In this document: one piece after another, positions 1-55,165 of the stretch | Numbering within the stretch: position 1 is the stretch's first letter | Layout of the letters: each line of letters starts with the position of its first letter | Assembly (NCBI GenBank): GCA_025453675.1 | Contig: JALOPW010000016.1 | Location: 1-55,165 of the forward strand | DNA length: 55,165 nt | Direction: 5' to 3' | Origin: Methanolinea sp. | Lineage (GTDB): Archaea; Halobacteriota; Methanomicrobia; Methanomicrobiales; Methanospirillaceae | Translations under genes and position numbers: made by a program | The notes under the pieces: generated by a model | The model's database searches: none | Seen by the model: the letters and a program-made list of their open reading frames with translations, nothing else | Told to the model about the DNA's origin: nothing

Positions 1-653
1 TGAATCTTTTTTTATGAAAATCGCATTTTGCGATTTTCATTTGCACAACGGATAGGCCCCTGTACAGGAATACAAAGTGGGAATAAGAAGATCGCATTTG
101 CAATTTTCATTTTTTTAGCTCTTCGCTATCTGGTGAGGGTAGGATTGATGAACCGAATACATTTTTTGAGGGCTGTTTGCCCCCATACCCCCATCTGTGA
201 TGCATGCCGCCGCCCCCGAAATTGCCGCGAAGGTTCCACCTTTCGAAACTGAGGCAGCACTTCGGCTGCCAATGGATTTTCCTTGATGGGAGGGTTATCC
301 TGAAACCTTGTACTACACACGAAACACGGCGGCGGATCAGTGACTATTCACCGTCGCCATAAAGAACGAAGGTGCCATTTGACCAATATGAAACAGCGAG
401 GAGGCATTTTTTATATGTGTCATGAAGGAAAATGTAAGATTTTTTTTTATCTACGATTTCACCAAAAAAAGCAATCATTTTCCAGGAATGCTCCTATCCG
501 ATTTGCTCCTGATGCCCGGATTTTCATCGGATCTAAAGGATACATTGAAAGAGGACGTCTCCATCTCCAGCAAATATCCGCATTCTGCGAACCCTAAAAA
601 GACTCATCTCCGAACGTGGGAAAAAGAGAGGGTTCCAGGTCAGAGCCTGGATT
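1..653. other. Intergenic region without a recognisable gene
   Basis: Only short, compositionally odd open frames occur here and none resembles a known protein. The region holds the hairpin at 14-40 and AT-rich tracts near 430-480. A small inverted repeat, CCAGG/CCTGG, lies at about 635-650, just past the stop codon of the downstream minus-strand cyclophilin gene, and could be part of its 3' UTR. Confidence 0.6.
14..40. repeat. AT-rich perfect hairpin of the dispersed repeat family
   Basis: Arms ATGAAAATCGC and GCGATTTTCAT (11 bp each) are separated by ATTTT. The same kind of ATGAAAA...TTTTCAT hairpin recurs in the larger intergenic repeats of this window, for example a variant near 19360-19384. 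A degenerate relative (atcgcatttgcaattttcat) lies at about 91-110. The window edge probably truncates the element. Confidence 0.75.
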
Positions 654-1133
654 TCACGCAAGTGTTGCCCGCATGATGGTGACTGCCTGGACTGGTCGAT
701 CGTTCCTGTCGGTCTTCACCTTGGCGATCCTGTCCACCACGTCCATTCCCCCCACTACACGGGCGAAGACGGGGTGTTTGGAGTCGAGATAGTGATTGTT
801 CACCAGGTTGATGAAAAACTGGCTCCCTCCCGTATTCGGGCCGGCGTTGGCCATGGAGAGGGTTCCCCTTTCATTCTTCCTGCCCGGTCTGAATTCATCC
901 CGGATGGTGTACCCGGGACCGCCTCTGCCGGTCCCGGTGGGGTCCCCACCCTGAATCATGAACCCGTCGATGATCCGGTGGAAAATGACCCCGTCATAGA
1001 ACCCTTTCTGGACAAGTGAGGCAAAATTTCCCGCGGTGACGGGCATGTCTTCAAAAAGCTCAATCTCGATAGTGCCGAGGCTCGTCTCCATCAAGACGCG
1101 TGATCCCGGGAGTGATCCCTTCATGTCGGTCAT
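654..1133 (-). CDS. Cyclophilin-type peptidyl-prolyl cis-trans isomerase
   Basis: The 159-residue product should catalyse cis-trans isomerisation of Xaa-Pro bonds in the cytoplasm. It shows the compact cyclophilin core: [15 protein letters not shown] near the N-terminus, then [38 protein letters not shown] and a [15 protein letters not shown] segment. There is no signal peptide. A TATA-like AGTATAAG at about 1139-1146 lies only about 10 bp from the first ATG (1133), so translation may begin at the internal ATG at 1124 or at 1091, where the conserved domain starts. It is monocistronic and divergent from the GTPase gene at 1349. The family call is secure; the start is not. Confidence 0.93.
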
Positions 1134-1348
1134 ATGTATCTTATACTGGTTGCACCGCTCAACTGAAGGAGTTTATGTGAATTTTCCGCACAATGTCCAT
1201 TGGCGAAACGGTTGAAAAATAAAGTTGCTACGCCTCCATTTGACAAATTTAACTCATCAATGAGACTCTTTTCCCGGAAAGGTTTCAAATTCTGAGTTCA
1301 TCCGCATATCGAAACGGTAAAAAAACCCTGGAGTGAATAGTTTCACCA

Positions 1349-1837
1349 ATGGCAGGAGGAAAGCTGAAGATAGTCGTCTTTGGGTCGTATAATGCGGGAA
1401 AATCCACGTTTATCCAGGCGATCGACTCGCAGGCACGGCATGTCGAGGCCCATACGAGCGACGGTGACACCACCGTTGCCATTGATTATGGCAGGGCAGA
1501 GATCCATGCCCTTCAGGTCTACCTCTTTGGGACACCAGGGCAGGAAAGGTTCGAGTTTGTCCGCCAGATCGTCTCCCGGGGCATGGACGCTGCAATCCTT
1601 GTGGTGGACTGCAGCATCGCCCCTGACGAGTTCACCAGGTCTCTTTACGAGACCCTCTCCCGGCAGAAGATACCACTGGCGGTGATGCTGAACAAATGCG
1701 ACCTGCCAGGGTCCTGCCCTGCCACCGCGCGTTCAGCATTTGGGGATTCTCTCGTATTTGAGATCTGCGCCAGTGAACGAAGCCGGGCAATGACTGCACT
1801 CACGGCCTTCGTGGAGACCCTGGCAGGGGACCTGTAG
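1349..1837 (+). CDS. Small Ras-like GTPase (archaeal, COG2229-like)
   Basis: The protein has 162 residues and all G motifs. The P-loop GSYNAGKST is at about residues 11-19, a switch-I Thr sits in DGDTTVAIDYG, GTPGQERF is the G3 motif, and NKCD is the G4 motif. The order and size match archaeal and bacterial Ras-superfamily GTPases of the MglA/Srprb type, which act as GTP-dependent switches, often for polarity or membrane trafficking. There is no membrane anchor and no roadblock partner gene next door, so the process it controls cannot be read from context. An SD-like GGAGTGA lies about 12 bp upstream of the ATG. Confidence 0.88.
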   Translation: MAGGKLKIVVFGSYNAGKSTFIQAIDSQARHVEAHTSDGDTTVAIDYGRAEIHALQVYLFGTPGQERFEFVRQIVSRGMDAAILVVDCSIAPDEFTRSLYETLSRQKIPLAVMLNKCDLPGSCPATARSAFGDSLVFEICASERSRAMTALTAFVETLAGDL

Positions 1838-1907
1838 ATAGGGACCCCCAAGTCCATTCACCCGTGGGGGAGAAGAGAAAAAGGGGGAGAAGAGAACTGC
1901 GGTTGTG

Positions 1908-2390
1908 CTATTTCCACACGTTCACAGGGTCAATCGTGGCGTCGATCAGGAGATCGAAGTCAATTGCCTTCAACCAGCCGCCTTTCTCAAACATGTTCAT
2001 GAAACAGATGCCAATCCTGGCCGCATCCGGGTACTTCTCAATTGCCGATTTCACCTGGTCTACGCTTACAGGGACGTTTGGCATGGAGAGACCCCCCATG
2101 ACCACCACTGCAGCGGGTTTAAGAATGCCGGCTGCACCCCCGGCCTGCATCCCGATGTCAGGGACCATCCTGATCTTCTGGGCCTTGGACTCGTCGACGA
2201 AAGGAACGAAGACCTGGGCGAGGTCGAGGCTGCGGACTGCAAACCCAAGTAGTTCCACGAACGGGGTACAGGTTCCCGGACAGCCGTAATAGACCACCTG
2301 GTCACCCGCTTTCATGCCCTTCTTCTCAATGAACTCCTTGAATGGGCGGAGCATCCCCGGTACTCCCTGAAACACTTCCTTCTGCTTCAT
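1908..2390 (-). CDS. Conserved methanogen protein, DUF2124-like
   Basis: The 160-residue soluble protein has alternating beta/alpha character (VVYYGCPGTCTPFVELL, VFVPFVDES, AAVVVMGGLSMPNV, ARIGICFMNMFEKGGW), suggesting a Rossmann-like fold. The CPGTC and GGLSMP motifs resemble what I recall of the DUF2124 family of methanogenic archaea, whose function is unknown. The ATG is preceded by AGGAG with 9 bp spacing (near 2400). It is divergent from the flavodoxin gene, and the two may share the AT-rich spacer as promoter. The assignment to DUF2124 rests on memory of the family. Confidence 0.7.
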   Translation of the reverse strand: MKQKEVFQGVPGMLRPFKEFIEKKGMKAGDQVVYYGCPGTCTPFVELLGFAVRSLDLAQVFVPFVDESKAQKIRMVPDIGMQAGGAAGILKPAAVVVMGGLSMPNVPVSVDQVKSAIEKYPDAARIGICFMNMFEKGGWLKAIDFDLLIDATIDPVNVWK

Positions 2391-2500
2391 GAATTTTTAC
2401 TCCTATGAGAATGAATAACATTCACGGTGCATATGAATGTATAGGTACCGATAAAACCGGGACGGATTCCCTGTCCGTTCTTGAGAAGGTAAGAAGAGAC

Positions 2501-3049
2501 ATGTCTGGTAGAGACGTTGCAAAGCCAAGTGGAGCTGGTGGGGTGGGGAAGTCCGTGCTGGTGTGTTATGCCAGCCGGTACGGGTCGACAAAGGAGATCG
2601 CCGAATGTATAGCGGAGGAGATGCGTTGCCTTGGAATAAAGGTGGAATGCCTGCCGGCAGGCAGGGATGTGCACCCGGGAGACTACGATGCTGTCGTCCT
2701 CGGGAGCCCGCTTTACATGGGCAAGTGGCTGGTAGAGGCCCGGGACCTGGTATCGCGCGAGAGGGTGAGCCTGGGAGGAGTGCCAGTTGCGGTCTTCTCG
2801 GTCGGGTATTCATTCAGGGATCTTTCAGATGAGCACCTGCAGAGTGGGGAGGCGGCGCTCTCGGATATACGTCTCTTTATTGCCCTGCGGGATGCAGCGT
2901 TCTTCCCCGGCAGGGTGGACCCCGCGCGACTGAGTCCCCCGGACAAGGCAATATACACCATTGCAGGGGTGGTACCAGGCGATTTTCGTGACATGGAGAT
3001 GGTCAGGGCCTGGGCCCGGACTCTCCCGGCAACCCTCGGACTCATATAA
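2501..3049 (+). CDS. Flavodoxin-domain protein (HemG-like protoporphyrinogen oxidase family)
   Basis: The FMN phosphate-binding loop is clear in VLVCYASRYGSTKEIAE, followed by DYDAVVLGSPLYMGKW, a typical flavodoxin ring-binding region. The protein probably carries electrons through FMN; the family includes menaquinone-dependent protoporphyrinogen oxidases, but that substrate is not shown here. The open frame reaches back to an ATG at 2405. I prefer the ATG at 2501 because a TATA-like TGTATAGG near 2435-2442 would place transcription start after 2405, and because the flavodoxin core then begins close to the N-terminus. Confidence 0.85.
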   Translation: MSGRDVAKPSGAGGVGKSVLVCYASRYGSTKEIAECIAEEMRCLGIKVECLPAGRDVHPGDYDAVVLGSPLYMGKWLVEARDLVSRERVSLGGVPVAVFSVGYSFRDLSDEHLQSGEAALSDIRLFIALRDAAFFPGRVDPARLSPPDKAIYTIAGVVPGDFRDMEMVRAWARTLPATLGLI

Positions 3050-3136
3050 GTGTGAGAAGAAGCACTCAATCTCCCGGGGCTGGGATTACTCTGTCCTCTC
3101 TGCAAAACAGCGTGGAGGCTAAAAAAAACCCTATGG

Positions 3137-3233
3137 TCCCCTTCGAGACACCTGCACACACATTCATGAAACGCACATGAGACCGTCGGGTCACATGCCC
3201 CCATGATGAAAACCGCGGATGCGGTTTTCATGC
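3137..3233 (-). repeat. Dispersed mosaic repeat, copy A
   Basis: On the plus strand a CTTCGAGACAC...ACATTCATGAA end module is joined to the reverse complement of the core module. The core reads (minus strand) hairpin arms ATGAAAACCGC and GCGGTTTTCAT, then a G-run, CATGTGACCCGACGG and TCTCATGTGCGTTTCAT. The same modules recur at 8449, 13752, 19291, 49091 and 52255. Copy A lacks the middle ATGGCGAAGCCAT hairpin found in others. Confidence 0.85.
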
Positions 3234-3277
3234 CAAAATAGCGAATCCATTTTCATATTCAAAAGGGGGGAGATGGA

Positions 3278-3916
3278 TCAGTTCACCAGAACATGGAGGT
3301 CATAGGTCTCGATCGCATCCATGAAGGTGATGTTCACCGCAATCCCCCACATCTGGATTGTGGCAATGTCACCTGCCTCTTCTTCCTCAAAGGCCACTCT
3401 CATCCCATCAACCCTGTACTGTGCATCCAGGTTCAACGGCAGGTAGTCTCTCCCGTCATCGCCCACTATGCCATAGAACCCTCCCTCCAAGTCAAGGTAG
3501 GTGACGGTACCGGCAGGGACCCATGGACGCCGGTACTCCCCGTGGAGCATCTGGCCGCCCTTCTCTTTCGCGCTCAATACCCATGAATGGGTGCCGCCCG
3601 CTCCCACCAGTTGCGTTGCCGGCGGAGTAAATGCATCCTTCACCAGCGCAAGGCCGGCCGAATGGGAGAGGTTCCAGGAGTAGCCCGTGGTGGGGTTCTC
3701 GGGGAGCGTGAGTGAGAGTTCGGAGCCCAGGGGAACGGTCACATTCTTCCCGTTGCTGTTCTGGTCAAATGACAGGGAGGAAGCCGTAGTGGCGGTTGGG
3801 GAAAGGGTGGGTGTCGGCCCCCCCGGACCCTCCGGTGGCTGGGTGCATCCGGCAAGGAAGACGGCCAGGAGGCAGGCCAGTGCCACACCAAAGAAAAGAA
3901 TTTGATGTTGTGACAT
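3278..3916 (-). CDS. Secreted lipoprotein with chagasin-like (I42) cysteine protease inhibitor fold
   Basis: A signal peptide ending in the lipobox LAGC is followed by a Thr/Ser/Pro linker, so the protein should be lipid-anchored outside the cell. The mature part carries the chagasin loops ENPTTGYSW, then GAGGTHSW and EYRRPW, which in the family insert into cysteine protease active sites. Between the RRPW loop and the last strand (ETYDLHVLV) lies an extra block of about 70 residues with GDDGRDYLPLNL, VDGMRVAFE and IQMWGIAV, giving 212 residues against about 110 for simple chagasins. The ATG at 3916 is preferred over the TTG at 3925 because GAGGTGAT lies about 8 bp upstream of it. Confidence 0.8.
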   Translation of the reverse strand: MSQHQILFFGVALACLLAVFLAGCTQPPEGPGGPTPTLSPTATTASSLSFDQNSNGKNVTVPLGSELSLTLPENPTTGYSWNLSHSAGLALVKDAFTPPATQLVGAGGTHSWVLSAKEKGGQMLHGEYRRPWVPAGTVTYLDLEGGFYGIVGDDGRDYLPLNLDAQYRVDGMRVAFEEEEAGDIATIQMWGIAVNITFMDAIETYDLHVLVN

Positions 3917-3925
3917 GAGATGCAA

Positions 3926-4431
3926 TCACCTCTGTGATGACACCATAATTGACGCATCCCCATAAACTCTTTCTGATGACTGCGAATTGGGTCACAGTCA
4001 TGGGGTTCCTGGGTAAGAATCCTACTTCTGCACCCTTCTCCGCGATGCGATAATGTTCCGGCAGGGTGGTACCCCGGGGATGTATGAGAGGTATTGCGGC
4101 ATTTTAATACAGAATTTGAGAGATGTTGACGGCAATCTCTGACGGGAGGGGGGAGAATTCTCCCCTCCCAGCACCTCCCCCTACCAACGCGATGGTGTGT
4201 GGGCAGTGTTGACTGGGGCGCTCTCTATATCAAGGCCAGTTCCCCCGCACACGGGTCTATTGCATTGGGGGGACGCCTACAGCGGCAGGGGAATTATTGG
4301 TGGGCCGAATCCAGTTGCCATGCGGTGACACTACAGTGTCCGCACACTATGTGCCGTGCGAATACACGCTGTTTTCCGGCTTCAGCCATGCAAAAAAGCG
4401 CGAAAAGACCCGGCGAAAATAAAAAAGTGAT
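3926..4431. other. Intergenic region with a short perfect palindrome
   Basis: No convincing gene occurs in these roughly 500 bases. GACACT-AC-AGTGTC forms a perfect 14-bp inverted repeat at 4327-4340, about 90 bp past the frhB stop, and could be a 3' UTR hairpin of the frh transcript. Several G- or C-rich runs occur between 4140 and 4280. Confidence 0.5.
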
Positions 4432-5310
4432 TTATTTTGGCCCCAGGTAGGGGTTCCGGAGGCTCTTGTTCACACCGAACTTGGCCCTCTCCTCTACGGT
4501 CTTCTGGTTCTTGGTGATCTTCTCGGTAGCGAGCTTGGTCACAAGCTCGAGCCCCGGTTTCACCTGCTCGATGGGCTTTGTCTCGAAGCATCCGGCAGCG
4601 ATGGCCTTGGACCAGATGTCGTCACCGTTGCGGGTCCGGACAAAGACCGTGCTCCAGCCGTCAGGGCTCCCCACGGATCCGGTGGAGACGTCTGCAAGGT
4701 TGGCCACGTAGTCAAGACAGACATGGCATCCGGGCTGCTCGTATTTGTGAGTCACCTTGAGCGGGAGCTGGACGACCTGTCCGCGCTGCCCGTAGACCCA
4801 GAACTTGCCCTTGCCGATCTCCATCTTCTTGACGGCCTCCATCTTCATGGCGGCATGGTCCTCCACCAGCTGCTTCACGCTCTGGTACGAGAAGTTCTCC
4901 ATGCAGAAGATGCCGATGGCGAGTTTGATCTTGTCAGGCACATCACGAAGTCCCACCGGGTAGAGCTGGCCCTTCCTTACCGCCTGCATCTGGCAGGGGG
5001 TTCCCACGATACCGATCTTGTCAAGACCGTAACTGCGGGTGGCCTCCTTGATCCATGAGACCTGCGGGCTGATGTTGTACTTGGTGCCGCTTGCGGACAT
5101 CAGCTCCTCGACAGTGGTTGCGATGAACGGGCGGGGCCTCCAGGGCTCGTCTCCCGGGCCTGCCACGATGGCGCCTTCTATGATGCCTTCTTCAAGGGCG
5201 AACTTGAAGAGCTGGGTGACGATACCGCCGTCCTGGGCTCTCTTCAGAATGGCCTTGTCAGCACTGCGTGCCGATACACAGAGTTTGTATTTTCCGAGTT
5301 CTCCTGCCAT
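4432..5310 (-). CDS. frhB: Coenzyme F420-reducing hydrogenase, beta subunit
   Basis: FrhB holds FAD, binds F420 and passes electrons from the FeS chain as hydride to F420. The sequence shows the family signatures QDGGIVTQLFKFALEEGIIEGAI, GTKYNISP, GIVGTPCQMQAVRKGQ and HVCLDYVANLADVSTGSVG, with conserved Cys residues near the bound [4Fe-4S] cluster. The ATG at 5310 is chosen because GAGGTGA lies 5-6 bp upstream; a longer frame to 5346 would overlap frhG and lacks this signal. It is the last gene of the frhADGB operon, 10 bp after the frhG stop. Confidence 0.97.
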   Translation of the reverse strand: MAGELGKYKLCVSARSADKAILKRAQDGGIVTQLFKFALEEGIIEGAIVAGPGDEPWRPRPFIATTVEELMSASGTKYNISPQVSWIKEATRSYGLDKIGIVGTPCQMQAVRKGQLYPVGLRDVPDKIKLAIGIFCMENFSYQSVKQLVEDHAAMKMEAVKKMEIGKGKFWVYGQRGQVVQLPLKVTHKYEQPGCHVCLDYVANLADVSTGSVGSPDGWSTVFVRTRNGDDIWSKAIAAGCFETKPIEQVKPGLELVTKLATEKITKNQKTVEERAKFGVNKSLRNPYLGPK

Positions 5311-5320
5311 CTCTCTCACC

Positions 5321-6202
5321 TCATTTGAGTGCCGCATCAATGGCATCCATAATGCCCTCGAATTCGGGGATCACATCGAAGTTGAAGAAGCTCCTCGGGC
5401 ACTGCGCATAACAAGCGCCGCACTTGATGCACATCTCCCGGTTGACGTTGGGCTTCCCGTACTCGTGGGTGATGGCCCGGACCGGGCAGGCGGCGGCACA
5501 GGATCCGCATCCCATGCACAGGCCCTGGTTGACCACATCATACATCAGGTCGCAGCCGCAGGCTTCTGTGCCGCGGTCGGCGAGCAGCATCAGCGGTGTT
5601 AAATATTTCTTTGCCAGCTCCTGCTGGTCCTTGTTGCCCTTGAGCAGCAGGTAAGCCATCACGCACACGTTCCTGATCAGCTGCGGGCAGGGAGCACATC
5701 CGGGGATATAGACATCCACCTTGATGAGGTCCCCTACCGGCAGATAGGACTCGTGCTGCGGCTGGTTTTGCTGGCCGCCGCGGGTGAACCGGGTGATGTT
5801 GCCATAACAGGCACAGCCACCAACAGCCACCACCACTGCCGCCTTCTCGCGGGTCTCTTTAATCTCCTGTACTGAGATCTTGTCCTGGATACAGACCGAA
5901 CCCTCAACCAGCGCGACATCCATCTTGGGGATGTGCCGCACGTCAGCGAGGGTCAGGCCATAGACAAGGTCGGCGTATTTGTCAAGTATGGTTAACAATC
6001 CACCATAGTTGTCTGCTAAGGATACCAGGCAGCCCGTGCATCCACTCATGTGCACGTGGCCAACTGTAATCTTGTCTGCCACAGGCTTTTCCTCCTTTTT
6101 AATCGTTTCAGCCATTTTCTCCACGTCAGCTCCCGCCGCAGGCTTCGCCTTCGGCTCCGGGCTGGCGCTCTTCTTTCCGAAGATTTTCGAGAGTAGTCCC
6201 AT
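5321..6202 (-). CDS. frhG: Coenzyme F420-reducing hydrogenase, gamma (small) subunit
   Basis: The small subunit carries three [4Fe-4S] clusters between the NiFe site in FrhA and FAD in FrhB. The proximal-cluster cysteines begin with SGCTGC (C55, C58 in this numbering), followed by GGCACYG and PGCAPCPQ; two ferredoxin-type motifs are at the C-terminus (CMGCGSCAAACP and CIKCGACYAQCP). The ATG at 6202 has GGAGTG upstream but lies inside frhD, giving a 77-bp overlap and a Lys/Ala/Pro-rich N-terminal extension of 29 residues. An alternative ATG at 6115, preceded by GTGGAG, would start after the frhD stop and fits the usual FrhG N-terminus. Confidence 0.96.
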   Translation of the reverse strand: MGLLSKIFGKKSASPEPKAKPAAGADVEKMAETIKKEEKPVADKITVGHVHMSGCTGCLVSLADNYGGLLTILDKYADLVYGLTLADVRHIPKMDVALVEGSVCIQDKISVQEIKETREKAAVVVAVGGCACYGNITRFTRGGQQNQPQHESYLPVGDLIKVDVYIPGCAPCPQLIRNVCVMAYLLLKGNKDQQELAKKYLTPLMLLADRGTEACGCDLMYDVVNQGLCMGCGSCAAACPVRAITHEYGKPNVNREMCIKCGACYAQCPRSFFNFDVIPEFEGIMDAIDAALK

Positions 6203-6662
6203 AATCCACTCCGATCAGGGCCAGTACTTCACGTACAGCCCTGGGTATCGCTTTCGAAACCTCATCCGAGAGCCCCAGTTCGAATTCAGGGGCGCTCACC
6301 CGCTTTGGCTGGCATCCAATGACCACGATCTCCATCGTGTCTTTCAACCGGTGGAGCGGCTCGGTGAGGTCCCAGGAGTGGGCATCCCGGTAACTTCCCG
6401 GCGGCAGGTCTTCGACCGTTAATCGCACCAGTTCGCCTGGTTCTCCCCCGAAGTTCACGGTGTCTACGACGACGAGTTTCCGTGTCACTTCAGGATCCAG
6501 CAGTGTAAAAATAAAATGCGGGCCACCGAGGCCGGCATCCACGGCTTTGATATTGTCGGGGAGATCAAGGCGCAGGAGCTCCTCAACCACAGCGGGTCCA
6601 AACCCGTCATCCGCGAACAACGGGTTGCCACACCCTGCGATCACAATCTCTGGATACAGCAT
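6126..6662 (-). CDS. frhD: F420 hydrogenase maturation protease
   Basis: FrhD is the endopeptidase that removes the C-terminal tail of the large subunit after NiFe insertion. The start IVIAGCGNPLFADDGFGPAVVEEL is the hydrogenase-protease signature with metal-binding Asp/Glu; a second conserved acidic/aromatic region is VDAGLGGPHF, with VVVDTVNF after it. The normal core seems to end near residue 155. About 20 further residues (NLRKEERQPGAEGEACGG) exist only because the frame runs on into frhG. It lies between frhA and frhG as in other frhADGB operons. Confidence 0.95.
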   Translation of the reverse strand: MLYPEIVIAGCGNPLFADDGFGPAVVEELLRLDLPDNIKAVDAGLGGPHFIFTLLDPEVTRKLVVVDTVNFGGEPGELVRLTVEDLPPGSYRDAHSWDLTEPLHRLKDTMEIVVIGCQPKRVSAPEFELGLSDEVSKAIPRAVREVLALIGVDYGTTLENLRKEERQPGAEGEACGGS

Positions 6663-6672
6663 GCGAGTAGTC

Positions 6673-8040
6673 TCACTGGATGAGTTTCTGGGCGACTAGC
6701 CTCTTGTCCTCGTCGATAACGATCATGTGGGTGGCACATGACACGCACGGGTCGTATCCTCGGACAATGACCTCTGCCAGCTGCCAGGGAGCACCGGTCA
6801 GGGCGCGGCTGCAGGTGGGGAAGTTCCAGGTGGTGGGGACCAGCATCTCGTAGTAGAGGACCCTGCCATCCTTGACCTTGGCCAGGTGGACGTCACACCC
6901 GCGGGGTGCCTCGTTGGCGGCCCAGCCCAGTGATCCGTCACCCTGGGGGATGTGGTCGGCAAGGATCTTTCCGTTCGGGTTGTAATCGTCCAGTGCATTG
7001 AGGATGGTATACAGACAGTCGGGGTATTCCATCTGGCGTGCAATCTGCTGCCCGATAGTGCCCTTCTCGTCGTAATTCTTGAACTGGACAAGTCTGGCAC
7101 GGGGCCCTACCTCAACGGGGGAGCCGTCGTATAGTGGGACGCCGGTGCAGGCTTCCATCTGGGGGTTGACCTTGGTCCCAACGGGGGAAGTCCCGCCGAT
7201 GGGGTAGCCCGGGTCTGCCAGGCTGACTTCTCCCTCACCCATATACCAGTCCCAGGGGCGGACATCAGTCCAGCGGTCAGGGTTCCATCCCGGGCAGTCG
7301 TCCAGGTTGGAGCTGCCATACATGGGATGTGCTGCCATATACCCCTGGTTGTGGTATCCGAGTGTTTTCGGGATGGGGATCTGTTTTCCGCCGACTTCTG
7401 CCCAGTCACGCTTCTGGTAATTGCGAAGGATGGCAATCATGAAATCCATCTGCTCATGAGCCAGGACCAGTCCCTCCTTCGCGAGGTCGTACATCTTGGT
7501 CTTTGCATGCGCTGTGCAGGCCTTGTACATGCCGCCTACACGGGGGTTGCTGGGGTGAACTGCCTCTCCACCTGCGATCTCACCGATAGTCTGGCCGATC
7601 TCCCTGATCCTCTGGATCCTCTTTGCAACCGAACGGACCGGTTCCTGTGGGGAGAAGGGGTTAATCTTAGTGTCGGTTCCGGGAAGATACATGTCCGGCA
7701 GGGTCAGGATGTTGTGGAGTGCATGGCTGTGAAGCCTGTTGGCACTCTGAAGAATAATCCTGAGCAGCTTCGCATCCTTAGGGATCTCGCAGCGGATGGA
7801 GCCTTCCATGGACTCGATGCCGGCAAGGGTGTGGGCGATCGGACAGATACCACACACGCGGGACGCAATCTTCGGGACCTGGTCCATCGTCTTCCCGAGG
7901 GCCAGCTTCTCTACCCCTCTGACAGGGGTGATAGAGAGCCAGTCACCACGCTCGATGATACCTGCATCGTCCACCTTCAGGACGAGCTTTGAGTGTCCCT
8001 CATGCCTCGTGGTTGGGGAAATCTCTACAATTTTCGACAA
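6673..8040 (-). CDS. frhA: Coenzyme F420-reducing hydrogenase, alpha (large, NiFe) subunit
   Basis: The 455-residue precursor holds the NiFe active site, where H2 is split. The four Ni ligands are visible: RVCGIC (C63, C66) and DPCVSCATH (C432, C435). Family knowledge places FrhD cleavage after H438, releasing 17 residues. No selenocysteine codon replaces a ligand. The start is TTG, supported by GAGGCGAT about 6-12 bp upstream and by the conserved MSKIVEISPTTRHEGHSK N-terminus. It is the first gene of the operon. The leader is about 100 nt if transcription begins 25 bp below the TATA box at 8162-8172. Confidence 0.97.
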   Translation of the reverse strand: MSKIVEISPTTRHEGHSKLVLKVDDAGIIERGDWLSITPVRGVEKLALGKTMDQVPKIASRVCGICPIAHTLAGIESMEGSIRCEIPKDAKLLRIILQSANRLHSHALHNILTLPDMYLPGTDTKINPFSPQEPVRSVAKRIQRIREIGQTIGEIAGGEAVHPSNPRVGGMYKACTAHAKTKMYDLAKEGLVLAHEQMDFMIAILRNYQKRDWAEVGGKQIPIPKTLGYHNQGYMAAHPMYGSSNLDDCPGWNPDRWTDVRPWDWYMGEGEVSLADPGYPIGGTSPVGTKVNPQMEACTGVPLYDGSPVEVGPRARLVQFKNYDEKGTIGQQIARQMEYPDCLYTILNALDDYNPNGKILADHIPQGDGSLGWAANEAPRGCDVHLAKVKDGRVLYYEMLVPTTWNFPTCSRALTGAPWQLAEVIVRGYDPCVSCATHMIVIDEDKRLVAQKLIQ

Positions 8041-8121
8041 TATTATCGCCTCATGGTATTCTCGTGTTCTCTTTGCGATACCGGTTTAATTCCACACGCA
8101 CCTCTCCTGGTGAGAGATGTT

Positions 8122-8196
8122 TGACCGTACAGTGTACGTTCAGGGAGAATGTAGCAATCTCCATATATTTATCTGCTGTGCAATAGTGCATTGCAC
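8122..8196 (-). promoter_or_regulatory. frh operon promoter with two inverted-repeat operators
   Basis: Read on the minus strand, a TATA box ATAAATATATGG (8161-8172) is flanked by two palindromes. Upstream, GTGCAAT-AGTGC-ATTGCAC (8178-8196) is a perfect 7-bp repeat; a second nested palindrome, AGTGCA-T-TGCACT, lies within 8185-8197. Around the expected transcription start, CGTACA-G-TGTACG (8126-8138) is perfect and extends to a near-perfect 21-bp palindrome (8122-8142). The placement at BRE/TATA and at +1 is what one expects for repressor sites. Confidence 0.75.
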
Positions 8197-8734
8197 TTGA
8201 TCGAAGCCTAAATCTCATTTTTTTCTAAAGAATAGAAGAAAATATTGAATATTTTAAGGTGAATGACCCCCACTGCATCAATGTGTGTCCGGAACTCACC
8301 CAAATCCCAAGCCATATTGCAATTTTTTTTACAAATTTCTCTCAAAATCTCCGCGCTTTGTGATGTTTCGAAGGCTGCCATCGGAGTGTTGATTCGATTT
8401 CACTCATATACACAGTGGAATTTGGAAAAAGACTAAAAAAACTACTTGATTCCCTCCGAGACACAAGCACACGCATTCATGAAAATGGCGCAGCCATTTC
8501 CATATAAACACACTATGAACTCCTTTCAGAATTTCGGACATAAATCATGATTCGGACATAAATCATGAAAATGGCGAAGCCATTTTGGTATGAAAACCGC
8601 ATCCGCGGTTTTCATCAGGGGGGCATGTGACCCAACAGTCTCATGTGCGTTTCATTAGAAAATGAGAGATATTATCTATATTCCAGGGCATACCTTGTGA
8701 GAAGGGTCTCTTCATCCCGTCAGGAAAACGGGGA
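8197..8734. other. AT-rich intergenic region containing repeat copy B
   Basis: About 540 bases without a credible gene. The part upstream of frhA (8200-8440) is AT-rich with A- and T-runs. The rest is the dispersed repeat at 8449-8656, followed by the 3' end of mptA. Confidence 0.7.
8449..8656 (+). repeat. Dispersed mosaic repeat, copy B (longest)
   Basis: Order of modules: end module (TCCGAGACAC, then GCATTCATGAAAATGGC), an ATGGCGCAGCCAT hairpin, the linker CACTATGAACTCCTTTCAG with TTTCGGACATAAATCATGA (its last part duplicated at about 8533-8567), a second ATGGCGAAGCCAT hairpin, then the core with ATGAAAACCGC/GCGGTTTTCAT, six Gs, CATGTGACCCAACAG and TCTCATGTGCGTTTCAT. Confidence 0.88.
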
Positions 8735-9670
8735 TCAGGAATGCTCCCCGTTCAGTTCCACGAAAAGTTCAGCCATGGTGGCCTGCCGCTCGGCGTAGGC
8801 ATCGTGCTGGTGAATGCTCTCCTCGTTGGTCTGGGTAATAGTGATCAGCGAATCTCCGGGGAGCTCCTTAAACTCTGCCAGCACCTTCTTTGCGATCTCC
8901 CTGACGCAGTCCTCCACGAAACGGGGGTTCTTATGGGCATTCAGCACCACGTAGCTCTCATCCCCCCTCTTGAGCAGTTCGAATATGGAGGCACTCATGG
9001 AATCTTTGAGTATCCGGATGATCTTCTCCAGTTTCACATGCTGGTCGTCATCGATCTCTATGCACAGGACACCCCTTCCCCGCTGGTTGTGCGTGGCCAT
9101 GGGTACTTCTGCCAGGAAACCTGCGATCTTTTCATCCGGGATCCCCAGGTGGTGCATCACCGAGATGGCCCGCTCCTTCATGATATCCTGGGCACAGGGG
9201 CAGGCGGTCATCCCGGTCACCTCGGCCCCGATGCTCTTCCTGACGATGGGGTCGCGGAAAGTCCTCCGGGCGACAGCCCGGGCATGCACCTTGACCACTT
9301 CGTGGCAGCTGGTGTGGGATACGGGGGTCTCCCGCTTGACCATGAACTGGCTGTTCATCAGCACCTCGGTGCGGTCTGCATACTCGTGCCGGTCCAGGAG
9401 CTTTCTGGCCACCACGCTGCAGAGATTCTCGATCTCCTTTACGTCGCCATCGATAGCCTGCTGGAGCACCTCATCGATCACCTCGAAGTTCCGGGAGAGG
9501 TTTGCTCCCTTGAGGCTCCCGGGAAGATCCACAAAGACGTCGAAATTGGAGATGAAGATAACCGGCCTCTTATCAGGCCTGGAGACCTCAACCAGTTTCT
9601 TGACGTTTTTGACACCTACCCTGGTGAGATTTATCCGCACATCAGGGATGGTGGACTGAATATCTGGCAA
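8735..9670 (-). CDS. mptA: GTP cyclohydrolase MptA (FolE2-type, methanopterin biosynthesis)
   Basis: MptA opens GTP to 7,8-dihydroneopterin 2',3'-cyclic phosphate, the first step to tetrahydromethanopterin; it is Fe(II)-dependent in characterised archaea. The sequence has the family start PDIQSTIPDVRINLTRVGVKN, conserved HTSCHEVVKVHARAVARRTF, GMTACPCAQ and HNQRGRG. The length of 311 residues is normal. The start codon is TTG at 9670, chosen by fit to the conserved N-terminus; it has only a very close GTGAT upstream, so initiation may be leaderless. It is divergent from ilvC. Confidence 0.95.
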   Translation of the reverse strand: MPDIQSTIPDVRINLTRVGVKNVKKLVEVSRPDKRPVIFISNFDVFVDLPGSLKGANLSRNFEVIDEVLQQAIDGDVKEIENLCSVVARKLLDRHEYADRTEVLMNSQFMVKRETPVSHTSCHEVVKVHARAVARRTFRDPIVRKSIGAEVTGMTACPCAQDIMKERAISVMHHLGIPDEKIAGFLAEVPMATHNQRGRGVLCIEIDDDQHVKLEKIIRILKDSMSASIFELLKRGDESYVVLNAHKNPRFVEDCVREIAKKVLAEFKELPGDSLITITQTNEESIHQHDAYAERQATMAELFVELNGEHS

Positions 9671-9745
9671 ATCACGCCCGGATTTGTGTTTTATGGCATT
9701 GGGAATAGCGCATCGCTCCCAAGAATGATGTGGAATGTAATGTTT

Positions 9746-9761
9746 CTATATAATATTTAAG
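9746..9761 (+). promoter_or_regulatory. TATA region of ilvC
   Basis: CTATATAATATTTAAG lies about 25-30 bp upstream of the first ilvC ATG (9782). No Shine-Dalgarno sequence is visible, so the ilvC mRNA is probably leaderless or nearly so. Confidence 0.6.
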
Positions 9762-9781
9762 TGCTCTGTTACTGATATCTG

Positions 9782-10786
9782 ATGGATCACTGTATGATGG
9801 AAAAATACTATGATACTGATGCGGACCTCGGGGTTCTGAAGGGGAAGAGGATTGCCGTGATCGGCTACGGGTCGCAGGGGAGGGGACAGGCCCTCAACCT
9901 GCGCGACAGTGGCCTGGACGTGGTGATTGGCCTTCGGCCCGGGCGTTCCTGGCAGGCGGCGTCTGCCGATGGATTCAAGGTATACCCCGTCTCCGAGGCC
10001 GTGAAGATGGCCCAGATCATCCAAATCCTGGTACCTGATGAGCACCAGGGCGCCATCTTCCAGGCTGATATCCGCCCCCACCTCTCCGAGAAGAAGTGCC
10101 TGATGTTCTCCCACGGGTTCAACATCCATTTCGGCCAGATCGTCCCTCCTCCGGACGTGGATGTGATCATGGTGGCCCCAAAAGGTCCCGGCCACATGGT
10201 GAGGCGGACTTACGAGGAAGGGAAGGGTGTTCCCGCGCTGATCGCCATCCACCAGAATTATACCGGCCACGCCCAGCAGCTGGCGCTTGCATACGCCAAG
10301 GGGATCGGGGCTACCAGGGCCGTGGTGCTGGAGACGACCTTCCAGGAGGAGACGGAGACGGATCTCTTCGGCGAGCAGGCGGTGCTGTGCGGGGGGATCA
10401 CCTCCCTGATCAAGGCGGGTTTTGAGACCCTGGTGGACGCGGGGTATGCCCCCGAGATGGCCTACCTCGAAGTCCTCCACGAGACCAAGCTGATCGTGGA
10501 CCTCATTTACGAGGGCGGTTTTACCAGGATGCGCAGCTCCATCAGCAACACCGCCCAGTACGGGGATCTGACCCGCGGTCCCCGGGTCATCGGCCCCGAG
10601 ACCTACCTGGCCATGCAGGAGATTCTAAAAGAGATCCAGAGCGGCGAGTTTGCCAAGGAATGGATGCTCGAGAACATGGTGAACCGGCCTGTCTTCAACG
10701 CCCTCACCAGGGCGGACGAGGAGCACCTGATAGAACAGGTGGGAAAAGAGGTCCGGGCTATGATGCCCCAGTTCAAGAAACAATAA
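9782..10786 (+). CDS. ilvC: Ketol-acid reductoisomerase
   Basis: IlvC converts acetolactate or acetohydroxybutyrate to the dihydroxy acids of valine, leucine and isoleucine synthesis, using NAD(P)H and Mg2+. The sequence shows the Rossmann motif IGYGSQGRG (about residues 27-35), [31 protein letters not shown], and the Mg-binding [10 protein letters not shown]...[15 protein letters not shown]...SNTAQYGD region of a class I enzyme. At 334 residues it has the usual class I length. ATGs at 9794 and 9797 are alternative starts. It stands alone; no other ilv genes are adjacent. Confidence 0.97.
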
Positions 10787-10901
10787 GCAGCCAAATCCAT
10801 TTTTTTCGGTATTTCAAGGGGTGAGCCGGTTATGGCCGGCACATCGAGGAAGGGGAAGATGGGAGGATGGGTATCGACTCCACTGGCCCCTGCCCGGAAT
10901 T

Positions 10902-12974
10902 TTACCGCCGCATAATCCTGGTGAGCGAACCAAGTGCGGCCTCGACCTCGTCTGGACCAAGCACCACCTCGCCTGAGTCCCCCGTGATCCGGAGGGAGTC
11001 CCCTCCCACCGACCCGATGATGCGGCAGGGAAGGCCAGCCAGGGCATCCCTGTGCCGGCAGGCCAGGAGGAACCTGCCGCAGGTCTCAGAGAAGAGTTCC
11101 CGGAGGAGGTCGCCCTCCAGCCGCACGGTGGCGCGCGGGGCCAGGGTGACCAGCGCTGCAAGGAGCCCCCCCTGCGAGATGTCGGTGGCCGCCAGGTCAG
11201 CCGACGCAGCGACCCGTTCCCTGACCGGCGCCAGGAACTTCGCATCCCCTCGCGGAGGGGCAGATCCCCCGCACCCGGTCACCGCGTCGAGAACCGAACC
11301 ACCGAGATGCATTCCGGCATCTCCCATGAGTGCCAGTTCCCATCCATCATCAGGCTGAACAGGGTCGAGGAGCGGGCCTTTCCCGAGCATCCCGATGGAA
11401 GGCGTGGGCTTGATCTGGGTGTTCAGCTCGTCGCTCTCATTGTAAAGGGAGACGTTTCCGCCCACCACCGGAACCCCAAGGGTCCGCGCCTCATCTCCCA
11501 TACCCCTCACGGATTCGGATATCTGCCAGTAGATCTCAGGGTGAACTGGGCTTGCAAAGTTGAGGCAGTTCAGTATGCAGATGGGACGTGCACCCACGCA
11601 GGCCAGGTTGCTGGCGTTCTCGAGCACTGCGTTCGCAGTTCCGTTATACGGTGAGAGGTGGATGTGCCGGGGGTTGCAGCCGCAGGAGAATGCCAGCGCC
11701 TGGCCTTCAAGCCGGAGGACTGCCGCATCACCCCCGAGAGAGACGGTCCTGAGCTGGACATCGTGATCATACTGCTCATACACCCAGTCCTTCCGTGCCA
11801 CCTCGGGGTTGGAGAGCACCAGGAGGGCAAGGGTCCTGATATCTCCGCCCGGACGGGAGAACTGTCTCGTGGTATCGCAGGTCTTCTGCTCCCATGCACA
11901 GGGGGGTGCATGGGTGACCAGGAGGTCGATGGGAAGGTCGCATACCATGCGGCCGTGGAAGGTAACCCTGTAAAATGGTTCTGCGATCACCTCGCCGATC
12001 TCGCTCCATTTCAGGTCATACTTCTCGGCAATACGGCCCATGAGTGGCACATCGCCAGGGTCCACCTCGATAAGCATCCGCTCCTGGGACTCCGCGAGCA
12101 TGATCTCCACGGGGTGCATGTCCCGCTCCCGCTGGTGCACCCGGTCAGCCCGGATCAGCCCGCCGAAGGTACTGCACATCTCACTCGAGGCCCCTGCGAG
12201 CCCAGCCGCGCCGAGATCCCTGCAGGAGAGGATCTTTCCTGTCTCTGCCATCTCGATGATTGCCTCGATCAGGAGTTTCTCGGTGAAGGGGTCACCTATC
12301 TGCACGCTGGGCCGATCGGAAGCCTCTGAATCCTCAGAGAGATCCCGGGACGCAAATGAGGCCCCCCCAAGCCCGTCTCTTCCGGTGGACGCTCCGATCA
12401 GGACAAGGCTGCTGCCTGGCCGCTTCACCCGGGCGGTGAGGAAGCGGTCAGGGGCCACAAGGCCTACGCAGACCACATTCACCAGGGGGTTTCCGCTGTA
12501 TCCCTGGTCGAAGCAGAGGTCCCCGCGGACCACCGGCACACCGATACAGTTCCCGTAGCCACCGATTCCTCCCACCACGTGTTCAAAGAGGTAGCGGTTC
12601 TTCTCCTTCTCGAGGGGTCCGAAGTAGAGGGGATCCATGAGGGCTATTGGGCGGGCCCCCATGGAGAGCACGTCGCGCACGATCCCTCCTACGCCGGTTG
12701 CCGCCCCGTCATGAGGATCCACATAACTGGGGTGATTGTGGCTCTCCATGCTCACCGCCAGGGCAATACGATCACTGAATCGGACGATAGCAGCATCGTC
12801 CCCCGGCCCCAGCAGCACATCCGGGCCGGTGGTGGGGAGTGTCTTTAACAGGGCGCGGGTGGAGCGGTAACTGCAGTGCTCGCTCCACAAGTTCTCAAAA
12901 CAGGCCATCTCCACATCGGTTGGCTCCCGTTGAAGCGCCGTCCGAATCTGCTCCATGTCCCCGGCAGATAACAT
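10902..12974 (-). CDS. purL: Phosphoribosylformylglycinamidine synthase subunit PurL
   Basis: PurL is the ATP-dependent synthetase subunit that converts FGAR to FGAM with ammonia from PurQ, assisted by PurS. The 690-residue small-type protein contains [30 protein letters not shown], the [22 protein letters not shown] signature and [10 protein letters not shown] in the second half. It ends about 115 bp from the convergent ilvC gene. The first ATG (12974) or the ATG at 12956 could be used. It is divergent from aIF2-beta; purQ and purS are not in the window. Confidence 0.97.
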
Positions 12975-13064
12975 GCAGGAGAAAGTTCATGCTGCACGTT
13001 CAAAAAGGCAGCGGGCATACCCGGGAGGAGGCATTTTTACACCTGAGCACCTTATATAAGAATA

Positions 13065-13682
13065 ATGGTTGAGCCGTACGAGACACTCCTGAAGAAGGCC
13101 TATGCCCACGTGACCGAACCGACCGAATCGGTGGAGCGGTTCACGGTCCCTGAAGCCAGGTCATATATTGAAGGGAAGACCACGGTGCTCGAGAATTTCT
13201 CCGAGATCGCCGATACCGTCCGCCGCGACAAGGATCACCTGATGAAGTTTCTCCTGGGAGAACTCGGCACTGCCGGGAAGATCGATGGTTCCCGGGCTAT
13301 CTTCAACGGGAAATTCGAACCAACGCTGATCAACTCCCTCGTAAAAGGGTATGTGGATGATTATGTCATCTGCTCTGAGTGCGGGAAACCCGACACCCGC
13401 CTCGTCAAGGACGACCGGGTCCTCCTCCTGCGCTGTGATGCCTGTGGAGGTCACCGGCCGGTAAGGAAGAGGAAGGCGCGGACCGAGCCGGTCAGCAACG
13501 AAATAGCGGAGGGGGCGATCATCGACGTCGAGGTGCAGTCCGTGAGCCGCAGGGGCGACGGAGTGGTAAGGATGGGGAGGTATATCCTCTACATCCCCGG
13601 AGGAAAGCCCGGCCAGACGGTAAAGGTCAGGATTACACGGGTCTCGGGCTCTATCGTGTTCACAGAACGGGTACTGAGCTGA
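13065..13682 (+). CDS. Translation initiation factor aIF2 beta with C-terminal TRAM domain
   Basis: The beta subunit of aIF2 helps deliver initiator tRNA to the small ribosomal subunit. Residues 1-100 give the aIF2-beta core ([21 protein letters not shown]). A C4 zinc finger uses C103, C106, C124 and C127 (ICSECG...LRCDACGG). Residues from about 148 form a TRAM domain ([22 protein letters not shown]) that probably binds RNA. This fusion, with 205 residues against about 140 for the plain subunit, is known in some methanogens. CTTATATAAG at 13051-13060 lies only 5-14 bp before the ATG, so either another TATA (CATTTTTAC, near 13032) is used or transcription begins inside the frame. Confidence 0.95.
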
Positions 13683-13751
13683 ATACCTCGTGGTCTCAAA
13701 CTTGGTACTTCCTTAGTATGGGAGAGAAAATCCCTAAAATTTTCTTCCTGG

Positions 13752-13923
13752 TACACGCATAGAAAATGAACTGCATATGAGACCCATGGTCACATACCCC
13801 TCATATGAAAACCGCGGATGCAATTTTCATACCAAAACACTATGAACTCCTTTCAGGATTTCGGACATAAATTATGAAAATGGCGAAGCCATTTTCATTC
13901 GGAAATGCCTGAGGCATTTTCCA
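13752..13923. repeat. Dispersed mosaic repeat, copy C
   Basis: The core module is present in reverse (CATATGAGACCCATGGTCACATAC..., then ATATGAAAACCGC with a diverged second arm), followed by CACTATGAACTCCTTTCAGG, TTTCGGACATAAATTATG and a perfect hairpin ATGAAAATGGC-GAA-GCCATTTTCAT. A further hairpin, GGAAATGCC...GGCATTTTCC, ends the unit. It lies between convergent aIF2-beta and rpoL. Confidence 0.82.
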
Positions 13924-13966
13924 TGGGAAAGAGAGAGACGAACACGAATCTCTCAAATAATTTTTT

Positions 13967-14242
13967 TTAGGATCTTCCGGAGGAGAGACTCTCCAGGAGT
14001 TCGCTACATGATCCCGATATGCGCCGACAGGCATCGGTGATGGCGTCCAGCGGTCCCTTCCTCCCGTTGGTGGTGACGAGCAGCTCCGGATCTGAGAACT
14101 GGAACTTGATGAGGTATTTCGCCACGTCCACGTCGGGATCCTTCAGGATCTCCTCGGTGAGGACATTCATGAAGGTGTGACCCTCTCCCTGGATGAGGAG
14201 TTTCACTTTATCCTTCTTCAGTTCAAGGATCTTTATATTCAT
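13967..14242 (-). CDS. rpoL: DNA-directed RNA polymerase subunit L (Rpo11)
   Basis: This 91-residue subunit pairs with Rpo3 (D) in the assembly platform of archaeal RNA polymerase. MNIKILELKKDKVKLLIQGE, GHTFMNVLTEEILKDPDVDVAKYLIK and a TNGRKGPLDAITDACRRI helix are the RpoL pattern. A longer open frame reaches to 14371, but the ATG at 14242 fits the family start and lies about 28 bp below a TATA-like CTATATAGG (about 14267-14275), consistent with a leaderless mRNA. It is convergent with repeat copy C. Confidence 0.93.
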   Translation of the reverse strand: MNIKILELKKDKVKLLIQGEGHTFMNVLTEEILKDPDVDVAKYLIKFQFSDPELLVTTNGRKGPLDAITDACRRISGSCSELLESLSSGRS

Positions 14243-14322
14243 CCACCTATGAATGGGAGGCGGAATCCTATATAGATATGTGTCTGTGCAGGGAGAGCTG
14301 CACTGCAGTATCCCGTCGCCGG

Positions 14323-15042
14323 TCAGAATGTGAATGTTTCGCCGTCCGTTCCCAGGTGAGGCAGGTCCCATGGCATATGGTGGCTCTGGTGCACGCAGCG
14401 GAAATCCACTGCATCGAGATCCCGGGCGAGGTCACAGGCCTCCTGGTAGTTCATGTGCTTGGGGACGTGGAGGCGTGGCGGGAGAAGCGCGTCCACCAGG
14501 AGGAGATCCACTCCTTTGAGTGACCTGGCGGTCTCTTCGGGAAGACTGGAGATGGCGTCTGAGGTATACCCGATGCGCACACCATCGAGCGCGAGGAGCA
14601 CCCCGCAGGTATAAGCCGGCGGGTGGATGACGGGTAGGAAGGCACACTCGATACCAAACAGGTCAAAGGGGGTATACGCCCCGACCGGGTGGTGCCTGAA
14701 ATCAAGGAACTGAAAAATTCCTCCGCAATAGTCCATCACCTGCGGTGGTGCATAGACGTCCGGCATCTTCTGGACCCGGTAAAACTCCCCGAACCCCATG
14801 AAGTGATCATAGTGGCCATGGGTCCAGAGCACGGCATCGATACGGGGGGAACCCGAGGCAAGGAGCTGCTGGCGGAGGTCGGGGCCCGTGTCAATGAGGA
14901 TGTGGCGCCCCTGGTGCTCCAGCAGCAGGGAGGTCCGAAGCCTCTGCAGGCCATGCTCGCGCGCATGGGTGCACTGGGGACAGGAACACCCTATCCTCGG
15001 GGTCCCTATTGCATCCCCGGTGCCCAGCAGGACAACTCTCAT
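14323..15042 (-). CDS. MBL-fold metallo-hydrolase (PhnP-like, COG1235)
   Basis: The 239-residue cytoplasmic enzyme has the metallo-beta-lactamase metal motif THGHYDH, with further ligands in HPPAYTCGV, TSDAIS and HQSHHMPW. Its start LLGTGDAIGTPRIGCSCPQC, with a CSCPQC pair, matches the PhnP/COG1235 group of cyclic phosphodiesterases, where these Cys/His residues can bind an extra zinc. The substrate is unknown. The ATG lies only 1 bp after the stop of the AAA ATPase gene, which implies translational coupling. Confidence 0.85.
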   Translation of the reverse strand: MRVVLLGTGDAIGTPRIGCSCPQCTHAREHGLQRLRTSLLLEHQGRHILIDTGPDLRQQLLASGSPRIDAVLWTHGHYDHFMGFGEFYRVQKMPDVYAPPQVMDYCGGIFQFLDFRHHPVGAYTPFDLFGIECAFLPVIHPPAYTCGVLLALDGVRIGYTSDAISSLPEETARSLKGVDLLLVDALLPPRLHVPKHMNYQEACDLARDLDAVDFRCVHQSHHMPWDLPHLGTDGETFTF

Positions 15043-15043
15043 C

Positions 15044-16321
15044 CTAGGACAACCAGTTCTGGGCCCGGATACTATTCCGGTTCTTCACGAGCAAAAAACC
15101 ACACTCCACGTCCTCGGGGGTGAGGGTCTCCCTGTGTTCCATGAGTGCGGAGAGGAGCGCCTCCTTGATCATGATCCGGAGATCAGCCCCGGAAAAGCCT
15201 TCGGTCCTGTCAGCAAGACCCGGGAGATCAAAGCTGCACTGCATGCTTGAAGAGACCTTCTCAAGTATGGACTGGCGCATGTCCCGGTCCGGGAGCCCGA
15301 ACTCCACCACCTCGTCAAAACGCCTCCAGGCCGCCTCATCCAGGAGCTGGGGGTGATTCGTGGCCCCTATCAGGAGAACCCCGTGCCGGACCAGACTCAC
15401 CTGGTCGATGTTCTTGAGGAGGGCGTTCACCGCCCGCTTCATTGCCCCGTGGTCGTCGGCGACCCTGCTCTTGGCGACAAAGTCGAACTCGTCGATGAAG
15501 AGGATACACGGGGCCATTTTCTTTGCCAGATCGAATATCCGATCGATATTCTTCGAAGTTTCCCCCAGGTACTGGGAAGTGATCATCGAGAGCCGCACCT
15601 CAAGGAGAGGCAGGTGGAGTTTCCGGGAGAGGGCCAGCGCGAGGGAAGTCTTCCCTGTGCCCGGAGGGCCTACAAAGAGGAGTTTGCCCACCTCGTGTAT
15701 GCGGTGCCGACGGAGTACCTCCCGGTGCTTCCGGGCCACCTGTATCTTCCTGATGATATTGTGCTGCTCCTGGGTGCAGACAATATCATCAAAGTCCTGT
15801 TCCACCTCCTCAGGCGCACTCAAAATAATAAGGTCCATGGCGCTTTTCAGGCGTTCGTCGTCGGCAAGGATCTTCGCAACCTTGGACTCCAGGAAGACGC
15901 GTGTATCTTCCAGGGGAGGATTCTCCAGCCGCACCTTCTCGTAGGAGACCTTCGTTGATTCGAAATGCTCGAAGAAATAGGCCAGAGCGGGGTTTTTCTC
16001 GATATAGTGCAACCCCCCCCTCTTCAGGAACCAGCGTGCCGCAGGCTCCAGGGTTGTCAGCCGGATACGCTGCCCGAACTCCTCGCAGGTGACCACCGGG
16101 GTCTGCTCCATCTTCCGGCAGGCGTCATCGATGCCAAGGCTCCTCCGGATCATCCCCTCGCTCACGTGCAGGGGACGCTTCACTTCCGTCGTACCATTGA
16201 CCGCAAAGAGATTCCTGCATTCAGGGGTCAGGTCATTGGCATCCAGGTTGTGATGGGTATTGAAGAGTTCTGCGGTGAGGAGGATCTCCATGAGCTTGAG
16301 GGTCTCGTCATCTGCAGGCAT
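15044..16321 (-). CDS. AAA+ ATPase with N-terminal accessory domain
   Basis: The C-terminal half is a complete AAA module: Walker A VGPPGTGKTSLALALSRKL, Walker B CILFIDEFDFVA, sensor-1-like LIGATNHPQLLDEAAWRRFDEV with arginine finger residues, and a lid with SGADLRIMIKEALLSALM. The first 190 residues are helical and not recognised. The arrangement is like proteasome/Cdc48-type remodelling ATPases, but there is only one AAA domain and no OB domain is obvious. It is coupled to the following MBL-fold hydrolase (1-bp gap), so both probably act on one process. Confidence 0.85.
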   Translation of the reverse strand: MPADDETLKLMEILLTAELFNTHHNLDANDLTPECRNLFAVNGTTEVKRPLHVSEGMIRRSLGIDDACRKMEQTPVVTCEEFGQRIRLTTLEPAARWFLKRGGLHYIEKNPALAYFFEHFESTKVSYEKVRLENPPLEDTRVFLESKVAKILADDERLKSAMDLIILSAPEEVEQDFDDIVCTQEQHNIIRKIQVARKHREVLRRHRIHEVGKLLFVGPPGTGKTSLALALSRKLHLPLLEVRLSMITSQYLGETSKNIDRIFDLAKKMAPCILFIDEFDFVAKSRVADDHGAMKRAVNALLKNIDQVSLVRHGVLLIGATNHPQLLDEAAWRRFDEVVEFGLPDRDMRQSILEKVSSSMQCSFDLPGLADRTEGFSGADLRIMIKEALLSALMEHRETLTPEDVECGFLLVKNRNSIRAQNWLS

Positions 16322-16365
16322 TTCTGTAACCTTTATTATTTACCCTGGAATTGTTTAAGGGTATC

Positions 16366-17241
16366 TCATGTGGTGGTGACCAGGCACCCATCGCTCGTCA
16401 CGATGAGGGTATGCTCGGCCTGGGAGACGAGTGAGCCGGGAACATCCGAGAGGACCGGGTATCCCCTTACCACCTGTGAACGGACAAGGGTCGCGAGGGC
16501 AAGGTCGAGTTTTTCCTCATGGAGCCATCTCCTGGAGAAGGGTAATCCCTTGCGAGGCCTGATCTCTTCGAGGATCCGCCGGGCCGAGGGGAGCCTCACC
16601 GGCCTGACAGCGAGTTGCTGGTAGATCTCGGTACGGTGCTTCTCGCTCACATGGCCGGTGCCGGTACTGGCAAAGGGTTCTATGGCAAAGACCATGCCCT
16701 CCTCGAGGACTGCCCCCCCTTGGACACGTATATTGGGGATGTTCGGGGGAGTATGGATCATGAACCTGTCCAGCCCGTGTCCGGTGAGATTCGCCACGGG
16801 CCGAAAGCCCCTCGACTCGATCTCATCATTGATGGCGACCCCAAGGTCTCCTGTACTCACCCCGGGCCGTACAATGGAGATGGCCGCGGCCAGCCCACGC
16901 GAAGAGGCCTCGACGAGCAGCGGGTGGTCCCCGAGGTCCACGGTCATGGCGGTATCGGCTATGTAGCCATCAATGTGGACTCCGAGGTCGAGCTTGACCA
17001 TGTCTCCCCGGGAAAAGATCCTTTCGTCACCACAAGAAGCGGTATCGTGGGCAGCATCCTCGTTGATAGAGACATTCAGAGGAAAAGCAAGGCCGGCTCC
17101 TGCATCCCTCACCATCCCCTCGATCTTCTCCACCACCGCGAGGTAAGAGGCCCCCACCCTTATCTCATCAGCACCCCTCGCACGTATGGCCGAGGCTATC
17201 CTGCCGGCCTCGATGTACTGGTCCATCACATCATCATTCAT
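16366..17241 (-). CDS. map: Methionine aminopeptidase, type II
   Basis: The enzyme removes N-terminal Met from nascent proteins. It has the M24 pita-bread fold with metal ligands in KLDLGVHIDGYIADTAMTVD (two Asp), NLTGHGLDRFMIH (His), FAIEPFASTGTG (Glu) and a terminal AEHTLIVT (Glu). The insert between the last two regions and the length of 291 residues are typical of archaeal type II enzymes. GAGG is 8 bp upstream of the ATG. It follows the other M24 peptidase gene by 9 bp in one operon. Confidence 0.96.
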   Translation of the reverse strand: MNDDVMDQYIEAGRIASAIRARGADEIRVGASYLAVVEKIEGMVRDAGAGLAFPLNVSINEDAAHDTASCGDERIFSRGDMVKLDLGVHIDGYIADTAMTVDLGDHPLLVEASSRGLAAAISIVRPGVSTGDLGVAINDEIESRGFRPVANLTGHGLDRFMIHTPPNIPNIRVQGGAVLEEGMVFAIEPFASTGTGHVSEKHRTEIYQQLAVRPVRLPSARRILEEIRPRKGLPFSRRWLHEEKLDLALATLVRSQVVRGYPVLSDVPGSLVSQAEHTLIVTSDGCLVTTT

Positions 17242-17250
17242 GCACAGGCC

Positions 17251-18378
17251 TCACAGTACCAGGTCATTCGGATAACGTGTCAGGGATATGAACCCTCCAG
17301 GACCGATGACCCCGGTATTCTCGAGCCTTACCCCGCCTGCACCGTGATGATAGAGGCCTGGCTCGTTGGTGACCACATTTCCGGGATGGAGCACCTCCCC
17401 CATGGGCCCGAGGCTCGGGGCTTCATGGACCTCCAGGCCCACGCCATGCCCGAGGTTGTGTACGAATCCCGAAGCACCGCTCTCGTACCCGCGTTCCCCG
17501 AAGAAGTCTACCACTGCCTGGTACACGACGGCACCACTCACGCCGGGGCGCATCAGTCGTGCGGCCAGATCCTGGGCATCTCTGACCGCCCGGTACATCT
17601 CCGCGATGTCAGGAGACGGCTCTCCCCGGCAGACAGTGCGGCTCATGTCGCTGTAATATCCCGTCTGCTCATCCCGGGGGAAGATGTCTATCACTATCGG
17701 TTCATCAGCCCGTAGTTGACCCTCTCCCCTGAGATGGGGAATGGTGGTCTCCTCCCCGCATGCGACGATGGTATCCGTGCCCATACAACCGTGCTTCAGG
17801 AGAACCTTGTGCATGGCAGCCCGGATCATGCCGGAAGTGAGGGGGACGGCACCCTGGGAGAGGAGACCTTTCTTCACCCTTGCCTTTCGAATCATCGTGA
17901 TACCCCTGTCCATGGCCTCATCCGTGGCCACCTGCACCTGCTGTATTTTCCCGATCTCCCACGGGCTCTTTATTGCCCGCATATCCCTGAGTGCGGTCCG
18001 TTCCACCTCAAGAGTCCGGATAGAAGAGAGCTCCCTGGCCAGGGCATACGGGAACTGGGGCGGGACCAGGACCTTGCCCTTCACCAGGCCTGCAATCAGC
18101 CGGGCGAGAGCCCGCCAGCGGTCATTCTCCTCCTTCAGTATCTCTAAGAGCCCGGCCTGGGCCCTGGACATCACCGCAGCGGTGGATTCTCTCTCTGCAC
18201 GTTCACACTCCATCTGGGATACAATCACCGTTCCCCTCTCACCTGGCCGGCGGATGTAGAGGATGGAATCGGTGGTGGTAAACCGGGTGAGATAGCGCAT
18301 ATCGGCATCCTGAGAGGATCCAACAGCCACGTAGGCGTCAGATCCGCTGTGCAGGAGGGCCTCTTCAAGCGCATCCAT
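17251..18378 (-). CDS. M24-family metallopeptidase (Xaa-Pro aminopeptidase/prolidase type)
   Basis: An N-terminal creatinase-like domain (about residues 1-125) precedes a C-terminal M24 catalytic domain with PIVIDIFPRDEQTGYYSDMSRTV (two Asp), FVHNLGHGVGLEVHEAP (His), VVTNEPGLY (Glu) and GVRLENTGVI (Glu). These are the five dinuclear-metal ligands. It probably cleaves Xaa-Pro peptides. The open frame extends to 18408, but the ATG at 18378 is preferred, lying downstream of a TATA-like CATAAAAG (about 18412-18420). It forms an operon with map. Confidence 0.9.
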   Translation of the reverse strand: MDALEEALLHSGSDAYVAVGSSQDADMRYLTRFTTTDSILYIRRPGERGTVIVSQMECERAERESTAAVMSRAQAGLLEILKEENDRWRALARLIAGLVKGKVLVPPQFPYALARELSSIRTLEVERTALRDMRAIKSPWEIGKIQQVQVATDEAMDRGITMIRKARVKKGLLSQGAVPLTSGMIRAAMHKVLLKHGCMGTDTIVACGEETTIPHLRGEGQLRADEPIVIDIFPRDEQTGYYSDMSRTVCRGEPSPDIAEMYRAVRDAQDLAARLMRPGVSGAVVYQAVVDFFGERGYESGASGFVHNLGHGVGLEVHEAPSLGPMGEVLHPGNVVTNEPGLYHHGAGGVRLENTGVIGPGGFISLTRYPNDLVL

Positions 18379-18439
18379 ATGCCCTGACCATTGGAGTCGA
18401 TACCACAAGTACTTTTATGATGGAGCTGACATTTCTGTA

Positions 18440-18667
18440 ATGGACGAGGCCACGAAGGTGCAATTAAAATGGAGATTTTACCGCCTGGCGATCATCCTCA
18501 ACGCCATCGTGCTGCTGGTCGCACTGGGGGTGGTTGCTCTCCTGAAACTGCCAGGCACCACAGCGCTTGCCGCAGGCCTGGTCCTTTTCGTGCTGGCGGT
18601 AATCCTTGGGATCTACTTCCGGATGAAGTACACCTCCACGAGAAGATGGCTCGATGAACAGGCATAG
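18440..18667 (+). CDS. Small membrane protein with two transmembrane segments
   Basis: This 75-residue protein has a charged N-terminus (KVQLKWRFYRL), two hydrophobic helices (about residues 17-36 and 40-60) and a basic C-terminus (RMKYTSTRRWLDEQA). I do not recognise a family. It lies 26 bp upstream of a small wHTH gene and may be co-transcribed with it; the spacing to the divergent pepQ-type gene is about 60 bp. Confidence 0.7.
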   Translation: MDEATKVQLKWRFYRLAIILNAIVLLVALGVVALLKLPGTTALAAGLVLFVLAVILGIYFRMKYTSTRRWLDEQA

Positions 18668-18693
18668 CTGGACCCGGATGGGAGGCAGTGACC

Positions 18694-18984
18694 ATGATTG
18701 AGAAAGTGAAAGGGGAGATCGAGCTGATGCAGCGGCACATCCAGGTGCTGCGGACCGTGGTGGCACACCAACCCATCGGTATCATGAAGCTCTCGGAGTT
18801 GATGGACCTCCCTTTTCACAGGATCCGCTACTCTCTCCGGGTGCTGGAACAGATGGGATACATCCGTGCCTCCCCCTCTGGTGCCGTGGCAACCCCTCAG
18901 AGCGTGGAACTGCTTGCAGGTCTGGACCAGGAGCTCGCGGAGATGATCAGTCTCCTGGAGAGCATGAAGCACCAGGGTGACTGA
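18694..18984 (+). CDS. Small winged-helix transcriptional regulator
   Basis: This product of about 96 residues has an N-terminal helix, a wHTH core (GIMKLSELMDLPFHRIRYSLRVLEQMGYIRASPSG) and a C-terminal helix suited to dimerisation (LDQELAEMISLLESM). No ligand domain is present. A GTG at 18688 is in frame, but GGGAGG at 18680-18685 has ideal 8-bp spacing to the ATG at 18694 and only 2 bp to the GTG, so the ATG is chosen. The target is unknown; the preceding membrane protein gene is a candidate partner. Confidence 0.78.
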   Translation: MIEKVKGEIELMQRHIQVLRTVVAHQPIGIMKLSELMDLPFHRIRYSLRVLEQMGYIRASPSGAVATPQSVELLAGLDQELAEMISLLESMKHQGD

Positions 18985-19079
18985 TCCGGGAATGGCCCGG
19001 CGGGCTGTCTACCTATCCCTTTGAAGTATCCGCTACCTTTTTCACCGCCGGCGGTAACCTATAGTGGCACATCGCACGT

Positions 19080-19152
19080 GCCGCCATAACTCAGTTGGTA
19101 GAGTGGCTGGCTGTTAACCAGCATGTCACAGGTTCGAGTCCTGTTGGCGGCG
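19080..19152 (+). tRNA. tRNA-Asn (GTT)
   Basis: A 73-nt cloverleaf with acceptor GCCGCCA/TGGCGGC, discriminator G, D-loop with TTGGTAGAG, anticodon GTT in CTGTTAA, and T-loop GTTCGAGTC. A TATA-like CCTATAGTG lies about 25 bp upstream and a T-run follows. No intron is seen. Confidence 0.97.
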
Positions 19153-19165
19153 TTTTTTCTTCCAT

Positions 19166-19240
19166 GGGCCCGTAGCTTAGTCCGGTCAGAGCGCCCGGCT
19201 CATAACCGGGCGGTCATGCGTTCAAATCGCATCGGGCCCA
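19166..19240 (+). tRNA. tRNA with CAT anticodon, probably tRNA-Ile2 (or elongator Met)
   Basis: A 75-nt cloverleaf with acceptor GGGCCCG/CGGGCCC, discriminator A, and anticodon CAT in CTCATAA. It lacks initiator features. Its acceptor stem and discriminator are identical to those of the tRNA-Ile(GAT) at 33580-33653, so it is plausibly the AUA-reading tRNA-Ile2, whose C34 is modified to agmatidine, and not tRNA-Met. It lies 13 bp after tRNA-Asn. Confidence 0.95.
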
Positions 19241-19290
19241 CTTTCGAACCATCATTGTTCCCTCTCCCCTTTTTTTTCCAGCCATTTCCC

Positions 19291-19488
19291 GTATGAAAAC
19301 CACATCCGCGGTTTTCATCAGGGGGGGCATGTGACCCGACAGCCTCATGTGCGTTTCGTATGAAAATCACCTTTGCGATTTTCATGAATTATGCCTTTTT
19401 CCCGGAAAAGGGGCACATATAAGGTTACTATGAAAATGGCTTCGCCATTTTTATGAATGTGTATGAATGTGTCTCGAAGGGAATCATA
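19291..19488 (+). repeat. Dispersed mosaic repeat, copy D
   Basis: Core first (ATGAAAACCAC/GCGGTTTTCAT, seven Gs, CATGTGACCCGACAG, CTCATGTGCGTTTCGTATG), then a variant ATGAAAATCACC...GCGATTTTCAT hairpin, a spacer, an ATGGCTTCGCCAT hairpin at about 19429-19454, and finally the end module in reverse (GAATGTGTCTCGAAGGGA). The end module is thus inverted relative to copy B. Confidence 0.86.
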
Positions 19489-20564
19489 TGGTTTTTTTGA
19501 AAAGGTATGTATGGGGTCCGGTACAAGATCCGGGTATGAGATGCCCGGTGTGCGGGGGTGCGTGCATCAGAGACGCGCCTGTGGTTCTCGAATCCCTCCC
19601 GTCTGTCTTCTCCCGGTGTCCCAGGTGCAGGTTCAGAGTGCTTGACAAGGGCGCTCCCCTGCAGGGCAGGTATTATGCAACTCCCTGTGCCTGCAACAAA
19701 CGGTTCATTGACGAAGTGTTTGCCCACCTCTACGTGATCATGGTGGAAGAAGACGTCCTGACCGGGAAAGAACCACTCAGGTCTGTGGGGTCGCCGCTCA
19801 TACATCCCGGCTTTTTCATGACGGGCCCCCCGTTTCTCCCCCCGGATTCCCTGGTGCTCCTCTCCCCGCGGGTGACGAAGTCAGTGGCTCAGCGAATAGT
19901 TGACGAGGTCCCTGAGGTGAGAGGGGTGGTGAGGTCGGGGGATTTTGTCCCCGGGGTCACAGACGCCACCCTCACCGCCGCCCCACGTACCTACGAACGC
20001 CTCGCGGGGTGCGATGTACGTGCCGGCGTCTTTCCTACGGAAGCCGGGCCGCTGGTCATCTATACCCAGCAGTCCAGGATGCATATCGAGTTTCCCAGGC
20101 TGAAAAATCCCAAGATCCAGTCCGTGGAGCGCCACCTGGCAGAAAAATCCCCTGCTTGGTGCGTTGATGCCTGTGCCGGGGCAGGGACGCTCGGGCTCTG
20201 CGCTGCCAGGCATGGTGTCCGGGGGGTGGTTCTCAACGATGCCTGGTTTGCGGCAGCGTTCTGGTCGGCGATGAACCTCCATGTCAACCGCATGTTTTTC
20301 CGGATCGGGGAGGTCAGGATGCTCTCGACCTACCACGCCATGGAGGAGCATCCCATAGGAGGTGAACCGGTCAGAGTCGCAGAGGCGTCAGGTGAGCAGT
20401 CGATCACGGTGTACCAGGGTAATTTGCGGGAACTCTGGAAGGTGCTGCCACCCGTGCCGGTATGTGCAATTCTTGATCTCTTTGATAAATCGGATAAAAC
20501 CTCGATGTCGCAGGTTTTGGAGGAATGGCGAAGCCTTGTCCCCGGCGAGGTATTTATCCCCTAG
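19488..20564 (+). CDS. Zinc-ribbon / SAM-dependent methyltransferase-like protein
   Basis: The N-terminus has a CxxC...CxxC zinc ribbon (RCPVCGG and SRCPRCRFR), with a further Cys pair in TPCACNKRF. The C-terminal half carries a SAM-binding motif I, VDACAGAGTLGLCAARHG, and ends with AILDLFDKSD, where a motif IV would lie. A known family name cannot be given; archaeal RNA or protein methyltransferase is a guess. The true start is unclear. ATGs at 19488 and 19536 are candidates; everything upstream of 19488 is repeat copy D, whose reverse end module provides the only SD-like AGGGA. The 3' end overlaps the SRP RNA promoter. Confidence 0.72.
   Translation: MVFLKRYVWGPVQDPGMRCPVCGGACIRDAPVVLESLPSVFSRCPRCRFRVLDKGAPLQGRYYATPCACNKRFIDEVFAHLYVIMVEEDVLTGKEPLRSVGSPLIHPGFFMTGPPFLPPDSLVLLSPRVTKSVAQRIVDEVPEVRGVVRSGDFVPGVTDATLTAAPRTYERLAGCDVRAGVFPTEAGPLVIYTQQSRMHIEFPRLKNPKIQSVERHLAEKSPAWCVDACAGAGTLGLCAARHGVRGVVLNDAWFAAAFWSAMNLHVNRMFFRIGEVRMLSTYHAMEEHPIGGEPVRVAEASGEQSITVYQGNLRELWKVLPPVPVCAILDLFDKSDKTSMSQVLEEWRSLVPGEVFIP
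20550..20557 (+). promoter_or_regulatory. TATA box of the SRP RNA gene
   Basis: GTATTTAT lies about 25 bp before the predicted 5' end of the SRP RNA (about 20578) and inside the last codons of the preceding gene. Confidence 0.6.
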
Positions 20565-20577
20565 GGTCTCCATATGA

Positions 20578-20892
20578 TATGGGGACTAGCCCGGGTGGCC
20601 CGGCGTCACCTGTGACCCGAAACCGTCGGCATGCGGGGGGCGAAGTTCGGAGAAGGCGGTACCGGGTTGCCTTTGAATGGTACAGGCCAACGTTGAAACC
20701 TCGTCCCATGAGGTCGGTGGACAGGGATCAAAACCCCGGAGGGGGTGGCGACCTGTTGTTGCGGAGACCGGTCCAGGCCCGGAAGGGAGCAGACTTACCG
20801 TGAACATTCGGCGCCCATGGGGTTGCGGGGCGGAGGAGGAATGTGCCCGGAGGAGGCAGCCGCGAGCCGTCGACCGAGAACATGTCCCCATT
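20578..20892 (+). ncRNA. Signal recognition particle 7S RNA
   Basis: At about 315 nt this has archaeal SRP RNA length. The ends pair (ATGGGGAC at 20579-20586 with GTCCCCAT at 20884-20891), closing helix 1/5. The S domain shows the conserved helix-8 internal loop GGAAGGGAGCAG at 20781-20792, next to CAGGCCC, as needed for SRP54 binding. The 5' part carries an Alu-type domain with CACCTGTGACCCG. No protein-coding potential is evident. The RNA end is about 17 bp before the dehydrogenase start codon. Confidence 0.93.
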
Positions 20893-20909
20893 TCTCAGGC
20901 CGTATTCTT

Positions 20910-21857
20910 ATGTCAAAAGTCACTATCATCGGGGCTACCGGAAACGTCGGTACCTTCTCTGCCTATACCCTGGCAGGGATACCTTACGTGCACGAGATCC
21001 TCCTCCACGGGAGGCCAGGGCGGGAGAACCTGCTCTGCGGGATCACCCAGGACCTGATAGACTCGTTTGCCGCATCCGGGCAGGCAATTGACCTTTCCTG
21101 GACAACGAACCTTGAGGATGCTCACGATTCCGACGTGGTGGTCTGCACGGCGGGGGTTCCCCGCAGGCCAGGGCAGGATCGTCTTGACCTGTCGCTTGAA
21201 AATGCCCGTGTCATCGCCAGGACCGCCGAGATTATCGGAAATTGTGCCCCCGATGCCATGATCCTGATGGTCACGAACCCCGTTGACGTGATGACCTCGG
21301 TGGCAATGAAATATTCGGGAATGCCACCTAACCAGGTCTTCGGACTCGGGACGCACCTCGATTCCATGCGCCTGAAATCGCTCATCGCAAAACACTTCCA
21401 CGTTCACGTGAGCGAGGTGCACACCCGCATCATCGGCGAGCACGGAGATTCGATGGTACCGCTCTGGTCTGCCACCACCATCGGGGGGATCCAGATAAGC
21501 AACCTCCCGGCATTCTCGCGACTCCCTGTAGAGGAGATGGTCTCAACTGTCAAATCGAGCGGCGAGCAGATCATCCGGAACAAGGGGGCCACGGTATACG
21601 GACCGGGCGAGGCCATCGCCACACTGGTACGAACCGTGCTCGGGAATGAGGACCGTATTCTCACCGTCTCCGCGTATATCCGGAGCGAGGTGCATGATAT
21701 AGGGGATGTGTGTATCGGTGTTCCGGCGAGGATAAACCGCAACGGAGTCTTCCCTGTCCCGATAAAGATAGCGGAGAACGAAGTGACAGAGTTCCAGGAA
21801 TCTGTCGAGAAGATACGCACCATCACGAGCGAAGTACTGCAAAAAATACAGGAATAA
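20910..21857 (+). CDS. mdh: Malate/lactate dehydrogenase family enzyme
   Basis: This is an NAD(P)-dependent 2-hydroxyacid dehydrogenase that probably interconverts malate and oxaloacetate. It begins with the Rossmann motif KVTIIGATGNVGTFSAY, as in methanogen MalDHs with GATGxVG. Substrate and catalytic residues appear in GVPRRPGQDRLDLSLENARV (two Arg), TNPVDVMTSVAM (Arg usually follows later, here in THLDSMRLKS) and IIGEHGDSMVPLWS (catalytic His). The frame is open further upstream through the SRP RNA, but homology starts at the ATG at 20910. No clear SD is present, so it may depend on read-through from the SRP RNA promoter. Confidence 0.93.
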   Translation: MSKVTIIGATGNVGTFSAYTLAGIPYVHEILLHGRPGRENLLCGITQDLIDSFAASGQAIDLSWTTNLEDAHDSDVVVCTAGVPRRPGQDRLDLSLENARVIARTAEIIGNCAPDAMILMVTNPVDVMTSVAMKYSGMPPNQVFGLGTHLDSMRLKSLIAKHFHVHVSEVHTRIIGEHGDSMVPLWSATTIGGIQISNLPAFSRLPVEEMVSTVKSSGEQIIRNKGATVYGPGEAIATLVRTVLGNEDRILTVSAYIRSEVHDIGDVCIGVPARINRNGVFPVPIKIAENEVTEFQESVEKIRTITSEVLQKIQE

Positions 21858-21904
21858 TAAAAACCTCTCCTTCTGCACCATCGAAAGGAGAAGGGTGGTG
21901 TGGT

Positions 21905-22162
21905 TCAGGTAAGGGTCAGTTCTACGATCTCAGCCCGCTCGACACCGGTGATCTTCTGGATCTCCGCTTCCACCGCGTCGCTCTCTCCGCCGGCATCATT
22001 CACGAGTGCTGCCACCTTGAGGGCTTTTAAGCCAAACCCTATGGGTTCCTCCCGGATGTCCCTGACGGCCGGGACCTTCTTCTGTATCTCTGCCTTCAGG
22101 ACGGCAAGATCCACGTCCAGGGATTCAGGCATGACCCTGAGGATGATTGCAACCGTACCCAT
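21905..22162 (-). CDS. Translation elongation factor aEF1-beta
   Basis: The 85-residue protein is the GDP/GTP exchange factor for aEF1-alpha. The sequence begins MGTVAIILRVMPESLDVDL and contains REEPIGFGLKALKVAALV and VERAEIVELT, the compact archaeal EF1B alpha-beta sandwich. It lies 3 bp after the zinc-ribbon gene, a pairing found in many archaea. Confidence 0.95.
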   Translation of the reverse strand: MGTVAIILRVMPESLDVDLAVLKAEIQKKVPAVRDIREEPIGFGLKALKVAALVNDAGGESDAVEAEIQKITGVERAEIVELTLT

Positions 22163-22165
22163 GGC

Positions 22166-22327
22166 TCAAGGCCCCCCGAACCCGCATTTGGGGCAGGTGT
22201 AGGGGATGCTCTGCTCACGGCACCGGTAACATCTCCTGATCTGATAATCGCACTTCGGGCATCCGAATTCGGTGGCACCTTCCTCGGCCAGGGGTGAATT
22301 GCATGATGTACACTTTCTGATCGGCAT
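22166..22327 (-). CDS. Small zinc-ribbon protein adjacent to aEF1-beta
   Basis: A 53-residue protein with four CxxC knuckles: CTSC, CPKC, CYRC and CPKC, enough for two zinc sites. This zinc-finger protein is commonly encoded directly before aEF1-beta in archaea, and a link to translation is inferred from that. The ATG at 22327 has GGAGG about 6 bp upstream, which rules out the longer frame to 22624. Confidence 0.9.
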   Translation of the reverse strand: MPIRKCTSCNSPLAEEGATEFGCPKCDYQIRRCYRCREQSIPYTCPKCGFGGP

Positions 22328-22373
22328 GGAACCCTCCTGATAGAATGTTCTCATATAATCTCTCCTGAAACAC

Positions 22374-22967
22374 TTAAAAGCAGATGGTCGTACCGATGGT
22401 GGGATTGCCCTTGAGAGCAGCCCTGATTCGGTCCGGGGACCTCCCGGAGATGACCTGTGCAGGCACGCGGTGTTCCAGCACGAACGGGAGGAAACAGGGA
22501 TCGACGTCCTCTGTTGGCAGCGGGGAGAGGACGCTCGCGCAGAGCCGCCCGCCTGAATGGATCCCATCCACGGATTTGAGCAGCACAAGGGGGATGTGGA
22601 GGGTGTGCGCACACCATGCCGCAATGGTATCCGAAGTCACCTCCCACCGGTGGGGAAGGGGGTCCAGGGATCTGAGCGGGCCATACGGGAGCAGGATGAT
22701 CGGACGCGCGGGTGTACAGAGCCTGGCGGTGACAGGCAGGCCAAAAGAGGAGAGGAACCACCCATACTGCTCCATGGCGGCAATGGCCATCCAGTGGGCG
22801 GCGGATCCTTCAACCTTGCACTCTCTTGCCAGGTCTGCAAATGCTCCTCCACCGGGGACGATCAACACTGGAACCGCCTGTTCCTTCAGCAGGGTGCAGA
22901 TCTCCCTGGCACAACCCTGCAGGCTCCCGCCAATCTTCAGCACCAGTGGGGGGCTCACACCCGTCAT
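22374..22967 (-). CDS. mfnE: Amino-acid-kinase-fold kinase, candidate MfnE of methanofuran biosynthesis
   Basis: The 197-residue protein has the AAK fold: LVLKIGGSL at the N-terminus, LIVPGGGAFADLAR, HRWEVTSDTIAAW and LLKSVDGI. Archaeal proteins of this size and pattern include MfnE, which phosphorylates [5-(aminomethyl)furan-3-yl]methyl phosphate to the diphosphate in methanofuran synthesis. The alternative is another small AAK kinase. It precedes the zinc-ribbon/aEF1-beta pair in the same direction (46-bp gap). The name is inferred from fold and length. Confidence 0.72.
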   Translation of the reverse strand: MTGVSPPLVLKIGGSLQGCAREICTLLKEQAVPVLIVPGGGAFADLARECKVEGSAAHWMAIAAMEQYGWFLSSFGLPVTARLCTPARPIILLPYGPLRSLDPLPHRWEVTSDTIAAWCAHTLHIPLVLLKSVDGIHSGGRLCASVLSPLPTEDVDPCFLPFVLEHRVPAQVISGRSPDRIRAALKGNPTIGTTICF

Positions 22968-22984
22968 AGCTCTCTTAAGGAGTT

Positions 22985-24694
22985 ATGTTTCAGCAGGTTA
23001 ATACTCCCCTCCCCCACCACCTTTCAGGCATGTACTGGTTGTCCATCCTGGTCGCCTTGGCCCTGGCCTGCCCGGTGAGCGGGGTTATCCTGGTGGAGTT
23101 CTGCCCTGACCCGTACCTCCCGAATGACAGGGATGAGTATCTCTGCCTGGAAGGCGGGGGTTCACTTGATGGAATTGTGGTGACGGATGGGGAGGGGGGT
23201 TTTCGGTTTCCCCCGGGGACCGCCCTTGGGGACAGGACGGTGGTGGCCATGGATGCCGAGGCCTATTGCACCAGCCACGGGGTGTATCCTGATTTTGAAT
23301 GGGACGGAAACTCCCCTGCTGTCCCTGACGTGATTCGGAACGGGAGATTCCAGCTCTCCAACGCCTGTGACCAGCTGGAGGTCTATTCCGGCGGAATATG
23401 CCTGCAGAAGGTGGAATGGCCAGGGCAGGTCTCACCGCGCCAGGGGCAGGTCCATCTTCTCGTCAATGGCAGGTGGGACGAGAGGGTAGTGATGCTCGGG
23501 CAGTCGCGGTTTGAGCCCGGGACATACCACAATGCCAGCGGGATCGCGTTTGTCTCCCCTGACTGCTCCCGGGAAGTCTTCTTGGGCGCTGTAGGAAGAG
23601 CAGAACGGGAGATCCTGGTGAGTATTTATGAGTTCACCAGCCCCGTGCTGGCCGGACATCTTGAGGACGCACACCAGCGCGGAGTGGAGGTGCGCGTCCT
23701 TGTGGAGGGAGGACCCGTGGGGGGAATCCCCCTGGAGGAGCACTCGGTGATCTCCCGACTGCAGCAGTGCGGAATTCCCGTCCGGAGCATGGCAGGAACC
23801 GAGATGGTGCACACCCCCTACCGGTTCCTTCACTCCAAATACATGGTCATTGATTCCCGGGAGGTGCTGGTCACCAGCGAGAATTTCAAGGAGAACGGGT
23901 TCCCTGAACGGGGCAGCAGGGGTAACCGGGGATGGGGGGTGGCGATCACGCACCCTGGACTGGCGGAGTATTTCAGATCAGTATACACCCATGATGCAGC
24001 GGGCGGTTGGACTATACCTGCAGTTCCAGGCGAGGGAGACCAGGAGATCCCCTCTGCCCGGGAGTACCCGGCGGAATTTTCACCCTACGTGTTTACCGGG
24101 GCTACCGTGATCCCTGTCATCTCTCCGGATACGAGCAGCCTGCTGCACCCGCTTATCCTTGATGCGCAGAGAAGCGTGGATATCGAGATGGCCTATATCA
24201 CCAATGAGACGCCGTCGACCCTGAACCCCTTCCTTGCAGATGCTGTCAACGTCTCACGCCGGGGCATCCCGGTGAGGGTTATCCTCGACTCTTATTACTA
24301 CAACGTGGAGGGGGAAGCCGACAACGATGAGATGGCAGGAGTGCTGAATGATATGGCTGCATCAGAAGGATTGCCCCTTGAAGCCCGCTGCGCAGACCTG
24401 GGTCCAGGCCGGGTGGAGAAGATCCATAACAAGGGGGTGATTGTCGATGGGGAGAAGGTGCTAATCAGCAGCATCAACTGGAACCAGAACTCCCCGACCT
24501 TCAACCGGGAAGCGGGGGTGATCCTGCACCACCACGGGGTGGGGGAGTACTATACCCGGGCATTTGAGAGAGACTGGGAGGCTGCCGGGAAGGAGGGGCC
24601 AGAAGGGGGCCCGGATCTCCTGAAGATCTCTCTGGCCTGCGCGGTTATTGGTGCTCTTCTCCTTTTTTGCTGGTTGCGGAGGAGGGCGGGTTGA
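22985..24694 (+). CDS. Secreted phospholipase D-like protein with two HKD motifs and C-terminal membrane anchor
   Basis: A signal sequence (WLSILVALALACPVSG) is followed by a lamin-tail-like beta domain (about residues 35-160, with EFCPDPYLPNDRDEYLCLE and FRFPPGTALGDRTVV). Two PLD catalytic motifs follow: HSKYMVID with an Asn/Glu partner at about residue 283, and HNKGVIVDG...SSINWNQNSPTFNRE at about 481. A final hydrophobic helix and a basic tail (LLLFCWLRRRAG) would hold it in the membrane with the enzyme outside. It may cleave phosphodiesters in lipids or nucleic acids. The start at 22985 has AAGGAG close upstream; ATG 23030 is possible. Its 3' end overlaps the convergent HTH gene by 50 bp. 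Confidence 0.86.
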   Translation: MFQQVNTPLPHHLSGMYWLSILVALALACPVSGVILVEFCPDPYLPNDRDEYLCLEGGGSLDGIVVTDGEGGFRFPPGTALGDRTVVAMDAEAYCTSHGVYPDFEWDGNSPAVPDVIRNGRFQLSNACDQLEVYSGGICLQKVEWPGQVSPRQGQVHLLVNGRWDERVVMLGQSRFEPGTYHNASGIAFVSPDCSREVFLGAVGRAEREILVSIYEFTSPVLAGHLEDAHQRGVEVRVLVEGGPVGGIPLEEHSVISRLQQCGIPVRSMAGTEMVHTPYRFLHSKYMVIDSREVLVTSENFKENGFPERGSRGNRGWGVAITHPGLAEYFRSVYTHDAAGGWTIPAVPGEGDQEIPSAREYPAEFSPYVFTGATVIPVISPDTSSLLHPLILDAQRSVDIEMAYITNETPSTLNPFLADAVNVSRRGIPVRVILDSYYYNVEGEADNDEMAGVLNDMAASEGLPLEARCADLGPGRVEKIHNKGVIVDGEKVLISSINWNQNSPTFNREAGVILHHHGVGEYYTRAFERDWEAAGKEGPEGGPDLLKISLACAVIGALLLFCWLRRRAG

Positions 24695-25055
24695 GATGGT
24701 CTGGCACTTCTTCCTGGTCCTGCCGGATCAGATCTTTCTTCTGCTGCCATGGGTATTTCATCGCACACTGGCAGATATCGCACAGCGTGATGCAGTCCTG
24801 ATTTCCGGCAACTGCCATTGCCCAGCGATCGATAAGGGCATTCATATCAGGTGAGATCTCAAAGTCAGCGTCACCACGTTTCCTGCTCAGGTACTGCGAC
24901 ACCGCAGCCCTGGTAATACCGAGCCTCTTTGCGGCGTCGCTCTGACTCAAACCCTGCTGGTGGACCAGGCGGAATACCATCTCTGCCCGCATGGCGGGGA
25001 GAAACTTGCGAGCCATGGTATCGCAGACCATGATATCGCAGTCTCTCTCGTTCAT
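24645..25055 (-). CDS. HTH transcriptional regulator with C-terminal cysteine cluster
   Basis: The 136-residue protein has a Cro/Xre-like helix-turn-helix (LVHQQGLSQSDAAKRLGITRAAVSQYLSRKR) and a C-terminal cluster, CITLCDICQC (C88, C92, C95, C97), that could bind an FeS cluster or zinc. This combination resembles COG2522 archaeal regulators. It overlaps the preceding wHTH gene by 4 bp (ATGA), so both are made from one mRNA under the palindrome at 25285-25307. The last 50 bp overlap the convergent phospholipase-D-like gene. Confidence 0.82.
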   Translation of the reverse strand: MNERDCDIMVCDTMARKFLPAMRAEMVFRLVHQQGLSQSDAAKRLGITRAAVSQYLSRKRGDADFEISPDMNALIDRWAMAVAGNQDCITLCDICQCAMKYPWQQKKDLIRQDQEEVPDHLNPPSSATSKKGEEHQ

Positions 25056-25279
25056 GCCGTCACCGCGACAGGGCGGTTCTGGTAGATAATCTGCCTGGCA
25101 TCCTTGAAGTTGAACTTCTCGATGATCAGGTGCTGTTCTTTCAATTTTTTCAACGCATATCTCACTGTACGTGGTGCAAGACGTGTCTTCTTCACCAGGT
25201 CCTTATGGGTCATGGCCCCGCCTTCATCGAGTATATGAAGGACGGTGAGAGATGATGGGGGCAGGCTCGCCTCTGGCAT
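25052..25279 (-). CDS. Small winged-helix (MarR/ArsR-like) regulator
   Basis: The 75-residue protein is a bare wHTH: LTVLHILDEGGAMTHKDLVKKTRLAPRTVRYALKKLKEQHLI, with a wing in EKFNFKDARQIIYQ. No effector domain is present. The ATG lies 5 bp from a 23-bp perfect palindrome, which suggests autoregulation. It is translationally coupled to the next HTH gene. Confidence 0.85.
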   Translation of the reverse strand: MPEASLPPSSLTVLHILDEGGAMTHKDLVKKTRLAPRTVRYALKKLKEQHLIIEKFNFKDARQIIYQNRPVAVTA

Positions 25280-25284
25280 ATAGT

Positions 25285-25307
25285 ATATGTTAACGCTGTT
25301 AACATAT
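25285..25307. promoter_or_regulatory. Perfect 23-bp operator palindrome between divergent genes
   Basis: Arms ATATGTTAAC and GTTAACATAT flank GCT. The site lies 6-28 bp before the start codon of the wHTH gene, where a TATA box for a leaderless mRNA would be, and about 24 bp before the divergent gene at 25331. Binding would therefore block the HTH pair and possibly the divergent gene. Confidence 0.8.
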
Positions 25308-25330
25308 CAAACTGTCGATGCTTATAAAGG

Positions 25331-25729
25331 GTGATGCCTAACCTCTTCTTTGTGATACTGGTCCGGCAGGAGAAGATCGCCATACTCATCCTCGTGGTGG
25401 TCATTGGAGTGATGCTGATATCTGCGGGTATCCTGGAATCGGCAGGCAAAGGCATCTTCTCACGCCCCTATGGGCCGGATTGTGCCGATGGGGAACTGGT
25501 TCATCACCAGGGCGTGGTAGAGCAGAGTACCCTGACCACCACCGGGGGCCACCAGATGTTGGTGGTCTCTGGCGTGCGTATCTTCATACCCTCCTCCTCT
25601 GTGCAGAAGGAATGGCCCCGGGTCGGGCAGTCTGTATCACTCTATGGGACAGTCCAGACCTACCGGGGAGAGAGAGAGATACTTATCCGTTCTTCAGGGG
25701 ATATCGGTCCGCTCCCCGCTCCAGGATGA
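25331..25729 (+). CDS. Membrane-anchored OB-fold-like protein
   Basis: One N-terminal transmembrane helix (KIAILILVVVIGVMLISAGIL) precedes an extracellular beta-rich domain of about 85 residues (VHHQGVVEQSTLTTTGGHQMLVVSGVRIFIP, SLYGTVQTYRGEREILIRS) like the OB folds of exported nucleic-acid or polysaccharide-binding proteins. The start is uncertain: GTG at 25331 and ATG at 25334 directly follow CTTATAAAG (25321-25329), which as a TATA box would place transcription start near 25350, close to an in-frame GTG at 25352. No function is assigned. Confidence 0.72.
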   Translation: MMPNLFFVILVRQEKIAILILVVVIGVMLISAGILESAGKGIFSRPYGPDCADGELVHHQGVVEQSTLTTTGGHQMLVVSGVRIFIPSSSVQKEWPRVGQSVSLYGTVQTYRGEREILIRSSGDIGPLPAPG

Positions 25730-25790
25730 GCGGGAGATCGCAGGGGGAATTCTGCCAATCTTTTTAATCACGCGGTGATTACCAGAGAGT

Positions 25791-26456
25791 GTGAATCCAG
25801 GCGGTCCTCAAGGAGAGCAGAGCTCCCTGACGCATTGTGATGAAAAACCGGCAGACACCACACACCGGCTGTGGATACTGGCGCTGCTTGGGGCGATTTG
25901 CACAGGACTTGAGGTGGGTGTGCACCTCTTCCTGCGGACGGCAATTGGTTACACCCACATCTTTTACGTGCTCCTCGTACTTGCAGCGGTCTGGTATTAC
26001 CAGAAAGCGCTCTGGGTTGCGATTGCACTTGTCGCGGCCACGTTCATGAGCAGCCTCATTGTCGGAGATTTTACCTGGGCCACCCTGCTCAGAGCAGCGA
26101 TGTTCCTGATCATCACCTACATCGTGGCCAGGATCTCGGAAGAGAGGGACCTGGCGAGGGCCGAGATCATGGTCCAGAAGGCGGCTATTGAGGAGAAGCA
26201 CTATGCCCTGGTGGGGTACCTCACGGAAGTGGCCCTTCGTATGAAGAATCCTCTCAGTATCCTCCGGGACAATATGGCTGCACTGCTCCAGCAGCTTCAG
26301 GGTAAGGACCCTGACCTCGATTCTGTGAAGATGGATCTCTCGGTGCAGATCACTCATATAGACCAGATCATGGCCAATTTCAGGGAGTTGAACCAGGCGA
26401 TAGTAGAAGAGCGTGAAGAGATACCTGCGGCTTACCGGGATTTCCTGACCCGGTGA
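25791..26456 (+). CDS. Membrane sensor-like protein with degenerate histidine-kinase dimerisation region
   Basis: Several hydrophobic helices cover about residues 27-105, followed by a coiled linker (ISEERDLARAEIMVQKAAIEEKH) and a HisKA-like four-helix region (ALVGYLTEVALRMKNPLSILRDNM). In a normal kinase an H-E/D-L/F-x-x-P-L motif would occur; here MKNPLSI keeps N-P-L but the His is absent. No ATPase (HATPase_c) domain follows. It may be a kinase-dead signalling partner. GTG at 25791 lies about 25 bp below a TATA-like TTTTTAAT (25759-25768). The next gene starts 13 bp later. Confidence 0.75.
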   Translation: MNPGGPQGEQSSLTHCDEKPADTTHRLWILALLGAICTGLEVGVHLFLRTAIGYTHIFYVLLVLAAVWYYQKALWVAIALVAATFMSSLIVGDFTWATLLRAAMFLIITYIVARISEERDLARAEIMVQKAAIEEKHYALVGYLTEVALRMKNPLSILRDNMAALLQQLQGKDPDLDSVKMDLSVQITHIDQIMANFRELNQAIVEEREEIPAAYRDFLTR

Positions 26457-26469
26457 GAGGAGAGGGAAG

Positions 26470-27060
26470 ATGCAGATTGACTTTTCGAGACTCGGGGAAG
26501 ACCGGCTCTTCCTGGTCCTCTCATCAGCCGAGAAGCTGAAACAGAATAACACCCTTATTATTCGCACCCTGATCGGGCAGGGATACCGGGTGGTGGTGAT
26601 CACTACCAACCACCCCTCAGCGGTGCTGAAGAGGCTTTATGCAGCCGAAGGGATCGATATGGCCCGAATCTCGTTTATCGATGCCATTACCAAATACGCC
26701 ATGGGCAAGGTGCCTCCCGGCCAGGAGGACTGCCGGTTCATCAACAGCCCTTCTAACCTCACTGACCTGGGGATAGCCATTACCGAGGTGTTACACACTC
26801 TTTCCGGGGAGAAGGCCTGCCTTCTCTTTGATTCCATCAGCACCATGCTCATCTATATACCCTCCACCAACATCTCAAAGTTCATCCATTTCATCACGAG
26901 CAAGCTCAGGCTGGTGGACGCATCAGGAATATTCCTGGCGGTGGAGAAGGGCCTTGACCCCCTGCTCCTCACCCAGCTGACCACTTACGTGGATGGTATC
27001 ATCGACATGGACGTCTCTCCAGGCAGCAATGTGGAAGAGCAGGGGCAGCAGTCACTATAG
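26470..27060 (+). CDS. RecA/KaiC-fold-like protein without Walker A (DUF835/DUF7504-like)
   Basis: The 196-residue protein has the strand order of a RecA-type core (LFLVLSSAEKLKQNNTLIIRTLIGQGYRVVVITTN, ISFIDAITK, ACLLFDSISTMLIYIP, GIFLAVEKGLDP), including a Walker-B-like LLFDS. The position of the P-loop holds SSAEKLKQNN, which lacks GxxxxGK[ST], so ATP hydrolysis is unlikely. Similar domains in archaea sit in signalling proteins. GGAGAGGGAAG precedes the ATG. It forms a two-gene unit with the sensor-like protein upstream. Confidence 0.75.
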   Translation: MQIDFSRLGEDRLFLVLSSAEKLKQNNTLIIRTLIGQGYRVVVITTNHPSAVLKRLYAAEGIDMARISFIDAITKYAMGKVPPGQEDCRFINSPSNLTDLGIAITEVLHTLSGEKACLLFDSISTMLIYIPSTNISKFIHFITSKLRLVDASGIFLAVEKGLDPLLLTQLTTYVDGIIDMDVSPGSNVEEQGQQSL

Positions 27061-27064
27061 GGAC

Positions 27065-27556
27065 CTATACCTCATCCCTGATATGGAGCACCTCGTAGCG
27101 CACCAGGCCCCTCTCAACGCATTCCCGGACCTGCTTCTCCCTCATAGAGAGGGCGCCGGTCTTCCCGGTCTTCACCTCGAGGAAGGTGATGCGCTCAAGC
27201 GACCCTGACGAGAGCCCCTCGAAGACCATGAGGTCGACAGGTGTCCCCAGGAACCTGGCATCACGGGGATTATAAGGGAACCCCGGGAAGTAGGGGGTAA
27301 GGTGCTCGGTCACTTTCCCCCTGATCACTGACTCGCTCTTCCCGATGGCATCGCGGCGGATACGTGTCTCTTCCTGGAGCGTCCACTCCCGGTGCAGCAG
27401 GTCGGCCCTTGCCGCCACCTCGTCCTCCATCTTTTGGGACCTCCACTGCTCGAAGAGTGCCGTTGCCCGCCTGTCAAGGGTTGTCCTAAGCTGGAAATAT
27501 TTCCACGCCAGGAAGACTAACCCGATGATCACAATGAGGAGCACCCATTCACTCAT
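27065..27556 (-). CDS. Membrane-anchored Holliday-junction-resolvase-like nuclease domain protein
   Basis: The preferred ATG at 27556 gives an N-terminal transmembrane helix (VLLIVIIGLVFLAWKYF), a charged helical stalk, and a C-terminal domain with GTPVDLMVFEGL...ITFLEVKTGKTGALSMREKQV. The D-x(n)-E-V-K spacing is the PD-(D/E)xK nuclease motif of endonuclease/Holliday resolvase-like archaeal proteins. An anchored nuclease could act on incoming or cell-surface-associated DNA, but this is inference. The frame extends to 27790, without homology and across the HEAT-protein gene. Confidence 0.82.
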   Translation of the reverse strand: MSEWVLLIVIIGLVFLAWKYFQLRTTLDRRATALFEQWRSQKMEDEVAARADLLHREWTLQEETRIRRDAIGKSESVIRGKVTEHLTPYFPGFPYNPRDARFLGTPVDLMVFEGLSSGSLERITFLEVKTGKTGALSMREKQVRECVERGLVRYEVLHIRDEV

Positions 27557-27644
27557 ATCCACAAGAGGGAGGCGGAGCAGAGAAAAAGGCTCCCTGTGCA
27601 GGGTGAAAGAATACCCCGGAGCGATAGGGTGGTAAAAGGAGGTA

Positions 27645-28172
27645 TCAGGACTGCGCATCAAGCGTTGCAAGGGCCTGTGCGGCTGCGTCCCTGACTCTCT
27701 TGTCGGGGTCGTTTTGGGCTGCCCGGAGGGCTTCGCGTACAGATGCATCCCCGAGCCTGCCAAGCGCCCATGCGGCATTCTTACGGACAAGTGCCTGCGG
27801 ATCCTTCAAGAGTTCATGGAGTGCTGGGATCGCCCGCTTATCACCGAGCCGCCCAAGGCCAATGGCTGCGCCTATGCGGAGCCATTTCTCATCGGATTTG
27901 AGGGCTTTGAGGAGTGGTTCAAATGCCCGGCCGTCACCGATCTCTCCGAGTGTTTTCGCCGCAATCCAGGAGACATCCACGAACGGGTCTTCCAGGGCAG
28001 CGATGAGGGGAAGCACGGCGGACGCGTCCCCGACTCGTTCCAGGGCTTCTGCCGCTTTCCACCGGTCATCCAGGTACCTGCTCTGGAGGAGCTCTATCAG
28101 TCCCTTGACGCGCCTCCTCCGGGCATCCTCCTCGGCCTGTATCCTCCTCTCCGGTGGTAATTTCTCGGGCAT
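27645..28172 (-). CDS. HEAT-repeat (PBS-lyase type) protein
   Basis: After a charged N-terminus the protein is about four HEAT repeats of 31 residues: DDRWKAAEALERVGDASAVLPLI, DVSWIAAKTLGEIGDGRAFEPLL, WLRIGAAIGLGRLGDKRAIPALH, LVRKNAAWALGRLGDASVREAL, with a last partial unit. Such domains are protein-binding scaffolds. The ATG at 28172 follows GGTGGGTGG; a GTG at 28181 is possible. It lies upstream of the nuclease-like gene with an 88-bp gap. Confidence 0.9.
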   Translation of the reverse strand: MPEKLPPERRIQAEEDARRRRVKGLIELLQSRYLDDRWKAAEALERVGDASAVLPLIAALEDPFVDVSWIAAKTLGEIGDGRAFEPLLKALKSDEKWLRIGAAIGLGRLGDKRAIPALHELLKDPQALVRKNAAWALGRLGDASVREALRAAQNDPDKRVRDAAAQALATLDAQS

Positions 28173-28408
28173 TCCACCCACCGATAGGCAGCCATTTGAG
28201 ACCGGGAAAGATAAGGGTTGTGTTTGGCGTCTCAGCCCGGAATGAACGTCTTCCCTGGTAAAAATGGCAGGGGGTGAGAGCGATGGATTACCCGATGAAA
28301 GATTAGGCTGCAGATCTCCAGGGGCCAGTGGAGGGGAGAGGAGATGAGGTGGTGCTGGGGATAGTAGAGAGAGAGCGACCCCTGGCTGCCCCCGGTCCTC
28401 AAGGCTTT

Positions 28409-29257
28409 TTACCCGGGGAGGATCTCCAGGCTCACGTCCAGGTTCTTCACGCTGTGGGTGAGTGCCCCGATGCTGATCAGGTCAACCCCTTCGAGTGCGT
28501 AATCCCGAAGGTTCTCCCCGTTGATGCCTCCTGATACCTCAATCAGCAGGCCCTCCCGCAGACCTGTCTGCTGGAGAAATGATACCGTCTCTTTGATCCC
28601 GGATGGAGACATGTTGTCGAGAAGAATGATATCGGCACCGGCACGTGCAGCGCGAAGTGCATCTGCCGGGTTCTGCACCTCCACCTCCACCTTTTTATAC
28701 CTGGTATGTGATCTTGCGGCGTGGATAGCATCTTCCAGGGGGACAAGGGCCAGGTGGTTGTCCTTGATCAACACGCCGTCCGAGAGTGTCATCCGGTGGG
28801 GATCACCCCCGCCAAGGATGACGGCCTTCTTGTCGAGGAGCCGGAGCCCCGGAGCGGTCTTCCGCGTGGATGCGATGCGGCACCCTGGTTGCACCATTTC
28901 AACGATCGCCTGAAGATGGCGTGTCATCGTCGCGATCCCGCTCATCCTCCCAATGATATTGAGCGCAGTCCGCTCGACCAGGAGTACCGCTCTCGCAGGC
29001 CCTTCGATTGTCGCGAGGACAGTTCCCGCGTCCACTGCATCACCGTCCAGGACACAAGGAGACATTCTTGTTCCATGTGCGCGAAAGAGCGTTGCCGCCT
29101 CATCGATCCCGGCGATAACCCCTCCTTCCTGCACTACTATCCTGGCCTGGCATTGCTGGTCGCCGAGGATAGCATCAGAAGTGATGTCACCGGCAGGGGC
29201 ATCCTCCTGTATGAAGGAGAGCAGGGTATCCAGGGGGATCCGTGGGCTTTTTGTCAC
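28409..29257 (-). CDS. nadC: Nicotinate-nucleotide pyrophosphorylase (quinolinate phosphoribosyltransferase)
   Basis: NadC converts quinolinate and PRPP to nicotinate mononucleotide with loss of CO2. The protein shows EDAPAGDITSDAI, ERTALNIIGRMSGIAT, RIASTRKTAPGLRLLDKKAVILGGGDPHRMTLSDGVLIKDNHL and VEVEVQNPADAL, the complete QAPRTase active site. The start is GTG in a GTGA overlap with the nadA stop. It is the last gene of nadX-nadA-nadC. Confidence 0.97.
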   Translation of the reverse strand: MTKSPRIPLDTLLSFIQEDAPAGDITSDAILGDQQCQARIVVQEGGVIAGIDEAATLFRAHGTRMSPCVLDGDAVDAGTVLATIEGPARAVLLVERTALNIIGRMSGIATMTRHLQAIVEMVQPGCRIASTRKTAPGLRLLDKKAVILGGGDPHRMTLSDGVLIKDNHLALVPLEDAIHAARSHTRYKKVEVEVQNPADALRAARAGADIILLDNMSPSGIKETVSFLQQTGLREGLLIEVSGGINGENLRDYALEGVDLISIGALTHSVKNLDVSLEILPG

Positions 29258-30159
29258 CGGCCTATCACCAGCATCCGCTCGATGGCCCCCCTGGCCCTCT
29301 CCATGATATCCGGGGGAATGGTGACTTCATGCTGTTCATGTTCCAGTGCCTCGAGGAGGTTTTCAAGCGTGGTCTTCTTCATGTCCTCGCAGACGGCCTC
29401 TTCTTTTGTATAGAACGTCTGGCCGGGATAGAGGGTTTTTAAACGGTAGCCCATCTCCTTCTCGGTGAGTATGTGCCAGGTTCTTCCGCCCTGCTGCCCT
29501 TGCACCGCCCTGACCATCCCTCCCGTGGAGGCCACAAGATCAGATCCGTGCTGGATCTCGGGGCGGCACTCAGGGTGGCAGAGAATGGTTCCCCCCCTCC
29601 TCCGGGCGTCATCGAGGTCTTCGGTGGTGAAGCATTCGTGGACATAACAGTGACCATTGGGGGGGAGGGCGACGATCTCCTTCTCAGGGACCTGGGACTG
29701 GATATAGGCGGCAAGGTTGGCATCGGGCCCCACGATAACCTCTTTCCCTGAAAGAGAGCGGACCACTTTCACGGCATTCGCGGAGGTGCATATCACATCA
29801 GCAAGGGCTTTGCAGACCGCGGTGCTGTTGATGTAGAGGACCACCGGTGCATCCGGATGTCGTGCCTTTGCGGCAAGGAGCATATCAGGGGTGAGCTGGT
29901 CTGCAAGGGGGCAGGTTGCGTCCCTGACAGGGATGAGGACTTTTTTTCCGGGGTTGAGGATCTTGGCAGTCTCGGCCATGAAGAGGACCCCGCAGAACAC
30001 GATAAGCGGGGATTTTGTCTCCCTGGCCTTCTGTGCCAGCTCAAAACTGTCCCCCACCACGTCGGCAAGATCCTGGATCTCCGGCCTCTGGTAGTTGTGA
30101 GCAAGTATGATGGCGTGCTTCTCCTCTTTCAGCGCGAGAATTCGCCTCATCAGATTCAT
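29254..30159 (-). CDS. nadA: Quinolinate synthase
   Basis: NadA condenses iminoaspartate and DHAP to quinolinate with a [4Fe-4S] cluster. Motifs include AIILAHNYQRPEIQDLADVVGDS, NSTAVCKALADVICTSANAV, a PPNGHCYVHECF segment, CHPECRPEIQHGSDLVASTGGM and a terminal CEDMKKTTLENLLEAL; the conserved cluster cysteines lie in the second, fourth and last of these. It overlaps nadX upstream by 4 bp and nadC downstream by 4 bp. Confidence 0.97.
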   Translation of the reverse strand: MNLMRRILALKEEKHAIILAHNYQRPEIQDLADVVGDSFELAQKARETKSPLIVFCGVLFMAETAKILNPGKKVLIPVRDATCPLADQLTPDMLLAAKARHPDAPVVLYINSTAVCKALADVICTSANAVKVVRSLSGKEVIVGPDANLAAYIQSQVPEKEIVALPPNGHCYVHECFTTEDLDDARRRGGTILCHPECRPEIQHGSDLVASTGGMVRAVQGQQGGRTWHILTEKEMGYRLKTLYPGQTFYTKEEAVCEDMKKTTLENLLEALEHEQHEVTIPPDIMERARGAIERMLVIGR

Positions 30160-30914
30160 GTTCCGACCACTAGGGGCTGCTCGAGGTTCCGGAGCAGGGT
30201 GAGGATGGAGAGGGCGGCGAGGTAACTGGTGGCAGGGTTATCAGGGCTTGGTACGTTGCTCACCCGGATGTAGATCTCCCCGAATTCGCCTTCCGCCTCG
30301 ATCTCATGGATATTTCTCTTCACGTCCGGATCGGCATACAGCTCCACGTCGGCATCCCGGCCGGCGGCAAGGCTCAAGGCCACCGAGACATTCACGTTCT
30401 TCGGGAACTCCTTGATGCACTCGTGGGACTTCCCCTGGAAGACCAGGCGGCGCTCTCCGGTGTGTATACCGAGCGATTCCGGGCTCTTGGTGGTCCTGAG
30501 GAGGAGCCGGTGAACCTTCGAGATCTGGCCCACCTTGAGGTTGTCGAGGCCCACAATCGCGCCACTGGGGATATAGATACGCCTGGCAGCAGCCTCCGCC
30601 ATGTGGATCAGGTCTGTGCGGAAGTCCGGGTCCGCAAGGGCCCCCACAGAGAGGAGTATGAGGTGCTTTTTGTGGGTCAGCACCATCTCCGCATACTGGC
30701 GCACCGCCCGTACCGAGGCGGCCTCCACGACATACTCGAAATCGCCGCTGATGAAGGAGTCAAAATCCTGGTATGCGGTCCCCCCTGCGAGGGTTGCGAG
30801 TTCCTGGGCCTTGGAGAATACCTGGTCATACAGGGCCACAATCTCACAATTTTCCCGGTATTTCGCGATGATATGGCCGATATTTCCACAACCAAGAACC
30901 CCTATCCTGATCAT
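30156..30914 (-). CDS. nadX: L-aspartate dehydrogenase
   Basis: NadX oxidises aspartate to iminoaspartate with NAD(P)+, replacing the FAD enzyme NadB in NAD synthesis. The sequence starts with RIGVLGCGNIGHIIA, and shows VVEAASVRAVRQYAEMVL, LLSVGALADPDF, PSGAIVGLDNLKVGQI and KNVNVSVALSLAAGRD. The 252 residues are normal. It is the first gene of the nad operon, with ATGA overlap to nadA. Confidence 0.96.
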   Translation of the reverse strand: MIRIGVLGCGNIGHIIAKYRENCEIVALYDQVFSKAQELATLAGGTAYQDFDSFISGDFEYVVEAASVRAVRQYAEMVLTHKKHLILLSVGALADPDFRTDLIHMAEAAARRIYIPSGAIVGLDNLKVGQISKVHRLLLRTTKSPESLGIHTGERRLVFQGKSHECIKEFPKNVNVSVALSLAAGRDADVELYADPDVKRNIHEIEAEGEFGEIYIRVSNVPSPDNPATSYLAALSILTLLRNLEQPLVVGT

Positions 30915-31062
30915 TGTACACAGATAGTGAATTTCACCGGTTAAGCATTTTCCTCTTTCTGATGAAGTTCTTATACCGATCGTGGGGATTCCCCGGATCT
31001 TTTTACAACTTCAAACGGGTATCGCAGGCAGAGCATCCCTGCCGGGACGGAGGTGAACCATC

Positions 31063-32349
31063 ATGTACTCAATGGGAGAGAGTATGAGTGAGTATATGGG
31101 GGATAGTGCCAGGGATCAGCCCGCTGAAAAGAGTGCCATCGGCTCAATCAAGGGAAGAAAGGTCTATATCCGCACGTTCGGGTGCACCTATAACTGGGGA
31201 GACAGCCGGAAACTCGGGGAAATCCTGAAACACCAGGGATGCACCCTCGTGAACAGCCCGGACGAGGCAGAGGTCGTCATTGTGAACACCTGCACGGTCG
31301 TCGGCTCCACGGAACGGAAGGTGCTCCGGGAGCTCCGATCGCTTCGGCACCACCCGCTCTATGTGACAGGCTGTATGGCTGTGGTACAGAAGGATGCCAT
31401 ACTCCCTGCCTGTAATCCCGTTCTCATCCATCCGGAAGAGATACAGTCAGCATACAGGGGCCTGGGGAGTATCCCTCCTGATACGTGTGGGATCGTGCAG
31501 GCATGCCATGGGTGCAGGGGATCGTGCTCCTATTGCATCACCCGGCTGGCCCGCGGCCCCCTGATGAGTGCCGGCAGGGAGGAGATCCTCCGGGAGGTTC
31601 GTGCACTGGCTGGATCGGGGGTAGTGGAGATCCAGCTGACCGGCCAGGATGTGAGCGCATGGGGAATGGATGCAGGGTCGGACCTTGGGGCGCTCCTCAG
31701 GGAGATACACCAGGTCCCAGGGCATTTCATGGTCCGGGTGGGCATGATGAACCCTGCTACATTGCATCCTGTCCTGGATTCCGTCGCCGGGGCCTTTTTG
31801 GGGAGCAGGGTGTTCTCTATGCTGCACCTCCCGGTCCAGTCAGGGTCGGATGCGGTCCTCGAGAGGATGAACCGGGGGTATACGACAGATCAGGTCATGT
31901 CCATTGTCCGGAGATTCCGGGAATTGTCTCCGGAGATCTCGCTCCATACCGACATCATCTGCGGCTACCCCGGGGAGACAGAGGAGGATTTCCAGGAGAC
32001 CCTTGCGTTGCTCACCTGCATGCAGCCGGACAAGGTGAATGTCACCCGCTATTCACCAAGGCCCATGACCCCTGCCGGGCGGGAGAAGGACATGCCTGAT
32101 CGCTTCAAGAAGGAGAGATCCAGAATTCTCCGTTTGCACTCGGAGGTGATTGCCAGGGCCAGGAATGCAGCCTGGATCTCAAGGGTCGTTCCTGTCCTGA
32201 TCACCGAGCATCCCCGGCCCGGTTCATCGATGGGCCGCACCCCCCATTACCAGGGAGTCGTGGTCATGGGCGATCTTCCTCCTGGAACCGCCCGGAAGGT
32301 CCGCCTGATTGAGGATCGGACCTACTATTTCGTCGGTGAAGTGGTCTGA
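31063..32349 (+). CDS. tRNA N6-threonylcarbamoyladenosine methylthiotransferase (archaeal MtaB-like)
   Basis: This is a radical-SAM methylthiotransferase that probably converts t6A37 to ms2t6A in tRNA. Three cysteines for one FeS cluster are C41 (FGCTYN), C77 (NTCTVV) and C104 (TGCM); the radical-SAM cluster is C151, C155 and C158 (CRGSCSYC). A TRAM-like end closes the protein. The first ATG (31063) is supported by GGAGGTGA with 6-bp spacing; ATG 31084 also has GGGAGAG. A TATA-like TCTTATACC lies near 30968. Confidence 0.93.
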   Translation: MYSMGESMSEYMGDSARDQPAEKSAIGSIKGRKVYIRTFGCTYNWGDSRKLGEILKHQGCTLVNSPDEAEVVIVNTCTVVGSTERKVLRELRSLRHHPLYVTGCMAVVQKDAILPACNPVLIHPEEIQSAYRGLGSIPPDTCGIVQACHGCRGSCSYCITRLARGPLMSAGREEILREVRALAGSGVVEIQLTGQDVSAWGMDAGSDLGALLREIHQVPGHFMVRVGMMNPATLHPVLDSVAGAFLGSRVFSMLHLPVQSGSDAVLERMNRGYTTDQVMSIVRRFRELSPEISLHTDIICGYPGETEEDFQETLALLTCMQPDKVNVTRYSPRPMTPAGREKDMPDRFKKERSRILRLHSEVIARARNAAWISRVVPVLITEHPRPGSSMGRTPHYQGVVVMGDLPPGTARKVRLIEDRTYYFVGEVV

Positions 32350-32535
32350 TATTTCCGGCTTTTTCTCATCCACACCCGCGATCGTTCCTGCATGCCTCCA
32401 GGTGTATCGCATTATATGGTATATGGGCTGGAAATGGACGAAAAGGAACCATTATTGCGGATGCTGCCCACTCAATCATCTACGCCCCGGAATATCGGGA
32501 AGAATTCAAAAAAAAAGTGTGGAGGAATGCCAGGA

Positions 32536-33063
32536 ATGGATCAGATCGAGAAGGGATACAAGGCACTTTTGAAGAAGATCGACGAACTGGACGCCCGGAG
32601 GGAGACGCTCTCAGAAGAGGTGAAGGCCCGCGAGGCAGAGCTTATGGCCCGGATGGGGGAGATCACCGCACCCCTTGTCAGCAGGATAGGCATGAACATG
32701 CTGAACCGGGGGAAGCAGGACACCAAGGGCGAGATGTATGACACGGTCTATTACCCAAAGAAGATGGTCATCCTTGGAAAGACCGATCCCGTTGAGCATC
32801 GCCCCGACAATATCAGCAAAAAGGCTGATGAACAGTTCTGTGTCCTCTCGGAGGATGGGAATTTCTATGAGCTGATGTTCAGCTCTGATGGGATCATGGT
32901 CGATTCATACTTAAACCCGCTCACCGCCGGGGATGCCCTCCAAATATACGGCCACGAGATCATGGTCATGCTCTACAGGGCCATGCGGGATTATCTCGAG
33001 GGGCAGAAGGAACTTGTAGATGCCCTCGAGAAGACGATAGCCTTTGTGCTGGCGAAGAATTGA
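32536..33063 (+). CDS. Uncharacterised protein with N-terminal coiled coil
   Basis: A strongly charged helix (EKGYKALLKKIDELDARRETLSEEVKAREAELMARM) precedes a mixed domain with MYDTVYYPKKMVILGKTDP, FCVLSEDGNFYELMFSSDGIMVDSY and a last helix of hydrophobic heptads. I do not recognise the family; it is cytoplasmic and of normal codon use. The frame extends to 32392 but that part is low in protein-like character. The ATG at 32536 has GGAGG 10 bp and AGGA 1 bp upstream; ATG 32527 is the alternative. Confidence 0.75.
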   Translation: MDQIEKGYKALLKKIDELDARRETLSEEVKAREAELMARMGEITAPLVSRIGMNMLNRGKQDTKGEMYDTVYYPKKMVILGKTDPVEHRPDNISKKADEQFCVLSEDGNFYELMFSSDGIMVDSYLNPLTAGDALQIYGHEIMVMLYRAMRDYLEGQKELVDALEKTIAFVLAKN

Positions 33064-33079
33064 GGTGGAAGTGGAAGAC

Positions 33080-33538
33080 TCACTTCCACTTGAAAAGCGG
33101 GAACGCGGGTTTTAAGAGATCTTCATCCGGCTTGTCGAATACGGAGATGGTGCGGGTCTTTGAAAAGGCATCTCCCCTCTCGTTCTGGAATTCCACCACG
33201 AATTTGACCCGTTCGATCATCGTATCTGTGGAGAAGGTGGTCTCCGCATCCTCATCGAGGAACGGGATTTTATAGTGGAGATCATGGGGAATGAGGGTGA
33301 TGCGAATGGACACGGCCTTTGCATTCCCCTTGTTCTGCACCCTGATGCCCCGGCCATCCTCTTTTATGTCTACTTCCACATTCGGGGACATGGCGCTGTC
33401 CTGCATGATGAAGAGGGACATCGCAAGTGCGATGACCACCACCACCCCTATCAGCATTGCATAGACGTCCACCAGAAAGAAGAGGGCTCCACAGGCCGCC
33501 AGTCCCAGAACTACCAGAATAATGAGGTTCCTTTCCAT
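33080..33538 (-). CDS. Membrane protein with two transmembrane helices and beta-sandwich domain
   Basis: From the preferred ATG (33538) the protein has two hydrophobic helices (NLIILVVLGLAACGALFFLVDVYAMLIGVVVVIALAM), then a domain of about 100 residues with VEVDIKEDGRGIRVQNKGNAKAVSIRITLIPHD and a VKFVVEFQNERGDAFSKTRTISV end, the pattern of CARDB/Ig-like domains. The function is unknown. Its promoter is probably CTTATTATCG (33563-33571); a longer frame would run across the tRNA-Ile gene. It converges with the gene at 32536. Confidence 0.78.
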   Translation of the reverse strand: MERNLIILVVLGLAACGALFFLVDVYAMLIGVVVVIALAMSLFIMQDSAMSPNVEVDIKEDGRGIRVQNKGNAKAVSIRITLIPHDLHYKIPFLDEDAETTFSTDTMIERVKFVVEFQNERGDAFSKTRTISVFDKPDEDLLKPAFPLFKWK

Positions 33539-33579
33539 GGTATGCACTCTGCTCTGATCGATAATAAGAAGATGGGAAA

Positions 33580-33653
33580 TGGGCCCGATGTGATTCGAAC
33601 ACATGACCTCCCGGTTATCAGCCGGGCGCACCACCGGGCTATGCTACGGGCCC
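33580..33653 (-). tRNA. tRNA-Ile (GAT)
   Basis: A 74-nt cloverleaf with acceptor GGGCCCG/CGGGCCC, discriminator A, anticodon GAT in CTGATAA, and T-loop GTTCGAATC. Upstream on the minus strand CTTATAAAAG (about 33687-33698) is a good TATA box. No intron is seen. Confidence 0.97.
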
Positions 33654-33784
33654 CTGACGTTGCCGTATTAGTTAACCCTTTGAGCCTTTTATAAGTTTTG
33701 AATCTTGGCTCCTCTTCACCCGGGGTCGCTCTATTAAATGTACCAGGGCAGATTATGTGTGAAAGATAATTGTGGGAGAAGACC

Positions 33785-35554
33785 ATGACGAAGCAGTATC
33801 TCCTTGGGAATGAAGCGATCGCCAAAGGGTGCCTGGAATCACCCGTGCATTTCGTGACCGGGTACCCCGGAACTCCTTCTTCGGAGGTGATCGATATCCT
33901 CCGTTCCCTCCCGGAACGGGATTTGTACGTGGAGTGGTCGGTGAATGAGAAGGTGGCGCTGGAGAATGCGCTGGCCGCGGCATGGTGCGGACTGCGTGCG
34001 CTCTGCACCATGAAGCACGTGGGCCTGAATGTGGCAGCCGACCCCCTGATGACCAGCGCGTATACCGGGGTTACGGGGGGCCTCGTGATCATGAGTGCGG
34101 ACGACCCGTTCGCGCACAGCTCCCAGAATGAGCAGGACAGCCGCTGTTATGCCCTCTTCTCCCGCGTCCCCTGTCTCGATCCCTCCACCATACAGGAAGC
34201 CCATGACATGGCCAGGGATGCGTTCGCACTGTCTGAGCAGTTCTCGATACCCGTCATATTCAGGCCGACCACCCGTATCTGCCACTCAAAGGGGGATACG
34301 TTGGTCGGCAGCCCCGGAACATCAGGCAAAAAGGGGGAGTTCCATAAAAACCCCCAGCAATACGTGGTCATCCCCGCCCACACCCGGGTGCTCCACCGTA
34401 TACTGAACCAGAAACAGCCCCATATTAAAAAAGCACTCGTGGAAAAGGGGTACAACAAGGCGGTGGTGCGGGGACCGGTAGCCGTGGTGGCGAGCGGCAT
34501 TGCGGCAGCCTACGTGCAGGAGGTGCTTCCGGCCAATGTCTCATTCATGAAGATAGGGGCGTATCCCATTGACGAAGAGTGGCTGGCAGAGTTCGTCAGG
34601 CAGCATGAGAAGGTCCTGGTGGTCGAGGAGCTCCATCCGGTGGTGGAGGAGGCGGTGCGGCAGGTGGCCGGCTGCGTGGCCGTGCACGGGAAGAAAGATG
34701 GCATGGTGCCCTTCGAGGGAGAACTCTCCACCGTTGCGGTGGCCAGGATCATGCTGGCCTGCGGGATCCCCCCTTCAAGGGTCTTTCCTGATTCGGCTCC
34801 TGCCGGGAACCTTCCTCCCCGCCCTCCCATCCTCTGTGCGGGATGCCCTCACAGGCCGGTCTTCTTTGCCATGAGGAAGGTCTTCAGGGACGGGATATTC
34901 CCAAGCGACATCGGGTGCTACACCCTGGGGCTGCAGCTCGGGGCCGTGGACACCACCATCTGCATGGGGGCATCCGTCACTATCGCCAGCGGGATAGCGC
35001 ACTCAGGCGAGGAACGGGATATAGTGGCCACCATCGGGGACTCCACGTTCCTTCATACCGGTATTCCGGGCCTCCTGAACGCTGTCTACAACGGGGCCAG
35101 GATTATCCTCGTTATCCTGGACAACCGCATCACGGCCATGACCGGCCACCAGCCCAATCCTTCCACCGGGGTGACCGCCTGCGGGGTGCCCACCCCCCCG
35201 GTATCCCTGGAGGCAATCTGCCGGGCATGCGGTGTCACGTATGTGGAGACCGTGGACCCTTATGACCTGGTCTCCCTGCATGCCGTCCTGAAGGAGGCCC
35301 GCGAGCGGCCCGGAGTGAAGGTAATCATCGCCAGGCAGCCCTGCGTGATCACCGCCCGCAGGGCAGGCGTGCGCCGCGGCCGTTTCCAGGTAGATGCTGA
35401 CACCTGCACCGCATGCGGGCTGTGCATCAAGTTCGGCTGCCCTGCTATCGAGAAGGTCAATGAGAAGGCATTCATCAACGACCAGTGCAGCGGCTGCGGC
35501 GTATGCGTCCAGATATGCCCTGCAGGGGCGATTGGAAAGGAGGTGAAGAGATGA
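33785..35554 (+). CDS. iorA: Indolepyruvate:ferredoxin oxidoreductase, alpha subunit
   Basis: IorA holds TPP and FeS clusters and oxidatively decarboxylates aryl pyruvates to aryl-CoA, reducing ferredoxin; in methanogens it can also run in the direction of aromatic amino acid synthesis from aryl acids. Visible parts: N-terminal pyrimidine-binding domain (VTGYPGTPSSEVIDIL), C-terminal TPP domain (GDSTFLHTGIPGLLNAVYNGARIILVILDNRITAMTG) and an 8-Fe ferredoxin end (CTACGLCIKFGCP, CSGCGVCVQICP). ATG 33785 is chosen because GGGAGA lies 6 bp upstream; the TTG at 33770 is not needed. Confidence 0.96.
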   Translation: MTKQYLLGNEAIAKGCLESPVHFVTGYPGTPSSEVIDILRSLPERDLYVEWSVNEKVALENALAAAWCGLRALCTMKHVGLNVAADPLMTSAYTGVTGGLVIMSADDPFAHSSQNEQDSRCYALFSRVPCLDPSTIQEAHDMARDAFALSEQFSIPVIFRPTTRICHSKGDTLVGSPGTSGKKGEFHKNPQQYVVIPAHTRVLHRILNQKQPHIKKALVEKGYNKAVVRGPVAVVASGIAAAYVQEVLPANVSFMKIGAYPIDEEWLAEFVRQHEKVLVVEELHPVVEEAVRQVAGCVAVHGKKDGMVPFEGELSTVAVARIMLACGIPPSRVFPDSAPAGNLPPRPPILCAGCPHRPVFFAMRKVFRDGIFPSDIGCYTLGLQLGAVDTTICMGASVTIASGIAHSGEERDIVATIGDSTFLHTGIPGLLNAVYNGARIILVILDNRITAMTGHQPNPSTGVTACGVPTPPVSLEAICRACGVTYVETVDPYDLVSLHAVLKEARERPGVKVIIARQPCVITARRAGVRRGRFQVDADTCTACGLCIKFGCPAIEKVNEKAFINDQCSGCGVCVQICPAGAIGKEVKR

Positions 35555-36156
35555 GCGGAAGCTTCGACATCCTGATGGTGGGAATAGGGGGGCAGGGGAT
35601 CATCCTGGCCTCCAATATCCTGGGGGAGGCATGTCTCATCGAGGGCAGGAGCGTCAGGGGTGCGGAGACCCATGGCATGGCCCAGAGGGGCGGATCCGTG
35701 GAGGGGCATATCCGCATCGACGGGAAGTTCGGGCCACTGATCGCGCCCGGTACTGCCCACATGATGATCGCCTTTGACATGCTGGAAGGCCTGCGTTACG
35801 CCCATTTCCTGGCACCCGGAGGTCACATGGTGGTAAACAGCCACATGGTGATCCCCACTTCGGTCTTCATGCAGGGAGCAGCAGTCCCGGCAGAGGAGGA
35901 GGTGCTGGAGCGGTTGGGCGGGTTATCCCTCTGCCTGGTGGATGCGGATGCCCTTGCAGCAGAGGCGGGAAGCCCGCTCTCGCAGAACGTGGTGATGATC
36001 GGGGCTGCGTCCTGGTTCATGCCGTGTGCGCCGGAGTCGCTTCTGGGAGCGGTTGAGCGCCTGGTTCCAAAAAAGACCATGGAGATCAACAGGAAAGCCT
36101 TTGAGCTCGGGAGGGCCGCAGGAGAGAGGTGCCGGGAAGGGAGCAGGGGAGCGTGA
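35551..36156 (+). CDS. iorB: Indolepyruvate:ferredoxin oxidoreductase, beta subunit
   Basis: This is the gamma-type partner of IorA: DILMVGIGGQGIILASNILGEA, VRGAETHGMAQRGGSVEGHIRI and the LVDADALAAEAGSPLSQNVVMIGA region are typical. About 201 residues. It overlaps iorA by ATGA, so the subunits are coupled, and runs into the DNA methyltransferase gene with a GTGA overlap. The frame is open further upstream inside iorA but the overlap start is clear. Confidence 0.96.
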   Translation: MSGSFDILMVGIGGQGIILASNILGEACLIEGRSVRGAETHGMAQRGGSVEGHIRIDGKFGPLIAPGTAHMMIAFDMLEGLRYAHFLAPGGHMVVNSHMVIPTSVFMQGAAVPAEEEVLERLGGLSLCLVDADALAAEAGSPLSQNVVMIGAASWFMPCAPESLLGAVERLVPKKTMEINRKAFELGRAAGERCREGSRGA

Positions 36157-36938
36157 AGTCCCCTGATCTCGGGCCTTTCTCCACGGATACCATCTGTCAT
36201 GGCGATGCCCTGGATCTCCTCCCAAGGCTCCCTGCCGGGTGCATAGACCTCCTGGTGACTGATCCCCCGTTTGCCATCGGCTTCCGTGCCCAGAGGCTGA
36301 ATTACCACCGCACCGGTTCGCACGTCCTGGATGGATACCGGGAGATTCCCGCCCATGAATACGGGGAATTCACCATGCGGTGGATGGAAGAGGCATCAAG
36401 GGTCCTCTCACCATCCGGGAGCCTCTATGTCTTCTCGGGATGGAACCGGCTGAAGGAGGTGCTGAATGGCCTGGACCAGGCCGGCTTCACCACCATCAAC
36501 CACCTGATCTGGAAGTATCAGTTCGGGGTGTTCACCCGCAGGAAATTCGTCACCAGCCACTACCACATCCTGTTCGCGGTAAAGGATCCCCGGCATTACA
36601 CCTTCCATAAGGTGGAGCATTACCCCGAGGACGTCTGGGTGATCAATCGTGAGTACTGGAAAGGGAAGAAGAAGACTCCCACCAAGCTCCCGCGCACGCT
36701 CGTGCAGCGAATCCTCTCCTTCTCGAGCAGCCCTGGTGATATGATCCTGGACCCGTTCCTCGGTTCAGGCACCGTGGCCGTGGTCAGCCAGGAGATGGGA
36801 AGGCATTTCCTTGGATTTGAGGTGGTGGATGAGTATTATGAATTTGCCCTCCAGAGGCTGCAGGAAGGGCGCTCATCCCCTGCACTGGGGGGAGGCGAAT
36901 TGACAGGGAAAAAGAAGCACGCTGAGGGGGAGAATTGA
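36153..36938 (+). CDS. DNA methyltransferase (N4/N6-aminomethyl type), apparently solitary
   Basis: The catalytic motif TDPPF (motif IV) comes first, preceded by CHGDALDLL, and the SAM-binding motif I DPFLGSGTVAVVSQEMGRHFLGFE comes near the C-terminus: the beta-type order. FTRRKFVTSHYHILFAVKD lies between. It should methylate adenine N6 or cytosine N4 in DNA; the recognition site cannot be read. No restriction endonuclease is adjacent. GTG 36153 (GTGA overlap with iorB, GGGGAG upstream) is preferred over GTG 36129. The last 19 bp overlap the tRNA-Ser gene on the other strand. Confidence 0.9.
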   Translation: MKSPDLGPFSTDTICHGDALDLLPRLPAGCIDLLVTDPPFAIGFRAQRLNYHRTGSHVLDGYREIPAHEYGEFTMRWMEEASRVLSPSGSLYVFSGWNRLKEVLNGLDQAGFTTINHLIWKYQFGVFTRRKFVTSHYHILFAVKDPRHYTFHKVEHYPEDVWVINREYWKGKKKTPTKLPRTLVQRILSFSSSPGDMILDPFLGSGTVAVVSQEMGRHFLGFEVVDEYYEFALQRLQEGRSSPALGGGELTGKKKHAEGEN

Positions 36939-37003
36939 ACTCCCGAGGGGCCGAAGCCCCACAGGCTCTCCAGGCCTGCGCCGTACCGCTAGACTACCTC
37001 AGC
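36920..37003 (-). tRNA. tRNA-Ser (GGA)
   Basis: An 84-nt tRNA with acceptor GCTGAGG, discriminator G, anticodon GGA in CTGGAGA and the long variable arm typical of tRNA-Ser (GGGGC-TTCG-GCCCC). T-loop GTTCAATTC. The 3' end overlaps the end of the methyltransferase gene, antisense. Confidence 0.96.
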
Positions 37004-37132
37004 AAAAAGGTGTATCCATAGTATGGGGCGGGTTTTTTTTTAATGCTATCTCCTGCCCCTGGGGAGAGGCAGGAAACCCGTGGAGAAGCGAACCCGTGCA
37101 AGGCGGGGTGGCTCCCACGTTTTTTTTCGGTT

Positions 37133-37993
37133 TTAGCCGGTTTTTTGTCTCTTTTTCCAGCTTCGGGGATACCTGCCCGGGGGCATGAAGACGCTCCTTG
37201 GCGCTGCCACGAGCCCGGTTCTCCCCGGGGAAACCTGGGATGAATGTGCGATGGCCTCCCCGATGCAGACCAGTTCGCCCTTCACGGTCAGCACTGCCAC
37301 CATGTCTCCCCTCGAGAAGGTGTCCTGCCGGACGACACCCACCCCGGCAAGCGCCGCCCCGTGACAGAGTGCGTCCACGGCCGAATCGCGGATGACCAGT
37401 GTGGGAAGCCCACCCGCAACCGTCTCCGGCGGGAGTATCATCCCTGCAAGGTGCCCGGGGTCTCCTTCCCTGGCAAGCACGGAGGCATCTTTCAGCTCGC
37501 CCAGCGTGTGCGCAGAATCCTCGGAGAAGATACCCGACCGCACCCTTCGCAGCTCCTGCATGTGGGCGCCGCAGCCCAGGGCCAGGCCAAGGTGATGGCA
37601 GAGAGACCGGATGTAGGTCCCGGCATCGCAGGTGATGCGGAGGACTGCCTGCCTCTCCCGGACCTCCAGCACCTCGAGGGCCCTGATGGTCCGGATGCGA
37701 AGGTTGCGGGCGACCGCGCTCCTGCGGGGAGGCCGCTGGTAGATGCGCCCGCAAAACTCCCCGGCAACCTTCTTCAGCGCCTCTTCCCTTGCATCCCCGT
37801 GGAGGCGGATGACTGCGATGTATTCCTTCTCCTCCGAGAGGAGGATCGGGGCCAGGCGGACGGCATTGCCAATCATCACCACCAGCACCCCGGAGACGGC
37901 CGGATCGAGCGTGCCTGCATGCCCCACCCTGGCACCGAGTATCTCCCCTGCCCAGGCGGTGACCTGGTGGCTGGACGGCCCGCGGGGCTTGCT
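37133..37993 (-). CDS. cbf5: tRNA/rRNA pseudouridine synthase Cbf5 (TruB family), start codon not identifiable
   Basis: Cbf5 is the catalytic subunit of H/ACA RNPs and can act on tRNA. The frame holds KPRGPSSHQVTAWAGEILG, VGHAGTLDPAVSGVLVV with the catalytic Asp, KEYIAVIRLHGD, DAGTYIRSLCHHLG and a C-terminal PUA domain (about the last 90 residues). The homologous frame begins at the Ser codon at 37993, directly after an in-frame TGA (37994-37996), and the first canonical start is the GTG at 37927, which would lose the KPxGPSSHQ motif. The upstream hemD frame runs through this region. A missing TGA triplet between 37993 and 37992 would explain both (see findings). A shortened, mutated or misassembled start is possible. 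Confidence 0.85.
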   Translation of the reverse strand, partial: SKPRGPSSHQVTAWAGEILGARVGHAGTLDPAVSGVLVVMIGNAVRLAPILLSEEKEYIAVIRLHGDAREEALKKVAGEFCGRIYQRPPRRSAVARNLRIRTIRALEVLEVRERQAVLRITCDAGTYIRSLCHHLGLALGCGAHMQELRRVRSGIFSEDSAHTLGELKDASVLAREGDPGHLAGMILPPETVAGGLPTLVIRDSAVDALCHGAALAGVGVVRQDTFSRGDMVAVLTVKGELVCIGEAIAHSSQVSPGRTGLVAAPRSVFMPPGRYPRSWKKRQKTG

Positions 37994-38664
37994 TCAAGGT
38001 AACTGTTCAGCGCCTGCAGGGTCCCCTCGAGGGAGCCGTCTCCCACGACTGAGGGAGGGTGACCGCCGCTCCGCATGGCCCCTGCGGTCACCTCGCCGAT
38101 GGCCACAAGGAGGAGGCCGGCCCGGTCCTCCCAGCAGGCCTCCCGGTAGGACATCGCGCTCGTGAAGAGGAGGGCTTCGGCTTTTCCCAGCGGAAGGGGC
38201 TCACCGGTAGGGAGAAGGGAGTAACAGGCAACCTCGGTCACCCTGCCCCCCGCAGCCTCTATGGACGCGAGGAGATCCGGGTTCGGGACACTGGCCCTTG
38301 GGATACCGATACGCTTTCCTGCAATCCAGCCACCGAGGTAGGGGACGAAATCCCGGCTATAATAACTGTCCAGGACCTCTGCCTCGATACCGAACTTCGC
38401 GAGCTCCCTCCTGGTCTGCGGGCCGATTGCCACTACCCTCGGCCACCGGGAGAGGCGTGGCCCTATCAGCCGTGCAGGGAGGGCACTGGTGAAAAAGATG
38501 CAGTCAAATGCATTGTGGTCCACCTCCCCCACGAACCAGGCAATCTCCTCCTGGTGGACCCGGGCACGGAGGGGTGAGACCGGCACGCAATGGTGCCCGT
38601 ACTCCGCACACCGTACCTGATCATCGGTGCTCTTCTCCTGTAACCTGGTGATGGCGATCAACAT
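37876..38664 (-). CDS. hemD: Uroporphyrinogen-III synthase
   Basis: HemD cyclises hydroxymethylbilane to uroporphyrinogen III for the tetrapyrroles (F430, cobamides, sirohaem). The sequence begins MLIAITRLQEKSTDD and shows the two-domain pattern with CIFFTSALPARLI, VVAIGPQTRRELAKFGIEAEVL, EALLFTSAMSYREACW and LLVAIGEVTAGAM. Normal homology ends at about ...LQALNSYLE (near 37993). The last 39 residues (from ASPAGRPATRSP) are read out of frame from cbf5 and are rich in Pro, Arg, Ser and Gly, so they are probably an artefact or the result of loss of the stop codon. Confidence 0.88.
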   Translation of the reverse strand: MLIAITRLQEKSTDDQVRCAEYGHHCVPVSPLRARVHQEEIAWFVGEVDHNAFDCIFFTSALPARLIGPRLSRWPRVVAIGPQTRRELAKFGIEAEVLDSYYSRDFVPYLGGWIAGKRIGIPRASVPNPDLLASIEAAGGRVTEVACYSLLPTGEPLPLGKAEALLFTSAMSYREACWEDRAGLLLVAIGEVTAGAMRSGGHPPSVVGDGSLEGTLQALNSYLEASPAGRPATRSPPGQGRYSVPGWGMQARSIRPSPGCWW

Positions 38665-38745
38665 GGGGGATTCCTGCCGCTGGGGTCGGATGTGTTCTAT
38701 CTATTTCGATTCCTTTATCTTAATTCCCCTCCACCCTAGGCGAGG

Positions 38746-39957
38746 ATGATCGAGATCCTGGCAGGAACCGCGGCAGGCGTGGCCCTCGGGCTCCTCTCCG
38801 GGCTCCTTCCAGGTATCCATGTCAATACCCTCGCAGCGATCATGCTGGCCACCCTTGCACTCCTCCTCCCCCTCTTTGGACCGATTTTCCTGGCAGCAGC
38901 CCTCTTCTCGGCCCTCATCACCCACTGCTTCCTGGATGCCATCCCGAGTACCTTCCTCGGTATACCTGATGCAGACACTGCGCTTGCGGTTCTCCCGGCC
39001 CATGCCCTGTGCATGGAGGGGAAGGGTGAGGAGGCTGTGCGAATCTCGGCGCTTGGGAGTGTGACCGGCCTCCTGCTGGCAGTCCCGCTCTGCGGGCTCC
39101 TCCTCCTCCTCATGCCCCATCTCCAGTCCGGCCTGGACTGGGCCAGCGGGATCATCCTGGTGGCGGTGATCGGCTTTCTCCTGGTGCAGAGCGAAGCTCC
39201 CGGATGGGGTCTCCTGGTCTTCTGCGCATCTGGGCTCCTGGGGGTCTTCTCGTTCCGGTACTCCTTCCTCGCCCCGCCGCTCCTCGGGGAGAGCGCGGTG
39301 CTGATGCCGCTCCTCTCGGGGCTCTTTGGCATATCCATGCTTCTCTATTCAGGAAAGGGCGCCATCCCTGCCCAGCATTTTTCCGGGCTGGGGATCAGCA
39401 GGGGTGGTATTCTGAAAGGGACGTTGCTCGGTGGTGCTGCCGGGCTGGTGGTGGGATGGCTGCCAGGGCTCTCCAATGCCACGGCCAACGGGGTGCTGGC
39501 GTCCGCGGTGAGCTATACACGGGACCGCAGGGGGTACCTCCTGGCCACCAGTGCGGCCAATACCATGAACGCGGTGGTGGGCCTCGCGGCATTCTTCGCG
39601 GTCGAACGAACCAGGAACGGCGTGGTTGCCGCCCTCACCATGCTGGAGATGCCATCCCTGCCCCTCCTGCTGGTCTCCGGAACACTGGCAGCACTGGCAG
39701 CCTATCTCCTCACTATCTACCTGGCAGGCATGGCAGATTTCATGGAGGGGGTGGACCGTGCCCGCCTGAACTGGGCGGTGATGGCGTGTGTGGCGTGCAT
39801 ATCCCTGCTGGGAGCAGGGATATTTGGGATATTCCTGCTTGTGATGGCAACGGCCATCGGGTGCATCCCCCGGCTGGTCAACGTACCCCAGGTCTTCTGC
39901 ATGGGGGCCATCATGGTCCCGGTGATGCTTTACTCATTCGGTTTTGGAGGAGTATGA
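38746..39957 (+). CDS. Archaeal TctA-like (DUF112-type) membrane transporter
   Basis: The 403-residue protein is almost wholly hydrophobic with about 10 helices. It carries the TctA-family pattern GLLSGLLPGIHVNTLAAI near the N-terminus and the repeated motif GWLPGLSNATANGVLAS in the middle, an internal duplication. Archaeal relatives are usually stand-alone, without the TctB and TctC partners; no binding protein is near. The substrate is unknown, perhaps a carboxylate. The stop overlaps the start of the small frame at 39954 by ATGA. Confidence 0.87.
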   Translation: MIEILAGTAAGVALGLLSGLLPGIHVNTLAAIMLATLALLLPLFGPIFLAAALFSALITHCFLDAIPSTFLGIPDADTALAVLPAHALCMEGKGEEAVRISALGSVTGLLLAVPLCGLLLLLMPHLQSGLDWASGIILVAVIGFLLVQSEAPGWGLLVFCASGLLGVFSFRYSFLAPPLLGESAVLMPLLSGLFGISMLLYSGKGAIPAQHFSGLGISRGGILKGTLLGGAAGLVVGWLPGLSNATANGVLASAVSYTRDRRGYLLATSAANTMNAVVGLAAFFAVERTRNGVVAALTMLEMPSLPLLLVSGTLAALAAYLLTIYLAGMADFMEGVDRARLNWAVMACVACISLLGAGIFGIFLLVMATAIGCIPRLVNVPQVFCMGAIMVPVMLYSFGFGGV

Positions 39958-40076
39958 CAGGTCTTTTCACCGACCCGTACGGGAATGTGCTGCATGCGCG
40001 ATGGCCGGGCCATCTGCGTTCCCCGTCCTTTCATTGCCCGGACCCACAGCAGCCTCTTACGTTCAGGTGGGTATAA
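39954..40076 (+). CDS. Possible 40-residue coupled small protein
   Basis: The ATG overlaps the stop of the transporter gene (ATGA), and the frame (MTGLFTDPYGNV..., ending ...LTFRWV) stays open for 40 codons to just before the nop5 TATA box. It resembles no family I know. Tight coupling is the only support. It could be the remnant of a longer gene interrupted when nop5 gained its own promoter. Confidence 0.35.
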   Translation: MTGLFTDPYGNVLHARWPGHLRSPSFHCPDPQQPLTFRWV

Positions 40077-40079
40077 TAC
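40072..40079 (+). promoter_or_regulatory. TATA box of nop5-flpA
   Basis: TATAATAC within GGTATAATACC is centred about 28 bp before the ATG at 40103, which lacks an SD sequence. This fits a leaderless mRNA and supports the 40103 start of nop5. Confidence 0.65.
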
Positions 40080-40102
40080 CAGTCCCGGCCCCAGATCTTC
40101 TG

Positions 40103-40963
40103 ATGGCATCCTACTGGTTCGGGGAGATCCGCGGGCGCGTCTGCACCCCCTGCCCTTCCCATGAACCGGAGCCTCTGTCGCGCCGCCTGGACATGCTTGA
40201 GGTGGACATGGAGGAATTCACACCCCTCTCCTGGGAGATTGCCCGGGAGTGCGGGTATGCAGTATCGAGGGAAGAGTACATAGCGGTGCTGCGGGCTCTC
40301 TGCATCTTCAGGGCTGAGAATGAGATGGCCAGGATATCCCGGCAGCCTGAACAGGAGCTCGTGCATATGGTGCGGATGCTGGACCAGCTGGACGAGGCGG
40401 CAAACCTCCTCATGGAGAGGGCACTCGAGTGGCATGCGGCAAAAGACCCGGCCTTCTCCAGGAAATACCGGCAGGTGAGGGGGCGAAGGGCACGGGAGAT
40501 CCTCTCCAGGAGCGAGATCCCCGTGTTGAAGGCGATCGCCACGGAGATGGGGCATCTCTCCGATATCAGGTCCGGCCTCTCCCGTGAGATAACCCTTCTG
40601 GCAGGCGGGCTGCTGCCCAATTGCAGCAGACTGGTTGGCGGGGTGGTGGCGGCGAGGCTCCTCTCCGCAGCAGGGGGACTCTCGCACATGGCCAGTCTTC
40701 CTGCAGGGTCTATCCAGGTCATAGGCGCTCGCATGGCTCTTTTTTCACACCTCAGGTCAGGGACGCCCCCTCCAAAGCACGGGATCATCTACCAGCACCA
40801 GCGGGTGCACGCCGCGGCGAAGGACCGGCGGGGAAAGGTCTCCAGGACGCTCGCGGCAAAACTGGCAATCGCAGCCAGAATAGACTATTACCGTGGACAG
40901 GCGGACCAGGCATTCCTGGAGTCTGCGGAGAGGGCGATTGACCGGGCCGGGGGCAGGCCATGA
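40103..40963 (+). CDS. Nop5/Nop56-58-like C/D box RNP protein
   Basis: Nop5 joins fibrillarin and L7Ae on C/D sRNAs that guide 2'-O-methylation. The Nop domain is plain: EIPVLKAIATEMGHLSDIRSGLSREI, LVGGVVAARLLSAAGGLSHMASLPAGSIQVIGA, HLRSGTPPPKHGIIYQH and VSRTLAAKLAIAARIDYYRG. The frame extends upstream to 39944 but the family-like start is ASYWFGEIRG at ATG 40103, supported by the TATA box at 40072. It overlaps flpA by ATGA. At 286 residues it is a compact version. Confidence 0.93.
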   Translation: MASYWFGEIRGRVCTPCPSHEPEPLSRRLDMLEVDMEEFTPLSWEIARECGYAVSREEYIAVLRALCIFRAENEMARISRQPEQELVHMVRMLDQLDEAANLLMERALEWHAAKDPAFSRKYRQVRGRRAREILSRSEIPVLKAIATEMGHLSDIRSGLSREITLLAGGLLPNCSRLVGGVVAARLLSAAGGLSHMASLPAGSIQVIGARMALFSHLRSGTPPPKHGIIYQHQRVHAAAKDRRGKVSRTLAAKLAIAARIDYYRGQADQAFLESAERAIDRAGGRP

Positions 40964-41565
40964 TCTGGGAGGATGGAATCCTGGTCTCAAGGGGAGAGGG
41001 AGGTGTCTACGGGGAGAGGGTTCTCCGCGGGCAGCGGGTCTGGAATCCATACCGGAGTAAACTTGCGGCATACTATTACCGGGGTGGTGATGTGGATATC
41101 GATCCTTCTCTGCGTGTCCTCTACCTTGGTGCCGCACACGGGACCACGGTATCGCATGTGGCCGATTATGCGGAGACCGTGTACGCCGTGGAGAATGCCT
41201 ATGCCCCCATGCGTGACCTCCTGGCAGTAGCGGCACGGAGGGAGAATATCATACCTCTCTTCGCAGATGCGACCCGGCCCAACACCTATGCACCCCTGGT
41301 GGAGATGGTGCAGCTGCTCTTCCAGGACGTTGCACACCCTGACCAGGCTGGAATTGCCCGGGCCAACTCGGTCTTCCTTGGACCGGGGGGAGTGGCCATA
41401 CTGGCGATAAAGACCCGGAGCATCGATGTCTCCCGAAGTCCCCGGGACGTAGTTGATGACACCTGCGCAGCCCTCGCCGGATCTCCGCTCACGGTCGAGA
41501 AGGAGCTGTGGCTCGAGCCGTATCACCATGACCATGCCATACTGGTTTGTAAGAAGCAGGCGTAG
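40960..41565 (+). CDS. flpA: Fibrillarin-like rRNA/tRNA 2'-O-methyltransferase
   Basis: FlpA transfers methyl from SAM to the ribose 2'-O at C/D-guided sites. Signatures: VWNPYRSKLAAYYYRGG, VLYLGAAHGTTVSHVADY (SAM site), VYAVENAYAPMRDLLAVAARRENIIPLFADA and LFQDVAHPDQAGI. At 201 residues it is slightly shorter than most. Co-transcribed with nop5. Confidence 0.96.
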   Translation: MIWEDGILVSRGEGGVYGERVLRGQRVWNPYRSKLAAYYYRGGDVDIDPSLRVLYLGAAHGTTVSHVADYAETVYAVENAYAPMRDLLAVAARRENIIPLFADATRPNTYAPLVEMVQLLFQDVAHPDQAGIARANSVFLGPGGVAILAIKTRSIDVSRSPRDVVDDTCAALAGSPLTVEKELWLEPYHHDHAILVCKKQA

Positions 41566-41582
41566 TCCGGAGAGAAGAGAAG

Positions 41583-41655
41583 TAGCCCGGAGCAGATTCG
41601 AACTGCTGTCGCGGGATCCAGAGTCCCGCATGATTGACCGCTACACTACCGGGCT
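41583..41655 (-). tRNA. tRNA-Gln (CTG)
   Basis: A 73-nt cloverleaf with acceptor AGCCCGG/CCGGGCT, discriminator A, anticodon CTG in CTCTGGA and T-loop GTTCGAATC. On the minus strand GTATAAAATA (about 41666-41676) is the TATA box. Confidence 0.97.
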
Positions 41656-41735
41656 ATCGCACCCTATTTTATACACCCTTTCCCGTAATTAACCTGACTG
41701 ATTTGACGGGATGCGGGTGTGGCTGCACCCCCGCC

Positions 41736-42449
41736 TCAACGGCATTTTCCGCAGGCCCTGCACACCTCGGGGATTGGGCGGAAACGTGTGCCCTTCTCGC
41801 AGAAGGGCTCGATATCGTCGGCATCACGGCGGTAATAAATGTGAGGCACAAGCGATATATGCGTGTAAGATCCGCATTCCAGTCCGAGCGACCTTGAGAT
41901 CTCCTGCTGGAGCGAGACCAGGGCATACATGTTCGCACCCGCTGCGGTGAGCATGTCATTGCTGCGGAATACGACCTTCATGTGCAGCAGCCCGTCGCGG
42001 GAGACGCACTGCACCAGCTGGAGGCAGGGGCAGTCATCCAGGTCCTCGTCGATTGCCGGGTTCCAGGTAACGGCAATCGCCCTCCGGGTTGCCGGGGCTT
42101 CGCGGATCTTCCGGGTAATGTAGCTGATCTGGTCCACATGGATATCCTCCCCGTTCTTCCGGATGAGCCCCCCACCCCAGTTGAAGAGGCGGTCGTGGTA
42201 GTCATACTCAAAAATCGCATCAGAGCCATCTATCAGGTTCCTTGCATACTGCTCTATGAACCGCTGCTGGAACCGCGAACAGGGGCTGACCATCGGAGGG
42301 CTTGCCGGCCGCTCCACCCGCATGGCCACCTCTTCGAACTCCACCGTAGCCTCCCTGTCTTCGGTCTCGAGAATCCATCCCTTCTCGAGGATCATCCTCA
42401 CCACCTGCTCGTGGGCTGATGCCAGGGTGGGGGCCTTGAGAATACGCAT
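41736..42449 (-). CDS. thyA: Archaeal-type thymidylate synthase
   Basis: This enzyme methylates dUMP to dTMP. The 237-residue archaeal form contains FEYDYHDRLFNW, TRRAIAVTWNP, CPCLQLVQ with catalytic Cys (C142), and FRSNDMLTAAGANMYALVSLQQ. It is shorter than bacterial ThyA, as in other methanogens that use a methanopterin-type C1 donor. The C-terminal CRACGKC is an added Cys cluster that may bind metal. It is divergent from the S-layer gene. Confidence 0.92.
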   Translation of the reverse strand: MRILKAPTLASAHEQVVRMILEKGWILETEDREATVEFEEVAMRVERPASPPMVSPCSRFQQRFIEQYARNLIDGSDAIFEYDYHDRLFNWGGGLIRKNGEDIHVDQISYITRKIREAPATRRAIAVTWNPAIDEDLDDCPCLQLVQCVSRDGLLHMKVVFRSNDMLTAAGANMYALVSLQQEISRSLGLECGSYTHISLVPHIYYRRDADDIEPFCEKGTRFRPIPEVCRACGKCR

Positions 42450-42904
42450 GTATCAATATGGAGCAGGGAAGAGTAGTTAATGTAGTGCAGGCGAGTCCGT
42501 GATGCCGGTTGTATAGGGTACCCACCCGGATTCATCCCGGGTTTGCACTGTCCAATCAATCCAGGGATTAAAATGGACTGGTTTTTTGGAATGTTCTGGT
42601 GCGCGTGGAGAAAAAGGGGATTCTGCCAGTGCGACGATTGGTGAACCCGGTGCTGCATGACAGTGAACGATAAAAACCGGCGTTCTCATACTCTTTGCCG
42701 AATTAAACGCCTGCATACTGATATATCCCCCCTGGATCGACCAAAAAGGATATATTAAGTGTTCCACAAATATTGAATCATATTCCGTTATTCGGAGTAT
42801 GGAGCATGGTGGAATTGCCATTCGACACCTGTCGATGGCGGTTCTGACGTGTGCATTGGATTCGAACGTTCAGGATTTGGACATGAGTTAAGGAGGACAA
42901 AGAG
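42450..42904 (+). promoter_or_regulatory. S-layer gene promoter and structured leader
   Basis: GATATATTAAG (TATA, about 42749-42759) with an A-rich BRE just upstream predicts transcription start near 42779. There a stem-loop begins: CATATTCCG (42779-42787), loop TTATT, CGGAGTATG (42793-42801), all nine pairs formed with one G-U. The leader is about 125 nt and ends in AAGGAGG (about 42892-42898). Nothing else recognisable lies in the first 250 bases of the region. Confidence 0.7.
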
Positions 42905-45448
42905 ATGATTAAGCGTTTTAGCCTTGCACTGATTGCCTTGGTTGCACTGGCTGCCCTGATGCTTCCCGCATCCGCGGCCGTAATCAAGACCATCCCTGCA
43001 GGCGGAGATGTGTTCATCGGTGAAGAGGGTCTTGATATCACCGCAGGACTCGGAGCAGCGACCCAGATTGCATACTGGGCACCCGGGACCGCGACAACCG
43101 ATCAACCGACCACCACCATCACCGTAGGGACACCGGCCAGCTACTACATTTCCCCGCAGATATTTGTCGGGAAAGCAGGAACCTGGTACCAGTGGACTGG
43201 AGTAAGGGGAGCAGCCGTATTCAACGTGGTGGACCCTGCCCTGACTGTCAAGGTCTGGGACAACACCGCGAACAAGGATGTGACCGGCAAGTCCGTGCCA
43301 CCGGGCAACTACCTGAACTTCAGGATTGAGACCAACACCTACTCGGTCACCCAGAGGGCTGACGCAGCAGGCAAGGGATTCGTCAACATCCGTGTCAAGA
43401 CTGCGGATGGTGCAACCTACACCGCACTGTTCCAGACGACCGCTGTGAATATCCCGCTGACCAACGTGGCACCCAACAGTGACCTGTTTTACTGGACCAC
43501 TGTGGCAGCAGCTTCCGGATGGAACACTGCAGTCCTTGATTCAAATGGCGCAAGGATGTACAAGGCCGGCACCTACACCGTCTTTGGCGAACTTGACCTG
43601 AACAAGATCAAGGACAACTACAAGGCACCCGACGGCACCGACTACACCGGCAAGACCATCTCGGCTACCCAGACCGTCATCATCGCGTCTGACACCGTGA
43701 AGATCGAGGCCAGCAAGGATGTCGTCGTCCGTGGCAACCCGTTCTCGGTGACCATCACCGGAAGGCCGAACACCTATTACGTCGTGTGGGCCAAGGGAAC
43801 CGGACAGATGAGTGGTGACGTGCTTGACCAGCCCCCGCTCCTCGTTGAGAGCCAGAAGGACGTTGTGTCCAACACCTTCATCGGGCAGTACCAGTACGAG
43901 GGCGGTGCAACCCGCAGCGTAGCACAGGACGTCCCGGCTCTGCCGAGCCCGTTCCGCTACTACGCGGCTGCAAAGACCTCCAACAGCGGAACCATCACTG
44001 TCGGATGGGTAACTTCCCAGGCCACCAAGGACAAGAAGTACACCTTCCGTGTAGAGAGGGGCCCTGGTGCACTGGCAATCACCGACCCGACCTGGCGCGA
44101 CGCCCTTTACGCTGACCAGTTCAAGTCAGACGAGGTCGATGTCAAGGTCGAGAAGGGAACCGTGACTGTTGTTGCTTCTGGCGACCAGAGTTACTTCCTC
44201 GGCCAGGAGATCAAGCTGACCGGGACCAACTCCGAGACCGACACCGTCTACCTCTTCCTCACCGGCCCGAACCTCCCCACCCAGGGTGGAAGGCTCACCG
44301 ACCCGAGGACTGGCGTTGTAAACGGTAACCCTGCCACATTCACCCCCGCTGATGTCCTCGATGACAACACCTGGGAGTACAAGTGGCAGACCGCCAACCT
44401 GAACATCGACGCAGGTACCTACACCGTCTATGCAGTTGCCACTGCATCTGACAGGAACAACCTCGCCGACACCCAGTACGCCACCGTCTCCATCATCATC
44501 AGGAAACCGTTCGTGACCGCAGTCGCATCCCAGTCCACCATCGCCCAGGGTGACAAGTTCTACATCCGCGGCGTGGCAGAGGGTCAGCCCTCTCAGGGTG
44601 TGCAGATCTGGATCATGGGCAAGAACTTCGTAGATGTTCAGACCGAGAGCGTCAACAACGACGGTAGCTTCGAGTATGAGGTGAACCAGGGAATGACCTC
44701 CAACATGGCTGCCGGGCAGTACTTCGTGGTCGTCCAGCACCCGATGTACAACGACAGGCTCGATGTGAACCCGAGAACCGCCGACGGAGTAATCTACCGC
44801 CAGGTTGTCGGGCCTTACCCCGTTGCAAACTCCGTGCTCTTCCTCCTCAATGGACAGGGCAGCCTTCAGGGATCTGACGCTGCAGAGGCACTGGTCGTGG
44901 CACTCGACAACGCAGCTGTTGATGATACCTACACCAAGCTGCAGTTCCTGGTCGAGGCACCCACCATCAAGATCTCCCCGATCACTGAGAAGCAGGTAGG
45001 AGAGAAATTCGAGCTCAAGGGCACCACCAACCTGGCCGTCGATGACGAGCTCCTGGTTGAGGTCGTCTCCTCGTCTTTCCAGCCTACCCAGAAGACCCAG
45101 AGCGGTGAGTTCAGCGGTTCAACCGGCACTATAAAGGTCCAGAAGGGAACCGAAGGCTTCAACACCTGGTCCTTCCCTGTCGACACCACCACCTTCAAGC
45201 CCGATGAGTACATCGTGCAGGTCTCTGGTGTGACCGTGGACGTGACTTCGACTGCACTCTTCAATGTTGTCGAAGTGAAGCCGACCACGATTCCGACCAC
45301 AGCGCCGCCCACACCGGTGACCACTGTTGCAACCCCTGTGCCGACCACCCCGACCCCGACCCCGACCCCGACAACTCCGGGATTCGGTGCCCTGGTCGCC
45401 TTGATCGGCCTTGGTGCAGTGGCCTTCCTCATCGTGCGCAAGCACTGA
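42905..45448 (+). CDS. Major surface (S-layer type) protein with PGF-CTERM-like anchor
   Basis: The 847-residue secreted protein has a signal peptide (residues 1-25, ALVALAALMLPASAA), an N-terminal DUF3821-like domain (DVFIGEEGLDITAG, TQIAYWAPGT), several tandem Ig-like beta domains, each with TDTVYLFLTGPN- or SGDQSYFLGQEIKLTG-like strands, a Thr/Pro linker (about residues 786-824) and a terminal PGFGALVALIGLGAVAFLI plus RKH. The end is a PGF-CTERM signal, cut and lipid-linked by archaeosortase A in known archaea. Clean codon use and a strong GGAGG site suggest high expression. It probably forms the cell wall. Confidence 0.92.
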   Translation: MIKRFSLALIALVALAALMLPASAAVIKTIPAGGDVFIGEEGLDITAGLGAATQIAYWAPGTATTDQPTTTITVGTPASYYISPQIFVGKAGTWYQWTGVRGAAVFNVVDPALTVKVWDNTANKDVTGKSVPPGNYLNFRIETNTYSVTQRADAAGKGFVNIRVKTADGATYTALFQTTAVNIPLTNVAPNSDLFYWTTVAAASGWNTAVLDSNGARMYKAGTYTVFGELDLNKIKDNYKAPDGTDYTGKTISATQTVIIASDTVKIEASKDVVVRGNPFSVTITGRPNTYYVVWAKGTGQMSGDVLDQPPLLVESQKDVVSNTFIGQYQYEGGATRSVAQDVPALPSPFRYYAAAKTSNSGTITVGWVTSQATKDKKYTFRVERGPGALAITDPTWRDALYADQFKSDEVDVKVEKGTVTVVASGDQSYFLGQEIKLTGTNSETDTVYLFLTGPNLPTQGGRLTDPRTGVVNGNPATFTPADVLDDNTWEYKWQTANLNIDAGTYTVYAVATASDRNNLADTQYATVSIIIRKPFVTAVASQSTIAQGDKFYIRGVAEGQPSQGVQIWIMGKNFVDVQTESVNNDGSFEYEVNQGMTSNMAAGQYFVVVQHPMYNDRLDVNPRTADGVIYRQVVGPYPVANSVLFLLNGQGSLQGSDAAEALVVALDNAAVDDTYTKLQFLVEAPTIKISPITEKQVGEKFELKGTTNLAVDDELLVEVVSSSFQPTQKTQSGEFSGSTGTIKVQKGTEGFNTWSFPVDTTTFKPDEYIVQVSGVTVDVTSTALFNVVEVKPTTIPTTAPPTPVTTVATPVPTTPTPTPTPTTPGFGALVALIGLGAVAFLIVRKH

Positions 45449-45691
45449 ACACCAAAATCTACCTTTTTTCTGCTTAAATTCCCCTCCGTGGGGCCGGTTT
45501 GGGATTGCCTGCAGCGACAGGAGCCATTCAGAAGGGATCTTTTTGGTATTCTGCCCTGAAATGCAGAAACCAATTATATCATACCCGGCAACGTATCTAT
45601 TGCCAGACGCAGTATCCATGGTTGGCAGGGTCGAAGATATCCTGGCCATCATTTGGAGGATTACGACTGCGAACCTCCCGGAGAAAACAGA
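45449..45691. other. Spacer with T-run terminator and AMP phosphorylase promoter
   Basis: A T-run (CCTTTTTTCTG, about 45466-45476) just past the S-layer stop is a likely archaeal terminator. CAATTATATCAT at about 45569-45580 is a candidate TATA box for the next gene, giving a leader of about 85-90 nt. Confidence 0.5.
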
Positions 45692-47218
45692 ATGAAGCTC
45701 ACCGCCAAGCTGGTTGATATCGGCACACGGGAAGTCCTCCTGCATATCGAGGATTCGAGGAATATCGGAGTGCTCCCGGGAGATCGTATACAGATCCTCA
45801 ACGAGACTACAGGGATCTCTGTTGCAGCGTTCATCGATACCACGACCACGCTCCTGCCAAAAGGGACCATAGGCATATACCAGGTCACCAATCAACGCCT
45901 GCAGATTGCAGATGGATCAGTAGTTGAGGTGCGTAAGGCCGAGAGGCCTGTCACCCTCGATTACATCAAGAAGAAGATGGACGGGCTGCATCTCTCGAAA
46001 GATGAGACCTATGCCGTGATCAGGGATGTGGTCTCCGATAACCTCTCACCTGCGGAACTGACTGCCTACATCACCTCCTGCTACATCAACGAGATGGACA
46101 TGGACGAGGTGGAGCACCTCACCAGGGCCATGGTGGACACGGGAGAGCGGCTGACGTTTCATGCCCATCCCATCGTGGACAAGCATTCCATCGGGGGGGT
46201 GCCGGGGAACAAGATCTCCCTCCTCGTAGTTCCCATCATCGCCGCAAGCGGCCTCAAGATTCCAAAGACCAGTTCACGGGCTATCACCGGGGCGGGGGGC
46301 ACGGCCGATCTCATGGAGGTGCTGGCCCCCGTGGATTTTTCGGCTGCGGAGGTGCAGCGGATGACCGAGAGGGTGGGAGCGGTCATTGTGTGGGGAGGGG
46401 CCACCAACATCGCGCCCGCGGACGACAAGATCATCATCCAGGAGTATCCCTTCCGCATCGATGCCAGGGGGCAGATGCTCGCGAGTGTGATGGCCAAAAA
46501 GTATGCGGTCGGTGCCGACCTCGTGGTGATCGATATCCCGGTGGGGACGCATACCAAGGTAGTCACCGCCCAGGAAGGGAGGAAACTTGCCCGCGAATTC
46601 ATTGAACTCGGGGATCGACTGAATATGCAGGTGGAGTGCGCCATCACCTACGGGGACTCGCCCGTGGGGAGGAGCATCGGTCCAAATCTTGAGGTAATGG
46701 AGGCTCTTCGTATCCTTGAAGGCGGGGATACTCCGGGATCGCTCCTGCAGAAGAGTGTCGCCATCGCAGGGATGGCACTTGAGATGTCCGGGAAGGCGGC
46801 AAGGGGGATGGGTGCACAGATGGCAGAAGACATCCTCAGGAGAGGGGATGCTCTGAAAAAATTCCTCCAGATCATCGAGATCCAGGGAGGAGACCCCAAA
46901 ATAAGGTCAGATGATATCGAGCCCGGGAAGTACCAGTTCGTAGTCAATTCACCTGCCACAGGGTATGTCATCGAGCTGAATAACCGGGCCCTGATAAGCC
47001 TGGCCAGGACTGCCGGGGCACCCCATGACCGGGGGGCCGGAATCCTGCTCCATGCAAAGAAGGGGAGCCGGGTAGAGAAAGGGCAGCCGATCTTCAGCAT
47101 ATTTGCCGACCGGAACTGGAGACTCCAGAAGGCCCTCGAGGAGGGCAGGCAGCTGATGCCGGTGCTTGTGGAGGGGATGCTCCTCGACCGGGTGCCGCAT
47201 GACACCCGATGGGGATGA
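45692..47218 (+). CDS. deoA: AMP phosphorylase (DeoA family)
   Basis: The archaeal enzyme phosphorolyses AMP (also CMP, UMP) to ribose-1,5-bisphosphate and base. It has the extra N-terminal domain of about 80 residues ([20 protein letters not shown]...[10 protein letters not shown]), then the phosphorylase core: [64 protein letters not shown] and a barrel-sandwich C-terminus ([18 protein letters not shown]). ATG 45692 (GGAG upstream) fits the family start better than the frame start at 45653. R15P isomerase and form III RuBisCO, its known partners, are not in the window. Confidence 0.96.
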
Positions 47219-47425
47219 TCTGATCATTATTCCAGCCTGAATTTTCACTTTTTTTGGTGTCCAGGCACCCGATACTGGTCCCGGGGGATGCTGTGAGGTC
47301 ACGCCCTGCGCCACGCATACCCGGTTACGCCTGGGATCAACGGGACACACTTCTTATCCCATTTTGATGGTGATGTTCAGCGTGCTACCAATCAACTGAT
47401 ATAGAGAGAGCGCCGATATCAGTTT

Positions 47426-48817
47426 ATGCAAAGGATTGAGACCTGTTTTGTTTTTGCACTCCTCTCCATGCTGCTCTTCACCGGGCCGGCCCTGGGGGTC
47501 ACGGTGCTGGTGAACGTCTACGAGAAGGAGGGGAACATCACGCCTCTCTCCGGGGCATCCCTGTATGCGAACGGTGCGCTGGTAGGGAAATCGGATAGCG
47601 GGGGCAATATCGAGTTCTCCCACCCCGGGACTGATTTCATCAGTATCAGCGTCGAGAAACTCGGGTATTCGCCATGGAGCGGGGACATCGGGGTCAATAC
47701 CACCACGCTACTGGTGGAGATGAGCAAAAAGAAAGTGCCCCTCCTTGTACAGGTCTATGATACCGACACCCTGGCGAATGTACCCGGGGCCAGTGTGTGC
47801 ATCAGGGACGGGGGGAGCAGGAATACCAGCCAAACAGACGCAAACGGGACGAGCTCCTTCATTGTCACGGGAGATTCGGTGTATATACTGGAGATTTCGG
47901 CTACCAATTACAGGACTTTCAGTGACCAGGTAGAGGTCGGGCTTGACCAGAAGACCGTCCAGGCCATGCTCTTTCGTGACGACCGCTTCTCTGTCCAGGT
48001 GAAGGATGAGGAGACCGGCAATCCCCTTGCCGGTGCATCTGTGTCCGTGGATGGCACGGACAGGGGGGTTACCGATCAAAAAGGGGTCGTGACGCTTGCC
48101 CTCCCCCGTGAGAAGGTCTACATGGTCCAGGTCCGGATGGAGGGATACGAGGACTATCACGAACGGCAGATCGTGGAGAAAGACCAGGCCCTGATCACCA
48201 TCAGCATCAGGAAATCCCCGTACAGCGTGTTTGTCTCGGTCTACAACGAGGAGAGGAACCCGGTGGAGGGTGCGGTGGTCCTGGTTGACGGCCTGCCCCA
48301 GGGGAGCACCAACCGGTACGGGAGGCTGCAACTGGCCAATCTCACGCTCGGAAAATACCAGCTCGAGGTCAGGCACCCGGGTTTTATGACCCGTCAGCAG
48401 CAGTTGCAGGTCACGATCCAGGGAGATGACGTCCCTGTTGACCTGGAATACCTCGGTGTGAACGTCTCCATCACTACCCTGGAGGACGGCTCGATCCCCG
48501 TGCCCGGGGTCACGGTATTCATAAACGGGAAAGAGGAAGGAACTACACGCGATGACGGTACCCTCTTTTCCCGCATGAGGCTGGATACACCCTACGTAAT
48601 CTCTGCAGAGAAAGAAGGGTATAATCCCGCAAAGGTGGAGAAGGTGTTCTCATCACAGAATGAGACCGCACCTCTGATCATACCCATGGAGAGGAGCATT
48701 AACTGGCTGATGGTAGGGGTGGTGCTGGCAGTGGTAGTGGCAGCCTGCCTGGCGGCAGTCATCCTGCTGAAGAGGAGAGGGCCAGGAAAAATGCACGGAC
48801 ACCGCGGAGGACTATAA
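47426..48817 (+). CDS. Surface protein with five PEGA/carboxypeptidase-regulatory-like repeats
   Basis: A signal peptide (FVFALLSMLLFTGPALG) is followed by about five beta-sandwich repeats of 75-80 residues, each with a P-x-x-G-A-x-V-x-V-D/N-G core (LSGASLYANGALVGKSD, LAGASVSVDGTDRGVTD, VEGAVVLVDGLPQGSTN, VPGVTVFINGKEEGTTR) and a GY.....V...N end. A single transmembrane helix (VGVVLAVVVAACLAAVIL) and basic tail end it, so it is exposed outside the cell. Such repeats probably bind surface glycans or proteins. The spacer to the deoA gene is about 207 bp. Confidence 0.88.
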   Translation: MQRIETCFVFALLSMLLFTGPALGVTVLVNVYEKEGNITPLSGASLYANGALVGKSDSGGNIEFSHPGTDFISISVEKLGYSPWSGDIGVNTTTLLVEMSKKKVPLLVQVYDTDTLANVPGASVCIRDGGSRNTSQTDANGTSSFIVTGDSVYILEISATNYRTFSDQVEVGLDQKTVQAMLFRDDRFSVQVKDEETGNPLAGASVSVDGTDRGVTDQKGVVTLALPREKVYMVQVRMEGYEDYHERQIVEKDQALITISIRKSPYSVFVSVYNEERNPVEGAVVLVDGLPQGSTNRYGRLQLANLTLGKYQLEVRHPGFMTRQQQLQVTIQGDDVPVDLEYLGVNVSITTLEDGSIPVPGVTVFINGKEEGTTRDDGTLFSRMRLDTPYVISAEKEGYNPAKVEKVFSSQNETAPLIIPMERSINWLMVGVVLAVVVAACLAAVILLKRRGPGKMHGHRGGL

Positions 48818-49090
48818 ACCCGGATCAGAAGTGCCGGATGGCATCTTCACCCCCCGGAATCCCTTCCGGGAGACCGCGACATGCATTCAGCGGGTTGATC
48901 ACGTCCCCCATCTCCCTGCTCTATGAAAAGACCGGGTTTTATCACAGTATAAACCGGGTGAATCCCGAAACTGTCACACAGTGTGGTGGCCTGCACCTTC
49001 TTCACGTGAGCTTCATTTTTCGTTTGGATTGCAACACGACTTTCACCAGATAGCAGAGTCTGGCTGATGCTCTTCGTTCCACTCAGTGAA
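48818..49090. other. Intergenic region before repeat copy E
   Basis: No gene is recognised. ACTGTCACACAGTGTGG contains a short CACAC...GTGTG-type inverted repeat near 48970-48986. A-rich and pyrimidine stretches precede repeat copy E. Confidence 0.5.
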
Positions 49091-49232
49091 AGAATGAAAA
49101 TGCCGTATCCGCGGTTATCATCAGGGGGGGCATGTGACCCGACGGTCTCATGTGCGTTTCATTCGAACACACTCTGAACTCCTTTCTGGATTTCAGGCAT
49201 ATCTTATGAAAATGGCGAAGCCATTTTCATTC
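49091..49232 (+). repeat. Dispersed mosaic repeat, copy E
   Basis: Core with a diverged hairpin (AATGAAAATGCCG...GCGGTTATCAT), seven Gs, CATGTGACCCGACGG and TCTCATGTGCGTTTCATT, then CACTCTGAACTCCTTTCTGG and a perfect hairpin ATGAAAATGGC-GAA-GCCATTTTCAT ending 10 bp from tRNA-Arg. Confidence 0.87.
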
Positions 49233-49241
49233 AAAAAGAAG

Positions 49242-49313
49242 CGGACCCAGCGGGAATCGAACCCGCGTCCTTGGGTCCGAAGCCCAAGAGGATATCCTCT
49301 ACCCCATGGATCC
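49242..49313 (-). tRNA. tRNA-Arg (TCG)
   Basis: A 72-nt cloverleaf with acceptor GGATCCA/TGGGTCC (one G-U), discriminator G, anticodon TCG in CTTCGGA, and T-loop GTTCGATTC. TTAATAGG (49336-49343, minus strand) is about 27 bp upstream and may serve as its TATA box. Confidence 0.96.
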
Positions 49314-49370
49314 GTCACAGGCGTTGGCAGGACAACCTATTAAGCATTTTCTGTTGTATTGATCTGTACG

Positions 49371-49808
49371 ATGATCCTGTCGTCATCCGAGATCACCAGG
49401 CGCCTCTCCGGGAGCAGCATGGAGGGCGACCTGGTCATAGAACCCTATAGCGACGAATGCCAGCAGCCAGCGTCCTACGATCTCAGGGTGGGTGGCGATT
49501 TTGTCCTGCCCCCCCGGGTGTGTACCCTGGTAAATACCCTGGAAAGGGTTGAACTACCCCCCGACCTCGCGGCGACGCTGAGGTGCCGGTCATCATTCGG
49601 GAGGAAGGGTGTTTTGGTCACCGCGGGCTTTGTAGATCCGGGTTTTCGTGGGCAACTGACCCTCTGCCTGGTGAACATGGGCGCAGAGCACCTTACCATC
49701 CGGAAATTTGAACGGGTGGTCCAGATGATACTCCATCAGGTCACCGATGGACAGGGCAGGTATAGCGGCCGTTACCAGGACAGTACCGGGGTTATCCAGG
49801 CGAGATAG
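49371..49808 (+). CDS. dcd: dCTP deaminase
   Basis: Dcd makes dUTP from dCTP (some archaeal forms also make dUMP). The short 145-residue form keeps the trimeric dUTPase-like core: ASYDLRVGGDFVLPP, LRCRSSFGRKGVLVTAGFVDPGFRGQLTLCLVN with the Ser/Arg and Glu-region residues, and a Gln-containing C-terminus. ATG 49371 is about 30 bp below CTATTAAG and has no SD, so a leaderless mRNA is likely. It is 1 bp from the NrpR-like gene. Confidence 0.9.
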   Translation: MILSSSEITRRLSGSSMEGDLVIEPYSDECQQPASYDLRVGGDFVLPPRVCTLVNTLERVELPPDLAATLRCRSSFGRKGVLVTAGFVDPGFRGQLTLCLVNMGAEHLTIRKFERVVQMILHQVTDGQGRYSGRYQDSTGVIQAR

Positions 49809-49809
49809 A

Positions 49810-50757
49810 ATGATTCGGACAGAAAGGAAGTATATCGAGATCCTGCGCATCCTCAAAGAGCACAGGGAGCCGATGGGTGCGAAGCGCCTCTCTGAGCTGA
49901 TGGCTGAGCGCGGCTTTGTGCTGAGTGACCGGGCGGTGCAATATTACCTCCGGTACCTCGACGAGATGGGATTTACCGAGAAAGTCGGGAACATGGGCCG
50001 CATTCTCACTCCCTACGGCAAGGAAGAGACCGAGAGTGCACTGGTGGGGGACAGGATCGGATTCATCATCTCAAAACTGGAGCGCCTGGCGTTCAGGAGC
50101 ACGTTCGATCCCGAGACGAGCACGGGAGATGTCGCCTACAACCTCTCTCTCGTTCCTGAAGAGAGGCTACCGGAGGCCATGGTCGCCTTTGATGAAGTTA
50201 TCGCTGCGCGTTGCGGTTTTTTCTCCAGTTACCGGGTTATCGACAAGGACCCCCGGGTCCCCGCCGGGAGCGCGGGGATCATGAGCATCTGCAGCATCAC
50301 CATGGACGGGGTATTCCAGCGGCGCGGCATACCTGTGAAGATGGCATACGGGGGACGCCTTGCCATTCAGCATGATGAGGCCACCCGTTTTCTGGACCTC
50401 ATAGGATACCGGGGCACGACGATTGACCCCCTCCAGCTCTTCATCTCTGCGGGACTGACTTCGCTCTCGTCGCTGGTCTCCACCGGGACCGGGACGGGTC
50501 TTGCGAATGTCAGGGAGATCCCGTCCCTCGGGGAAGGAAAAGCCCGCGAGATTGTGGCCCAGATGAAAAGAGCGGGTTTTGTCTTCCCGGTGGCCATGGG
50601 AACCTCGGTCTTCAACCTGGTATCAGACCCCTACCGCCTCTCCATCGTGGCGTTCTCAGGGATGAATTTCGTGGCAAATACTGTCGAGAAAGGCATCCCA
50701 ATCAGGACGGAGATCGGGGCAGGGAACGTCCCATTCTCAAAGATTCTCCAGGACTGA
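49810..50757 (+). CDS. NrpR-like nitrogen regulator (wHTH plus one DUF128 domain)
   Basis: An N-terminal RNase-R-type winged helix (EILRILKEHREPMGAKRLSELM...SDRAVQYYLRYLDEMGF) is followed by one NRD/DUF128 domain of about 230 residues (DVAYNLSLVPEERL, SICSITMDGVFQRRGIPVKMAYGGRL, GTGTGLANVREIPSLG, ESSF-type end). NrpR represses nitrogen assimilation genes and senses 2-oxoglutarate. One NRD copy, not two, makes this a short form. It starts directly after dcd; targets cannot be named. Confidence 0.9.
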   Translation: MIRTERKYIEILRILKEHREPMGAKRLSELMAERGFVLSDRAVQYYLRYLDEMGFTEKVGNMGRILTPYGKEETESALVGDRIGFIISKLERLAFRSTFDPETSTGDVAYNLSLVPEERLPEAMVAFDEVIAARCGFFSSYRVIDKDPRVPAGSAGIMSICSITMDGVFQRRGIPVKMAYGGRLAIQHDEATRFLDLIGYRGTTIDPLQLFISAGLTSLSSLVSTGTGTGLANVREIPSLGEGKAREIVAQMKRAGFVFPVAMGTSVFNLVSDPYRLSIVAFSGMNFVANTVEKGIPIRTEIGAGNVPFSKILQD

Positions 50758-50931
50758 CCGGGAGGATACCTCCTGCTGTTCTCCAGGGAAACCCCGATCT
50801 CCCCATTTCTCCTTCTTCTTCAGGAGATTCACGCAAAAAACCCATGCCCTTCCCCTCTGACCGAAAGGTGTCCGGATCTTGACATCAGAGGGGGGTGGAG
50901 GGATCTCCATCAACGGATCCGGTGTTCTCTT

Positions 50932-52110
50932 TCAGGCTGGAGGGCCAAAAGAATCCGTCCCTCTCGCGCTGTCCCGTATCTTCCGTATCTCTTCCACCCT
51001 GGGCAGGGTGTCCATGCCTGCCAGCATGATGAAGATACCCAGGAAACTGGTTCCGCTCACCGGGTAATCACCTGACCTCAGTTCCAGTCCCCCGATGGTC
51101 CGGTCAATCCACCTCCTCACTGTCATGAATCCCTTCATGCTCATGTCGTGCGAGGGGCCGGCGATAAGGATGAGTGCTTTTTTGGCTTTTTCCAGTTCGG
51201 TGGGTGTTGAAATTTCATCAAAAATCGCTTTTTTTGTCAGTTCCACTACCCGGGAGGCCTTCAGGTGCCCGTCCTGCACGCCCGGTGCCCCGGGACGGAT
51301 TCGGGAGAGGAGGTCAAGGGGGCGCTCTCCGGCCACCTGGTCACGTGCATATCCCACGGTCACGAACCCCATCCCCTGGATGGTGTTCAGGATCTCCCCT
51401 GCGTCCAGCACTACCTGGGGGAGCTCCCCTGTCTCACGGTCAGAAAATTCACCTGCCCTCAGCAGGAGGGTGAAACGACTGCTGATAAGGTTATTCATGT
51501 CAGAGTAGAACCTCTCTCTTCCTGATACCGGCTGCTGGGGGGTAGACTTGCGCCCAATCAGGCTCTTCAGGTCACCCGACCGGCCGTATCCCTCATCTTC
51601 GGACAGGGAGGGCACCCTGTCCTTCCATGACTCGTTATCAAAGAGGACGATTCCATCCAGCAGGTTCAGAAGCTCGTCAAGCTGGTCCGCGGCAAGGGAG
51701 GAGCGTGCATCCCCTTCCTGGCGGCATGGCAGGGTGCAGAGACCGAATACCGGTTCAACCATGCTTTTTTTCAGGTAAGACACCAGTTCAGGGGCATTCC
51801 CGGCCACGCTGCCCCCAAGACCTGCACACACGAACAGGGCATCTATATCCCCGTCGTCCAGGGCCTGGAGCCGGGAGAGCACCCCCTCTGACGGCAGGTG
51901 TCCTGCCAGGTCTTCGGACTGAGTGGGGTCCAGTGACTGGAAGAAAAGCCTCTGGGCAGCAGGGACCTGGTGGAGGGAGTTCAACTGACCGGCATCGTTG
52001 TCGACAGCGATTCCGAAGACGCAATGCACCGGGGCTTTCCGGTCATGGACAAGCAGCCGGTCCACTATACGGCAACCGGCTCCACCCAGGCCAATCGTGA
52101 GTATGCGCAT
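50932..52110 (-). CDS. FtsZ/tubulin-like GTPase with divergent signature loop
   Basis: The 392-residue protein starts like FtsZ (RILTIGLGGAGCRIVDRLL, the T1 loop) and has the region of the tubulin signature, where FVCAGLGGSVAGNAPELVSYL replaces GGGTGSG; T-loops and NDA...DNDAGQL remain. The C-terminal half (ELEKAKKALILIAGPSHDMSMKGFMTVRRWID) also follows the FtsZ GTPase/C-domain pattern. It is not canonical FtsZ or CetZ, and it may polymerise or serve as a cytoskeletal switch. No partner gene is adjacent. The function is unknown. Confidence 0.83.
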   Translation of the reverse strand: MRILTIGLGGAGCRIVDRLLVHDRKAPVHCVFGIAVDNDAGQLNSLHQVPAAQRLFFQSLDPTQSEDLAGHLPSEGVLSRLQALDDGDIDALFVCAGLGGSVAGNAPELVSYLKKSMVEPVFGLCTLPCRQEGDARSSLAADQLDELLNLLDGIVLFDNESWKDRVPSLSEDEGYGRSGDLKSLIGRKSTPQQPVSGRERFYSDMNNLISSRFTLLLRAGEFSDRETGELPQVVLDAGEILNTIQGMGFVTVGYARDQVAGERPLDLLSRIRPGAPGVQDGHLKASRVVELTKKAIFDEISTPTELEKAKKALILIAGPSHDMSMKGFMTVRRWIDRTIGGLELRSGDYPVSGTSFLGIFIMLAGMDTLPRVEEIRKIRDSARGTDSFGPPA

Positions 52111-52685
52111 AATCGTATCTGGTTCCTGTATTCTCTGCAGATATTCTGGGGATTTCCGCAGTTACATCCCGGGAATACGTCTGCCTCTATCCCAACCGCG
52201 GGATACCTCACTTCAGAACCCCTCAAGGGGATTTCACGTGAGCAGCGGGTTTTGGTATGAAAACCGCATCCGCGGTTTTCATCAGGGGGGGCATGTGACC
52301 TGACGGTCTCATGTGCGTTGTATGGGGGACATCCGTCCTGCAACCTCGTTATGTGAAATGTTTCCCTGGAACGATAAAGCACTTCTGCTGTTTTTCCCAT
52401 ACGGAAGGTCAGGGCCCCTGGGAAGGGATCAGAGCGCGGGGATCCACCGGGTGGAAACCTTCCCCCCTGATGCAGGCCGTGGTCAGCCAGGTATCGCAGG
52501 GTATTTCGTTTCCCGACACCTGAAATCTCTTTGCGCCTTGGATAAAATGAAGGCAGCCATTCCAGATCCGGGCCCTTTAAAAGGTTATTTCACGGGGATT
52601 CCGGGATTATCCCCTCGTTCTCTGAATAAAAAATGATAATGTATTTAAATCTACGTTCGATACTATTCCATGAGGTGAAAGTACC
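52111..52685. other. Intergenic region with repeat copy F and mer promoter
   Basis: About 575 bases without a credible gene. Copy F lies at 52255-52320. CCCCT-CA-AGGGG (about 52219-52230) is a small hairpin. TGTATTTAAATC (about 52639-52650) is the likely TATA box for mer and GAGGTGA (about 52672-52678) its ribosome-binding site. Confidence 0.65.
52255..52320 (+). repeat. Dispersed mosaic repeat, copy F (core only)
   Basis: A perfect 11-bp hairpin, ATGAAAACCGC-ATCC-GCGGTTTTCAT (52257-52282), then CAGGGGGGGCATGTGACC and TGACGGTCTCATGTGCGTT. End module, middle hairpin and linker are absent. This is the minimal unit. Confidence 0.88.
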
Positions 52686-53675
52686 TTGACAACCTATGGA
52701 ATAGAATTTGTGCCTGGCAACGTGAATGTCAAGCAGGTGGTCAATTTCTGTAAACTCGCAGAGTCAAAGGACATTGACTATGCGTGGATCACCAACCACT
52801 ACAACAACCGCCACTGCTACCCCACCCTTGCCGCCATCGCCCAGGCGACAACCAGCCTGAAGATGGGCCCGGGTATCATGAACGCCTTCACCGACACCCC
52901 CGCTGCCATGGCCTCGTTTGCATGCACGCTGAACGAGATCTCTGACGGTCGTGCGGTACTCGGTATCGGACCCGGAGACCTGTCAACCCTCCCGAAGCTT
53001 GCGATCAACCCGGTCAAACCGGTCGCCAGGCTTGGAGAGGCTGTTGCCCAGATCCGCAAGCTGGTAGCCGGAGAGGAGATCAAGAAGTCCGGTATGGAGT
53101 TCTTCGACTATGACGGCGCCAAGCTCACCGGAGTGACCCTCCCGGGCAAGAAGGGTATTCCCGTGTACATCGGCGCACAGGGACCAAAAGTCCTGGAGCT
53201 TGCAGGAACCATCGGTGACGGTGCCCTGATCAACGCATCCAACCCGAAAGACTTCGCCGTGGCCATCCCGATCATCAAGGCTGCCTGCGACAAGGTGGGC
53301 AAGAAGGGCTTTGACGTGGGTGCCTACACCGCCATGTCCATCGACATGAACGAGAAGAAAGCCCGGAACGCCGCCAAGATCGTGGCTGCATTCATCGCCG
53401 CAGGATCTCCGCCTGAGCTCCTCCAGCGCCACGGCCTGGACGCCGCCAAGGTGGCAAACATCAAGGCAGCCCTGGCAAAGTTCGACTTCAAGACCGCCGG
53501 AGAGAACGTGGATGACAAGACCATCGATGCGTTCACCATCGCCGGAACCCCGGACCAGGTGAAGCAGAAGTGCGAGGGATTAACCAAGGCCGGTGTCACC
53601 CAGATCATCTTCGGATCCCCGCTTGGGCCGGACATGACCACCTCGATCCGCCTGCTCGGCAAGTATATCGTCTGA
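52686..53675 (+). CDS. mer: F420-dependent 5,10-methylenetetrahydromethanopterin reductase
   Basis: Mer reduces methylene-H4MPT to methyl-H4MPT with F420H2. The luciferase-like TIM barrel shows TTYGIEFVPG, DYAWITNHYNNRHCYPTLAAIAQATTSLKMGPGI, GPGDLSTLPKL and PVYIGAQGPKVLELAG. At 329 residues it has normal length. The start is TTG, with GAGGTGA 8 bp upstream; translation begins at TTYGIEFVPG by homology. The gene lies two genes from mtd. Confidence 0.97.
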   Translation: MTTYGIEFVPGNVNVKQVVNFCKLAESKDIDYAWITNHYNNRHCYPTLAAIAQATTSLKMGPGIMNAFTDTPAAMASFACTLNEISDGRAVLGIGPGDLSTLPKLAINPVKPVARLGEAVAQIRKLVAGEEIKKSGMEFFDYDGAKLTGVTLPGKKGIPVYIGAQGPKVLELAGTIGDGALINASNPKDFAVAIPIIKAACDKVGKKGFDVGAYTAMSIDMNEKKARNAAKIVAAFIAAGSPPELLQRHGLDAAKVANIKAALAKFDFKTAGENVDDKTIDAFTIAGTPDQVKQKCEGLTKAGVTQIIFGSPLGPDMTTSIRLLGKYIV

Positions 53676-53760
53676 ACGACCGCAGTTGAGCATCAGGATC
53701 ATCACTTTTTTTTATTCGGCTGATTCGGGGGTTTCGCACTCCCGGAAGGCATGGAGGATT

Positions 53761-54690
53761 ATGTTCACCACAACCGAAGTCCGGTCAGGGAATAGTGTAA
53801 TCGAGTACCGGGAAGAGCATATCTCCGGCCTTCGCTGCAAAATATCCCCGGAGCGGATCAACCGCAGGCTTGATGTGGCGTACGTCCCTCAGCCTCAATC
53901 CTCTCCCTGCCCGTTCTGCGCAGGGCAGCTTGAGAGGGTGACCCCATGCTTTCCGGACGGTACCCGCATCAGGAGAGGGGAGAGCATTACCTTCCCAAAC
54001 CTCTTTCCGTTCGCAGAGTGGCATACCGTGACGGTCATCACCGCGTCACACCATGTGGAGAAGTTCCTTCCCGCACAGGTGCGGGATGCACTCCTGGGCC
54101 AGATGGCATCCCTCTCGGGGCATGACGGTTATCCCAGTCTCAACTGGAATTACCTCCCCTCGGCCGGTGCATCGATCGCCCATCCGCACCTGCAGGGGCT
54201 GGTAGACAGGAGACCCTCGATGCTTGCGGAAAGATACCTGCAGGGGGGTTATCGCTATCTCCTGCGGAATGGGCGCACCTACTGGCATGACCTTGTGGAA
54301 GGAGAACGTTGCAGCGAGAGGTTCCTCTTCGGCGATGAGATCTGCTGGATGGCCCAGGCAGTGCCACTGGGGGAGAGGGAGGTGCGGGCCGTCTTCCCTG
54401 TCTCCTGCATGGCTGATTTTGAGCCGTATGTCGAGATCTTCGTGAAGGGGCTCCTCTCGATCCTCGCCATGTACAGGAGCCTCGGGACCCATGCATTCAA
54501 CATGTCTCTCTTCTTTGACCGGCATCCCTCGGCCAACGGATTTTCTGCGTTCTGCTCGATCATCAGCCGTATAAATCCCAACGAGTCATCCATCAGCGAT
54601 TCTGCGTTCATGGAAAGGATCCACCAGGAACCGGTCATTCTTACCCTGCCCGAGGAACTGGGCGCCTATTATACGAAAGACCGGAAGTAA
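53761..54690 (+). CDS. GalT-like nucleotidyltransferase/HIT-superfamily protein
   Basis: The protein has the galactose-1-phosphate uridylyltransferase pattern: a zinc-like CPFC pair (C50, C53), TFPNLFPFAEWHTVTVI, and SAGASIAHPHLQ with the nucleophilic-His motif H141-P-H143-L-Q145. The other zinc His residues are not clear. It may transfer NMP between nucleotide sugars or be a related phosphorylase of surface glycan synthesis. GGAGG lies 6 bp upstream of ATG 53761. It stands between mer and mtd in convergent order with mtd. Confidence 0.85.
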   Translation: MFTTTEVRSGNSVIEYREEHISGLRCKISPERINRRLDVAYVPQPQSSPCPFCAGQLERVTPCFPDGTRIRRGESITFPNLFPFAEWHTVTVITASHHVEKFLPAQVRDALLGQMASLSGHDGYPSLNWNYLPSAGASIAHPHLQGLVDRRPSMLAERYLQGGYRYLLRNGRTYWHDLVEGERCSERFLFGDEICWMAQAVPLGEREVRAVFPVSCMADFEPYVEIFVKGLLSILAMYRSLGTHAFNMSLFFDRHPSANGFSAFCSIISRINPNESSISDSAFMERIHQEPVILTLPEELGAYYTKDRK

Positions 54691-54787
54691 GAGATTCAGA
54701 TATCTTTCTTTTTTTATGGGGAATTCCCAGGATATGCCTGCAACAAAATCGCTTTCTGAATGAATGGAATAAAAAAAAAGGAAATGG

Positions 54788-55165
54788 TTACTCGGGTTTG
54801 CTGATCAGCTTGGTCTTGGAGACGATGACACCGTCTTTCTTGTGAGGCTTACGGATTGTTCCGTCACAGGCCTTCTCAAGTTCGCGGGCCTCGTCACAGA
54901 GCACTGCGGCAACCCTCATCATCTCGTGGGCACTGCACACGATCGGGATATACTTCTCCCACTCCTTGGTCATGAAGCATCCCTTGACGTTGACCATTGC
55001 CACTGCTGAGGCAATCTCGTAGGCTGCCCTGGCCTTGGCCAGTGCATAGGGGTTGGTGAACTCGCCGTCAACGGCCTTGTCGGAGGTGACCACGAGTTTG
55101 GGCAGTGCCAGTTCGGCACCCTTCTTTCCGGCCTTCACCTGGTCGATCACCTGGTCGAGTGCCAT
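54788..55165 (-). CDS. mtd: F420-dependent methylenetetrahydromethanopterin dehydrogenase, C-terminal part
   Basis: Only the last 125 residues lie in the window; the upstream part is beyond 55165, and the Met at the edge is internal. [73 protein letters not shown] and [16 protein letters not shown] match the C-terminus of Mtd, which oxidises methylene-H4MPT with F420. With frh and mer it completes most of the F420-linked C1 steps in this region. Confidence 0.94.

What the first reader, a model, noticed from the sequence alone, without database searches (positions are those of the whole stretch)
3137..52320. Mosaic family of dispersed palindromic repeats in at least six intergenic sites
Copies at 3137-3233, 8449-8656, 13752-13923, 19291-19488, 49091-49232 and 52255-52320 share modules. 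Core: hairpin ATGAAAACCGC/GCGGTTTTCAT, a G-run, CATGTGACCCGACGG, TCTCATGTGCG. Middle hairpin: ATGGCGAAGCCAT. Linker: CTATGAACTCCTTTCAG. End module: CGAGACAC...ACATTCATGA. The end module lies left of the core in copy B and, reversed, right of it in copy D, as expected for outward terminal repeats of a non-autonomous mobile element (MITE-like). Modules are missing or duplicated in single copies. All copies are in spacers, two close to tRNAs. A structured regulatory RNA or REP-like role is also possible.
Basis: seen in the sequence. Interest (0 to 1): 0.75.

Follow-up and report, generated by a model that had tools for sequence, protein, structure and literature searches.

The report
Mobile DNA hairpins landing in T-runs
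An archaeon, probably a methane producer, carries about a hundred short mosaic elements built from hairpin modules of some 65-75 letters that seem to have jumped into runs of T between genes and into each other, while searches of its genus found neither the usual enzyme for moving such hairpins nor a reverse transcriptase.

Summary
The six copies are real. The genome (1.84 Mb) holds 61 core, 49 linker and 12 end-module sites by pattern, none for reversed patterns. Stretches fetched around them hold 194 modules in 94 elements, all intergenic by my own gene calls. Elements are strings of modules: a 25-26 nt palindrome with outer arms ATGAAAA/TTTTCAT, a subfamily-specific second half, and T's. 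They insert next to T-runs: 10 of 17 core modules in host flank follow at least TTT, against 2.2% in element-free spacers; 10 of 10 single end modules in later loci have T4 within 13 nt before. By rule, 24 of 61 core modules sit after the TTTT arm of another hairpin (one doubtful), which explains the mosaic. Relatives lack the own-type elements at the sites compared. One T-run is bare in two relatives but carries different elements in own and a third. End modules are never paired and inverted ends are lacking, so 'MITE' does not fit. It works most like PATE or REP/BIME elements, but neither Y1 transposase nor reverse transcriptase was found in 13 genus genomes. The mobilising enzyme is unknown.

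The parts
3122..3259 (-). Copy A: END module whose hairpin arm (TTTT^CAT) carries an inserted core (A) module; ends by eye
   Evidence: arm ATATGAAAATGGATTCGCTATTTT before A; TTTCATGAATGTGT after
8435..8663 (-). Copy B: A< B> E> composite; core A inserted antisense in the arm of the B hairpin; END module at the A-run (T-run on the minus strand)
8587..8652 (+). Core (A) module inside copy B: GGT + hairpin + second stem-loop + TTT
13770..13907 (-). Copy C: B> A6> (linker module B followed by a variant core)
19288..19498 (+). Copy D: A> L2> E>, closing in a 7-nt T-run
49094..49237 (-). Copy E: B> A<, next to tRNA-Arg
52250..52319 (+). Copy F: single core (A) module directly after host TTTT
8..117 (+). 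Possible seventh site at the contig end: hairpin ATGAAAATCGC...GCGATTTTCAT after a T-run, and a second degenerate hairpin ending in a T-run
   Evidence: module type not assigned

Best explanation
A genus-level family of non-autonomous mobile hairpin modules, most expanded in this species among the genomes searched. Each module (about 65-75 nt) is a directional unit: a palindrome with outer arms ATGAAAA/TTTTCAT at the left, a subfamily-specific second half, and T's at the right. Units insert directly after a T-run (by eye TTTT^CA) and add no duplication other than T's. Natural targets are T-tracts between genes, often downstream of stop codons. The TTTTCAT arm of any family hairpin matches the same target, so modules and whole composites insert into each other, which produces the mosaic. 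Series such as B>A> or A<B>E> then spread as units. Shown from sequence: architecture, T-run adjacency, nesting, absence of own-type elements at compared sites in relatives. Inferred: that an enzyme acting in trans cuts after TTT at both ends of a single-stranded hairpin substrate (IS200/IS605-like logic). The enzyme was not found.
For: Copy number with clean controls. Outer arms fixed while the stem changes: six different fully complementary 4-mers (TGGC, CCGC, TGCC, TCAC, TCGC, TGCA); 83% of inner cells pair in 41 distinct hairpins against 63% on average and 74% at most in 2000 shuffles of the arms. T-run before 10 of 17 host-flank core modules, null 2.2%; before 23 of 29 B-first elements with a boundary found and 17 of 18 A<-first elements; T4 within 13 nt before 10 of 10 single END modules in later loci. 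Nesting by rule: 24 of 61 core modules follow a hairpin arm, 23 of these after TTT or more, and 18 of 24 continue TTTCA. In L069, by eye, a whole B>A> composite sits between TTTT and CAT of an END hairpin. Site L082b: own B>A> and G004's A<E> (by eye) follow the same T6, where G002 and G009 have a bare T6-7 followed by CAC. G006 has a tandem array of 7.9 68-bp units with T6 on both sides. END last in 33 of 33 multi-module elements.
Against: No candidate enzyme: PF01797 (Y1) and PF00078 (RT) gave 0 of 13 genus genomes; no other transposase family was searched genome-wide. Matched stretches of relatives are about 67-91% identical, so spacers rarely align, and only site L082b shows a clear bare T-run. 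At site A one relative (G011) has a family member in the same orientation, so shared inheritance with module turnover is possible there. 7 of 17 host-flank core modules lack TTT; four of the 17 (L083, L105, two in L114) look by eye like missed nested or after-module cases, leaving 9 of 13. One of the 24 nested cases (L067) is doubtful by eye, and the rule tests the left side only. Of 7 elements annotated as a single END in the first set, only 1 has TTT exactly before the last 3 nt and 3 within 9 nt; by eye some of these follow remnants of other modules. The T-run before B may be part of the module. Recombination or microhomology at T-runs would leave similar traces.
Confidence: 0.72

Rival explanations
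1. Classical MITE family moved in trans by a DDE transposase.
For: Short, non-coding, many copies, intergenic; own-type elements absent at compared sites in relatives.
Against: By eye no terminal inverted repeats beyond a 6-nt ATGAAA/TTTCAT match: A runs GGTATGAAAACC..GTGCGTTT and E runs ATATGAAA..GTAGTTTTTT. No target duplication beyond T's. The genome does have another repeat with long inverted ends GGGTATAGTG, and it looks different. DDE families were not searched genome-wide.
Confidence: 0.08
2. REP/BIME system proper, mobilised by a RAYT (Y1) that is missed or recently lost.
For: High-copy extragenic palindromes, compensatory stem changes, mosaic composites and a tandem array, as described for BIMEs in PMC2817692 (passages).
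Against: No PF01797 hit in own or in 12 other genus genomes, while 5 and 6 of 14 control genomes ring. No GTAG/CGTC tag beside the palindrome (tags from PMC3733652, passages).
Confidence: 0.12
3. Retro-insertion: a U-ended RNA is reverse transcribed into A/T-runs, SINE-like.
For: Directional element with a T-run at the 3' side; T-runs on both sides on the same strand in many elements.
Against: RVT_1 found in 0 of 13 genus genomes. Antisense modules nested inside others do not fit one transcript.
Confidence: 0.05
4. Host function: structured RNA or terminator modules kept by selection downstream of genes.
For: Strong hairpins (z -2.4 to -5.2 as DNA, six typed modules). Nearest gene end is a 3' end in 59 of 85 clusters. 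In own, the gene on the left of END points into it more often than the gene on the right (31 of 41 against 19 of 40, p 0.012).
Against: Own-type elements not conserved at the same sites. No Rfam family at the elements. No overall orientation bias (36 sense, 32 antisense), and the END bias is not seen in relatives (11 of 15 against 10 of 16). Elements disrupt each other.
Confidence: 0.1
5. Enzyme-free spread: hairpin fragments captured at breaks or by template switching at homopolymers.
For: T-run junctions, tandem array, no enzyme found.
Against: Repeated module orders (B>A> 11 times, B>E> 9 times) with constant ends point to defined units.
Confidence: 0.12

Closest known systems
PATEs (palindrome-associated transposable elements) and SMRs of Haloquadratum walsbyi (PMC3119063, passages read)
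   Same: No terminal inverted repeats, palindromes near the ends, no clear target duplication, too short for a transposase, archaeal. SMR-A repeats there insert into PATE palindromes, as modules do here. Mobility there is also called hard to reconcile with the disrupted tnpA genes.
   Different: PATE palindromes resemble those of resident IS605-type transposons; here no Y1 gene was found in the genus. Modules are about 65-75 nt, target T-runs, and build ordered multi-module mosaics.
REP / BIME with RAYT (PMC2817692, passages; PMC3733652, passages)
   Same: Extragenic high-copy palindromes, compensatory changes, mosaic composites and clusters. CGTC REPs also seem to lack a dedicated transposase.
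   Different: No GTAG or CGTC tag; modules carry their own second half and T's; target TTTT^CA; no Y1 transposase found.
IS200/IS605 single-strand transposition (general knowledge; passages)
   Same: Would explain hairpins near the end, cleavage after a short motif at both ends, and no target duplication.
   Different: No enzyme detected; the target is a homopolymer.

Membership tests
MITE | terminal inverted repeats | tested here: not met
   by eye: ends of A, B and E units differ; only a 6-nt ATGAAA/TTTCAT match in some
MITE | target-site duplication | tested here: inconclusive
   only T's flank both sides
MITE | related autonomous transposon | tested here: inconclusive
   only PF01797 and PF00078 searched genome-wide; 20 proteins scanned, no transposase
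REP/BIME | extragenic high-copy palindromes in mosaics | tested here: met
REP/BIME | GTAG or CGTC tag at the palindrome | tested here: not met
   mostly GGT, GGC, CGA, CTA, AAT or ACT precede the palindrome
REP/BIME | RAYT (Y1) gene in the genome | tested here: not met
   0 of 13 genus genomes, own included; own assembly 94% complete
PATE | near-terminal palindromes, no inverted ends, too short to code | tested here: met
PATE | palindromes shared with resident IS605-type transposons | tested here: inconclusive
   no Y1 gene; TnpB not searched
Retroelement (SINE-like) | reverse transcriptase available | tested here: not met
   0 of 13
Known structured RNA | match to an Rfam family | tested here: not met
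   only tRNA and SRP RNA at gathering score in the window; in six element loci tRNA, plus one hit below its gathering score lying on a tRNA

The most novel reading that the evidence does not exclude
A self-nesting family of hairpin mini-elements that integrates into oligo-T tracts, including U-tract terminators, through an enzyme that is neither a Y1 transposase nor a reverse transcriptase: an unrecognised mobilising system in these archaea, in which the element's own hairpin arm is its preferred landing site.
Probability: 0.3. Interest if true: 0.75.

Novelty: new variant of a known kind. Interest (0 to 1): 0.55.

Why it matters
It gives a concrete, testable rule (insertion after T-runs, including the TTTTCAT arm of the family's own hairpins) for how mosaic palindromic repeats can arise. 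It also shows such a family spreading in a genus where the usual enzyme is not detectable. If an unknown enzyme is responsible, the compact, exact-ended modules give a direct assay for it.

Tried and rejected
Two END modules as outward inverted repeats: rejected, END is only at one side. Y1 transposase: 0 of 13. Reverse transcriptase: 0 of 13. Autonomous element: 20 proteins scanned with Pfam, several lying between two elements; no transposase. Strong strand bias towards nearby genes: a first count on strict END hits gave 20:5; with all elements it fell to 36:32, with 21:10 for elements that hold END; a later END count is modest in own and absent in relatives. Phages and plasmids (blastn of copy B): no match. 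Viral contigs: no exact match to two patterns. Rfam: nothing at the elements. Exact pattern scan of named genomes: one contig only, Methanoregulaceae UBA10516; in the 30 rows that I printed it matched own stretches only in the repeat itself. Repeated protein families in the fetched stretches: one pair, not followed. A first nested-insertion count was replaced because its rule also caught modules that follow B. Literature: the listings showed no title on this family, and one search found no paper for its terms; most subscription papers are not held.
Full report
Observation. All six copies are present where stated. Genome-wide pattern searches with up to 3 mismatches gave 61 core, 49 linker and 12 end-module sites, with 0 for the same patterns read backwards. 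I fetched 62 stretches around them. With typed module consensus strings I annotated 194 modules in 94 elements (reversed control strings gave 0 hits for nine of ten, 3 for one short L2 string). One search found eight own END sites outside these stretches, all fetched. All 94 elements are intergenic by a simple codon-based gene caller of my own, which allows 25 nt of overlap; the stretches were chosen around hits.

Anatomy. Read on the strand where the END module gives a T-run, modules share one plan: two or three bases, a 25-26 nt palindrome ATGAAAA-NNNN-loop-NNNN-TTTTCAT, a subfamily-specific second half, and T's. Commonest elements: A> 18, B>A> 11, B>E> 9, E> 7, A<E> 6, A<B>E> 5. Of 115 palindromes with exact outer arms, 88 have perfectly complementary inner 4-mers, 6 more pair with G-U and 21 have a mismatch; six different inner 4-mers occur in perfect form. 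Six typed modules folded as single-stranded DNA all form the first hairpin and a second, smaller stem-loop (only 3 bp in the G006 unit), with z-scores from -2.4 to -5.2. In relative G006 the same first hairpin with a different second half forms a 7.9-copy tandem array of 68 bp, with T6 on both sides.

Where they insert. Of 61 core modules delimited at both ends, 24 follow the arm of another module's hairpin by rule (one, L067, doubtful by eye), 17 follow module B, 2 follow L3, 1 follows A and 17 have host flank. In the host-flank class 10 of 17 follow at least TTT directly, against 2.2% for the same offset in element-free spacers (binomial p about 5e-13); 16 of 17 end in TT and 8 of 17 continue TTTCA. 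Four of the 17 (L083, L105, two in L114) look by eye like missed nested or after-module cases; without them it is 9 of 13. In the nested class 23 of 24 follow TTT or more, and 18 of 24 continue TTTCA. Some continue as the host hairpin would, as in copy A (..CTATTTT | A | TTTCATGAATGTGT..). In L069, by eye, a B>A> composite sits between TTTT and CAT of an END hairpin. Of B-first elements 23 of 29 (3 more had no boundary found), and of A<-first elements 17 of 18, have a T-run at the left; E-last elements have T5 or more within 9 nt in 32 of 40. Among the 20 later END loci (8 own, 12 of relatives), 4 had no hairpin by my rule, 6 followed another module, and all 10 others (4 own, 6 of relatives) had T4 within 13 nt before the hairpin. 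Within the first set, however, only 3 of 7 single-END elements had TTT within 9 nt.

Mobility. The first 20 kb of the window match in all 12 other genus genomes, largely in order though split over contigs in some. At sites A-D the own-type elements are missing from all relatives whose spacer I could extract (9, 10, 12 and 11 genomes; one site-D spacer came out as length 0). This is by eye, backed by an exact hairpin scan: 217 kb of orthologous relative sequence hold one such hairpin. Exceptions, by eye: G011 has a different family member at site A in the same orientation (the one hairpin), G009 has a diverged one at site C, and G005 may have a decayed END at site A; other repeats lie at site A in G008 and site C in G012. 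Joined flanks of ten other sites were searched in six relatives, and five of the ten were aligned. By eye L061 lacks the element in 4 of 4 relatives, L077 in 5 of 5 (G008 has another repeat there), L104 in 4 of 4 and L105 in 1 of 1. At L082b, G002 and G009 have a bare T6-7 after the stop codon; own and G004 have different elements (B>A> and A<E>) after the same T-run; G008 has what looks like a decayed END; G005 is unclear. END modules by pattern occur in 9 of 13 genus genomes (31 in own, 0-10 elsewhere) and in 1 of 88 other relatives.

Mechanism and enzyme. Exact ends after TTT on both sides, a hairpin next to the left end, lack of inverted repeats, and a tandem junction TTT|GGT in L063 are what IS200/IS605-type single-strand transposition would leave; this is inference from family knowledge. 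No PF01797 protein was found in own or 12 genus genomes (E up to 0.01) although control genomes ring, and no RVT_1 (E up to 0.001). Other transposase families were not searched genome-wide, and the own assembly is 94% complete. Of 20 proteins scanned near elements, none is a transposase. The enzyme is therefore unknown.

Relation to genes. 59 of 85 clusters lie nearest a 3' end. In own, the gene on the left of END points into it in 31 of 41 cases, against 19 of 40 for the gene on the right (p 0.012); relatives show no difference (11 of 15 against 10 of 16). Over all elements orientation is even (36:32). Archaeal termination uses U-tracts (PMC8716108, start of abstract in a listing), so T-run targeting would bring elements to gene ends without any regulatory role.

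Host. The taxon is not named by my calls.

Known kinds. PATEs and SMRs of Haloquadratum (PMC3119063, passages) and REP/BIME (PMC2817692 and PMC3733652, passages) are closest. The RepRanger paper (PMC12306157, passages) lists six archaea, none of them, by my knowledge of taxonomy, from Methanomicrobiales. I rate this a new variant of a known kind.

Noticed in passing
window 118-400; L092, L135, L136, L137: A second dispersed repeat of roughly 280 bp (GCTCTTCGCTATCTGGTGTGGGTAGG ... AACAGCGAGGAGGCA), 85-90% identical between own copies, with shorter matches in G002, G004 and G005.
   Followed up: partly
L102 2724-3020; L090 about 2508-2817: A MITE-like repeat with inverted ends GGGTATAGTG.../...CTACTATACCC, lying inside hairpin composites and splitting them. 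The repeat finder reported the inverted pair only in L102, not in L090 or L122; the L090 copy and one near site A in G008 are by eye.
   Followed up: partly
window 1-99: 100% identical to G000:C11:7471-7569: the contig ends in a repeat, so assembly breaks may hide further copies.
   Followed up: no
L134 883-1419 (G006 C31): Tandem array of 7.9 copies of a 68-bp module with the same first hairpin stem but a different second half, T6 on both sides.
   Followed up: partly
window 20579-20891: Archaeal SRP RNA gene.
   Followed up: no
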